Shown here: piece by piece, positions 1-49,864 of the stretch
How positions within the stretch are numbered: the first letter of the stretch is position 1
Layout of the letters: each line of letters begins with the position of its first letter
Source of the DNA: an uncultured Clostridia bacterium
Lineage (GTDB): Bacteria > Bacillota > Clostridia > Christensenellales > Borkfalkiaceae
Assembly: GCA_904373255.1 (NCBI GenBank)
Contig: CAJFFD010000003.1
Span: 1 to 49,864, forward strand
Reading direction: 5' to 3'
DNA length: 49,864 nucleotides
Notes under the pieces: generated by a model
What the model saw: only the letters and a program-made list of their open reading frames with translations
What the model was told of the DNA's origin: nothing
Databases searched by the model: none
Made by a program: the position numbers and the translations under genes

Positions 1-101
1 GCTTCCCTGTTTTGAAACGTTTGCGCGGTCGTACCTCGCGCCCGCGCAGTGAATTTGTATCGGCGAACGAAAATTTTTACCCAAAGGTGTACCTGTTTTG
101 A
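1..101 (+). CDS. C-terminal fragment of an upstream CDS (…SANENFYPKVYLF*), truncated by window edge
   Basis: Frame open from base 3 to TGA at 99-101, overlapping the TTG start at 98 of the next gene (TTGA overlap). Confidence 0.35.
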   Translation, partial: FPVLKRLRGRTSRPRSEFVSANENFYPKVYLF

Positions 102-1708
102 TCGAACGTTTCCCTGAAACCTGCTCCATGTACGAGGCAGTTAAACGGAATATCTCGGGCAGCAAAATCGAGCCTGCCATCGCCTTTTACGGCAAAAATT
201 ATACCTTTGCCGAGGTGTTTGACCGCATCGATACCCTTGCGGACAACCTTTCCGCGGAGTTTTCGCTCGGAAAGGGAGACGCGGTCACTTTGTGCATGCC
301 CAACTCGCCCGCGGCGGTGTTCGCTTTCTATGCAGCGAACAAACTGGGCGCGGCGGTCAACCTCGTGCATCCCTTCCTTCCGCCCGAAAAGCTGAAGGAG
401 AGCGCGGAAAAATCGCACAGCAAGCTCATCCTCGTATACGATTTATACCCCGCTGCGGGGTTTGCGTTCGGCATCCCCGTGCTGGTGAGCGACAGCGCTT
501 CCTACATGGGCGCGGGCGCAAAACTGTACTACCGTTTCACGCAAAAGCGGAAGGCGAAGGGCATTCCGTTTGAAAAATATCTCAAAAACCGCGGCAATCC
601 GCGCGTCGTGGCTGCACAATTCGGCGCGAGGGAGCCGGCGGTCTACCTTGCCAGCGGCGGCACCGCGGGCGAACCGAAAACCATCGCCCATTGCAACGCC
701 GTGTGCAACAACCTCTGCGCCAAGGCACAGGAGTTTTTGGGCGAACCCATCGAAAATTATACCGCGCTGTACAACGTTCTGCCCATTTTTCACGGCTACG
801 GGCTGTGCATCAACATGCACATGTGCATGATCATGCGCCGCACCAATGTGATGTGCCTCAAATTCAACGCGAAGCGCAGCGCGAAGGAAATTGTCCGAAG
901 CCGCGCGAACATCTTGACGGGCGTCCCCACGATGTACCTCAAACTGCTCGGCGAAAGGGCGTTTACGCGCGGCGATCTGTCCAACCTGAAGGACATCTGG
1001 GTCGGGGGCGACGGCGTTTCGCCGCGGCTCCTCGCCGATTTCAACGCGGTATTGGAGCGGCAGGGCGCGAGCGCGCGCATCTTCGCGGGCTACGGTCTCA
1101 CCGAAACGGCGGGCGTATGCGTCGTCAATACCCGCCAGCACAACCGCGCGGGCTCGGTCGGCCGCCCGCTCACGGGCACGGAGATCGGCATTTATAAGGA
1201 CGGCGTGCGGCAGGGCGCGGGGCAGGTCGGCGAAATTTACCTGCATTCCGAGCAGTTTATGCTCGGGTACCTGGGCGAGGAGGGCGACCCGTTCGTCGAA
1301 GCGGACGGAAAGAAGTGGCTCGCCACCGGCGACTGCGGCTATGTGGACGAGGACGGATTTTTATTCTTCAAACAGCGGCTGAAGAACGTTCTGAAGGTGA
1401 GCGGCGTGCCCGTGTATCCCTCGGAGATCGAGGAGGCGGCGGGGCAGGCGAAGGGCGTCGCCAAGTGCTGCGCCGTGGGCGTGCCCGACCCTGTCAAAGG
1501 GCAAATCGTGCGTCTGTACGTCGAGCCGGAAGAGGGCGCGGACAGGGCGGCGTGCGAGCGGGAGGTCATGGAGATCTGCCGCCGCAGGCTCATCGGCTAC
1601 GCAGTACCCAAGCAAGTCGTGTTCCGGGATAAGCTTGCCGTCAGCATCATCGGCAAGATCGACCGTAAAAAACTGGAAAAGGAAATAGCGGAGGAATGCC
1701 GCGTCTGA
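98..1708 (+). CDS. AMP-dependent acyl-CoA synthetase/ligase
   Basis: ANL-superfamily motifs: YLASGGTAGEPK (P-loop-like), GYGLTETAGV, ATGDCGYVDEDGFLFF, KVSGVPVYPSEIE, GKIDRKKL. Confidence 0.9.
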   Translation: MIERFPETCSMYEAVKRNISGSKIEPAIAFYGKNYTFAEVFDRIDTLADNLSAEFSLGKGDAVTLCMPNSPAAVFAFYAANKLGAAVNLVHPFLPPEKLKESAEKSHSKLILVYDLYPAAGFAFGIPVLVSDSASYMGAGAKLYYRFTQKRKAKGIPFEKYLKNRGNPRVVAAQFGAREPAVYLASGGTAGEPKTIAHCNAVCNNLCAKAQEFLGEPIENYTALYNVLPIFHGYGLCINMHMCMIMRRTNVMCLKFNAKRSAKEIVRSRANILTGVPTMYLKLLGERAFTRGDLSNLKDIWVGGDGVSPRLLADFNAVLERQGASARIFAGYGLTETAGVCVVNTRQHNRAGSVGRPLTGTEIGIYKDGVRQGAGQVGEIYLHSEQFMLGYLGEEGDPFVEADGKKWLATGDCGYVDEDGFLFFKQRLKNVLKVSGVPVYPSEIEEAAGQAKGVAKCCAVGVPDPVKGQIVRLYVEPEEGADRAACEREVMEICRRRLIGYAVPKQVVFRDKLAVSIIGKIDRKKLEKEIAEECRV

Positions 1709-1726
1709 CGGTGCGGCATTTTTCGC

Positions 1727-1756
1727 AAAAGCGCAAGGGGATCCCCTTGCGCTTTT
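1727..1756. terminator. Perfect 30-nt palindrome, probable bidirectional terminator
   Basis: AAAAGCGCAAGGGGATCCCCTTGCGCTTTT between convergent genes; a second hairpin ATGCCGC…GCGGCAT-TTTTT lies just upstream (about 1696-1723). Confidence 0.75.
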
Positions 1757-1927
1757 ATATTTCGTATTTCGAACGCCCGCCTTGGAGCGCCCTCCGCCGC
1801 GCCGCTTTCAGGCGACGGCGGCGAAATTCGAATCCGTCATTCCGCGCGCGGGCAGGGATGCGGGGCGGAAACGGGTTTGTTCCGCCGCGTTCCGCCTCAT
1901 CCGTCCGGGCGGTTCAAAGGTAAGGCG

Positions 1928-2230
1928 CTATTGCAGTTCTTCCTCCGCAGATGCCAGAAAATCTTCCTTCGTCAGCGGCGGCTCGTGGCTCAGAACGCAA
2001 AGGCTGCAGGCAGTCTTCCGTACCGTTTCCGTCAGCATCCGCAATTTTGCTCTGTCCAAATATCCGCCGTTGTACACGTCTTCGCAGGCAGAATCGCCCA
2101 GAAAGAGCGCGTTTTCCTGCGGGATACAGACGCACACGCAGTCGTCGGTGTGCGGCGATTCGGCGCGGAACAGCTTTGCCGTTATTCCGCCGAGATCGAG
2201 CTGCTTTTCAGATTTCGAGTTGCAGATATC
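1928..2230 (-). pseudogene. C-terminal fragment of an MBL-fold metallo-hydrolase
   Basis: HTDDCVCVCIPQENALFLGDSACEDVYNGGYLDRAKLRMLTE…SHEPPLTKEDFL resembles the C-terminal half of MBL-fold proteins; the N-terminal HxHxDH half is absent. Confidence 0.55.
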
Positions 2231-3032
2231 TTCCCTTGTCGGGAATCGTGAGATGGGTAAACCCGATTTTCTTGAGCGCGGCGACCACGATGTCGCGGCG
2301 GTCGGCAATGCGGGTCGTGTCGTGCGCGTCGGAGGCGAAGGAAACCATCCTCCCGCCCAGTTCAAAGTACCGCTCCAGAATATCCGTATCGGGAATAAAG
2401 GGGCTGCCCGCCGTCTTGGCGCTCGAATTCACTTCGAGGATCTTGCCCCGGGCAATGATGCGCTTTAAAATTTCGTCGAGTACGTCCGCATAGTCCTCGT
2501 AGCGGAGTTTGGGGTCGGGATAGGTCGCGTTGCGCGAACAATAGCCGACATGCGCCACAATATCGTAGCGGTAGGGCGCGTCGAGGCTTTCCAGCACGCG
2601 GTACAGGTAGGCGTTGTAGGCGTATTCCTTGCTCTTTCCGATGCAGTAGTGGGGGAAGTAGCAGTCCATGCCCAGACAGGTATGCACGCTGTTCACCACA
2701 AAGTCGGGCGAATATTCCTGCTCCGTTTCAATATAACGTTGCAGGGTGGAGTTTGCGTTGTCGTAGCCGAATTCGGCTCCGACGAGCAGGTGCAGTTTGC
2801 CCCGGAGCTGTTTTTGCAGCTCCCGCGCCCGCGTAAAATACGCCCGTTCGTCGATGGGCGGCACTTCCTGTCCGTCGATGGTCAGGTGCAGACGGTCGTA
2901 ATCGTAGTTGAAATGTTCGGAAATGCCGTACCAGGCAAGTCCCTTTTGCATGGCGGCGGCGATCATTTCTTCGATGCTGTTCCGCCCGTCTGCGGAGAAT
3001 TTTGTGTGCGTGTGTATATCCGTGCGTATCAT
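2208..3032 (-). CDS. PHP-domain phosphatase, histidinol-phosphatase-like
   Basis: N-terminal DIHTHTKFSADG, GISEHFNYDYDR, GAEFGY, VNSVHTCLGMDCYFP, VAHVGYCSRNA, SDAHDTTRI motifs. Confidence 0.85.
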   Translation of the reverse strand: MIRTDIHTHTKFSADGRNSIEEMIAAAMQKGLAWYGISEHFNYDYDRLHLTIDGQEVPPIDERAYFTRARELQKQLRGKLHLLVGAEFGYDNANSTLQRYIETEQEYSPDFVVNSVHTCLGMDCYFPHYCIGKSKEYAYNAYLYRVLESLDAPYRYDIVAHVGYCSRNATYPDPKLRYEDYADVLDEILKRIIARGKILEVNSSAKTAGSPFIPDTDILERYFELGGRMVSFASDAHDTTRIADRRDIVVAALKKIGFTHLTIPDKGRYLQLEI

Positions 3033-3094
3033 ATCCGTTCCTCTGTTTCTATTATCATAAATCTTTTTGCCCGGTTCGTCAAGCGAATGAAAAA

Positions 3095-3117
3095 GCGGAG
3101 GGAAATTCTCCCTCCGC
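3095..3117 (-). terminator. Rho-independent terminator of the collagen-like gene
   Basis: GCGGAGGGA-aattc-TCCCTCCGC; on the minus strand followed by CTTTTTC. Confidence 0.65.
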
Positions 3118-3127
3118 CCGCGGTAAT

Positions 3128-3890
3128 TTAACCGATCTTGAAAATATTCATCGTTACGCCCGAATAATTGTACGTTCCGCCGCTCGAAACGAGTTCCAGC
3201 GTCGCAGGAACGCTCGCCACGGTGAACACGAGCGACGCGGACTGCGCGCTCGTCTCGTTTGTCGTCGTAAAGATGTGCTGCGTCGAAGCGCCGTTTTGCG
3301 CCGTGCCGTTCAGGGTAAACTGCACCAGGTTCGTTTCGGGCAGCTGTGCGTTGGCAAGCGGCGCCGCCGTACCGTTGTACGTCGCAAAATAGGTGCCGGG
3401 TTCGCTGATCGTGAATGCGGCTGTGTTGTCCGCATGCGATATGGCTGAACCGTTCTGCGAGGCTGTACGGTCAAAAATGACCGCCGCATTGTTCGTCACC
3501 TGCTGCGTCGGCGTGGAATATGCCGTCATTGTCTCCAGCGGCGCGTTCGCGCCCGTCGCGCCCGTCGCACCCGTCGCGCCCGTTGCACCCGTTGCGCCCG
3601 TCGCGCCCGCGGCACCCGTGGGGCCCGCGGCACCCGTCGCGCCCGTCGCACCCGTAGCACCCGTTGCGCCTGTTGCGCCCGGTGCGCCCGCGGCACCCGT
3701 CGCACCCGTAGCGCCCGTCGCACCCGTCGCGCCCGGTGCGCCCGCGGCACCCGTCGCACCCGTTGCGCCCGTCGCGCCCGGTGCACCTGTGGCACCCGTC
3801 GCGCCCGTCGCACCCGTTGCGCCCGGTGCCCCTGCGGGGCCTGTGGGGCAGGTAACGCAGGGGAAATTATCAATCCTTGCGGGGAGAGGG
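3128..3890 (-). CDS. Collagen-like protein: (G-A-T/G-A-P)n stalk with a C-terminal BclA/C1q-TNF-like domain; 5' end uncertain or missing
   Basis: [19 protein letters not shown]… followed by [54 protein letters not shown]…. The ORF upstream to 3970 overlaps the recombinase coding sequence and is not collagen-like. Confidence 0.75.
3545..3850. repeat. GC-rich tandem repeat encoding Gly-Ala-Thr/Pro triplets
   Basis: Repeated 9-nt GGCGCGACG-type units on the minus strand. Confidence 0.9.
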
Positions 3891-5480
3891 GAGCGGGGCG
3901 TTCGGCGTCGCTTTGTAATAAATATCGATCCGCCGCGGTTCGCCGTCCGTCGGATTTTCGCCGACGGCAATGCGCCCGATGAGCTGCAGGCACAGTTCGC
4001 GGGTGAGCTGCCCGCAGCCTGCGTACCCTTTCAGCCGCGCTATGTATTCTTCCGCCCCGGCATCTCCCTCATCTTCTCCGGAGAGGACGGAGCGAAGTTC
4101 CGCCGTCCGTTTTTCCGCGTCCTCCTTTTCCTCCAGATATTTTTCGCACAGACTCCTGCACACGCTTTCGGGCAGGCTGCCGAGTACTTTTTCTTCAAAC
4201 GCCGAGCGGATCAGCTCGTTCAGCTCTGCAATTCTGTTTATAAGAGAGCGGAGCTGTTTTTCCGCCGCCAGACGGCTGCGCTCGCTCCGCTTTGCACGCT
4301 CGTGCAGAAAATGTTCCGCCGCCTTTTCCTCGTCGAACTTCAATTCTCCTGACAAGGAACGTATGTCCTGCAAAAGAATGTGTTCCAGCAGCTTTTCGCT
4401 GATGGCGTGCGAACTGCAATATTTTTTGCCCAGGTCGGCATAGGTGCGGCAGCAGTACATATACGTCTTGTTTTTCCCCGCCCGCTTTCCTTTCAGCTTT
4501 TTTCCGCAGTCTGCACATACGAGAAGACCCGACAGCGGATGAACGATATTATCCCTGTCCGCCCTCCCGTGCGCCCCGCCGTTGACCGTCTGCACCTTTT
4601 CCCAAACCTCGGCGGGAATGATCGGTTCATGTGCGTTCTTTTTAATAACGTATTCGCTTTCCGGTACCTTTACCGCCGTATGGTTTTTATACGAAAAATG
4701 CGTCGTGCGGTGCTGTGTCAGCGTGCCGGTATAGGTTTGGTCTTTGAGGATGCACGAAACCGTTTTGGCTGACCAGGCGGCGCTGTTGCGCCGTTCCGAC
4801 TTTTTCCCGTCCAGCCGCGTATAGTGCGCCGTGGGATTCGGAATACCCTCGTCGGTGAGAGCCCGCGCGATCGCCCGCACGGAAGCGCCTTTCAGCCGCA
4901 TATCGTAAATGCGCCGCACGACCCGTGCCGCCTCCTCGTCGATGACCGCCGCGCGGTTTTCGTCCGCGCCCACCCTGTAACCGTAGGGGTATGCCCAGTT
5001 TGTGTATCTGCCCTGTTTCCAGTTTGCTTCGAGTACGGCGCGGATTTTTTTGGACGTATTCGCCGCGTGCCACTCGTTGAATACGTTCATTATGGGCATC
5101 ATATCCATGCCCGCGCTCGTGCGGTCGGCAGTGTCTACATTGTCCGAAAGCGCGATAAAGCGGATGCCGTAAGCGGGGAAAATGTAGTCGATATATTGCC
5201 CGACCTGAATATAATTTCTTCCGAAGCGCGACAGGTCTTTTACGACAACGGTATCGATTTTTCCGTCCTTGGCGTCGTCCAGGAGCCGTTTTACGCCCGG
5301 GCGTTCGAAGTTCGTTCCCGACCAGCCGTCGTCGACGTATTCGTCTGCGATTGTGCCGCCGTTTTCTGCCGTGAATTTGCGCAGGATCATGCGCTGGTTT
5401 TCGATGGACATTGATTCGCCTGCTTTTTCGTCGTCGCGCGAAAGGCGCAGGTAAAGCGCCGTTCTGTTCAGCGGCGGCAT
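3870..5480 (-). CDS. Large serine recombinase (TnpX/Tn4451-type resolvase-integrase)
   Basis: N-terminal [12 protein letters not shown]…[27 protein letters not shown]; recombinase domain; zinc-ribbon-like [10 protein letters not shown]…[15 protein letters not shown]; coiled-coil C-terminus. Confidence 0.95.
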
Positions 5481-5659
5481 CCGTCAAACCCCGCGTCTTT
5501 GTCCGCCCGAGCGCGCGCCGTTTCCGCCACGATTCTGCCGATCTCCGTCTTCCCCGAAAAGTGACGGATTACGATAAATTTTTTGCCTTCCGCCTCGTAA
5601 AATTCCGCGAAAGGGGTGTCCTCCGCGGTGTTCTGCCTTTCCTTTTCCGTCGGGCATAC
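5468..5659 (-). CDS. Small recombinase-coupled protein, possibly TnpW-like
   Basis: Frame reads [62 protein letters not shown], overlapping the recombinase start; start codon unclear (no ATG/GTG/TTG in frame at the Shine-Dalgarno). Confidence 0.35.
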   Translation of the reverse strand, partial: VCPTEKERQNTAEDTPFAEFYEAEGKKFIVIRHFSGKTEIGRIVAETARARADKDAGFDGCRR

Positions 5660-5791
5660 CTCCTTTTCGTTCCGGTACGGCGCAATGCCGCCACGGTATC
5701 ATTGTATGAAGCGCAGCGCGGTTTTGCGCCGCGCGGCGGAAGGACATAAGTTTTGTTCAGTTTTTTATAAAGCGGAGTTGGACTTATAATA

Positions 5792-5820
5792 TTGACTTTT
5801 TAAATTCAGTGTGCTACAAT
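5792..5820 (+). promoter_or_regulatory. Sigma-A-type promoter of the seven-gene operon
   Basis: TTGACT-N17-TACAAT followed by GAGGAGGGG and ATG at 5844. Confidence 0.75.
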
Positions 5821-5843
5821 TGAATCTGCGAGGAGGGGAATAT

Positions 5844-6548
5844 ATGGCAGGTTGGTATATCTTGCTGGTATTGACGGGCATCTTTTTTCTCGCCGTCCAG
5901 TTTGTTCTGTTGCCGAAGATCCTTGTCAGGCTGCGATACGGCGCGGTTCCGCCGCGCGGGCGCGGGAGGGAAACCTTGCGGGAGTCAGACGGCAAAAGCG
6001 TCCTTTACGACGCTCCTTCCGACGTTTCGCATGTCATTCCGCAATATACGCTCTCGGAGCGGAACGGAGAAAAGCGGCTGCAATGCCGTGTAAGCGCCAA
6101 TGTGCGCGCCATTTCGTACGATGTGGCGCTGTTCAATAGGTACGGCGAGGTGTTCAAAGTCCTCAACGTCCGCAAAGATGCCGTAAATTCCGGATATACG
6201 GGCGAAATCGCTCTGCCTCCGGAAACGGAATACATATCCATCTATCTCCCCGCGGCGAAAGGAGTTCGCCGCGGTATAAGCGCGCCTTCGGGAAAAATTC
6301 CGAAAGTGCGCTTTCTCATTTATATTACGGTGTTTGTTCTTTCGGTATTCCTTTCCGTATGCCTCATGCGCATCAGCGTCGCGCATATTTTCGGCGGGTT
6401 GTATGCCGAAGGGTTCCTCATGAGCGGCTATTTCGGCTCGGTTTTGAGCACGAGCCTGGTCGTCGTGGCGGCGGACATCCTGTTCGCTTTGATCCTTTTC
6501 AAAGTAAAAAACCGTAAGCGCCGGAGGGACAGGCATGCAAAACATTAA
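5844..6548 (+). CDS. Membrane protein with an internal cytosolic/beta-rich domain (operon gene A)
   Basis: ATG after strong Shine-Dalgarno; N-terminal TM (GWYILLVLTGIFFLAVQFVLL) and C-terminal TM pair; no recognised family. Confidence 0.75.
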   Translation: MAGWYILLVLTGIFFLAVQFVLLPKILVRLRYGAVPPRGRGRETLRESDGKSVLYDAPSDVSHVIPQYTLSERNGEKRLQCRVSANVRAISYDVALFNRYGEVFKVLNVRKDAVNSGYTGEIALPPETEYISIYLPAAKGVRRGISAPSGKIPKVRFLIYITVFVLSVFLSVCLMRISVAHIFGGLYAEGFLMSGYFGSVLSTSLVVVAADILFALILFKVKNRKRRRDRHAKH

Positions 6549-9500
6549 AGTTCTTTCCAAAGGCGAATATCTCCGCCCGCAGGATTTTTCTCCCGTTACG
6601 CTCATCCGCTATATCTTTGCGGAGGAAGGGGGCAGGCGGTATATTCTTCTCGAATTCCGCAACAACAGGGAGGAAGAGCTGAACGGGCTGTCCTTTGAGC
6701 TGACGCAGTACGGCGCAGACGGGAACGCCCTTTTCAGCCGCGCCGTTTCCGCGCCCGTGCGCGCGGGTGCGGGCGAAGTTTTCACCTGTACGAAGTTGGA
6801 GGCAGACCCCGCCTGCGCGGATTTTTCGGTGGAGAAGATGTCTGCCCGTTACGGCGGATATTCGTATACGATGCGCGGCGGCAAGCTCGCCGTCGGGTAC
6901 GGGGAACCCGTCCGCGCCGCGGCGGGGGAAGATGCGGCGGAGCCTGTCCCCACGGAGAGCGCCCCGAAATACACGGTCGCCGAGCAGCGGGCGAAGTATC
7001 CTGCGGCGATCGGGATTTTTGCGTGCATTACCTTTCTGTGCATCGTAGCTCTCGTTTTGGCGCAGCTGTTTTCGTATAAGGAAACGGCGACCGGAATTAT
7101 GAAGGACGGCGTCGTATATTCCTTCGACCACGGTATAGATACCGAAGGGGCGGACATATACGTCAGCGATTTCAAGGGAAAGGGAGACGTTACCATCCCT
7201 GCGGAGATCGAAGGGCATAAAGTCACCTACGTCAGTTCGCTCTCCTTTCAAGGCAACAATGACATAACCGGCATAGAGTTCAAGGGGAGCATCAGCATCG
7301 CTTCGAATGCGTTTGCGAATTGCCGGAACCTCCAGCACGCGAACCTGCAGAACGTTACGTCCGTCGGGGCATATGCGTTTGAAGGCTGCGACAGCCTGAA
7401 GGAGGTGCGCTCCTCCACGCTGAACTCGATCGATGCCAGAGCTTTTGCCGAATGTACCGCTTTGGAAACGGTGGAGATCAAGGGGGAAGAGCGGTCGCTT
7501 TCCCTCGGCGAGAATGCCTTCAGAGACTGTTATTCGCTCCGCTCTGTCAGGCTGGAGCCGACGATCATCTATGGAGGGCCCCAACCTTTTGATCAATGCG
7601 ATCAGCTCGAGGAACTGTATCTCCGCAATTACGAATATTCCGGCGGAGATCAACCTGCCGCGCCTTCCGAGGCGGCGCCGCTGTGGGAGCTGTTTTCGAA
7701 TTATCCGGATTTTTACACGTCGTCGTTGAACGAAGTGCATATCGGCTATATGGACTGTATACCCGATGATTTTTGCGAAGGGTTCGGAGGACTCGGGAGC
7801 GTCACCGTCGACAACCTCGTTTCGCCCGTCGTCGGGGAGAGTGCGTTTAAGGGTTGCAGCGGTTTATACGAGATCAACATTCCCGACGTTACGGAAGTGG
7901 GATTCCGCGCCTTTGCGGGGTCGGGGATTTCCTCCTTCGACGGCAAAAATATCGTCAGCCTCGGCGAGGAGGCGTTTGCCGAATCGAACGTCAGTTCGGT
8001 AACGTTCGAGGGGAATGCCGCGCTGACCGGAATCCCGGATGGCGCGTTCGAAGGCTGCGGAAATCTGCGTGAGATCGTTTTGCCCGAAAACCTGGAAACA
8101 ATCGGCACGGGCGCGTTCGGCAACTGTTTCCAAATCGAATATATCGATTTGCCATCCGGTCTGAAAGAGATCGGAGCAAGCGCGTTTTCAAACTGCAGTT
8201 CCCTCCGGCAAGTCATCGTTCCCGACGGGACGGAATTTATCGGAGAGGGGGTATTTGGGAACTGCACGGATATGTCCTCCCTCACGCTGCCTTACCTGGG
8301 GTATTCCGCAGACGAGCCGGCAACTTTGGCGAACCTGTTCGCGTGGAGCGAAAACAATCTGCGCGACGTTACGCTGACGCGCGCATCGGTACTTGCGGAC
8401 AGCGCGTTTTTCGGGTTCACCCGGCTGCGTTCGGTATCTCTGCCCGATACGCTGGAAAGCATCGGAAAAGATGCGTTCGCGGAATGCTCATCGCTCTCCG
8501 AACTCTACATACCCGATTCGGTGCGGAGCATCGGGAGCGGCGCACTTGCGGGCTGTTCTTCGCTCGAGAACCTGGACATTCCGTTTTTGGGCGAAAACGA
8601 AAGCATTGCCGGAACCGTTCCCGCCCTGTTCGGATGGGAAAATTACCGGGACTGCACCGGGGCATTCTGTTCGCTGAAGAGCGTGCGCGTGCGGAACGGG
8701 GAAGAAATTGCCGCCGGCGCATTTTACCGGTGCGGTCTGCTCGAGGAGGTCGATTACCGGCAGACGATCCGTTCGATCGGGGAAGATGCGTTCAGCGGAT
8801 GCGCGTCGATCACATCCTTTACGCTTCCTTCAGGGCTGGAAACGATCGGTTCGGGGGCGTTTGAGGGGTGTTACCGCCTCTATGAAGTGGAAAACAGAAG
8901 CTCGCTGAATGTCCGTGCGGGATCGGAAGGGTACGGCATGGTCGCGAAATACGCCCTCGCGGTATACGGCGCGGGGGAGAATATGCCCGCGCGGGAAACG
9001 GATGGAGACTGGACGTTCATGGAAACGGGCGGCGTGCGCTATCTCGTCGGATACGGCGACAGAAGTTTTCTTTCCCTGCCGCAGACGCCGCAGAGCTACC
9101 GCATCGCGCCCTACCTGTTTTACAATGACACAAATATCGAGCGGCTGGCTTCCACAGGTTCGGCGGAAATAATCGGAGACTATGCCTTTCTGCAATGCGC
9201 TTTTCTGACGGATGCGGCGTTATCCGAAGGAATAAAGGAGATCGGAGAGGGAGCGTTCAGCGGATGCAATATTCTTACGAAGGTAACGCTTCCGGCGTCC
9301 CTTGCGGAAATCGGCGAGGGAGCGTTTTCGAGCAACTGCCTGTATGAGGTCTGGAATTTGAGTTCTTTGCCCGTCGAAGCGGGCGGAAGCGATTACGGCG
9401 GCGTGGGAAAATATGCGATGTTCATATACGACTCTGCCGACGAAGAAAGCAGGGTCGCCGCCGAAGACGGGTTCATCTTTGTGCGCGACGGGGAGGAATG

Positions 9501-9774
9501 GAGCCTCGTCGCCGCGTCGCAGACCGACCGGGTGTATCTTCCCGAGGACGGAAGGATCGGCGGCGTGCGGATCGACGGGTATGCGCTGGGCAAAGGGTTC
9601 GGCAATGAAGGAATAAAGGTGCTGTACATCCCCATGGAAGTCGAGAGGGTCGGGCAGGCCGCATTCGACGGATGCACGGGGCTGACGGCGATCTATTACG
9701 AGGGTACGGAGGAGGAATGGCTGCAGATCGGCGGATATACGCCGTCCGGCTGTTCGATCGTCTATGAAAGCTGA
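6535..9774 (+). CDS. Membrane-anchored BspA-type leucine-rich repeat (LRR_5) protein (operon gene B)
   Basis: Many copies of IGxxAFxxCxxLxxVxLPxxLxxIG; TM YPAAIGIFACITFLCIVALVLAQLF near residue 160; overlaps gene A by 14 nt. Confidence 0.9.
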   Translation: MQNIKVLSKGEYLRPQDFSPVTLIRYIFAEEGGRRYILLEFRNNREEELNGLSFELTQYGADGNALFSRAVSAPVRAGAGEVFTCTKLEADPACADFSVEKMSARYGGYSYTMRGGKLAVGYGEPVRAAAGEDAAEPVPTESAPKYTVAEQRAKYPAAIGIFACITFLCIVALVLAQLFSYKETATGIMKDGVVYSFDHGIDTEGADIYVSDFKGKGDVTIPAEIEGHKVTYVSSLSFQGNNDITGIEFKGSISIASNAFANCRNLQHANLQNVTSVGAYAFEGCDSLKEVRSSTLNSIDARAFAECTALETVEIKGEERSLSLGENAFRDCYSLRSVRLEPTIIYGGPQPFDQCDQLEELYLRNYEYSGGDQPAAPSEAAPLWELFSNYPDFYTSSLNEVHIGYMDCIPDDFCEGFGGLGSVTVDNLVSPVVGESAFKGCSGLYEINIPDVTEVGFRAFAGSGISSFDGKNIVSLGEEAFAESNVSSVTFEGNAALTGIPDGAFEGCGNLREIVLPENLETIGTGAFGNCFQIEYIDLPSGLKEIGASAFSNCSSLRQVIVPDGTEFIGEGVFGNCTDMSSLTLPYLGYSADEPATLANLFAWSENNLRDVTLTRASVLADSAFFGFTRLRSVSLPDTLESIGKDAFAECSSLSELYIPDSVRSIGSGALAGCSSLENLDIPFLGENESIAGTVPALFGWENYRDCTGAFCSLKSVRVRNGEEIAAGAFYRCGLLEEVDYRQTIRSIGEDAFSGCASITSFTLPSGLETIGSGAFEGCYRLYEVENRSSLNVRAGSEGYGMVAKYALAVYGAGENMPARETDGDWTFMETGGVRYLVGYGDRSFLSLPQTPQSYRIAPYLFYNDTNIERLASTGSAEIIGDYAFLQCAFLTDAALSEGIKEIGEGAFSGCNILTKVTLPASLAEIGEGAFSSNCLYEVWNLSSLPVEAGGSDYGGVGKYAMFIYDSADEESRVAAEDGFIFVRDGEEWSLVAASQTDRVYLPEDGRIGGVRIDGYALGKGFGNEGIKVLYIPMEVERVGQAAFDGCTGLTAIYYEGTEEEWLQIGGYTPSGCSIVYES

Positions 9775-9801
9775 CCGCTGCCGCCGGGGAAAGGAGAGGA
9801 T

Positions 9802-12800
9802 ATGATGCTGAAACACGGAGAGATCATCGCTGCGCTGACAGCCGGGCAGAAACAGGAACTGGCGGCGTCATTGCGCGCGTTTTCGCCCGACCGGGTGCCG
9901 GAGGGGATTCGGCCCTTCCGCTGTGCAGACATTTCGCAGGCGGGAGGGGAAACATTCCCTTCGTTCCGCGCGCTGGCAAACAGCTGGAACGCGGCGCTCG
10001 TGGGGGAGGTATGCGGCGCGCTCGCGCGGCAATGCGCCGGGGGCGAGGCGGCGCTTCTCTTCGTTCCGCCCGTAACCGTGGGCACAATACCCTGCGGCGA
10101 TGCCGTTTCGGAAGACCCCTGCCTGATCGGGGCGTATGCCGCGGAGATCTCCTCGGCGGTGCGCGGGGCGGGGGCTTTGCCCTGTTTCCGGTTTCTGCCC
10201 GACGAAAAAAATGCGGCACTGCTCGACGGCGTGCCTGAGCCGCGCGCCGTGTACGATTATTTTCTTGCCGCCCTTGCATATCTCCCGCGGGAAGGATTGG
10301 CTGCGGTGCTTCCCGCTCCCGGAGAAAAAGAGAATCCGAATATGGCGGAGGCGCGGCGGGCGCTGCTCGGAGCCGTGCGCGAAGGCGGCGTTGCCCTGTG
10401 CGAAAATGCGGCGGGGCGGGAAGCGGCTGCGCTGGCGGAGGGGTGCGTACTTGCGGACGGAGATGCCGCCGGGGTGGAGGCATCCGGCAAAGACGTGACC
10501 GACGAAGCCGCCGACAGGGCGATCGGACTTTCGGAACTTGTGCATGCCGCGCGGGAAACCGCCGCGGAACCGGTCGATACGGCGGAAGACGCCGCGCGCC
10601 GGGCTGCGGAGGAGTGCATCGTCCTGCTCTCCAATACCGGCAGCATTCTGCCGCTGCGCGAGGGGAGTTCCGTAGCCGTGCTGGGGGCTGCGGGGGAAGA
10701 ATTTTGCGCCGCGCTCGAAGGCGCGGGGCTGCGCTGCACGGGGTTCGCCCCGGGATATGCGCCCGAGAGGGAACGAAGCGACGAACTGATCCCTCCCGCC
10801 TGCGAACTGGCGGCGAAGGCGGATGCCGCCGTCGTATTCCTTTCGGGTACGGGCGCCGCGGAGGAGCTTCCCGCCAACCGCCTCGCTCTGCTCGCCGAAG
10901 CGGCGCGCGCCAATCCGAACCTTATAGCGGTCATTCCGCCGCAAGATCCGTGCAGCGTATCCTTCCGCGTCGGCGTTGCGGCATTGCTCGTTGCGGGCAT
11001 AGAAAGCGCGGAATCCCGCGCAGCGCTTGCCGGTGTTCTGGCGGGCAGGGTTTCGCCGGGCGGCAGGCTCGCCGCATCGCGGTATGACGACGCGGCAGGA
11101 TATTTCGGCTCGCTTCTGAACGGGAAGGAAGAGGGCTCGTTCCGCATCGGAGAGTTTGTCGGCTATCGGCGCGACGAGGCGGAGCAGACGCCTGCGGCTT
11201 ACCCCTTCGGGCATGGACTGGGATATTCGGAGTTCGAGTATTCTCAACTGAAAATCTTGTATTCCGCTGCGGAGGTGACCGTCCGCAACGTCGGCGGGCG
11301 CGACGCGTACGAGGTCGTGCAGCTGTATGTCGGCAAGGCGGATTCCGCCCTTCCCCGCCCGAAAAAGGAATTGAAGGGGTTCAAAAAGATTTTTCTCCGC
11401 GCCGGCGAGTCGGCGACGGTGAGTTTTCCGCTCTCGCCCTCGGCGTTTGCCGTGCGCAGCGGCGGGAACAGCGTAACGGAGGGAGGGGTGTACGAAGTTT
11501 CGGTCGGCGCGTCTTCCGCGGATATACGGCTGAAAACGACAATGCTTGCGGCGGGCGAGATGCTCGAGCGCGGCGGCGACGACGCTTCCTTCTACCTTCG
11601 GAACCGTTCCAACGTGTTGGCAGGCAATTATACGCTCGGCAGGGTCGTGCAGGTTCCGCCGCGGGGGAAAAAGATGCTGTCCGCGGGGAAAACGCTCGTG
11701 CTGATCTCCGTTTTGAGCGCCCTGTTTATCGCGTTGCTGCATTTTGCCGGGGCGGTCAGCCTGTTCAATACCGATGTGTTCTTTTCTCTGATCCTCCTGT
11801 TTGTCTGCCCCGCCTTGCTGATCGTGGGGGCGGTTCTGTTCATTGTGGGAAAACGGAGGCGGAGAGCGGCAAAGGCGAGTGCGCCGATCGTTTCGGACGG
11901 GTGTCCTGCGGAAACCGTGCGTGCAGGCGGGGAAAAGAGCTATGAAGAACTGTTCGACGAGGCGTTCGGCAGGGAGCGGAAAACGGAGGAGCGCCCCGCC
12001 GCATCCGCGTCAAAACGGCTCGGAGCGGACGAATCCGCCGCGTATATCGACCCTTCCTATACCATTCGGGATGCAGAATCGGAGCTTGCCGCCTGCTGTG
12101 CCGCCCGCGGGATTTCCCTGGGGGAGAGCGGAACGCGCAGCCTGCTTGCGGCTTTCTGCGCTTCGCGGCTGATTTTTGCCGAGGTCTCTTCGGCGAAGTA
12201 TCTGCCCGCGCTCGCACAGGCGCTCGGAGATTTCTTCGGCAGCGGCGGGTATTACGACGACGTTTCGGCGTATACGCAGCCCGCCGACCTGTTCGGCGCG
12301 GTGCGGAAGGAGGAAGGCGCGCAAACGGAGGCGGCGCGCGCGGCGGAAAATGCCGCGGAAAAGAAGCATGCCGTCTGTGCGGCGGTGCTCGGCGGCGTTT
12401 TGCTCCCGCCCGAAACGCTGCTCGGCTGCGTTGCCGGCTCCTTCGCGGCGACGCCGGGCGCGGAAGGCGCGCTTCCGCCGAACGTATGGCTCGTGTGCGG
12501 CGCCGAGGCGGGTTCCATGCCCGCTGCCGGCGAAGCGCTGGCGGAGGCGGCGTGCAGCATCCGCCTGGATATTGCGGGTACGGCAGCCGCGGAAGGGCAT
12601 CCTGTGCGCGCGCTCAATTATTACCAGCTGCTGCGGCTTGCGCGAAAGTGTACGAAGGAATTTCTGCTCGACGAAGACGCGTGCTGGAAAAAGGCAGACC
12701 GCCTGGAAAAAGCGGCGGCAAAGGCATCGCCATCGACCTTCCGGTTCGGGAACAGGCTGTGGCTTAAAACGGAGAGGTATTCTTCCGTCCTCCTCGCGCT

Positions 12801-12960
12801 GGGCGCGGAGCAGGGGGAGGCGTTCGACGATGCGGTGGCGGCGTGCATTCTGCCCGTGCTGTATTCGGCGGGAAAGGAATGCCTGCCCGAAGCGGAAAAG
12901 GAGCTGGACGAGGCGTCATTCCCCGAATGCCGCAAACAGCTTGACGGGTACGGGGTGTAA
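9802..12960 (+). CDS. GH3-like (probably inactive) protein with Fn3-like domain, TM hairpin and C-terminal degenerate McrB-like AAA domain (operon gene C)
   Basis: GH3-like stretches SEDPCLIGAYAAE, PFGHGLGYSEFEYSQLKI, VRNVGGRDAYEVVQLYVG…PKKELKGFKKIFLRAGE; TM TLVLISVLSALFIALLHFAGA…FFSLILLFVCPALLIVGAVLF; C-terminal similarity to the neighbouring AAA protein. Confidence 0.8.
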   Translation: MMLKHGEIIAALTAGQKQELAASLRAFSPDRVPEGIRPFRCADISQAGGETFPSFRALANSWNAALVGEVCGALARQCAGGEAALLFVPPVTVGTIPCGDAVSEDPCLIGAYAAEISSAVRGAGALPCFRFLPDEKNAALLDGVPEPRAVYDYFLAALAYLPREGLAAVLPAPGEKENPNMAEARRALLGAVREGGVALCENAAGREAAALAEGCVLADGDAAGVEASGKDVTDEAADRAIGLSELVHAARETAAEPVDTAEDAARRAAEECIVLLSNTGSILPLREGSSVAVLGAAGEEFCAALEGAGLRCTGFAPGYAPERERSDELIPPACELAAKADAAVVFLSGTGAAEELPANRLALLAEAARANPNLIAVIPPQDPCSVSFRVGVAALLVAGIESAESRAALAGVLAGRVSPGGRLAASRYDDAAGYFGSLLNGKEEGSFRIGEFVGYRRDEAEQTPAAYPFGHGLGYSEFEYSQLKILYSAAEVTVRNVGGRDAYEVVQLYVGKADSALPRPKKELKGFKKIFLRAGESATVSFPLSPSAFAVRSGGNSVTEGGVYEVSVGASSADIRLKTTMLAAGEMLERGGDDASFYLRNRSNVLAGNYTLGRVVQVPPRGKKMLSAGKTLVLISVLSALFIALLHFAGAVSLFNTDVFFSLILLFVCPALLIVGAVLFIVGKRRRRAAKASAPIVSDGCPAETVRAGGEKSYEELFDEAFGRERKTEERPAASASKRLGADESAAYIDPSYTIRDAESELAACCAARGISLGESGTRSLLAAFCASRLIFAEVSSAKYLPALAQALGDFFGSGGYYDDVSAYTQPADLFGAVRKEEGAQTEAARAAENAAEKKHAVCAAVLGGVLLPPETLLGCVAGSFAATPGAEGALPPNVWLVCGAEAGSMPAAGEALAEAACSIRLDIAGTAAAEGHPVRALNYYQLLRLARKCTKEFLLDEDACWKKADRLEKAAAKASPSTFRFGNRLWLKTERYSSVLLALGAEQGEAFDDAVAACILPVLYSAGKECLPEAEKELDEASFPECRKQLDGYGV

Positions 12961-12991
12961 CGCGGCGCTGCCGTTCCGCGGGAGGTATTGC

Positions 12992-14740
12992 ATGAACACG
13001 GAAGATCTTTTGTATCGCGCGTTCCGCGATTACAGGGAGAATACGGAGCATGACCGCGACTGTGAAAGACGCCGCCGCGCCCTGACGCGCGCCGGCGGGA
13101 ACGACGCGCTCGAGGTCATCGAAACGGAATGCGAAATTGAAAACGACTGGCTTGAGGCTGCCGAGGAGGGGCTGGAATACATCGGCAGGGCGATCGGCGA
13201 AGAGCGGCAGTTCATCCGTTCCAACGGCGAGGTCGTGCCGATCGAAAAGGTCAAGAGCGTTTCGCGCGAATCGGCGGAGCATCTTTCGCGGCACGGAGAG
13301 TTCATTACGCGGCGGCAGGGCGAAGACATCGTTCCGGATAAACTCTACACGGTGGAGCGGCTCAACGATTACACCGTATACGAGAACAGATTTTTGTATA
13401 TGCTCCTGTGCTATCTGCGCGATTTTATCTCCTACCGCTACGGAAAAATCACGGAGTATGTGAATACATACCGCGGGCGGCTGCGCGTGGAAAAAACGGC
13501 GGATACGGGCGCGCGGCGCACCTCCGTGACCCTGGTGGCGGAAGACGTGCGGAAAAACGACGAGCGCATACTCGAAAAGAGCGGCGTAAAAAGCCAGCTT
13601 TCCCGCATGGACGGCGCACTCAAAACGGTGCATCTGCTGCTCGGCACGCCGCTCATGCAGGAGGTGGCAAAGGTTCCGATGCTCAAGCCTCCGGTCACGG
13701 AAACGAACGTCCTGAAAATGGATAAAAATTTCAAGGGCGCTCTGCGGCTGTATTATTTCCTCGTTTCGTATCAAAAGGACGGGTTTACCGTCAGGCAGAC
13801 CACGCGCCGTTTCAGTCCGCTCCCCGATGGCGCCGCCGATGAATTTTCGGAGGCGGAGGAGCTTGTGACCTTCCTTATGTATGAGTACGGGATGCAGATC
13901 GGGGAGGAACTGCGCCGCGCATATCTGGAAGAACAGGAACGGCGGAAGCGGGAGGAGGCGCGCCGGGAAGAGGAGCGTTTCCGCGGCTTGCGCAAACGCG
14001 TGAGGGAATCGGGCGTCGGGGCGGAGGAATATATGCTCCTTCTGGAAAGCCGCTGCCGCAGCCTCGAAAAGGAAAAGGCATCGCTCGCCGAAGCATATTC
14101 CCGCAGCGAGGGCATGCTGGCGGAGTCGGTCAAGCGCGGCGGAGAACTGGAACTTGCGCTGCGCGAAAGCCGCGAAGCGCTGGAAAGCGCAGAGGCTGCG
14201 CACCGCGGCGAACTGGAAAGCGCAGAGGCTGCGCACCGCGGCGAACTGGAAAGGCTCGCCGGCGAACGCCGAGCCGAGGTTTCCGCGCTGGAAGAGCGGT
14301 ACAGGGGTGAACTCTCCGCGCTCCGCCTCGAGCATGAAAGAGAACGCGCGGCGGGCGAAAAAGCGTTCGCGGCGGAGCGGGCGAAGCTGGAAGAAGCGCG
14401 CGCGGATGCCGAAGAGCGGTTCGCCTGCTCCGAAGAGATGCGGGAACGTGCGGAAGCCGCCGCCGCGCGTGCTGACGGGGAGCGGATTCTGGCGGAGGCG
14501 AGGCTGAACGCCGTTAAAAGCGAGTACGGCGCGTTCGGCGAGGAGGAAGATTTCACCTCGATGGAACGATTCGACGAGATCGAGCGCCAGTACCGCGCTT
14601 TCCGCGCATTCTTTAAAAAAGAGTGGCGGAAAGCAAAAAGGAGGATACGAAAGGAGGCGTTCGCCGATGTTTTCGCCGCCGAAGATAAGGGCGGCGGGCA
14701 GGATTCGGGCAAAGAGGACGGAAAACCGGGCAAATCATGA
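12992..14740 (+). CDS. DUF2357-like protein with long C-terminal coiled coil (operon gene D)
   Basis: ATG at 12992 after GGGAGG; DKLYTVERLNDYTVYENRFLYMLLCYLRDF and PPVTETNVLKMDKNFKGALRLYYFLVSYQ resemble DUF2357 motifs; Ala/Glu/Arg-rich coiled coil follows. The ORF-track start at 12176 is an artefact. Confidence 0.7.
   Translation: MNTEDLLYRAFRDYRENTEHDRDCERRRRALTRAGGNDALEVIETECEIENDWLEAAEEGLEYIGRAIGEERQFIRSNGEVVPIEKVKSVSRESAEHLSRHGEFITRRQGEDIVPDKLYTVERLNDYTVYENRFLYMLLCYLRDFISYRYGKITEYVNTYRGRLRVEKTADTGARRTSVTLVAEDVRKNDERILEKSGVKSQLSRMDGALKTVHLLLGTPLMQEVAKVPMLKPPVTETNVLKMDKNFKGALRLYYFLVSYQKDGFTVRQTTRRFSPLPDGAADEFSEAEELVTFLMYEYGMQIGEELRRAYLEEQERRKREEARREEERFRGLRKRVRESGVGAEEYMLLLESRCRSLEKEKASLAEAYSRSEGMLAESVKRGGELELALRESREALESAEAAHRGELESAEAAHRGELERLAGERRAEVSALEERYRGELSALRLEHERERAAGEKAFAAERAKLEEARADAEERFACSEEMRERAEAAAARADGERILAEARLNAVKSEYGAFGEEEDFTSMERFDEIERQYRAFRAFFKKEWRKAKRRIRKEAFADVFAAEDKGGGQDSGKEDGKPGKS
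14183..14248 (+). repeat. 33-nt tandem duplication (2 copies) encoding ESAEAAHRGEL
   Basis: GAAAGCGCAGAGGCTGCGCACCGCGGCGAACTG twice in tandem. Confidence 0.95.
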
Positions 14741-16137
14741 GAAAGATGCAATTCAAAAAGGGAAAAATCGAAAAAAAATATCTCGTCGTGCTGGCGGCGT
14801 TTGTCGCGGCGGCAGTGCTGTTGGGTACTGCGGCGGGCATTCTCGTCGGCAGGGGAGGCGGCAACCTGCCCGCCTGGCTCACCGTCATCGTCATTATCCT
14901 TCTGGTGGCGCTGCCCCTGCTCGTGCTTGCGCTGCTGTTTGCGGTCGCGGGGGAAAAGCGCGCCGAGCCTTCCGCAGCACCGCGCGGCTCCGCGGCGGAA
15001 AACGGCGGGGCTGCGGCGGAAGGCGAAACGGCGGAGCCTGTACCCGCAAAAGGGCAGAAAACGCGGTTCGACGGACTGACCCGCATAGACGGGCGGCGCG
15101 AAGCCTTCGGCAGGGAACAGTTCGACGACGACGTAACGCTTCCCGTGCTCTGCCGGGAGTTCCGCAATTTTGCGGCAGGGTGTTTGGGATTGTATTACGA
15201 GGAATCGGATATACGCAGGTTCGTCGCGGGGTTGGCGGTATCGCATATCATGATATTGCAGGGCATGTCCGGCACGGGCAAAACTTCGCTCGCATACGCT
15301 TTCGGCGAGTATCTCGGCAATCCGTCTGCGGTCATACCCGTCCAGCCCATGTGGAAAGAGCGCACCGATCTGATCGGATATTATAACGAATTCACCCGCC
15401 GGTTCAACGAAACGGATCTGCTTAAAAAGATGTACGAGGCGAATTACAGCCGCAAAATTTACATTACGGTACTCGACGAAATGAACATAGCGCGGGTGGA
15501 GTATTATTTTGCGGAATTTCTTTCGCTGCTGGAACTGCCCGACGCAGATAAGCGGAATCTCGCCGTGGTATCCGACGAATGGCGGAGCGACCCGCTGCAA
15601 TTCGACGACGGGCATATCCGCCTGCCCGCGAATATGTGGTTTATAGGTACGGCAAACAACGACGATTCCACCTTTGCGATCTCCGACAAGGTGTACGACA
15701 GGGCGATGGTCATGGAACTGGAGCGAAAGGCAGAGCCGTTCGCGGCGGAACGCCCCGCCCGGCGCTGCATCAGCGCACAGCGGTTTGCCGAACTTACGGA
15801 GTACGCAAAACGGGAATACGGGCTTACCGAACGAGACCTGCGCAGGCTGAAACGGCTCGATGCCTACCTTACGGATAAATGCCGCGTGACGTTCGGAAAC
15901 AGGATTATGAAGCAGATCTCCGAATATGTAGCCGTATACGCGGCTTGCGGCGGAGACGCGCTGGAAGCTCTCGACGATATTCTGGCGAAAAAGGTGCTGC
16001 GGAAGCTGAGCATGCAGAACCCCGTGTTTATCAAAAATATCGGCGGGGATCTGTGTAAATTCCTCGACGGGTTGTTCGGGGAAGAAAATATGCCCCTGTG
16101 CAGGGATTTCGTGCGCCGCCTGGAACAGATGATCTGA
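14737..16137 (+). CDS. Membrane-anchored McrB-like AAA+ ATPase (operon gene E)
   Basis: Two N-terminal TMs; Walker A GMSGTGKTS; PMWKERTDLIGYYN; Walker B YITVLDEMNIARVEYYF; LPANMWFIGTANNDDSTFAISDKVYDRAMV. Confidence 0.9.
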   Translation: MRKMQFKKGKIEKKYLVVLAAFVAAAVLLGTAAGILVGRGGGNLPAWLTVIVIILLVALPLLVLALLFAVAGEKRAEPSAAPRGSAAENGGAAAEGETAEPVPAKGQKTRFDGLTRIDGRREAFGREQFDDDVTLPVLCREFRNFAAGCLGLYYEESDIRRFVAGLAVSHIMILQGMSGTGKTSLAYAFGEYLGNPSAVIPVQPMWKERTDLIGYYNEFTRRFNETDLLKKMYEANYSRKIYITVLDEMNIARVEYYFAEFLSLLELPDADKRNLAVVSDEWRSDPLQFDDGHIRLPANMWFIGTANNDDSTFAISDKVYDRAMVMELERKAEPFAAERPARRCISAQRFAELTEYAKREYGLTERDLRRLKRLDAYLTDKCRVTFGNRIMKQISEYVAVYAACGGDALEALDDILAKKVLRKLSMQNPVFIKNIGGDLCKFLDGLFGEENMPLCRDFVRRLEQMI

Positions 16138-16155
16138 CGGCGGCGGGGAAAGGAG

Positions 16156-19107
16156 GTGACGGTTACGGTCGGCAGAAAAAAATGGATTCTCATACTCGGC
16201 GCGGCGGCTGTGGGCGTCACCGTGCTTCTTGCGGTACTGTTGGGGCTTACGGCGGGCGGATTCGGCGCGGGGCTGCCGCAGCTTACCTTTTCTTCGGCGG
16301 CGGAAGAGTTTCTGTACGACGGGCAGGCGCACGGCGGGAGCCGATGGGAGCTGACCGGCGGCAGCCTGCCGCAGGGGTATACGGCAGCCGCGGATTTCCC
16401 GCAGGGCAAAACGCAGGCGGGGACTTATGAAAATACTTTTTCCGTGCGCATTTCCGACGAGGAAGGAACGGACGTATCCGATTCTTTTCGCATTTCCTAT
16501 GAGTTCGGAACGCTGAAAATCCTGCCGCGCGGCATTGTCCTTTCCACTGCCGACGCGAGCAAGGAATACGACGGAACGCCCCTGACGAACGGCGCGTATG
16601 AAGTCGATTCGGCAATGCTGCTGGAGGGGCATTCCATGCAGATCGAGGTGACCGGCAGCCGGACGGAGGTGGGGGATTCGCCCAACACGGCTTCCGTCAC
16701 GGTCACGGATGCAAGCGGGCAGGACGTTTCCGCAAATTACGCCGTTTCCGTGAACGAAGGGACGCTCTCCGTCCTGCCTGTCGCCGTTACGGTCGTCACG
16801 TCTTCGGATACGAAGGTGTACGACGGCGAGCCGCTGTCCTGTTCCGAATACAGCGTTACGGGTCTGCGGGACGGGGATACGTTTTATGCCGACCTTCCCG
16901 CGCGGCAGACGGACGTGGGAAAGTGCGAAAACATCGTCGGCGATTACCGCGTGGAGGATTCTTCCGGGAACGACGTGACGGGATTTTACGGGTTCGAATT
17001 TCTCTGCGGGGAACTGACGGTTACGCCGCGCACCGTTACCGTCCGCTCGGGGGATGCGTCCAAGCAGTACGACGGAACTCCCCTCGTCTGCGGGGATTGG
17101 GAAATCGTGTCCGTCACGCAGCCCGTCGGAGGTCACGAACTTCTCGTCAGCGTCTCCGGCACGATCACGGAAGTGGGGGAAGTGCCGAACACGATCGCGC
17201 AGGTGGTTGCCCTCGACGCGCATGGAAAGGATATTACATATAATTACGAGATCAAAGCGCAGGAAGGAAGATTGGTCGTCAAAGGCGAAGGCGGCTCGGA
17301 CGATCCGGGCGGGATCGCCGGTTCGGGCGGCGGCGGGCTTGCCGCAGACGGGTCGCTCGGCGGCGGTATGCTGGAAGGCGGCAGCGGCGAAGACGTTCTC
17401 GCTCTGCGTGTTTTTTCGGATACCGGCGGGCAGGTCTATCTTCGGCTGAAAAGTTTCGGCGATTACGCATTCCGCAGCTGGGAAGAAGCGGAGCCCTATG
17501 CCGGCAGGATTGACGGGAAGTATTCCCTGAACTACATGGCGGGCATCGCCCTGCGCGAGGCGGGCGTACAGCGGTCGTATATGCGCCTGGAAGTCGCTTC
17601 CGACGATTACCTGCTGCCGTATTATCTCGATCCGAGCGAACTGGATTACCGCGTACAGGGCAGCGACGTCCTTTACGAAGGGGATACGGGCAGCATCTAT
17701 TCGATGTATTACTATTCGCACGACTACCTTGCTTCGGGAATATCCGCCGTCAGTCTGGGCGAGTACGCCGAAGCGGAAAAGGCGTATGCGGCGTATGTGC
17801 GCGAGCATTATCTCGCGGTTCCCGATTCCACGCGGCAGTATATGGATAAAATCATTGCCGAGCAAAGATTCGACAGGAACGACCCCGGTATCCTCGCTTC
17901 CGTGGCGGAATACATACAGGGCGCGGCGGAATACGATTTGCAGTACGATACCGCCCTCGACGGAGAAGAGGATGTTGCCGTGGCATTCCTGCGCGATTAT
18001 AAGAGGGGGATCTGCCGCCATTACGCGAGCGCGGCGACTCTCCTGCTTCGCTCTCTCGGCATCCCCGCGCGCTATACCATCGGGTATGCGGGGCAAACCG
18101 CCGCGGGCGAGTGGACGGATATTTCGGCGGAAAACGCCCACGCCTGGGCGGAGGCTTATGTCGACGGGGTCGGCTGGGTCTATGTGGAAGTCACGGGCGG
18201 CGGCGCTGCCGCGGGGACGGGGATCCCCGGCGGCGGTTCTGGCGGCTCGGGCGGAAAACCGGGCGATTCGGGTGAAAATCCGGGCGATCCGGGCGGCGGC
18301 TCGGGCGGTTCGGGCAGCGGCATTACGATGAAGCTGGAAGTCAAACCCGTGGACGAATATATGAAATACGACGGGGTGACCACGCTCACGCATTCCGGCG
18401 CGCTGCAGGGATTGAGCGCCCTTACGGAGAAGGGATATACATACGAAGCGGAGGTTTCCGGCTCCCGGCGCGACGTGGGCATCAGCGTCTGCCGCATTGT
18501 CCGCCTTCGCCTGTTCGACCGCGAAGGAAACAACGTTACCGGGCGGTTCGACATTCGTTACTCTCCCGGGAAACTGCAGGTATACCTGCAGGAGATCACA
18601 GTCGTTACCGCGAGCGCCGGCAAGGTATATGACGGCACGCCGCTCACGGCGGACGGGTGTTCTCTGAAAGGGAACCTGCTGGCGGGGCATACGCTCGGTG
18701 TTTTTTCCGCAACGGGCAGCATCACTTCCGCCGGCAGAAGCATCAATACTTTCAATATCTCCGTTCTGGATGCGGAAGGGCGGAACGTTACATATATGTA
18801 CAAAGTCAACGCGGAATACGGCATCCTCGAAGTTTCCCCGCGCGAAATCACGATTGCTGCGGGGAGCGCGGAAAAGGCGTACGACGGCTCGGCTCTCGTC
18901 TGCGGGGATTATACGGTCTCTTCCGTGTACGACCGGGCGCTGCCGGAGGGGCATACGCTCGTGGTTGCGCTGTTCGGTTCGCAGACGGAGATCGGGCAGA
19001 GCGAAAACAGCGTTACGGCGTATACGGTCACCGATGCGGACGGAAACGACGTGACCGATAATTATTCCGTGCGGATCGTCAGCGGCACGCTGCGAGTAAC
19101 GCCCTGA
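16156..19107 (+). CDS. MBG-domain repeat protein with transglutaminase-like domain (operon gene F); start approximate
   Basis: xKxYDGTPLxxxxY…DVSANYxVxxxxGTLxV repeats flanking a transglutaminase core GICRHYASAATLLLRSLGIPARYTIGYAG…NAHAWAEAYVDGVGWVYVEVTG. Confidence 0.9.
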   Translation: MTVTVGRKKWILILGAAAVGVTVLLAVLLGLTAGGFGAGLPQLTFSSAAEEFLYDGQAHGGSRWELTGGSLPQGYTAAADFPQGKTQAGTYENTFSVRISDEEGTDVSDSFRISYEFGTLKILPRGIVLSTADASKEYDGTPLTNGAYEVDSAMLLEGHSMQIEVTGSRTEVGDSPNTASVTVTDASGQDVSANYAVSVNEGTLSVLPVAVTVVTSSDTKVYDGEPLSCSEYSVTGLRDGDTFYADLPARQTDVGKCENIVGDYRVEDSSGNDVTGFYGFEFLCGELTVTPRTVTVRSGDASKQYDGTPLVCGDWEIVSVTQPVGGHELLVSVSGTITEVGEVPNTIAQVVALDAHGKDITYNYEIKAQEGRLVVKGEGGSDDPGGIAGSGGGGLAADGSLGGGMLEGGSGEDVLALRVFSDTGGQVYLRLKSFGDYAFRSWEEAEPYAGRIDGKYSLNYMAGIALREAGVQRSYMRLEVASDDYLLPYYLDPSELDYRVQGSDVLYEGDTGSIYSMYYYSHDYLASGISAVSLGEYAEAEKAYAAYVREHYLAVPDSTRQYMDKIIAEQRFDRNDPGILASVAEYIQGAAEYDLQYDTALDGEEDVAVAFLRDYKRGICRHYASAATLLLRSLGIPARYTIGYAGQTAAGEWTDISAENAHAWAEAYVDGVGWVYVEVTGGGAAAGTGIPGGGSGGSGGKPGDSGENPGDPGGGSGGSGSGITMKLEVKPVDEYMKYDGVTTLTHSGALQGLSALTEKGYTYEAEVSGSRRDVGISVCRIVRLRLFDREGNNVTGRFDIRYSPGKLQVYLQEITVVTASAGKVYDGTPLTADGCSLKGNLLAGHTLGVFSATGSITSAGRSINTFNISVLDAEGRNVTYMYKVNAEYGILEVSPREITIAAGSAEKAYDGSALVCGDYTVSSVYDRALPEGHTLVVALFGSQTEIGQSENSVTAYTVTDADGNDVTDNYSVRIVSGTLRVTP

Positions 19108-19215
19108 CGGGCATGGAACGGTTTGAAAAAGCAAATGTGTATTGTAAAATTTGCGGCAATCCGAAGCGCGACGCGGCTATATCGGCGCTGAAATCCGAAA
19201 AAGGAGGAAGGGCGG

Positions 19216-22200
19216 ATGCGGTACGAAAATTATCGGAATAAAATGCAGAAACTCGCCGGGTTTGCGGGCGTCGTGCGGCGTTTCCGCGTGCCAATCATTC
19301 TTGCGCTCGCGCTCGTTGCCGCCGTGTGCGCCGCTCTCCTCTCCGTGCGGGGCATCGTATACGAGGTGGCGCCCTGCCCCTCTTCGGTGGAGTACGGAAG
19401 CCCGCTCGGCTACGAGGCGGCCGCCGTGCTTGCGGATGTGCGGTACGAATATGCGCCCGGGTCGGGCGGGGAATGGACTTGCGAGGTTCCCGTGCGCGTG
19501 GGCGAGTACCGCGTTCGCGCGGTTGCGGAAAACGCTTTCGGCGGCAGGCGCTGCGGCAGTACGCGTACATTTTCCATCGTACCCAGGGAAACGGACGTAT
19601 ACGTTTCGCAGGAGAAGGCGGAATACGGTTCGCTTCCCGCGGTGACAGCCGACCTCGCCTACGGGGATACCGTTTTCTGCACCCGCTTTGAATATGCGGA
19701 TATTGCCGCGGCGGAAACGGAGGTGACAGCCGTCGAATCGGCGGTCGTCGCCCTGGACAGGGAGGGGAACGACGTTTCATTCTGTTACATTTTCCGCCCC
19801 GTCGCGGTGCCGGTCGGTTTTACGCCGCGCGAAATCAGCGTGCGCGTGCAGGACGCGGAGAGCGTTTACGACGGCACGCCCCTGCGCTTCGACGGATATG
19901 AACTGGATCCGTCCACGCCGCTTGCGGAAGGCGATATTCTCATCGCGCAGTTCGACGACGAGCGGACAGAGGCGGGGGAAGGGGAGAATATTCCCGAAAT
20001 ACGGGTCAAAAACACCGCCACCGGCAAAGACGTAACGGCGCGGTACAAAATCGGGATTGTCCCCGGCAAGCTGACGGTGCAGAAGCGACCGCTGTATGTG
20101 ACGACCGGCAGTGCGTCGAAAATTTACGACGGCACCGCCCTTGCCGACGGCAGGTATTCGCTCGCCGCGGCGGACGGGGAGTCGGGGCTGCTGGAAGGGC
20201 ACAGGGAAGTTCTGCTTTCCGGCACGCAGTTGACGGATGCGGGCAGTGCGGATAATATCCTGCAATTCCGCATCGAAAACGGAGACGGGGCGGATGTCAG
20301 CGCCAACTATTCGCTGTTTTTCGACGCAGGGACGCTATCGGTCGGAAAGCGGCAGGTGTTCTATTCCACGGGCAGCGGCGCATGGGAATACGACGGTACC
20401 GCGCATTCCTGCACGGAGTATTCCGTTGCGGATGGCGGCGAAAACACGGGCATCCTTCCGGGGCATACGCACGCGCTGGGAACGCCCGCGGAAATCACCG
20501 ATGCGGGAGAAGCGGAAAACGCGTCTGCGCTTTGCATAACGGATGCAGAAGGCAGAGACGTTACTTCCAATTACGAAACGGTCTGCCGCGCGGGAACGCT
20601 CTCCGTCGTTCCCCGCCCGGTCACGCTGCGCTCGGAGAACGGCGAATGGGTCTACGACGGCGAAGCGCATTCGCAGCCGCTGCTTTCGGTTGCGGAGGGC
20701 AGCCGTCCGCTCGTTGCGGGGCATTCGTTCCGCATCGGGCAGTGTACGGAAATAACGGATGCGGGCAGCGTACAGAATTTGCTCGGCGTGTTTATTTCAG
20801 CCGCAGACGGAAAGGATGTTACCGCCAATTACGATATAACCTGCGAATACGGCGTTCTCACCGTTCTTCCTCGCCCGGTCACGGTGCGGGCGGCGGACGC
20901 CGAAAAGGTGTACGACGGCACTGCGCTGCGGTCGGATGAGTTTGTCGTAACGTCAGAATACAACCCCGCGCTCGTCGCGGGGCATACCTGCACGGCGAAG
21001 ACGGAGGGCATCCGTACCGATGCGGGGGAAGAGGCGAACCGGGTCGTTTCCTTCTCCGTGCGCGATGCGGAAGGAAAGGACGTTACCGCCAATTACGGCG
21101 TAACGTTTGCGGAGGGCGTTCTCACCGTTCTTCCCCGCCCGGTCACGGTGCGGGCGGCGGACGCCGAAAAGGTGTACGACGGCACGGCGCTGCGGTCGGA
21201 TGGGTTTATTGTAACGTCAGAATACGACCCCGCGCTCGTCGCCGGGCATACCTGTGCGGCGGATACGGAGGGCGACCGCACGGACGCCGGAACGGCGGAA
21301 AACAGGATTTCCCGGGTCATCATATATGATGCGGACGGGCGTGATGTAACGGCAAACTATGCCGTAACGGAGGAAACGGGCGTCCTTAAAGTGCTTCCCC
21401 GCCCCGTCGTATTCCGGACGGCGGACAATGCGTGGATGTACGACGGCACGGAACACAGCGAATCGGGATTCGTCCTTGCGCCTTCGAGCGGATACAAGCT
21501 CGTTGCGGGGCATAAAGCCGTGGCGGAAAAGTATGCGGTCGTCGACGCGGGGGAATACGAAAACAGGCTGACGGTGAGGATCGTATCGCAGGATGAGGAA
21601 GAGGTCACGTTCAACTACGATATATCGTATGAATACGGCACGCTTTCCGTTCATCCGCGCCCGATCACGGTAACGGCTGCCGATGCGGAAAAAATGTACG
21701 ACGGGCTTCCGCTCGAATCGACGGATGTTATAATCACTTCCGATTGCGACCCCGCCCTGGTCGAAGGGCATTACTACGATTTCTACAATGCGGGTACGCG
21801 GACGGATGCGGGGCAGAGCGTTTGCACGGTGGAGTATTTCTGCGTGTACGAAGGGGATTTCGCCGGGGGCGTCAGGGATGTGACCGATAATTACAAAATC
21901 ACGTTCGGAGACGGAACGCTTTCGGTCACCCGCCGCCCGATCACCGTTAAGGCAGCCGATCAGGGGAAGGTGTATGACGGGCTTCCCCTGGAGTCGGATG
22001 CAGCCGTTTGGGTGGATTCGGATCTGATTTCCTGGCATTCCTACGATGTGGAAACGCAGGGCAGCATCACCGACGCCGGTACCGCGCCGTGCAGCGTGCG
22101 TTCGGTCACCGTTTGGGAATACGGGCGCGACGTAACGTTCAACTACGAGATAACCTGCCTCGGCGGCACTCTTATCGTTACGCCTCTGCCGATCGGGCTG

Positions 22201-24720
22201 CAGGCGGGAAGCGCGTCGAAAAAATTCGACGGCACCCCGCTCACCTGCGAAACCTTCCTTTGGATTCCGCTGTACGAAGACCGGCTTCCCGTGGAGGGGC
22301 AAACGGCGCGCGTTTTGACGCAAGGGGAACAGACGGAAATCGGGGAAAGCTCCAATAAGGTGGTTTCCTATGCGCTGTACGAGGGCATGCGCGACGTTAC
22401 CGGAAATTATGCCGTTACCTGCTTCGACGGGTGTCTGCGCGTGCTGATCCCCGATTATACGATGAAGATCAGTACGGGCAGCGGGAGCAAAGTTTACGAC
22501 GGCACGCCGCTCACCGTCCCCGAATGCGAAATAACCGAAAGCGATCTGCCGGATACCTTTTCGGTAACGGCGGAAGCAAAGGGGTCAGCCTGGGCGGCGG
22601 GGAAAGTGCGCAATACCGTGCGCCTGGAGATCATTGCGCCCGACGGCACCGATGTTTCCGATTTTATATACGTCGAATACGATTACGGGATTCTGGAAAT
22701 TCTGCCGCGCCCGATCATCGTGCAGACAGCGAGCAATTCCTGGGAATACGACGGGGAAACGCATTGGGATACGGGCGCTGAAACGACTGCGGCGAGCCTG
22801 CCTCTGGCGGAAGGAGATTCGTTTCAATGTACCGGGCCGGTCTTCATCAGCCGCGTCGGCATCGAGGAAAACAGCCTGGAGATGGAAATTGTGCGGCAGG
22901 TTTCCGAAGGCGTGAGCGTTACCGTGACCGACTGTTACATTATCACCTGGATTTACGGCGTTCTGGAGATCACCCCTTCCGACCTGTATGGCGATATAGG
23001 GATCGGTCTTCCCGACATAGCTCCCGGGGGCGGCGATGGAGGAGGAGACGGCAGCGGCAGCGGCGGTTCTTTCGGAAAAGTCTATTCGGAAAGCGGCGGA
23101 ATGGTTTATCTGCGCGAAGCCAATTACGGGGAATATATGGGCGCATATTGGCGCAGCACGATTCCGTATAAGCAGCTGCTCGACGATACTTATTCGATGA
23201 ATTACCTGGCTTCCTTCGCCCTGCAGAACGGCGGAAAGCAAGGCAGTCTTATCCGCATTCAGATGGAAACGGGCAAGTATGTGCTTCCGTATTATATGGT
23301 GCCCGGCGCGGGGAATTATCAGGTACAGACGAGCGACGTGCTGTATTCGGGAAATACTTCCGAACCGTACGAACTGTACAATTATTTTTACGATTATGCA
23401 GCGGAAGGGGGATTCGGCGAACTGCCCGCGCAGTATGCGGCTGCAGAGGCGGCATACCGCAATTTCGTGCGGAACGAATATCTCGCCGTACCCGAAACGA
23501 CGCAATCGTATCTGAAGTATGTCATCCGTCGGCAGCGATTCGATGCGTCCGATCCGTCCGTCATTTCCAAGGTGGCGAATTATGTGCAGGGCGCGGCGCA
23601 GTATAACTGGAAGTACGACAGGCTTCTGGACGTGCAGTCGGATATAGTCGTCGCGTTTCTGCGCGATTTCAAGGAAGGGATTTGCCAGCACTATGCGAGC
23701 GCGGCAACGCTCCTTTTCCGTATGCTCGGTTTCCCCGCCCGCTATACGGTCGGCTACGCGGTCAAGGCGGAGGCGGGCGAATGGACGGATATTTCCGAAT
23801 TGGACGCACATGCGTGGGTCGAAGTATATATCGACGGATTCGGTTGGGTATATGTGGAGGTTACGGGCGCCGGTCACGCTTTCGGCGATCCGGTCGGGGG
23901 CAATGAGCCGCTTCGCCTGGAAATCAAACCGGCCGACGAGGTCAAACAGTACGACGGCACGCCCCTTACCGCCCGATACGTCGAGGGCGCCGATCCCCGT
24001 TCCGCACTTCTGCTGCGCGAACTTCTGCTTGTGGGATATTCGTATAAAGCCGTATTCGGCGGAAGCATTACGCCGGTCGGGTGGAGCATGAGTTCCATCG
24101 AATCGTTCACGCTGTTCGATGCAGGGGGGACGGATGTTACCGACCGGTACGATTTTGAGTTTACGAGAGGGGAGCTGGCTGTCGTGGAAGAAACGGTCAT
24201 AACGGTGCGCCCGTATGCACTGCAAAAACAGTACGACGGCGAGCCGTTCCTGTACGGCGCATACGACTATACCGCCGCGGGAGTACCCGGCGGGCATGCG
24301 CTGCATCTGAGCCTGGAGGGGATCGGGCTGACGGATGCGGGCGTTTTGCGGCAGGAGGATCTGCAGGGCGTTGCCGTTTCCGTGACCGATGAATACGGCC
24401 GCGATGTTACCGATCGGTTCTATATCCATTTCGATCTGGAAAACGCCCTCATGGTCAGCCGCAGGGCGATAACGGTGGCCAGTATTTCCGAAACCAAGGC
24501 GTACGACGGCACGCCTCTCACGAACAGAACGTTCTGGATTGCAGGCGGCTCTCTTGCGCCGGGCGACGTGCTTTTTGCCGAAGTGATCGGCTCGCAGACG
24601 GAAATCGGTTCCTCGGAAAATTCGATTTCGTCGGTGCGCATAACCGATGCGGCGGGGGCGGAAGTAACGGATAATTACAGGGTCAGCCTTTCGGAAGGCA
24701 TGCTGACGGTTCTCGGATGA
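19216..24720 (+). CDS. Large MBG-domain repeat protein with transglutaminase-like domain (operon gene G)
   Basis: About 12 YDG-type repeats before and 3 after a transglutaminase core GICQHYASAATLLFRMLGFPARYTVGYAV…DAHAWVEVYIDGFGWVYVEVTG; N-terminal TM. Confidence 0.9.
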   Translation: MRYENYRNKMQKLAGFAGVVRRFRVPIILALALVAAVCAALLSVRGIVYEVAPCPSSVEYGSPLGYEAAAVLADVRYEYAPGSGGEWTCEVPVRVGEYRVRAVAENAFGGRRCGSTRTFSIVPRETDVYVSQEKAEYGSLPAVTADLAYGDTVFCTRFEYADIAAAETEVTAVESAVVALDREGNDVSFCYIFRPVAVPVGFTPREISVRVQDAESVYDGTPLRFDGYELDPSTPLAEGDILIAQFDDERTEAGEGENIPEIRVKNTATGKDVTARYKIGIVPGKLTVQKRPLYVTTGSASKIYDGTALADGRYSLAAADGESGLLEGHREVLLSGTQLTDAGSADNILQFRIENGDGADVSANYSLFFDAGTLSVGKRQVFYSTGSGAWEYDGTAHSCTEYSVADGGENTGILPGHTHALGTPAEITDAGEAENASALCITDAEGRDVTSNYETVCRAGTLSVVPRPVTLRSENGEWVYDGEAHSQPLLSVAEGSRPLVAGHSFRIGQCTEITDAGSVQNLLGVFISAADGKDVTANYDITCEYGVLTVLPRPVTVRAADAEKVYDGTALRSDEFVVTSEYNPALVAGHTCTAKTEGIRTDAGEEANRVVSFSVRDAEGKDVTANYGVTFAEGVLTVLPRPVTVRAADAEKVYDGTALRSDGFIVTSEYDPALVAGHTCAADTEGDRTDAGTAENRISRVIIYDADGRDVTANYAVTEETGVLKVLPRPVVFRTADNAWMYDGTEHSESGFVLAPSSGYKLVAGHKAVAEKYAVVDAGEYENRLTVRIVSQDEEEVTFNYDISYEYGTLSVHPRPITVTAADAEKMYDGLPLESTDVIITSDCDPALVEGHYYDFYNAGTRTDAGQSVCTVEYFCVYEGDFAGGVRDVTDNYKITFGDGTLSVTRRPITVKAADQGKVYDGLPLESDAAVWVDSDLISWHSYDVETQGSITDAGTAPCSVRSVTVWEYGRDVTFNYEITCLGGTLIVTPLPIGLQAGSASKKFDGTPLTCETFLWIPLYEDRLPVEGQTARVLTQGEQTEIGESSNKVVSYALYEGMRDVTGNYAVTCFDGCLRVLIPDYTMKISTGSGSKVYDGTPLTVPECEITESDLPDTFSVTAEAKGSAWAAGKVRNTVRLEIIAPDGTDVSDFIYVEYDYGILEILPRPIIVQTASNSWEYDGETHWDTGAETTAASLPLAEGDSFQCTGPVFISRVGIEENSLEMEIVRQVSEGVSVTVTDCYIITWIYGVLEITPSDLYGDIGIGLPDIAPGGGDGGGDGSGSGGSFGKVYSESGGMVYLREANYGEYMGAYWRSTIPYKQLLDDTYSMNYLASFALQNGGKQGSLIRIQMETGKYVLPYYMVPGAGNYQVQTSDVLYSGNTSEPYELYNYFYDYAAEGGFGELPAQYAAAEAAYRNFVRNEYLAVPETTQSYLKYVIRRQRFDASDPSVISKVANYVQGAAQYNWKYDRLLDVQSDIVVAFLRDFKEGICQHYASAATLLFRMLGFPARYTVGYAVKAEAGEWTDISELDAHAWVEVYIDGFGWVYVEVTGAGHAFGDPVGGNEPLRLEIKPADEVKQYDGTPLTARYVEGADPRSALLLRELLLVGYSYKAVFGGSITPVGWSMSSIESFTLFDAGGTDVTDRYDFEFTRGELAVVEETVITVRPYALQKQYDGEPFLYGAYDYTAAGVPGGHALHLSLEGIGLTDAGVLRQEDLQGVAVSVTDEYGRDVTDRFYIHFDLENALMVSRRAITVASISETKAYDGTPLTNRTFWIAGGSLAPGDVLFAEVIGSQTEIGSSENSISSVRITDAAGAEVTDNYRVSLSEGMLTVLG
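20851..21270 (+). repeat. Near-identical tandem MBG repeat units, 264-nt period
   Basis: GGCGTTCTCACCGTTCTTCC(T/C)CGCCCGGTCACGGTGCGGGCGGCGGACGCCGAAAAGGTGTACGACGGCAC starts at 20851 and 21115. Confidence 0.9.
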
Positions 24721-24775
24721 CGGAATGAATGCGCAGCCGCGGCGAAAAAGAAACATAAGCGCAACGCTTCGGAGC

Positions 24776-24805
24776 AGAGCAGGGCAGTTTTTGCCCTGCT
24801 CTTTT
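24776..24805 (+). terminator. Rho-independent terminator closing the operon
   Basis: AGAGCAGGGCA-gtttt-TGCCCTGCTCT then TTT. Confidence 0.8.
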
Positions 24806-24884
24806 GGATAAATCTGCTTTTGCGCGCTCTCTTCCGCAGGTATTTTTACACCAAATAATCACAAAAAAAATCAAAAAAAAGGTA

Positions 24885-24913
24885 TTGACAAGGTTATATC
24901 TGTGTGATATAAT
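24885..24913 (+). promoter_or_regulatory. Perfect-consensus sigma-A promoter upstream of lacI-type regulator
   Basis: TTGACA-N17-TATAAT. Confidence 0.9.
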
Positions 24914-24921
24914 AAACGCGT

Positions 24922-24957
24922 AAATACCTAGGTACACGAAAATAAATACCTAGGTAC
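24922..24957. promoter_or_regulatory. Double palindromic operator
   Basis: AAATACCTAGGTAC at 24922-24935 and 24944-24957; each contains palindrome TACCTAGGTA, spaced 22 bp centre to centre, just downstream of the -10. Confidence 0.8.
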
Positions 24958-25023
24958 TTGACGACAGAGCGGAGAAAAGATATTGAAACAGAGGTTTTGT
25001 TTTCGATACGGGGAGAAAATCAT

Positions 25024-26028
25024 ATGTTGAGCAGAAAAGAGATCGCCCTGCGCGCAGGGGTGTCCAAAACGACAGTGACGCGCGTTCTCGCGGGGGATGA
25101 AACGGTTCTGCCCGAAAACCGCAAAAAAATAATGCAGATCGTGGAGGACAGCGGATATACGCGCAACGTGCTGGCGGCAAACCTGGCAAAAAACAAGCGC
25201 AGTACGGCTGTCGCCATGCTCGTACCCGACATGACAAATTATTATTACATGCAGATGTTCAACGAAATGGTGTCATGTGCGCGTAAGTACGGGTATACGA
25301 TCATGATATACAGTATCAGCACGGATACACTCGACGAAGTCGTCAATGAGGTCGTGGGCAACCGCGTTTGCGGCATTGTGAACCTCGGGCTTGATTCGAT
25401 TTCGGAAGACAGCCTGAAAAAAGTGCGCGCGGCGGGGATCAGGATGATTTATCCCGGCTGGCCGGAGGACGAATTCTATCAGTTCCATACCGATTACGGC
25501 AAGGGGATGGCGGAAGCTATGGCTGCGCTGAAAGAGGGAGGGGCGGAAAAAGTCTGCTTCCTTTTCGGCACGAAACAGCGCCTGTTGCAGGACGGAAGGC
25601 TGAAAGCGTTTTTAAAATACGGAAAGGAATTCGGGTTCTTTGTTTCGGAGGAGGATATTTTCTTCGGGGAATATACCGATCGGTCTGCGTTGGACGAAGG
25701 GTACCGTTCGGCAAAGGAGCTGTTCAAAGACGGAATTCGGTACGACGCGATGTTTTGCCTGAACGACATGATGGCATACGGCGCCATCTGCGGCATCCGC
25801 GATTGCGGCTTCAAAGTTCCGCAGGATGTGTCTGTCATCGGGTTCGACAATACGCTGCTTGACCGATACATGACGCCGACCCTTTCGACCATCGGTTCGT
25901 CGCTGCGCGACGAGGCGGAAGGGTATATCCAATACATTGCCGGTGTTTCCGACCGTTCGCGCATGGAAACGCAGGCTGTATTCTATCCGCGCGGCAGCAT
26001 CCGCAAAAAGAAAGGAAATAAACAGTAA
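25024..26028 (+). CDS. LacI-family transcriptional regulator
   Basis: HTH MLSRKEIALRAGVSKTTVTRVLAGDETVLPENRKKIMQIVEDSGYTRNVLAANLAKNKRSTAVAMLVPD; periplasmic-binding-like core. Confidence 0.95.
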   Translation: MLSRKEIALRAGVSKTTVTRVLAGDETVLPENRKKIMQIVEDSGYTRNVLAANLAKNKRSTAVAMLVPDMTNYYYMQMFNEMVSCARKYGYTIMIYSISTDTLDEVVNEVVGNRVCGIVNLGLDSISEDSLKKVRAAGIRMIYPGWPEDEFYQFHTDYGKGMAEAMAALKEGGAEKVCFLFGTKQRLLQDGRLKAFLKYGKEFGFFVSEEDIFFGEYTDRSALDEGYRSAKELFKDGIRYDAMFCLNDMMAYGAICGIRDCGFKVPQDVSVIGFDNTLLDRYMTPTLSTIGSSLRDEAEGYIQYIAGVSDRSRMETQAVFYPRGSIRKKKGNKQ

Positions 26029-26067
26029 ACGGAAACGCAGCGGTTGTTTCAACACGGTACAATCGTT

Positions 26068-26094
26068 CAAAACCGGATCCGGTTTTGTTTTTTT
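26068..26094 (+). terminator. Rho-independent terminator after lacI
   Basis: CAAAACCGGATCCGGTTTTG followed by TTTTTTT. Confidence 0.85.
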
Positions 26095-26153
26095 GATTTT
26101 CAAAAAAACAAAATCCATTTAACAGAGAACAATATATTGATTGCGGAGGTAAT

Positions 26154-27359
26154 ATGAAGAGAAAATTGTGTGCATTGGCGGCATTTTTTGCTGCATTGCT
26201 TCTTATGATCCCGTTTGCTGCCGTTTCGGCTGAAACCGGCGAAGGGATTCAGCTGTTTACAGACAGCGACAGAACGCAGGCTGCAGGTGATTCTGTTACC
26301 GTCCGCATCGGCGAGGCTCGCACAGACCTGTATTATCTCGTAAACGGTTCTGCGGATGTCGCCGTCAGCGCCGTTGCGGAAGATGCGGAGGTCGTGCAGG
26401 TGATCTCCCTTTCGGGAAGGATAGGTTTTGTTGCCACAGCCGGTCAGAACCGTCCGGGTACGACGGAGGTTACGATCTCTGCAGAAAACGATTTGTCCGT
26501 TACGATTTCGGTAACGACCGACTATGCTCTCCCCGGCACCGTGGAATTGCAGACAGACGGGGAAAAACCCGGCGCGATCAACCGCACGGAGATCGGAGAT
26601 TCTCTCACTGTGGAATACGGCGTTCCGTTCCCCGTCTATGTGACGGGGTTGGACAGCCGCGGCAATTCCGGTACCGTAGACCCTGAAACCGAATACGTTT
26701 GGAGTTTTGAGGAAAATACCTGCGGCGCTGCATTCGTTCCCGCCGAAGAAACGGCGGAGGAATCGGATGTCAGCGGTTCGATTACCGCAACGGGCGCGGG
26801 TACCGCTTCGGTTACCGTCACTATGTATCAGGGCGGCGCCCCCGTGGGCGAACCGAAGGAGTTCGCGCTTACGGCGGCATATCAGCAGATGGCTGCGGAC
26901 GTGGATATAAAGGCAAACGATATTTCGATCACCGGCATGCGGTATACCGTCGGCAGCGATAAGGTAACGCTCGTCTATCAGGAAAACGGTGAAAATCTGT
27001 CGGAAGAAGCCGCGCTCTCCGAGGTGCAGATCGATTATACGGTCTCCAACAAAGAATACCTTGACCCGTCGGATGCGGTCTGGTCGTCTACCGACGCTTC
27101 CGTCGTCAAAGTGGAAAACGGAAAGGTCGTATTCGGGGCAGATATTGCGGGGAGCAAGCAGGTCACGATAACCGTAACCAATAAAGACAAAACGGTGATG
27201 GATTCCTTCCTCGTGGTCGTCAGTGCGTCTTCGGCTTCCGCCGATGAGCCGGAGGGCGGGTGCTCTTCTTCGGCGGCTGTTTCGGCAGGAGGGGCGGCTG
27301 CGGCGGCTGCCGTGCTGTGCGCCGCGGCGTTGCTGCTGCGCAGGGCAAAGCGCGGATGA
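26154..27359 (+). CDS. Secreted Ig-like (Big_2-type) protein with C-terminal Cys-TM-basic tail
   Basis: Signal peptide; …WSSTDASVVKVENGKVVFGADIAGSKQVTITVTNKD; tail GGCSSSAAVSAGGAAAAAAVLCAAALLLRRAKRG. Confidence 0.75.
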   Translation: MKRKLCALAAFFAALLLMIPFAAVSAETGEGIQLFTDSDRTQAAGDSVTVRIGEARTDLYYLVNGSADVAVSAVAEDAEVVQVISLSGRIGFVATAGQNRPGTTEVTISAENDLSVTISVTTDYALPGTVELQTDGEKPGAINRTEIGDSLTVEYGVPFPVYVTGLDSRGNSGTVDPETEYVWSFEENTCGAAFVPAEETAEESDVSGSITATGAGTASVTVTMYQGGAPVGEPKEFALTAAYQQMAADVDIKANDISITGMRYTVGSDKVTLVYQENGENLSEEAALSEVQIDYTVSNKEYLDPSDAVWSSTDASVVKVENGKVVFGADIAGSKQVTITVTNKDKTVMDSFLVVVSASSASADEPEGGCSSSAAVSAGGAAAAAAVLCAAALLLRRAKRG

Positions 27360-27440
27360 ACTTCCGGGCGGCTGCTGCGCGTTGTATTCTGTAAATATGT
27401 TAAAAACGCTTTCTGCGTTCAATTTTTGGAGGTAAAATCA

Positions 27441-28802
27441 ATGAAAAAATGGATAGCCACGCTTTGTGCCGCAGTGCTTCTTGCGACGAGCATATTCGGG
27501 TTGCAGGGCTGCGCGGTCAATATGGAACTGAAGGATCCCGACGATTACGTTCCCGGGGATGTCGACCCTGAAATCAACGCCACGCTCCGCGTCGCGATGC
27601 TCAACACGACCCAGGAGGAGGAATTGATGGACGACCTCGCTTCCGGGTTCAACGTCATCTATCCGAATGTGGACTTTGAATTTACGAAGCTGACCACTTA
27701 CGAATCCGGTATCGCGCAGACGATCGCCACCGGCACCAAGCTGGATGTTATCTGGGTTCCGGACGCGTACGTCACCAGCCTTGCCGATCAGGGGCTGCTG
27801 TACAACCTGCAGAATTATATGGAAAAGTCGGAAGCGGACGGGTTGTTCAACCCCGATGACTATCAGCCCGCGATGATGAAGCTTGGGCAGTATAAGCACG
27901 GTTCCGACCCCGATAACACGGCGCAGTACTTCCTGCCCCGCGATTACAGTAAAATCGTAACTTACATAAATACGAGCCTTGTAGAGCAGTATGCTCCCGA
28001 TTTCGACGTGCAGTATTATGTGGAGCATATGGACGAATGGACGTGGGACGTCATGCTGGATCTGTGCGAGCAGCTGCAAAACGGCATGGCGAACGAGCAG
28101 ACGAAGCCGCGTATCGTCGAGGCAATGTGGCGCTGGCTCATCCTTTTTTACGGGCTGGTGCAGGCAGAAGACGGCTCCTACCTCGATGCGGACGGGAACC
28201 CCGTGCTTGACGAAGGGTTCCAGAACGCGCTCAATCTCGTGCGCGATCTCATTGACGAAGGGTATACCACGTTCGATACGAACCTGACCGAACTGAACCG
28301 TTTCCACTCGGCGCAGGCGGTGATCGCGTTCCAGTCGCGCCCGTATATGGCTACGGCGGTCGTTTTGGGCGACGATCTTGAAATCCTTCCGTTCCCCGCG
28401 ATCGGCAGCGACCCGAAGGTCGGCACGGGTACCACGGGTTACGGGATCTGCACATCCTCCGAAAACCCTGACCTGGCATGGGAATTCATCCGCTACATGA
28501 TGAGCGAAAACGGGCAGACCGTTCTTTCCGAAACGGGCAAAGCCGTTCCGTCCATGATTTCTTTGCAGGAAGGCGAAAACCCCGGCTGGAAGCAGTTCTA
28601 TTCGCAGTACAACTATAACCACGATGCATTCGTATATGCGCCTGAACGCGACGTCGTGATGGACTATTACGATATGCTCTCGTCTGCCGAAGCAAAGACG
28701 CACGACGATGCGCTGCGCGCTCTCTTCGAGGCGTATTGGAGGCAGGACGGAACGACTTCTATGATCGATGCGCTCGACCGGTACAGGGAAGCCGTCCGCT
28801 GA
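27441..28802 (+). CDS. Sugar ABC transporter substrate-binding lipoprotein
   Basis: Lipobox LQGC; family-1 solute-binding pattern; followed by two permeases. Confidence 0.9.
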   Translation: MKKWIATLCAAVLLATSIFGLQGCAVNMELKDPDDYVPGDVDPEINATLRVAMLNTTQEEELMDDLASGFNVIYPNVDFEFTKLTTYESGIAQTIATGTKLDVIWVPDAYVTSLADQGLLYNLQNYMEKSEADGLFNPDDYQPAMMKLGQYKHGSDPDNTAQYFLPRDYSKIVTYINTSLVEQYAPDFDVQYYVEHMDEWTWDVMLDLCEQLQNGMANEQTKPRIVEAMWRWLILFYGLVQAEDGSYLDADGNPVLDEGFQNALNLVRDLIDEGYTTFDTNLTELNRFHSAQAVIAFQSRPYMATAVVLGDDLEILPFPAIGSDPKVGTGTTGYGICTSSENPDLAWEFIRYMMSENGQTVLSETGKAVPSMISLQEGENPGWKQFYSQYNYNHDAFVYAPERDVVMDYYDMLSSAEAKTHDDALRALFEAYWRQDGTTSMIDALDRYREAVR

Positions 28803-28820
28803 TGCCGGTACGGAGGTTTT

Positions 28821-29801
28821 ATGGAGAATATACAAAGCAAGGAAAGCGGAGAGGCGAAGCGTTCGTTTCTCCGCAGACCCCCGAAAGGGAGCAAACGCGA
28901 TTCTTTTGTGCGTTTTTTCAAAAAGAACGGCGCAGGATTTATTTTTGCCCTTCCGGTAACGCTCGGCCTGTTGTTTTTTACCGCATATCCGCTGCTCGCT
29001 TCGCTGTATTACAGCTTTTTTGAATCGTATACCGTCATACGCCCGCCCGAAGGATTTTCCCTGACGTATAATCTCCTGCGGATGTTTTCGGATCAGGAAT
29101 GGATCAAGGCGATCACAAATACGGGGATTTATACGCTGATCAGCGTCCCGATGTTCATGATCTTCTCCTTTGCGCTGGCTCTTCTTCTGAATATCCGCAT
29201 CAAGGGGATCGGCATTTACCGTATGCTGATTTATATGCCCTGCGTTATGTCGGCGGTCGTTTCGGGCATCGCGTGGCGTTCGCTCATCGACGTCGATTAC
29301 GGCTGGTTCAACCGCGCGCTCCGCATGCTGAACATGCAGCCGTATCCCTTTTTGAGCGAAGCCTCCACCTCGATGCAGACGCTCATCTTTGTGGGGTTGT
29401 GGAGCCTGGGCGGCCCGATGGTGCTGTGGCTGTCGCAGCTCAAAAATATTTCCGCGGAATTGTACGAGGCGGCAGACCTTGACGGGGCAAGCCGGTTCCG
29501 TAAGCTGATCACCATTACCATTCCGATGTGTTCGCCCATGATTTTTTATAACCTGATCATGAACATCATCGCTACGCTGCAAACCTTTGCCGCGGTGACG
29601 ACGCTGACGGGCGGCACGGCGGGCGTGGAAAATTCGCTTCTGTTTTATGTTACCAAAATTTATTCTTCCTATGAAACATGTATCACGACAGGCAGCATGG
29701 GATACACCTGCGCCATGGCATGGTTCTTGTTTGTGGTAATCGCCATTTTGACGGGCATTATCTTCAAAACGTCGAAATGGGTGTTCTACGGAGGTGACTG
29801 A
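28821..29801 (+). CDS. Carbohydrate ABC transporter permease (MalF/UgpA-like)
   Basis: EAADLDGASRFRKLITITIPMCSPMIFYNL EAA motif; six TMs. Confidence 0.93.
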   Translation: MENIQSKESGEAKRSFLRRPPKGSKRDSFVRFFKKNGAGFIFALPVTLGLLFFTAYPLLASLYYSFFESYTVIRPPEGFSLTYNLLRMFSDQEWIKAITNTGIYTLISVPMFMIFSFALALLLNIRIKGIGIYRMLIYMPCVMSAVVSGIAWRSLIDVDYGWFNRALRMLNMQPYPFLSEASTSMQTLIFVGLWSLGGPMVLWLSQLKNISAELYEAADLDGASRFRKLITITIPMCSPMIFYNLIMNIIATLQTFAAVTTLTGGTAGVENSLLFYVTKIYSSYETCITTGSMGYTCAMAWFLFVVIAILTGIIFKTSKWVFYGGD

Positions 29802-29802
29802 A

Positions 29803-30669
29803 ATGGATTCGCAGGCAATACTTATGCGGCGGCGCGTGAGAGCGAAAAAAATCCTTTCGCACTCTGTGGCGCATCTGGTTCTTATCGTTCTGTCGCTGCT
29901 TTTCCTCATCCCCATTTTCTATATGGTTGTGACCAGCTTTATGGGTGAGGTCGAGTCGGGGCAGGGGAACTTTTTCCCCACGGAGTGGCATTTCGAAAAC
30001 TATGTCACCGCCCTTGACGAAAAGTTCCTGATCTTCTTCAAAAATTCGGTCATCGTTGTCGGGTGTAACGTCATTTTTATCCCTCTTGCGGCAACGTTTA
30101 CGGCTTTTGCGTTCGTGCGCTGCAAATTTGTGGGGCAGAACGTGCTGTTCGCCATCATCCTGTCAACGATGATGATCCCCAGCATCGTTTGCCAGATCCC
30201 CATGTTCGTCATTTATGTGCGGATCGGTTGGTACAACACGCTTACCCCGCTGATCGTTCCCGCCATTCTGGGCGGCGGCGCGGGCAATATCTTTCTGGCA
30301 AGGCAATATATGCGCACGATTTCCGGCTCGCTCGACGAGGCTGCCACAATCGACGGAGCCAACCGTTTCGACGTTTTTTTCCGCATCTATTTCCCCCTGT
30401 GCAAACCCATTATCATCTATATGATGATCACTACGTTTACGGGCGTATGGAATGATATTACGACTCCTTTGCTGTATCTGAACAACGAATCGCAGTATAC
30501 GCTTGCGCTCGGCATTTACAACCTGTTCAAAGGCGCGCCTGTTCCCGGCAAGTTCCCGAACGTGCGCATGGCGACGGGTATGTATATGCTTGTTCCCTGC
30601 GCGATCGTCTTCTTCATCTTCCAGCGTCAGCTGATCGACGGCGTTCAGATGGGGGCGGTCAAAGGCTGA
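29803..30669 (+). CDS. Carbohydrate ABC transporter permease (MalG/UgpE-like)
   Basis: EAATIDGANRFDVFFRIYFPLCKPIIIYMMI EAA motif; TMs. Confidence 0.93.
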   Translation: MDSQAILMRRRVRAKKILSHSVAHLVLIVLSLLFLIPIFYMVVTSFMGEVESGQGNFFPTEWHFENYVTALDEKFLIFFKNSVIVVGCNVIFIPLAATFTAFAFVRCKFVGQNVLFAIILSTMMIPSIVCQIPMFVIYVRIGWYNTLTPLIVPAILGGGAGNIFLARQYMRTISGSLDEAATIDGANRFDVFFRIYFPLCKPIIIYMMITTFTGVWNDITTPLLYLNNESQYTLALGIYNLFKGAPVPGKFPNVRMATGMYMLVPCAIVFFIFQRQLIDGVQMGAVKG

Positions 30670-30774
30670 AAAATTCTGCGGGCGGAGAAATCTGTCCCTG
30701 CAAACTCTTATCAAAATCGGATTATACGGGTTCTTTCCCCCGTTAATTGAAAATTATTTGGAGGTAAAAGGAAA

Positions 30775-33700
30775 ATGGTGGCTAAAAAGAAGAGTATCTT
30801 CATTTTGGCATGTATGTTTATGGCAAGCATTCTGCTCGCCGCGGCATTCGCTTGGGGCTTGCCGTTCGCCCGCGCTTCTGCGGCGGAGCGCACGACGTAC
30901 ACGCTTCCCAACACGTTTGACGTTTATTCGCCCGATTGGCCGAATGAGATCGACAATCTGGAAGAAAGCAATCAGCTGATCCTGCATTCTACGGTCAATG
31001 CAGACGGCAATGCTTTCAGCGTTCCTGCGGGGGCAAACGCCGGGTTCGTGCAGAACAACGTTCTGGGTACGGCAGGTTGGGGTCTGAACGACCTCACCAT
31101 CAAATTCTACCTGAACGCCACGCCGGGTTCTGGCGGGCAAATCCGCCTGTACTTTGTAAACAACGTCGGCTGGTACAACGGCAGTACGGCGGGCATGGCG
31201 CTGTGGCTGTGGGGCATCAATGCCGATGCAGGTACCGCCAATATGGCGATTCAGGTCAAAACGGAATCGGGCGAAGCAGTCAAATCGATCGAGGACGCTG
31301 CAAACGTTCCTATCAATTTCGACTACAACTACTTCACCGATACGGCGAAGGATGCAACCGACAAAGCGGGGCAGAGCGCCGCTCCTGCGGAAGGTTCGCT
31401 GAATACCTGGCGCTTCTATTTCGACGAAGACGGCATGCTGATGCTTGAAGTTACAGCTGCCGGCAAGGACGATGCGGAAGACCGCACGATGACGATCGAC
31501 CTTTCTCCCGAAGCGGAAGGCAGGGTCGAGGGCGTCGAAAGCCCGCAGGAACGCCTGTACGATTTCAGCGATATGCAGGCGGGCGAAACGACCAACATGG
31601 TCGTGTGGTTCGCAGACGGTCTGACGGGCGCTATGCGCATTGCCGAAGTTACTTCCGCATCCGAAGAAACCACGCAGGATTTCCTGCCGCGCGACTATGT
31701 GAACGCGAGCGACGACGTCATTTTCGGCGGATACAATAAACTCGGGTTTGCCAAATTCAGCGGCAACGCTGTCAACAATTACACGTTCGCGGCAGATATT
31801 TCATTTACCGGTATTACGGCAGATGTTTTGGTAGACGGTGTTTTGCTGAATTCTGGCGATATTTACACTATGAGTTATACGCTTGATAATGGTGCTCTCG
31901 TAAAATTTGATTTCAAAAAACCCGAGAGTGGCGCGGCGACGACGGCATTACTGTCTGGTAGTGTTACGATGGGGAAGACTACAGAAGTTTTGTGCGAAGA
32001 AGTATCTGTTCCGTTTACTTGGGAAGGCATTAGCGGAGGTGGTGGGCTGACCCATACCTATAACAATATCAAGTTCCAAAAAGTCATTGACACGTATGTT
32101 CTTTCCGTTAACGGAAATATTCCCGCAATTGATACGGCTACGCTTGTTTCCGTGATCGGAGAAGGTGATTACAATTGTAAGCTTTCGTTTGGTGTAACGG
32201 GTAGCGCGAATAACTATATTGTTATAAAGCCGCTTTTGCTCGAGCCAATCGAAGAAATCGATACCCCGGAAGGCTATAATTTTACAAAGGATGAATTTAA
32301 GGGGATTAAAAGCCTTGAAGGCGCCCCTATGTTCTATACGACAGCAGACGAAATGTTTGAAGTAGGGATTCCCGGAAGTGCTACAGCGAATAGCTTTACA
32401 GTATCCCTTTCTTTTGATAAGTTGGGCGAAAATACAAAGCCTTTCCGCATTATCATGACGAGTGTTGCTGATGCGACCAAAAAAATTATTGTAGAAGTAA
32501 CTAAAACGGCTGATAATAGAGCAACGGTAAGCTTCATACTTTCAGACAACAATGTAGAAACTGTCGTTGAAACTGCTGAAAACGTCAATTTTGCATGGGG
32601 TATTACCGCAGCGAACGAGGTTTCTTTCTTGCTCATGGATGCTGGTACGGCAAGACTGTATTTTAATCGCGGTACGGTTATTGATTTTAAGACAAATGAT
32701 ACTTTAAACACGTTTATCAATACAAGTTTTGCTCAGGGCGGTACGTTTACCGTACAGAGTTTGGGTGATGCGAAGTCTGCATATGTAGCGCGCGGCGTTT
32801 CCGAACTCGTCTATATGAGCGACCCCGCCGCCGGCTGGAAGCCGGGTGCGCGCAACGAGAATGCGGAATTTGTGTACGGACAGCTCCGAAATCGCCATCG
32901 GCAGCTTCACGGCAACCTTCAAAACGCACAACTGGACGGCCGGCAACATGACCTTCGGTTTGCAGAGCGGTTCGCTGAACACCGAATGGTTTACGCTCGC
33001 CGATCAGAGCGGTCTTATCTTCGTACTCAACAAGCATATCGTTGACGGCGAGGTGCAGGCGGGCAAGGCGCTCATCAACTTCACCTGGCATCAGCCCGAG
33101 TCGGCTTCTTCGCAGAAGGCGATGCTGACCAACGTCGTGGTCGATTGGGTAGACGACGTTTACAACACCATTTCCATCCGCAAAGAAGGGGATAACTGGG
33201 TCGTGTATTTCAACGATACGGTAATTTCTTCCGCAGAATTTGTGGAGGAATTTGACCAAGCAACTTTCAACGAAGATATGGAAACGGCGTTCTCGGAATT
33301 CACCAACGGCAGCAGCACGGGCAACGGCTATTTCGTGAACTACGCGGATGAAACGAATACGGGTTTTGTTTCGTATTTCAAAACGCTCACGACGGGTACC
33401 GTCAGCATCGACGGAAACAGCACCGTCAAAGTCGGCGAAACGGTACAGCTTACGGCTACGGTCAGCCCTTCGATGGCGGCGCAGACGGGTACCTGGAGCT
33501 CTTCCGATACTTCTGTCGCAACGGTCGATGAAAACGGCGTCGTTACGGGCGTCAAAGAAGGCACCGTTACGATCACCTTTACGACGGACGACGGCGCTTC
33601 CGCATCCTATGACATTACGGTTACGAACGGGTCGACCAATCCCGGCGGTGATAATAACCCCGGCGGTGATAATAACCCCGGCGACGATACAGGGAGCGGC

Positions 33701-33799
33701 TGCTCCGGTTCCGCTTTGGGTACGGGCATCGCAGTGGCGTGTGCAGCAGTTCTTGCGGCGTGCGCGCTGATCGTGGTTGCAAGAAAGCGCAACGACTGA
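30775..33799 (+). pseudogene. Secreted Big_2-type surface protein, frame-disrupted near 32880
   Basis: Signal peptide; ORF 30775-33045 and ORF 32846-33799 give one continuous protein if frames are switched near 32865-32890; Big_2 domain VSIDGNSTVKVGETVQLTATVSPSMAAQTGTWSSSDTSVATVDENGVVTGVKEGTVTIT; tail GSGCSGSALGTGIAVACAAVLAACALIVVARKRND. Confidence 0.7.
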
Positions 33800-33809
33800 T
33801 CGCAGGCAG

Positions 33810-33845
33810 TTTCCGCGCCCGATACAATTCGGGCGCGGAATTTTT
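33810..33845 (+). terminator. Rho-independent terminator
   Basis: TTCCGCGCCCGA-tacaat-TCGGGCGCGGAA-TTTTTT. Confidence 0.9.
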
Positions 33846-33877
33846 TCAAAGCAGAACCATCATAAAAGGAGAAATTC

Positions 33878-36349
33878 ATGAAAAAGAAATGGCTTTCGCT
33901 CCTGATGTCGCTGCCCATGCTGTTTGCAGTGGGTTGCGGAACGGAAACGACCGGCGGCGAGGAGCCGCCCGTGAACACCGGGCCTGCCATCACGGAGGAC
34001 GGAATCGTCGAAAAACAGTCGTCGCAGGAGCTTGCGTTTGTGACTTCCGATGCCCGCCTGAACAGCTTTATGAATGACTTTTTCGAAAGGCAGGTCGGGG
34101 CGAACGGAAAAAAGGTCGTCGAGCTTGACGTCGGGCAGGGCGGAACCGCGTGGAAGGAGTGGGAAGCGATGTCGCTTATGTGGTTCGACAGCACCGAAAC
34201 GGGCGCGCTGAACCGCGAGAGTATACCCAACGGCTATTCAAAAATTCTTTCCGATCTGCGCGGAACGCCGATCGACCGTTACGGTTACATCTGGTCTACC
34301 GTGGACGAAGAGGACACTCCCGACAGCAACAATTCCTATACGAATTTCGATCAGGGCTGGCCTTTCCCCAGCTTCGAACACTGCGGCGCCGTTTCGCACG
34401 GGTTCGGCAACAACTTCAACACAGCCGATACCGCCACGCAGACGGCATGGGAAGTGGAAAACGGCGCGGGGCGTACGGCGAGCGGCAATCTGCTCGTTTC
34501 CGCCAGAACGGGCGCTACCGAACTGAAAGTTTCGCTCGTGAATATCGACGGCGGATATGCCTTTTTTGCGCCCTTTATGGAAACGGAACTGAAGTATTCG
34601 GGCAACGATGAAAAAGTTCTTGACGATTTGTATATAGAGTGGGCAACTGCCGACGGGGAGACCTATTCGGTCAGTTATTCCGAAGCGGGAACGCAGGAAA
34701 AAGATGTCAACGAGAACGGGCATTATTATTTCAATATGTCCGAAGTTGAAGGCTGGGGCAGAACGAACGATATTTGCAAGACGGGCGGAAGAGATGCGGA
34801 TAAGGAAATTACCGATGTTTCCCTCGTTTTCCGCACGAAAAGCGGAGCCGACCTTGACGGGGTGGAAATCCGTGTGGATTTCCTGCGTTCCGACTACGAC
34901 GACCGCTGCCTGCAAAACAATGCGATCTTCATCAATACCCTCGCGGAATATTACCGTTACACGGGCAACGATGAAGTCCTCGCTGAACTCATCGGCAAGG
35001 CGCGCCGCGCCTATCAGTTCTACCTGACCTATTGCAACGGAACAAACGGGCTGATCGACCAGGAAAATTTTGTCGGACATGACGGAATCCCCATTTCCGG
35101 ACACGGTATTTCGCCGGGATATTTCGATATTCTTGCGTTGCCCTCCACAGATTTCTATTTCAACGTCTATTTCTACAAGGCGACCAAATCGATGGAGTAT
35201 CTTGAACGTATGGCGGAAGCCGCCGGCATCGAAGCGGAAACCGTATCCGTCGGCACTCCCGACCTGAAGTCGTCCGCGGAATACCAGGAAACCGCGCAAA
35301 CGCTTTCCGCCCGGCTGTCGCTGATCGCCGAAAAGGCGACGGAAGAATTCTGGAGCGAAGAGAAGGGGCGTTTTATCGAAGGGACGATCGATTGGGATGC
35401 AACGGGGCATCTGAACGACGATTCCGCCCTGAGCGAGTTGGGAAATCTCGTCGAAAGCGACGAAATCGATTACGGATTCCTTGCCTTCAACCTTGAGGCG
35501 GTCGCCTGCGGCATGGCAAGCGACGAGCAGGCAAAGCTGATCATGGATTGGTGTACGGGCGTGCGCAATGTGGAAGGGGATACGGCTACGTCCGATGCCG
35601 CATTGGTCAAAAACACGATCTACTACTTCGAATGTGCGCCGCGCATCAGCACAAAGAGCAATTCCAACCAATACGCATACGGCGGCTGGGCGAGCAGCCA
35701 GATCGACTTCGGCAGGCAGGTACAGGACGGCGGTTCGGCTATGTGGGTAACTTATTATGACCTCGTTTCCCGCCAGCGCGTTTACGGCGCAGACAGTGCC
35801 TACGAGCGCATTTATGAAATTGTCGATTGGTATGAAGACGTTACGGAAGAATATCTGGAAGATTATCCGGACGACGATAACCCGACCCAATTCTATCGCA
35901 GCTATTATACGCGCAGCATTTCGCTGCAGGGCGGAGGTCAGTCCGGCGGTTTGGGGTTGGACTGCGAGTTTTTGGAAAATGCCATTGTGTATGCGGCGTT
36001 CCCTCAGATCACGCTCGGGTTGAACTCTACGCAATATAAAACGCTGGATCTGGCGCCGTCGTTGCCTTCTTCGCTGCTTTACTACAAGATGGAGAATCTG
36101 GCTTTCCATGGCGTAAAATACGATGTTACCGCCGGAAACGATTTCGTGCGGATGAGCAACGTGCGGGATAATGCCGTCGGTTCGCTTCAGGGCAAGCACG
36201 ACGGTCTGAACGTATGTATCCGCCTGCCCGAGCCGGAAGGAAATTACAGCGTTCTGGTCGACGGATCGGCTACCACCGATTATACCGTTCAGAACGGTGA
36301 AATCGTGCTTACACTGCCGTTCGGCAATTTCTATGTCAAAGTACAATAG
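33878..36349 (+). CDS. Lipoprotein, six-hairpin-glycosidase-like
   Basis: Lipobox AVGC; (alpha/alpha)6-type segments NAIFINTLAEYYRYTGND, YCNGTNGLIDQENFVGHDGIPISGHGISPGYFDI, EFWSEEKGRFIEG. Confidence 0.65.
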   Translation: MKKKWLSLLMSLPMLFAVGCGTETTGGEEPPVNTGPAITEDGIVEKQSSQELAFVTSDARLNSFMNDFFERQVGANGKKVVELDVGQGGTAWKEWEAMSLMWFDSTETGALNRESIPNGYSKILSDLRGTPIDRYGYIWSTVDEEDTPDSNNSYTNFDQGWPFPSFEHCGAVSHGFGNNFNTADTATQTAWEVENGAGRTASGNLLVSARTGATELKVSLVNIDGGYAFFAPFMETELKYSGNDEKVLDDLYIEWATADGETYSVSYSEAGTQEKDVNENGHYYFNMSEVEGWGRTNDICKTGGRDADKEITDVSLVFRTKSGADLDGVEIRVDFLRSDYDDRCLQNNAIFINTLAEYYRYTGNDEVLAELIGKARRAYQFYLTYCNGTNGLIDQENFVGHDGIPISGHGISPGYFDILALPSTDFYFNVYFYKATKSMEYLERMAEAAGIEAETVSVGTPDLKSSAEYQETAQTLSARLSLIAEKATEEFWSEEKGRFIEGTIDWDATGHLNDDSALSELGNLVESDEIDYGFLAFNLEAVACGMASDEQAKLIMDWCTGVRNVEGDTATSDAALVKNTIYYFECAPRISTKSNSNQYAYGGWASSQIDFGRQVQDGGSAMWVTYYDLVSRQRVYGADSAYERIYEIVDWYEDVTEEYLEDYPDDDNPTQFYRSYYTRSISLQGGGQSGGLGLDCEFLENAIVYAAFPQITLGLNSTQYKTLDLAPSLPSSLLYYKMENLAFHGVKYDVTAGNDFVRMSNVRDNAVGSLQGKHDGLNVCIRLPEPEGNYSVLVDGSATTDYTVQNGEIVLTLPFGNFYVKVQ

Positions 36350-36357
36350 GAGGCAAT

Positions 36358-38901
36358 ATGAATAAGTTCGGAAAAGGTGCCTTTTCCGTTCTGCTGGCGG
36401 CGGCGCTTTTCGCGCTGCCCGCCTGCGGCGGCAAGGAAACTCCCCCCGAAAACCCGCCGGAGGAAAACTATACCCCGATCACTGATTTTTCAGACGGGCA
36501 GATCGATAAGGTTACCGAAAGCACCCTGTATTTCAATTCTCCCAATGCGGAATGGAACGATTTCCTCAACGATTATTTTTCGCGGCACATCGGGTATCCC
36601 ACGAGTAACAAGGTCGTAAATCTCGACGTAGGGGACGGGGGAACAGCCTGGAAAGAATGGGAAACGAAGTCGCTCATGTGGCACAACAGCGTGCAGGGAC
36701 TGAACAGCAACCGCTATCAGTTGGTGCGCGAATGGCTGAACGATACCCCGGTCGACCGTTTCGGCTATGTGTGGAGCAGCCGTGACGACTCGGCTTCCGG
36801 GTATGACAGCAATTCCTACACTTCCTTTGACCAAGGCTGGCCTTTCCCGAGCATGGAGAGCATGGGTGCGCGCGGCTACGGCTGGGGTTCCAATCTGAAC
36901 GTATCGCCTGCATCTTCCGGGTGGGCGACGCGCTGCACCGGGTTCGAAACGAACGGACAGTATTCCGTGCAGAACGGCGGATACCGCCTGACGCCTGACG
37001 AAGACAGCCGCGACGAATTGCGCCTGACTCTCACCGGGGTGGAGCAGGGATACACCTTTTATGCCCCGTTCGTGGAAACCCGCTTCCGCATCCTTGAAAA
37101 CGAAGGCGACGTAATGGGCGATCTTTTCCTCGAGTGGACGACTTCCGACGGGGAAACGCATTCCGTTTCGTATGCAGAAGCCGGAACGCAGGTCAAAGAT
37201 TTCAATGACGACAGCTTCAGCAGCAGCGTGCGGCTGTATTTCTGGATGGCGTCCGTTGACGGCTGGGGCAGTTCAGACAATGTTTACGGCGACACCGCGC
37301 CCGCGGTAACCTCCATGAGCCTCGTTTTCAAGCCTGCCGAAGGAAAACAGCTCAGCGGCATCGGATTTTATATCGACTATTTCCGTACCGATTTCGATAC
37401 CCGCTGCGTGCAGAACAATGCAATTTTTCTCGACAGTATCGCCGAATACTACCGTTATACCGGCGACGACAGCTATCTTGAACAAATGCTGGAAACCTGC
37501 CGCCGCGCTTTTCAGTTCTATCTCACTTATTGCAACGGGGAGGACGGGCTGATCGATCAGGACAACTTTGTGGGGCATGACGGCGTGCCTCTCGCCGGGC
37601 ATGGGATTTCGGCGGGGTATTTCGATATCGTGTCCCTGCCTTCGGAAGATTTCTATTTCAACGTGTATTACTACAAGGCGATCGAATCGATGCTCTATCT
37701 GGAAAGGATGGCAAAAGCTGCGGGGATAACGGGCGGAGAATCCGCCGCTGTTTCCACTCCCGACCTTTCGGGCGAGGAAACATATTCGCAGACGGAAGAG
37801 AGCCTTGCTTCGCTTCTGGGAAAAACCCGTTCCTCCATTCAGACCGTTTTCTGGAACGAGGAAAAGGGGAGATTTGTTGAAGGATACAACGATTGGTCGG
37901 GCGAGCTGAAGCGCTACACGTCCGGAACGGACGAGGCGGAAACGAAAATTGCGGAACTGGCGGCGCGCGGGGATGAATTCGACCTCGGATTTCTGGCGTT
38001 CAACCTCGAAGCGGTCGCTGCCGGCGTTGCGACCGAAAGCCAGGCGGAAGCGATCATCAGTTGGGCGGACGGCTCGCGTACTATCGAAGGCGACGACTCG
38101 GTCGGGGCGGATCTCTATACGTTCGACTGCGCCCCCCGCTTCAACACCGTAAACAACGATTACTGGTATTATTGCGGCGTTGCCACCGACCAGAATTATC
38201 CTTTTACCCAACAGGTACAGAACGGGGGGAGCTGTCTGTGGATTTCCTATTATGATCTGATGGCGCGTTTTAAAACGCTGGGCATGGATAGTTTTACGGA
38301 GAGGCTGGAAGAGATCGCCGCATGGTATTCGGATGTTTCCGACGCTTACGCGTATGCCCTTGAAAACGGCTATACCGACAGCGCGAAGGAGTTTTACCGC
38401 TCGTATTACTACGATCTGGCGAAGTGCAGTTCAAACGCATACGACGTGTTCAATACAACCTATAATGCCCGCGGGATCGTGTTGCAGGGGCAGGTGAACG
38501 GAAAAGACTCGGCGGGCGGCTTGGGTCTGGATGCAGAGTTTTTGGAAAATTCCGTCGTCTGTGCCGCCATACCGGACGCTGTTTTGGGATTGTCCTCCAC
38601 GGAGTACCGCACGCTGACGGTCGAACCTTCCCTCCCGGACGGGTTTGAATGGTTCAAACTGGAAAACCTCGCGTTCTGTTACCGCAAATACGATTGCTGC
38701 GTCGGCAGTAATTTTGTGAGGATTACGAATGTATCAAAACTGCAAAACCGTGACGACGAAGTATGGATTACGGTGCGCTTTGCAAAACCCGATAAGGCTT
38801 TCCGCGTATACGTCGACGGACAGATGACCGATTATACCGATGAAGGAGATACGGTTTCGGTAACGGTTCCTTTCAGGAGCACCTTTATCAAAATAGGGTA
38901 A
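36358..38901 (+). CDS. Lipoprotein, six-hairpin-glycosidase-like, paralogue of preceding gene
   Basis: Lipobox PAC; same blocks (NAIFLDSIAEYYRYTGDD, GLIDQDNFVGHDGVPLAGHGISAGYFDI, FWNEEKGRFVEG). Confidence 0.65.
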   Translation: MNKFGKGAFSVLLAAALFALPACGGKETPPENPPEENYTPITDFSDGQIDKVTESTLYFNSPNAEWNDFLNDYFSRHIGYPTSNKVVNLDVGDGGTAWKEWETKSLMWHNSVQGLNSNRYQLVREWLNDTPVDRFGYVWSSRDDSASGYDSNSYTSFDQGWPFPSMESMGARGYGWGSNLNVSPASSGWATRCTGFETNGQYSVQNGGYRLTPDEDSRDELRLTLTGVEQGYTFYAPFVETRFRILENEGDVMGDLFLEWTTSDGETHSVSYAEAGTQVKDFNDDSFSSSVRLYFWMASVDGWGSSDNVYGDTAPAVTSMSLVFKPAEGKQLSGIGFYIDYFRTDFDTRCVQNNAIFLDSIAEYYRYTGDDSYLEQMLETCRRAFQFYLTYCNGEDGLIDQDNFVGHDGVPLAGHGISAGYFDIVSLPSEDFYFNVYYYKAIESMLYLERMAKAAGITGGESAAVSTPDLSGEETYSQTEESLASLLGKTRSSIQTVFWNEEKGRFVEGYNDWSGELKRYTSGTDEAETKIAELAARGDEFDLGFLAFNLEAVAAGVATESQAEAIISWADGSRTIEGDDSVGADLYTFDCAPRFNTVNNDYWYYCGVATDQNYPFTQQVQNGGSCLWISYYDLMARFKTLGMDSFTERLEEIAAWYSDVSDAYAYALENGYTDSAKEFYRSYYYDLAKCSSNAYDVFNTTYNARGIVLQGQVNGKDSAGGLGLDAEFLENSVVCAAIPDAVLGLSSTEYRTLTVEPSLPDGFEWFKLENLAFCYRKYDCCVGSNFVRITNVSKLQNRDDEVWITVRFAKPDKAFRVYVDGQMTDYTDEGDTVSVTVPFRSTFIKIG

Positions 38902-38940
38902 AATCCATGACCGCGCCGCCGCTTCGGCGCCGGCGTGAGA

Positions 38941-38975
38941 GCGCCCCGCAAAACCGGTATGGTTTTGCGGGGCGC
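38941..38975 (+). terminator. 15-bp perfect hairpin, probable terminator
   Basis: GCGCCCCGCAAAACC-ggtat-GGTTTTGCGGGGCGC; weak T tract after. Confidence 0.65.
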
Positions 38976-39028
38976 TTGCCGTTTCATCGAAGGGAATGTA
39001 TTATGCGCAAAAGCGCTGATTTTTTGGG

Positions 39029-39298
39029 TCAGGCATAATACGTTCCGTTTACAATTTTTTCTAAATATATTTTTTTTGCGTTTTCGGGTTTGTCTAAATA
39101 AAAATTGCCTGAACAAACCAGCCAAATCATTTTGTCCAATCGATATACCGTAATTTGTTCTTTATCGTTTACGGCGTTTATTTGTTCGACCAAACATTGC
39201 ATTTCTTCAATATAATCGTAAATATTTTTAGCGATTTTACCATAGAGAGCATTCATTGTATCGATGATATGTATCGGTCGTTTCATAATATTTTTCAA
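39029..39298 (-). CDS. Hypothetical protein (89 aa)
   Basis: ORF on a minus-strand AT-rich stretch; no recognised family; overlaps the end of the next small ORF. Confidence 0.4.
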   Translation of the reverse strand: MKNIMKRPIHIIDTMNALYGKIAKNIYDYIEEMQCLVEQINAVNDKEQITVYRLDKMIWLVCSGNFYLDKPENAKKIYLEKIVNGTYYA

Positions 39299-39410
39299 GA
39301 TCGTTTTCTTTGATGCCGTGGCTTTTTGCCAGAGCGCTTAAAGTATCTCGCGTCAATTCATAAAATTTTCCTGCCTTATGGCGGTCTATTTGTATTACCT
39401 TTTTTGTCAT
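39237..39410 (-). CDS. Small hypothetical protein (57 aa)
   Basis: MTKKVIQIDRHKAGKFYELTRDTLSALAKSHGIKENDLEKYYETTDTYHRYNECSLW* preceded by AAAGGAGAG; below ORF-track length cut-off. Confidence 0.45.
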   Translation of the reverse strand: MTKKVIQIDRHKAGKFYELTRDTLSALAKSHGIKENDLEKYYETTDTYHRYNECSLW

Positions 39411-39466
39411 TGTCTTTATCTCTCTCCTTTAAGCTGTTTTGGTATGTCAATGCTTGGCAGCGACGG

Positions 39467-40264
39467 TCACGGAAACATCTTTTCAAAGCGTTTGAGCCAT
39501 GTATGGATGGGACGGAAGGCATCGTTGTCAAGATAGCTTTCCGCCTTTTTCCGTAAATCGAATGGTATGCCGAAATACGCCTCCGCGATGCTTCCCGTGA
39601 TGGCGGCTAAAGTGTCGCTGTCGCCGCCGACGCTGACGGCGTTCCGTATCGCGTCCTCAAAGTCTTTCGCCTCGAAAAACGCCTCGAACGCCTGCGGTAC
39701 GGTGTTCTGGCAGGTTTCGTTAAATTCGTAAGTGCCGCGGATCTCGTCCAACGTAAAGCCGATTTTGTAATAATTCTGCTCGATATGGCCGCGGATCTGT
39801 TGTTTGGTTTTGCTCTGCCGCGCAAGGAAAATCGCCATCGCTACGGACTCCGCGCCTTTTAAGCCTTCGGGATGGTCGTGGCTGATCGCGGTGACCGCGC
39901 GGGAGAGAGCTTTTACTTCGTTCATATTCCGCGCCGCGAATCCGACGGCGCTTATGCGCATCGCCGCGCCGTTGCCGAAGCTGTGGTAGGGCTGCGGGTC
40001 GTCGCTGTACATCCAATCGTAAAAACTTCCGCCGTAGCCGCAGTCGGGGTAGGGGCGACCGAGTTCCTGCATACACCCGATTGCGCGGGCGGACAGGTCG
40101 CTGTAATCGCCCTCGCAGTCCAAAATCGCTTTGCCGACGGCGACGGTCATGATGCTGTCGTCGGTCGGAAAGCATGCGTCGGTGAAAAGTTCAAAATCTT
40201 TTGCCCGGTAATTGTCCCATTCAAACCTGCTGCCGGCGATATCGCCGATGATTGCGCCGATCAT
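39467..40264 (-). CDS. ADP-ribosylglycohydrolase family protein (DraG/ARH-like)
   Basis: MIGAIIGDIAGSRFEW, FPTDDSIMTVAVG, SFGNGAAMRISAVG, SHDHPEGLKGAESVA, SVGGDSDTLAAITGSIAEA. Confidence 0.95.
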   Translation of the reverse strand: MIGAIIGDIAGSRFEWDNYRAKDFELFTDACFPTDDSIMTVAVGKAILDCEGDYSDLSARAIGCMQELGRPYPDCGYGGSFYDWMYSDDPQPYHSFGNGAAMRISAVGFAARNMNEVKALSRAVTAISHDHPEGLKGAESVAMAIFLARQSKTKQQIRGHIEQNYYKIGFTLDEIRGTYEFNETCQNTVPQAFEAFFEAKDFEDAIRNAVSVGGDSDTLAAITGSIAEAYFGIPFDLRKKAESYLDNDAFRPIHTWLKRFEKMFP

Positions 40265-40911
40265 ATTGTTCCTCCGAGAGTGTTTGCTAGGTCAAGCAGC
40301 CGCCAAAGGGCGAGTTCATTTTTTTGCTTTGCTGCCAACTTATACCACGCTATCGCTATATTGATGTTCGGCTCCACGCCGACGCCCGCTTCGTAGCACA
40401 TGCCGATCTGTGCTTGTGCGCGGTCATTGCCCATACGGGCGGCTGTTTCGTACAGCTGCGCCGCTGTAAACGGATTCTCGGTAAATCCGATACCGTCTTC
40501 ATGCATTTGACCGAGGTATAAAAAGCCGTCGCTGTCTTTGAGCTTTGCCGCTTCCTGAAAGCACCGTTTGGCGCGTTCGGCATTCCTTTTTACGCCTTTT
40601 CCGTCCAGATACAGAGTTCCCAACCGGCACCAGCCTTGGCTGTTTCCCTGTTCGGCACAGTATTGGTAACAGGCGGCGGCCTTTAACTCGTCCTGCAGAA
40701 CGCCTTCGCCGTTTTCGTACAGTACGCCCATAAATAAATAGCCGGCGGTATTGCCGCCCTTTGCCGCATTTTCATACAGGGCAAACGCTTTTTCCGCATC
40801 CGGTTCAATGTCGTCTTTTCCGAATCGGTAGATATTGCCTAAATACAGCATGGCAAAGGTGTCGCCCTGTTCTGCGCGTTTTTTGAGATTTTCGATATCG
40901 TATTTTTCCAT
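40261..40911 (-). CDS. Sel1-like repeat protein
   Basis: Repeated AxxGxxxAxxxLGxxYxxGxGVxxDxxKAxxxYxxAAxxG units; ATGA overlap with the ARH gene. Confidence 0.9.
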   Translation of the reverse strand: MEKYDIENLKKRAEQGDTFAMLYLGNIYRFGKDDIEPDAEKAFALYENAAKGGNTAGYLFMGVLYENGEGVLQDELKAAACYQYCAEQGNSQGWCRLGTLYLDGKGVKRNAERAKRCFQEAAKLKDSDGFLYLGQMHEDGIGFTENPFTAAQLYETAARMGNDRAQAQIGMCYEAGVGVEPNINIAIAWYKLAAKQKNELALWRLLDLANTLGGTI

Positions 40912-40977
40912 CGTGCATCGCCTCCTCTCTGTCTGTATTATAGAGGAGACAATGTACCGATTTTAGGACATGAAAAA

Positions 40978-41477
40978 TCAGCCGAACATTTTCTGTACGG
41001 TCGTTTTCAATTCCTGATACATATCGTAGTCTTCCAACACGGAGAGAGCATCGACGATGCCGCCGTAATACCATGCGATTCTCTCTTTCGGCGCGTTGAA
41101 ACGCTCCCACAGCTTTTCGCCGATTTTTTGAAAATCGTAATACATACTGCGCACGTTAGCAAGTTTGTCCGCACAGCATACGAGCTGCGCCTCAAAGCTC
41201 TCGTTCGGCAGGCGGTCGATTGTCGTCTGTTTGCGTTCCTGCCAGCTCTTCGATTTGTCTTCCGACTCCGCCGCAACGATGCCCGCAACCTCTTTGCCGA
41301 ATTTTTCTTCGATCTCTTTGAGCGTTGCGCCCGCGCAACGACGGTGTCGTCGCAGCCGTTTTCCGCCAAAATGTACATCACTTCCATCGGGTGTACGATG
41401 TAGGGGGTGTCCGTTCCCTTGCGCACCTGATTTCTGTGTTTTACTGCCGCAAATTCGATCGCTTCGTGAATGAGCAT
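40978..41477 (-). pseudogene. HD-domain (RelA/SpoT-hydrolase-like, HD_4 type) protein with internal loss of the HD motif
   Basis: N-terminal AIEFAAVKHRNQVRKGTDTPYIVHPMEVMYILAENGCDDTVVA; C-terminal part TLKEIEEKFGKEVAGIVAAESEDKSKSWQERKQTTIDRLPNESFEAQLVCCADKLANVRSMYYDF… is in a different frame; the expected LLHDxxED segment is absent. Confidence 0.75.
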
Positions 41478-41537
41478 AGTTCCGCCTCCGAAAATTTTTT
41501 ATAGCATAATACAGTTCATATCTCGTTTATGGTACAT

Positions 41538-41566
41538 ATTATATGCTAAAATTCGAGGCAAGTCAA
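41538..41566 (-). promoter_or_regulatory. Promoter of the HD-protein gene
   Basis: Minus strand TTGACT-N17-TATAAT. Confidence 0.75.
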
Positions 41567-41576
41567 GGGAGCGGCG

Positions 41577-41786
41577 TCATTCAAAGCAAGGGATATATGC
41601 GGGAGAAATGCCGAGGATGCGGCAGAGATTTGCGGGCGTATCCGGTGCAGGCATTTTATCTCCTCTCAGGTAGCGGAAAATAATCGGCAACGATACTTTC
41701 AATTTTTCCGCGGGTTCTGTTTGGGCGGAACCGCCCGGCTCGAAGGCTTTTGTCAAACGCTCGCGTATTTGTTTGAGAGTTGCCAT
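41577..41786 (-). CDS. XRE-family HTH regulator
   Basis: MATLKQIRERLTKAF…AEKLKVSLPIIFRYLRGDKMPAPDTPANLCRILGISPAY; GGAGG upstream. Confidence 0.75.
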   Translation of the reverse strand: MATLKQIRERLTKAFEPGGSAQTEPAEKLKVSLPIIFRYLRGDKMPAPDTPANLCRILGISPAYIPCFE

Positions 41787-41939
41787 ATGTATAAAAACCT
41801 CCAGGCTATACTTTTAACCAACGATTCAAAATATTGGTTGTCGAACGATAAAAATTCTATTGATAATGCGTTCCGTATACATGAAGGAAATGTCGTTTCG
41901 GAAGATTTGAATTGGGAAGTACAAAATTGTAATTAAATC

Positions 41940-41968
41940 AAAAAACAGCGGTGTATCCGCTGTTTGGA
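41940..41968 (-). terminator. Terminator after short collagen-like ORF
   Basis: Hairpin AAACAGCGG…CCGCTGTTT with A-run on + strand (T-run on - strand). Confidence 0.65.
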
Positions 41969-42000
41969 AATCTTTTTCCTATGGATTTGATGTTTTTCCC

Positions 42001-42195
42001 TTATGATACCTGCGCTGTTGCGCCCGTTGTGCCGGTCGCGCCCGTCGCGCCCGATTGTCCCGCAGGGCCTTGGGGGCCGGTTGCGCCGCGCGGCCCCATC
42101 GAACCGCGGACGACGGTCACCGATACCGCATTCGCACAGGAATGGCAGCAGTCGCAGCGGCAGAAGCCGCAAAGGTCAGTTTTGTCGATATTCAT
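42001..42195 (-). CDS. Short Cys-rich collagen-like protein (64 aa)
   Basis: MNIDKTDLCGFCRCDCCHSCANAVSVTVVRGSMGPRGATGPQGPAGQSGATGATGTTGATAQVS*; ATGA overlap with the upstream glycosyltransferase. Confidence 0.75.
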   Translation of the reverse strand: MNIDKTDLCGFCRCDCCHSCANAVSVTVVRGSMGPRGATGPQGPAGQSGATGATGTTGATAQVS

Positions 42196-43274
42196 GTTTT
42201 ATCCTCATCGTAAAAGATTTTTTCAAAATATGCTTTGTTGTGCAGATAACTTTTATCCTGCGGTCTGATTTTCCCCGCAAGATCGTTGTAATGTTTCGCG
42301 CGGGAGTAATCGCCCAGCTTGTCGAAGCAGACGCAGAGCCACAGGCAGGGGATCAGCCCGCCGCAATCCGGGCATATGAACCCGTTGCCCGCCTGCGTTT
42401 TTTCGTTCAGGGCGAGTTTATACCAGAACACGGCTTTGGAATAATCGTGCGCTTCGCGGTAAAGGTCGCCCAAATCGCAGCAGATCTCCGGCCGCGGCGG
42501 CGCGTAATCGAAACTTCTCATCAAGGCGGATAGCTGTTTTTGCGGCTCGCCCTTCATTTTGTAGCAATGCGCGAGGGCGCGGCAAGCCTCCGCTTTATCT
42601 TCCGCCCAACCTCCGCCGCGCAAAAAACTTTCGAACGCGGCGGCGGCCGTGTCGTACAGCCCGTTGTCGCACAACTCCCGCGCGAAATAATATTTTTGCC
42701 TGTCGTCCGGCATCGTGCCGTCGGCGAACATGCGGGCAAAGATGAACAGGTTTCTGCCGCGCTCCTTGCGCTCTCCCTTTTTATGCGTGACGGCTATGCC
42801 TGCCTCGCAGCGAACGGGCGGAGCAACGCACAGCGTTTCGTGTACGCGGCCCTGCCATACAAAGCCGCATTCCCGTTTCACAATCCGCTCGCGGAAAAAA
42901 TACATGACCGCATTCCCGTCTTCATCGAATGCGGCGTCGTAGCGCAGATAATAGGCGTTCACGCTCCCGTCCAGCTTCTTTTTCAGGGCGAGGAGCGCGT
43001 TTCTGTCCTTTTCGAGCAATACGTCGTCCGCGTCCAGCCAAAGGATATAGTCTGCCGAAGCGAGAGAAAAGGCGTAATTCCGCGCGGCGGCAAAGTCGAA
43101 GTTCCAGCGGTAGGGGTACACCAAGTCGGTGTAACGTTTTGCCGTCTGTATCGTCGCGTCCTGCGAACCGGTATCGACGATCACGATTTCATCGGTCAGA
43201 CCCTGAACGCTGTCCAGACAGCGAGCCAGCACTTCTTCTTCGTTTTTAACGATCATGCACAGACCGAGCGTCAT
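42192..43274 (-). CDS. GT2-family glycosyltransferase with C-terminal TPR-like region
   Basis: LGLCMIVKNEEEVLARCLDSVQGLTDEIVIVDTGSQDAT…YPYRWNFDFAAARNYAFSLASADYILWLDADD. Confidence 0.93.
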   Translation of the reverse strand: MTLGLCMIVKNEEEVLARCLDSVQGLTDEIVIVDTGSQDATIQTAKRYTDLVYPYRWNFDFAAARNYAFSLASADYILWLDADDVLLEKDRNALLALKKKLDGSVNAYYLRYDAAFDEDGNAVMYFFRERIVKRECGFVWQGRVHETLCVAPPVRCEAGIAVTHKKGERKERGRNLFIFARMFADGTMPDDRQKYYFARELCDNGLYDTAAAAFESFLRGGGWAEDKAEACRALAHCYKMKGEPQKQLSALMRSFDYAPPRPEICCDLGDLYREAHDYSKAVFWYKLALNEKTQAGNGFICPDCGGLIPCLWLCVCFDKLGDYSRAKHYNDLAGKIRPQDKSYLHNKAYFEKIFYDEDKT

Positions 43275-43460
43275 AAAAAGTTCCTCTTTTGTATTCGAAA
43301 TCGAGCCGAAGCCCGTATTATCAAGATATGAAAATTTTTTTGCGAATGTGCCGCAAAAGTTCTTTCCTTTTTACGTCGAATTTGCTATACTATACAGGAA
43401 AGTTGCTGATTTACGGTCAACGGAACACAAGGGGATCCCCGCAACGGGTTTCCCTGCAAT

Positions 43461-43536
43461 GCGAGTGTAGTCTAATTGGATAAAACATAGCCCTCCGACG
43501 GCTACGTTCTGGGTTCGAGTCCCAGCATTCGCACCA
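43461..43536 (+). tRNA. tRNA-Arg(CCG), CCA encoded
   Basis: Acceptor GCGAGTG/CATTCGC, anticodon stem TAGCC-CTCCGAC-GGCTA, T arm CTGGG-TTCGAGT-CCCAG, CCA end. Confidence 0.93.
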
Positions 43537-43564
43537 TGATTCGCGGTGAAAAATACTGCCGCCT

Positions 43565-43598
43565 CAAAAACCCCGGTTTTACCGGGGTTTTTGTTTTT
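43565..43598 (+). terminator. Terminator after tRNA-Arg
   Basis: CAAAAACCCCGGT-ttt-ACCGGGGTTTTTG-TTTTT. Confidence 0.9.
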
Positions 43599-43738
43599 AC
43601 CTGGGACTTTTTCTGCCGGAAACGGAAAATAAGCTGCCTTCTCTTTGTGTCGCGCGCGCGTTACAAGGCAGACTTTTTCCGCGCTGCCCCCGAGCCGGAA
43701 TATTCGCAAACTTTTCACATTTTTTCGCCTCGTACCCA

Positions 43739-43767
43739 TTGACAAATCGCCGGCAATGGAATATAAT
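43739..43767 (+). promoter_or_regulatory. Perfect-consensus promoter of ABC exporter operon
   Basis: TTGACA-N17-TATAAT. Confidence 0.9.
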
Positions 43768-43786
43768 AAAAACAGAAAAAAGTTAT

Positions 43787-43807
43787 TAGTGATAAATATT
43801 TTCACTA
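43787..43807. promoter_or_regulatory. Inverted-repeat operator, likely for a MarR-type regulator
   Basis: TAGTGA-taaatattt-TCACTA located downstream of the -10. Confidence 0.65.
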
Positions 43808-43877
43808 TTGTCATAATTTTCTGTTACGGAAAATTACAGCGGAATGACTTTGTATGACATTGCAGGAGGCTTGGAAA

Positions 43878-44579
43878 ATGAGTTTTGTCGAATTTCATGA
43901 CGTGAGCAAGTTTTATACGATGGGAAGCACGCAGATCAAGGCTGCGGATAAGGTGAATTTCACGATCGGGCAGGGGGAGTTCTGCGTCATCGTGGGGCCG
44001 AGCGGCGCGGGCAAAACGACCGTTCTGAACATGCTCGGCGGCATGGATAAGGTGAGCGAAGGCACCATTCTCGTCGACGGTGCGCAGGTCAGCTCCTTCA
44101 ACGAGCGGCAGCTCACCGACTACCGCCGCTACGACGTGGGGTTCGTGTTCCAGTTTTATAATCTCATCCAGAACCTCACGGCGAAGGAAAACGTGGAGAT
44201 CGCCTCCGAAATCTGCAAAAATCCGCTCGACGCGGCGGAAACGCTGAAGCGAGTGGGGCTTTCGCAGCGCATGGATAACTTCCCCGCGCAGCTTTCGGGC
44301 GGCGAACAGCAGCGCGTTTCCATCGCGCGAGCCATCGCAAAAAACCCCAAACTTCTGCTGTGCGACGAGCCGACGGGCGCGCTCGACTACGAAACGGGCA
44401 AGAGCATCCTGAAATTGTTGCAGGATATCTGCCGCGAAGGAAAAAAGACGGTCATCGTCATCACGCACAACCAGGCAATCACGCAGATGGCGGACAGGGT
44501 CATCCACGTCAAAAACGGCCGCGTGGAATCGGAAATCGTGCAGGAGAACCCCGCCGACGTATCCACCATCGAGTGGTAA
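43878..44579 (+). CDS. ABC transporter ATP-binding protein (MacB/LolD-like)
   Basis: GPSGAGKTT Walker [30 protein letters not shown]. Confidence 0.95.
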
Positions 44580-44650
44580 AACTTCCGGCGTGCCGCAATC
44601 GGCGGCGTATGCAGGGCGGAGCGGCTTTTGCGGATTGAGCGGAGGGCATT

Positions 44651-47270
44651 ATGCGTAAATTCAACAAAAACATCGCAAAGGAATTTAAAACGAGTTTCGG
44701 GCGGTTCATCGCCATCATGGCGATCATCGCGCTGGGCGTCGGCTTTTTGATCGGCGTCACGCAGGCCACGCCCGACATGAAAAATACGATGAGCACCTAC
44801 CTCATCGACAATAAGGCGTACGACATCGACGTAAAAGGCACTTTCGGTCTCACGCAGGCGGACATCGATGCGATCCGCGGTTTGAAGGACGATGCGGGCA
44901 ACGAGATCGTGGAATCGGTCACGCCCGTCATTTCGACGGACGCAGTCGTCACGGCGGGCGAGTACGAGTCATCGGCATCGATAATTTAAAGGAATATGCG
45001 AACGCGTCGGCGGATGCCGAAGGCGGCAACCTGAACACGCTCACCCTCGTCGAAGGGGAATGGCCGGATGCCGCGGGCGAAGTGGTCGTGGCTCGGGCGA
45101 ACAACTATTTCGAGGATGTAAAGGTCGGCGATGCGATCGCCATTCCCGAGGGTATCGGCACGGAGCAATCGACGTACGGCGACGTGTATGCGGCGCATGA
45201 GTTCAAAGTGGTCGGCATCGTTTCCTCGCCCGATTATTATTACAATGACGCGCGCGAGGTCACCACGCTCGGCTCGGGCGTAGTCGGCTGCGTCGTATAC
45301 GGCGAGATGGGCGAATTGTATGACTTGAAAAAATCCGTGCTCTTTTCGCAGATCGACGAAGAAACCGATTTGATCATTAACCTGATCAACAGCAACGCAA
45401 GCGACGAAAGCGAAAAAGTTCAGCCGATCGACGTGCTGTATACCGACTGCTATGTGAAGCTGGTCGGCTCGGAGGAATACGAGCGCTTTACCGACGAATA
45501 CAAAAATTTTGTTTTGGATGGCTCCGAATCGCTGGAAAATTTGGGTAATAAGCAGACTGCAGCGCTCAAAAAGCTGATTATAGAGGCGGAAAGTATCAAA
45601 ATCGGCGATATTTCCGTTGGGGATATATTGGCAGATATGGGGCTTACTGAGGAAAGCGTGCAGTGGTTCGTTCTCGACCGCGCGAATGCGAACGTCAGCT
45701 ATATCAGTTTTGACATGAACGTAGAAAAGGTCGAGGAAATTGCGGGCATCTTCCCCGTGTTCTTCATCGTGTCATGTCGAAGTACCTCATCTACTGCTGC
45801 CTCGCGAGCATCATCGGCTGCGTGGCGGGTATCCTCATCGGGTTCAGCCTGCTGCCTTCCATCTTCTGGCAGGCGTACGGCTCGCTGTACACGCTGCCCG
45901 AACTCATCCTCGCGTTCAGCCCGTGGTTTGCGCTCATCGTGTTCGCGGTGGCGCTCGTCGGCACTGCGCTCGTTACCTGGGCGACCTGCCGCACTTCGCT
46001 GAAGGAAAAACCTTCGCAGCTCATGCAGCCCAAGGCGCCCAAGCCGGGCAAACGCATCTGGCTGGAGCGGGTCGGATTCATCTGGAATCATCTCAAATTC
46101 AAGTGGAAAGCGACGATCCGCAACATTTTCCGCTATAAAAAGAATATGATTCTGACCATTATCTCCGTCATGGGCTGCACGGCGCTCATCCTCACCGGAT
46201 TCGGACTGAACGATTCGGTCGTCGCCGTCACGGACATCCAGTACGGCGAAGTGTTCCTCTACGATACCGTCATCGAATACACACACACGGGCGACCTCGC
46301 CGGGCTGCCGTCGGAAAGTGCGCTGAAAACCTTTTTGGAAAACGCGGGCGAGGGGAACAGCATCGGCTTGTACACCGAAAGCGGCACCCTCGTTTTAGAC
46401 GGAAACAAGAGCGACGGCCGCGAGAGCGTCGACCTGTACGTCGTGCGCGAAGGCACCGCCGAGCAATTTCGTTCCTTTATAGACTTGCATGAACGGAAAA
46501 ATTCTGCTATAATAGACGTAACGGAAGGCGGTGACAACGTCATCGTCATCCCCGAAAATATCGCCGTCGTCTACGGCATTTCGGCAGGGGATACGGTAAC
46601 ATATGTATCCGATACGGAGACGGCAGAGTTTACCGTGCTTGCCGTGTGCGAGAGCTATACGGGTACCTATGCCTACATGAGCGAGGCGGTGTACGAAAAG
46701 GCGTTCGGGGAAATCGACGCGGACAACACCCTCTTGGTCAAGTCGGGCATTGCGGAGAGCGAGGTGGACGCGGAAACGGAAAAATTGCTTGCCGATACCG
46801 ATGCAGGCATCTCGTCCGTCGAGTTCGTGTACTCCTCCCTCAGCACATTCTCGGGGCTGGAATCGACGATGGGACTGGTCATCGCGGTGCTCGTGCTGTG
46901 CGCGGGCGCGCTGGCGGCGATCGTTCTGTACAACCTTACGAATATCAACATCGACGAGCGGCGGAGGGAGATCGCGACGCTGCGCGTGCTCGGCTACCGC
47001 CGGTACGAGGTCGCGGGTTATATCTACCGCGAGAGCGCCATTCTGACGCTCGCAGGCACCCTTCTGGGGTTGGGACTCGGGTTCCTTTTGCACTGGTTCA
47101 TCGTATCGCGCGTGAACAGCGTGGCAATGATGTTCGGCCGTGTCATTTCGGGTTGGAGCTTTTTGTGGGCGTTTCTGCTCACCATTGCCTTCGCGGTCGT
47201 CGTCTATGCGTTCATGCTCATCAAGCTGAACCGGATCAACATGGCGGAATCGCTCAAATCCAACGAATGA
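44651..47270 (+). pseudogene. FtsX-family ABC permease, frame-broken near 44970 and 45770
   Basis: N-terminus MRKFNKNIAKEFKTSFGRFIAIMAIIALGVGFLIGV; middle in ORF 45082; C-terminus in ORF 45774-47270 with NINIDERRREIATLRVLGYRRYEVAGYIYRE. Confidence 0.85.
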
Positions 47271-47294
47271 TTTGGGCGTTCAAAGGAGAATACT

Positions 47295-47762
47295 GTGGAT
47301 AAACAAGAGTTGCGTGACGGACTGATGCACGAGCTTTGGCGGATGAATAAGATCGATCTGATGCTGAGTCTGCGCGAATTTGTCGAAGGTGAAACGGCCG
47401 CTCTTTGGTATCTTCATTCCTGCGGGGCGGAGCGCGTTTCCCCCTCGCAGATCAGCGAAAACCTGCACGTCAGCCGTGCGCGGGCGGCGAATATCCTGCG
47501 CTCCCTGCGCAGCAAAGGGTATGTAGAGATGGAGATCTCGCCCGACGACCGCCGCAAAATGGACGTGTTCTTTACGCCGAAAGGGAAGAAATTGTTGGAG
47601 GAAAAGTATGATTTTCTTCTCCGTTATTTCGACCTGTTCGTCGACGTTCTGGGCGAGTCGGATATTTTGGAGCTTACGCGCCTGCTGAAGCGGGTGGCAG
47701 ACAGCGACCGGCTCATCAGATCTGCCGGAGATGCGCGCGAAACCGGGGGAGGAGAAGAATGA
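47295..47762 (+). CDS. MarR-family transcriptional regulator
   Basis: VSPSQISENLHVSRARAANILRSLRSKGYVEMEISPDDRRKMDVFFTPKGKKLLEE. Confidence 0.9.
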   Translation: MDKQELRDGLMHELWRMNKIDLMLSLREFVEGETAALWYLHSCGAERVSPSQISENLHVSRARAANILRSLRSKGYVEMEISPDDRRKMDVFFTPKGKKLLEEKYDFLLRYFDLFVDVLGESDILELTRLLKRVADSDRLIRSAGDARETGGGEE

Positions 47763-48121
47763 TCGACAACGAATCGGGCGAAGATTATCTGGAATCAATC
47801 CTGCGCCTTTCGGAAAAGGGGAAGGATGTGCATTCCGTCGACGTGGCGCGCGAATTGGGGGTTTCCAAACCTGCCGTTACCAAGGCCATGCGCATTCTCA
47901 CGCAGAAAGGGTATGTAAAGATCATCGATAACCACATCCATTTGACGGAAGCGGGGGATGCGTACGCAAAGGAGATTTACGCAAAGCACCGCACGATCAC
48001 CGATTTCCTTGTAAAACTGGGGGTGGGGGAGGACGCCGCCGAGGCGGACGCCTGCCGCATGGAACACCTCATCGGCGAGGAAACATACGCTGCCATCCGC
48101 CGCTTTCTGGAAGGGAAGTAA
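47759..48121 (+). CDS. DtxR/MntR-family metal-dependent regulator
   Basis: SGEDYLESILRLSEKGKDVHSVDVARELGVSKPAVTKAMRILTQKGYVKI…ADACRMEHLI; ATGA overlap with the MarR gene. Confidence 0.9.
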   Translation: MIDNESGEDYLESILRLSEKGKDVHSVDVARELGVSKPAVTKAMRILTQKGYVKIIDNHIHLTEAGDAYAKEIYAKHRTITDFLVKLGVGEDAAEADACRMEHLIGEETYAAIRRFLEGK

Positions 48122-48238
48122 AGTGCGCCGGTTTTGCGGTAGCCGATCCCTTTTTCCCGCTTGCGTGAGGGAGCGGGGCGTGCCGGCTGTTTTGCGCAGT
48201 CGGGGAAGCGATCGATAAAATTTTCTGGCGGAAAGGCT

Positions 48239-48266
48239 TTGAACTGTCTTTCTCTTCGGGTATAAT
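48239..48266 (+). promoter_or_regulatory. Promoter of the tail-like gene
   Basis: TTGAAC-N16-TATAAT. Confidence 0.65.
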
Positions 48267-48276
48267 GAGAATAAAA

Positions 48277-48322
48277 GAGGGGCGTCTGCGCAACGTGCGC
48301 GGGCGCCCCGCTCATTTTTTCT
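48277..48322 (+). terminator. Leader hairpin with U tract between promoter and CDS (possible attenuator)
   Basis: GGGGCG-tct-GCGC-aac-…-GGCGCCCC-GCTC-ATTTTTTC. Confidence 0.5.
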
Positions 48323-48337
48323 TTGGGGAGGATTCGG

Positions 48338-49864
48338 ATGGTTTACTTTTTGAACGCTTCGGGCGGGATCGTGCATTGCGTACCCGAAAGCGTGTATCAG
48401 GGTTCTGCGGAGGGGAATAGGCTGTTCCTCGTTTCGCCGCATGCGGCAAGCACGGAGGTCTGGGCGGCGTTCCGCCTGCCCGACGGTTCGGTAACGCCGC
48501 GCCGGAGGCTGGAATATGCGGGCGTTCTGGAAAACTACCGCTGCGAAAACGGGGAGGCGGCGTGCGGCTGGAGCCTTTCGCTGCCCTCTTCCGTTACGGC
48601 GCAGTACGGCACGGTGCGCGTTCAGTTTTATTTCCTCGCGCCGGGGCAGGGGCAGGAAGCGAGCGCCGCCGCGCAATTTACGGTGGAGCGCGGCATTCCG
48701 TCGGAATTGCCTTCCGCTCCCGAAGCGGACGTCTATGCCGATATTGTCGCCGCGCTTTCCGCCCTGCGCGCGGATATGGAGAACGGCTATTATCCCGCAC
48801 GCGCCGCCGTCGCCTGGAACGACGGGCATACCTACGGGGCAAACGAACTCGTGTTCTGCCCGAAAGAGGGGGCGCACGGTTCGATCCTCCGCTCAAAGAG
48901 CGCAGGGAATACGCAGCCGCCTTATACGGGCAACGCGCTTAACGCGCAGTACTGGGAAATTGCCGTCGATTTCGATACGATCTCCGACGATTTTTTTGCA
49001 GAGATTCAGGCGGCGCTGGCGGCGGCGGAAACGGCGGAGGACAACGCCAAGGCGTCCGAAACGGCGGCGCAGGGGTATGCGGACGCGGCGTCGGGCAGCG
49101 CCGGGGATGCGGCGAGCTCTGCGGAACAGGCGGCAGGTTCGGCAACGGCTGCGGGGCAATCGGCAAGCACTGCGGAAAGCAGCGCAACGCAGGCGGCGCA
49201 GAGCGTAAGTTCTGCTGCAAGGAGCGCGCAGTCCGCGCAGGATTCGGCAGAATTGGCGCAGGAGTATATGGAGCAGGCGAAGGACTATGCGAAAAAAGAG
49301 TATCAGGTTTATGACAGCTTTGATGCCTTGCCGATTCCCGGCGACAGCGCGTTCATTTATCTTGTTTCGCGATCCGGCGGTACGGAAAACGACGGATACT
49401 CCGAATATCTCTGGATCGGCAGCGAGGAGCGGTACGAGTACGTCGGTACGGTAAACGGGGCTGACCTGGCGGGGTACGCGAAGACGAGCGGAAATTATCC
49501 GAATATGACGGTAGGGAACGCGACCCATGCGGACAGCGCGGACAGCGCGGCGAAAGCGACGCAAGATGGTAACGGAGATAATATCGCGGCAACCTATGCC
49601 AAGCAGAACGGCACCTACCCGAACCTGGCGGCGGGAGAGGCGAAGGGGCTTTCAAAGGTCGGAAGCGTATATGCAGATTCGGCGTCAAGAGTAGGGTGGC
49701 ATAAATTTGCGGAAGTTCCTCTGTCCGCTCTGACCGCCGTATCGGGCGCGTCTTCGTACTCGGCAATCGTGCTGGTAAACGGTCTGAACCCGTATCAGGG
49801 CGGAGATACGGCGAACAGCGGCATCGTCGAGGTCGATATGCGCGTAGACGGAAGCCAGTTTACT
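48338..49864 (+). CDS. Phage tail/baseplate (BppU- or fibre-like) structural protein, truncated by window end
   Basis: Open frame from ATG 48338 to window end; MVYFLNASGGIVHCVPESVYQGSAEGNRLFLVSPHAASTEVWAAFRLPDG…; long Ala/Ser coiled-coil repeats ASETAAQGYADAASGSAGDAASSAEQAAGSATAAGQSAS; then fibre-like repeats YAKTSGNYPNMTVGNATHAD. Confidence 0.65.
   Translation, partial: MVYFLNASGGIVHCVPESVYQGSAEGNRLFLVSPHAASTEVWAAFRLPDGSVTPRRRLEYAGVLENYRCENGEAACGWSLSLPSSVTAQYGTVRVQFYFLAPGQGQEASAAAQFTVERGIPSELPSAPEADVYADIVAALSALRADMENGYYPARAAVAWNDGHTYGANELVFCPKEGAHGSILRSKSAGNTQPPYTGNALNAQYWEIAVDFDTISDDFFAEIQAALAAAETAEDNAKASETAAQGYADAASGSAGDAASSAEQAAGSATAAGQSASTAESSATQAAQSVSSAARSAQSAQDSAELAQEYMEQAKDYAKKEYQVYDSFDALPIPGDSAFIYLVSRSGGTENDGYSEYLWIGSEERYEYVGTVNGADLAGYAKTSGNYPNMTVGNATHADSADSAAKATQDGNGDNIAATYAKQNGTYPNLAAGEAKGLSKVGSVYADSASRVGWHKFAEVPLSALTAVSGASSYSAIVLVNGLNPYQGGDTANSGIVEVDMRVDGSQFT

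What the first reader, a model, noticed from the sequence alone, without database searches (positions are those of the whole stretch)
5792..24805. Candidate undescribed membrane system: LRR + GH3-like/pseudo-AAA + DUF2357 + McrB-like AAA + two MBG-transglutaminases in one operon
Seen: one near-consensus promoter (TTGACT-N17-TACAAT), seven co-directional genes with mostly short gaps or overlaps, and a terminator at 24776. Known: McrB-like AAA with DUF2357 proteins is a pairing associated with McrBC-type restriction systems; MoxR-type AAA genes often neighbour transglutaminase genes. Inference: here the McrB/DUF2357 module has been recruited to the envelope, with a membrane-anchored motor, a cytosolic pseudoenzyme scaffold, and exported MBG/transglutaminase and LRR proteins as effectors or adhesins. 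I do not recognise this gene combination as a named system.
Basis: partly seen in the sequence, partly recalled or inferred. Interest (0 to 1): 0.9.

Follow-up and report, generated by a model that had tools for sequence, protein, structure and literature searches.

The report
McrBC-like motor in a surface-protein operon
Some uncultured gut Clostridia carry a conserved, undescribed set of genes in which a molecular motor of the kind that normally cuts foreign DNA has lost its cutting part, sits in the cell membrane, and always accompanies long stalk-like surface proteins, so it probably builds or controls a structure on the cell surface.

Summary
Among 68 loci with close relatives of the AAA gene, the order A-B-C-E1-D-E2-F-G recurs wherever it can be checked: D in 38/42 loci, two AAA genes in 36/42, C in 46/51 (one without GH3), A in 38/42, MBG-array proteins in 49/49. 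TGase (32/49) and LRR are optional. The window lineage has lost one of two AAA genes; in one clade the two carry nearly identical AAA domains behind different membrane anchors, which points to gene conversion. C is a dead GH3 joined through membrane helices to a pseudo-AAA paralogue of E. D is a DUF2357 protein with a coiled coil in place of a nuclease. E has the NxD motif of the McrB branch that contains CoCoNuT and CoCoPALM; its sister group is a CoCoPALM-like set flanked by SipW peptidases. Best reading: a membrane-anchored, nuclease-less McrBC-type NTPase that assembles, anchors or gates MBG-array surface proteins. The architecture is shown; the function is inferred. No description was found in the literature searched.

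The parts
5792..5820 (+). promoter-like TTGACT-N17-TACAAT upstream of gene A
5844..6548 (+). gene A, 234 aa: TM helix, cytosolic 8-strand beta-sandwich, then further TM helices; no Pfam family; homologues in 38 of 42 evaluable loci
   Evidence: AlphaFold pLDDT 87; no PDB fold match at E<=0.001
6535..9774 (+). gene B, 1079 aa: N-terminal domain inferred cytosolic, one TM (153-183), BspA-type LRR ectodomain; about 190-aa versions without LRR occur elsewhere
9802..12960 (+). gene C, 1052 aa: pseudo-GH3 + Fn3-like (1-580), two TM (625-686), pseudo-AAA paralogous to E (745-1052)
12992..14740 (+). gene D, 582 aa: DUF2357 (McrC N-domain type), no nuclease domain found, long coiled coil (344-511)
14737..16137 (+). 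gene E, 466 aa: two TM + McrB-like AAA+ domain with intact Walker A (GMSGTGKTS), Walker B (LDEMN), NxD sensor (ANNDD)
16156..19107 (+). gene F, 983 aa: N-terminal TM anchor, MBG-type repeats, transglutaminase domain (Cys and His conserved)
19216..24720 (+). gene G, 1834 aa: conserved N-terminal tail MxYxxYxxK (inferred cytosolic), TM anchor, long MBG/YDG array, transglutaminase domain
24776..24805 (+). intrinsic-terminator-like hairpin (11-bp stem, TTTT)

Best explanation
The operon encodes a membrane-anchored, nuclease-less McrBC-type machine that handles long surface proteins. Shown from sequence: E is a two-TM AAA protein with intact NTPase motifs of the NxD McrB branch; D is its usual neighbour, a DUF2357 protein with a coiled coil in place of a nuclease; C brings a dead AAA paralogue of E and a dead GH3; F and G are single-TM proteins with large MBG arrays, often carrying a transglutaminase. 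Inferred: D docks into the AAA ring as McrC does into McrB; C joins or caps the ring as an inactive subunit; A and B (beta domain plus TM, B sometimes with an LRR ectodomain) link the ring to the envelope; G is recognised through its conserved tail; and NTP hydrolysis drives assembly, clustering, anchoring or release of the MBG stalks, which the transglutaminase, where present, cross-links to each other or to the wall.
For: Conserved order over 68 loci, with MBG proteins directly downstream of the motor in 47/49 evaluable loci and further downstream in the other two. Walker A/B and NxD residues invariant in 33 aligned E proteins; NxD followed by D or E in E and its relatives. The sister group of the motor lies among SipW signal peptidases with D adjacent: 20/20 have D, 20/20 at least one SipW and 19/20 two, 16/20 TasA-like proteins, while none of the 68 system loci has SipW and none of the 20 has GH3, A, TGase or MBG. 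So two related motor types sit with two different sets of exported beta-rich proteins. C pseudo-AAA matches E at E = 3e-34. E1 and E2 share about 1.1 kb at 98.5-99.9% identity over the AAA part in 11 loci, with different N-terminal anchors, which suggests both must fit one partner. G keeps a tail with Y-x-x-Y in 48 of 50 sequences found through the ectodomain. Residues 72-124 of D, conserved in sequence, are unstructured in the lone model, as expected of an interface.
Against: No experiment. The AlphaFold model of D has no significant match to McrC or anything else in the PDB, so its fold is not confirmed; its DUF2357 assignment rests on sequence (weak in the window, above cut-off in outgroups). 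Patchy distribution, an adjacent serine recombinase and a link to a defence-candidate family (PDC-M26A) would also suit a defence system. All loci were found by similarity to E, so co-occurrence is conditional on E. Gene conversion can arise without functional need. GTP rather than ATP use is untested.
Confidence: 0.55

Rival explanations
1. Envelope-sensing defence system: MBG/LRR proteins sense phage or another attack at the surface and signal inward to the McrB/DUF2357 ring, which acts through an unrecognised effector.
For: McrB and DUF2357 relatives are mostly restriction or conflict systems (PMC11090510); E matches PADLOC candidate PDC-M26A at 1e-48; patchy occurrence within a genus (6 of 40) with members of one genus in distant parts of the E tree; serine recombinase next to the operon; closest relative lacks the segment.
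Against: No nuclease, toxin or other effector domain found in the proteins scanned; the sister group is tied to SipW and TasA-like export loci; the surface proteins are large anchored arrays, the most constant companions of the motor.
Confidence: 0.2
2. Signal transduction or adhesion control: pseudo-GH3 and LRR are sugar or peptide sensors that switch the motor, which regulates adhesion through the MBG proteins rather than building them.
For: C keeps the GH3 fold without catalytic residues, as expected of a binding domain; LRR ectodomain optional; the Bifidobacterium PFNA cluster (AAA, DUF58, TGase, FN3, kinase) is proposed as a sensing cluster (PMC8430577).
Against: No kinase, receiver or transcription factor in the operon; GH3 is absent in one locus (L082) and all of C in a few others where the motor and MBG proteins remain.
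Confidence: 0.15
3. Chance or loose co-location: unrelated accessory genes gathered on a mobile island.
For: The window operon lies in a variable segment beside a recombinase.
Against: Same gene order and strand in tens of loci in different genomic surroundings; overlapping or near-overlapping genes; paralogy between C and E.
Confidence: 0.03

Closest known systems
[quoted passage not shown] named in PMC11090510, 2024, left for a later paper)
   Same: NxD McrB-type AAA domain with N-terminal TM helices, adjacent DUF2357 protein usually with coiled coil and no nuclease, association with cell-surface export; the SipW-flanked loci found here fit the short published description and are the sister group in the tree
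   Different: No SipW in 68 loci; two AAA genes instead of one; extra pseudo-AAA/pseudo-GH3 protein; A and B membrane proteins; MBG arrays with TGase instead of TasA-like proteins. That my outgroup loci are CoCoPALMs is my identification from the description, not from a shared accession.
CoCoNuT and classical McrBC (type IV restriction)
   Same: McrB-type AAA and DUF2357 partner; NxD motif shared with CoCoNuT
   Different: No nuclease or nucleic-acid-binding domain found; membrane-anchored; surface proteins in the operon
PFNA cluster of Bifidobacterium and MoxR-DUF58-transglutaminase operons (PMC8430577)
   Same: AAA ATPase, membrane transglutaminase and a multi-repeat beta-rich surface protein in one operon
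   Different: AAA with DUF58, FN3 protein and kinase; no McrB-NxD, DUF2357, pseudo-AAA or MBG arrays described

Membership tests
McrBC / type IV restriction | McrB-type AAA domain with Walker A, Walker B and Nx(x)D motif | tested here: met
   invariant in 33 sequences; McrB structure 6hz4 matched at 2.5e-4
McrBC / type IV restriction | McrC partner with DUF2357 | tested here: met
   D below Pfam cut-off in window but homologous to outgroup proteins above it; fold search did not confirm
McrBC / type IV restriction | PD-(D/E)xK or other nuclease | tested here: not met
   no Pfam, NCBIfam or PADLOC nuclease found; coiled coil at that place in the model
CoCoPALM | NxD motif McrB-like domain | tested here: met
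   GTANNDDST
CoCoPALM | fusion of the GTPase to an FtsB-like TM plus coiled-coil segment | tested here: inconclusive
   two TM helices present; coiled coil or FtsB similarity not sought specifically
CoCoPALM | linked signal peptidase (SipW-type) | tested here: not met
   0 of 68 loci and window
CoCoNuT | long coiled coil fused to McrB and linked HEPN or other nuclease | tested here: not met
   E is 466 aa with TM and AAA only; no nuclease found in operon
GH3 glycoside hydrolase (catalytically active) | KH motif, Asp nucleophile, Glu acid/base | tested here: not met
   columns not conserved in 30 sequences, acid/base segment missing
Transglutaminase-like | Cys-His-Asp triad | tested here: inconclusive
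   Cys and His conserved in almost all; third position mostly Glu; activity not testable here

The most novel reading that the evidence does not exclude
A restriction-type McrBC motor has been turned into an envelope machine: a hetero-oligomeric NTPase ring of two active AAA subunits kept identical by gene conversion plus one inactive AAA subunit tied to a dead glycosidase, which builds or extrudes MBG stalk fibres recognised by a cytoplasmic tail. With the SipW/TasA branch it would define a family of McrBC-derived surface-assembly machines.
Probability: 0.4. Interest if true: 0.88.

Novelty: new variant of a known kind. Interest (0 to 1): 0.7.

Why it matters
McrBC-type NTPases are known as restriction motors. 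Two sister sets of loci, one with SipW and TasA-like proteins and one with MBG/transglutaminase proteins, tie nuclease-less, membrane-anchored members to surface proteins. If right, it makes a testable case that a DNA-defence motor was reused for cell-surface biogenesis, and gives a function to look for in the scarcely described CoCoPALM group. One locus comes from a record named Anaerocaecibacter muris strain CLA-AA-M11 (L063), which appears to be an isolate, so tests may be possible outside MAG-only organisms.

Tried and rejected
Viral contigs with D as query gave no relative; plasmid and phage records hold only distant AAA relatives (about 43% identity or less over part of the protein), and the two plasmid hits opened sit beside DUF2357 genes with no surface genes. 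Profile search of D against PDB sequences returned only coiled-coil matches, and its fold search only noise. Fold search of A: beta-sandwich, no significant match. A and B beta domains as homologues: weak (probability 21%), not claimed. C-E-F loci without D (L052, L062, L074, L106) were considered as real variants; because E1 and E2 are near-identical direct repeats, assembly collapse is as likely, so no weight is put on them. The serine recombinase as part of the system: rejected, found in no other locus. First G-tail alignment was biased by the pattern used to pick sequences, so it was repeated through the ectodomain.

Full report
Setting. The window is a contig of a 1.9-Mb MAG, estimated 73% complete. 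The nearest named relative of the operon is in a Candidatus Borkfalkia MAG (L042, 76% identity of E); NCBI places that genus in Clostridia, Christensenellales. Nearly all loci listed carry names of Clostridia or other Firmicutes from gut samples; one (L082) is named Anaeroplasmataceae and one is Anaerocaecibacter muris (L063).

Observation. Promoter, gene order, overlaps, domains and terminator are as described. A starts at 5844 and D at 12992. E is the only match in the window's own genome at E <= 1e-20.

Conservation. In genome contigs 68 loci were kept. Gene calls and profile searches give the order A-B-C-E1-D-E2-F-G. Counting only loci with enough flanking DNA: D 38/42; two E genes 36/42; C with GH3 and pseudo-AAA 44/51 by the automatic rule, plus one pseudo-AAA-only case (L082) and the Borkfalkia locus L042, which the rule missed because D lies between C and E; A 38/42; MBG repeats within 6 kb 47/49, the other two (L068, L069) having them further on; TGase 32/49. 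The 17 without TGase are mostly in one clade, where F and G are MBG-only, some with PWxxLP-type stalks. B lacks the LRR in many loci. The four loci without D have one E between C and the surface genes, which an assembly collapse of near-identical E1 and E2 would also produce. The window and L042 have C-D-E, so there E1 is absent in two separate assemblies.

Distribution. Tblastn with E found matches at E <= 1e-20 in 112 of 396 genomes of the order, but by my reading of the list only about two dozen are of the system type (about 50% identity or more, usually two copies); the rest are single 500-550-aa proteins or more distant. In 398 genomes drawn from the phylum only 41% identity or less over part of the protein was seen, apart from the window itself. 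Within the genus D occurs in 6 of 40 genomes, and carriers fall in distant parts of the E tree. The nearest relative, G013, loses homology with the window at base 1686. This suggests transfer or frequent loss.

The motor. E carries Walker A, Walker B and the NxD motif, invariant in 33 sequences. The relatives in the tree read GTxNxD followed by D or E, the hallmark that PMC11090510 gives for the branch containing CoCoNuT and CoCoPALM. The system clade is sister to a group of single E genes (support 0.97 for the union). Twenty loci of that group were fetched: all have D next to E, all have a SipW-type signal peptidase within 8 kb and 19 have two, and 16 have proteins with a TasA-like N-terminal pattern, a loose regular-expression test. 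NCBIfam supports the peptidases in the loci scanned as signal peptidase I / SipW-like. None of the 68 system loci has SipW; none of the 20 has GH3, A, TGase or MBG profiles.

D. Pfam gives DUF2357 at 4e-4, below cut-off; D is related to outgroup proteins most of which exceed the cut-off. No nuclease model matches. The model (pLDDT 78) shows a helical/beta N-domain, a conserved but unstructured segment at 72-124, and a 168-residue helix. The PDB fold search was negative.

C. Residues 1-580 match beta-glucosidases (E = 1e-136 with the family profile) but the KH motif, nucleophile and acid/base positions are not kept. Residues 745-1052 match the AAA domain of E at 3e-34 without Walker A, Walker B or sensor residues. 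Two TM helices lie between, so both ends should be on one side of the membrane; cytosolic is inferred from the lack of an N-terminal hydrophobic segment.

Concerted evolution. In 11 loci E1 and E2 share about 1.1 kb at 98.5-99.9% DNA identity, starting near the end of the differing N-terminal anchors; two more loci show 92-94%, and in the other clade the pair is 70-84% identical. The A. muris locus (98.5%) is from a high-coverage record. Gene conversion is the simplest reading. That both AAA domains must fit the same partners is my inference.

Surface proteins. F and G have one N-terminal TM. TGase Cys and His are conserved, with Glu usual at the third position. G has a short N-terminal tail, Y-x-x-Y in 48 of 50 sequences by my count, selected without using the tail.

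Function. See Best explanation and rivals. Shown: conservation, domain make-up, loss of catalytic residues, sister relation to SipW loci. Inferred: ring composition, docking, fibre assembly, cross-linking.

Novelty. Searches of the open-access library found no description of the cluster. Subscription papers and the announced CoCoPALM paper are not held, so a description may exist.

Noticed in passing
window 3873-5480 (-): Large serine recombinase (Resolvase, Recombinase, zinc ribbon) directly upstream of the operon, in no other fetched locus; homology to the nearest relative ends at window 1686.
   Followed up: partly
window 24885-30669: Perfect sigma-70 promoter at 24885 and two TACCTAGGTAC palindromes before a LacI-type regulator and a sugar ABC transporter operon.
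   Followed up: no
L057, L062, L064, L066, L067, L074: A gene of about 500 aa precedes A; in the three scanned (L062, L064, L074) it matches CvpA (PF02674) weakly, below cut-off.
   Followed up: partly
L038 8917-13426, L039 3632-7774: McrB-like proteins of 886-991 aa with many TM helices paired with DUF2357 proteins carrying CxxC zinc-ribbon-like motifs: another membrane form.
   Followed up: no
L082 4733-11080: C is a 469-aa TM plus pseudo-AAA protein without GH3, and E1/E2 are 99.7% identical over the AAA part behind different anchors.
   Followed up: yes
L099 14020, L105 14172, L108 14695: F proteins with PWxxLPxDxPW-type stalk repeats and CxxC motifs between TM anchor and MBG domains.
   Followed up: no
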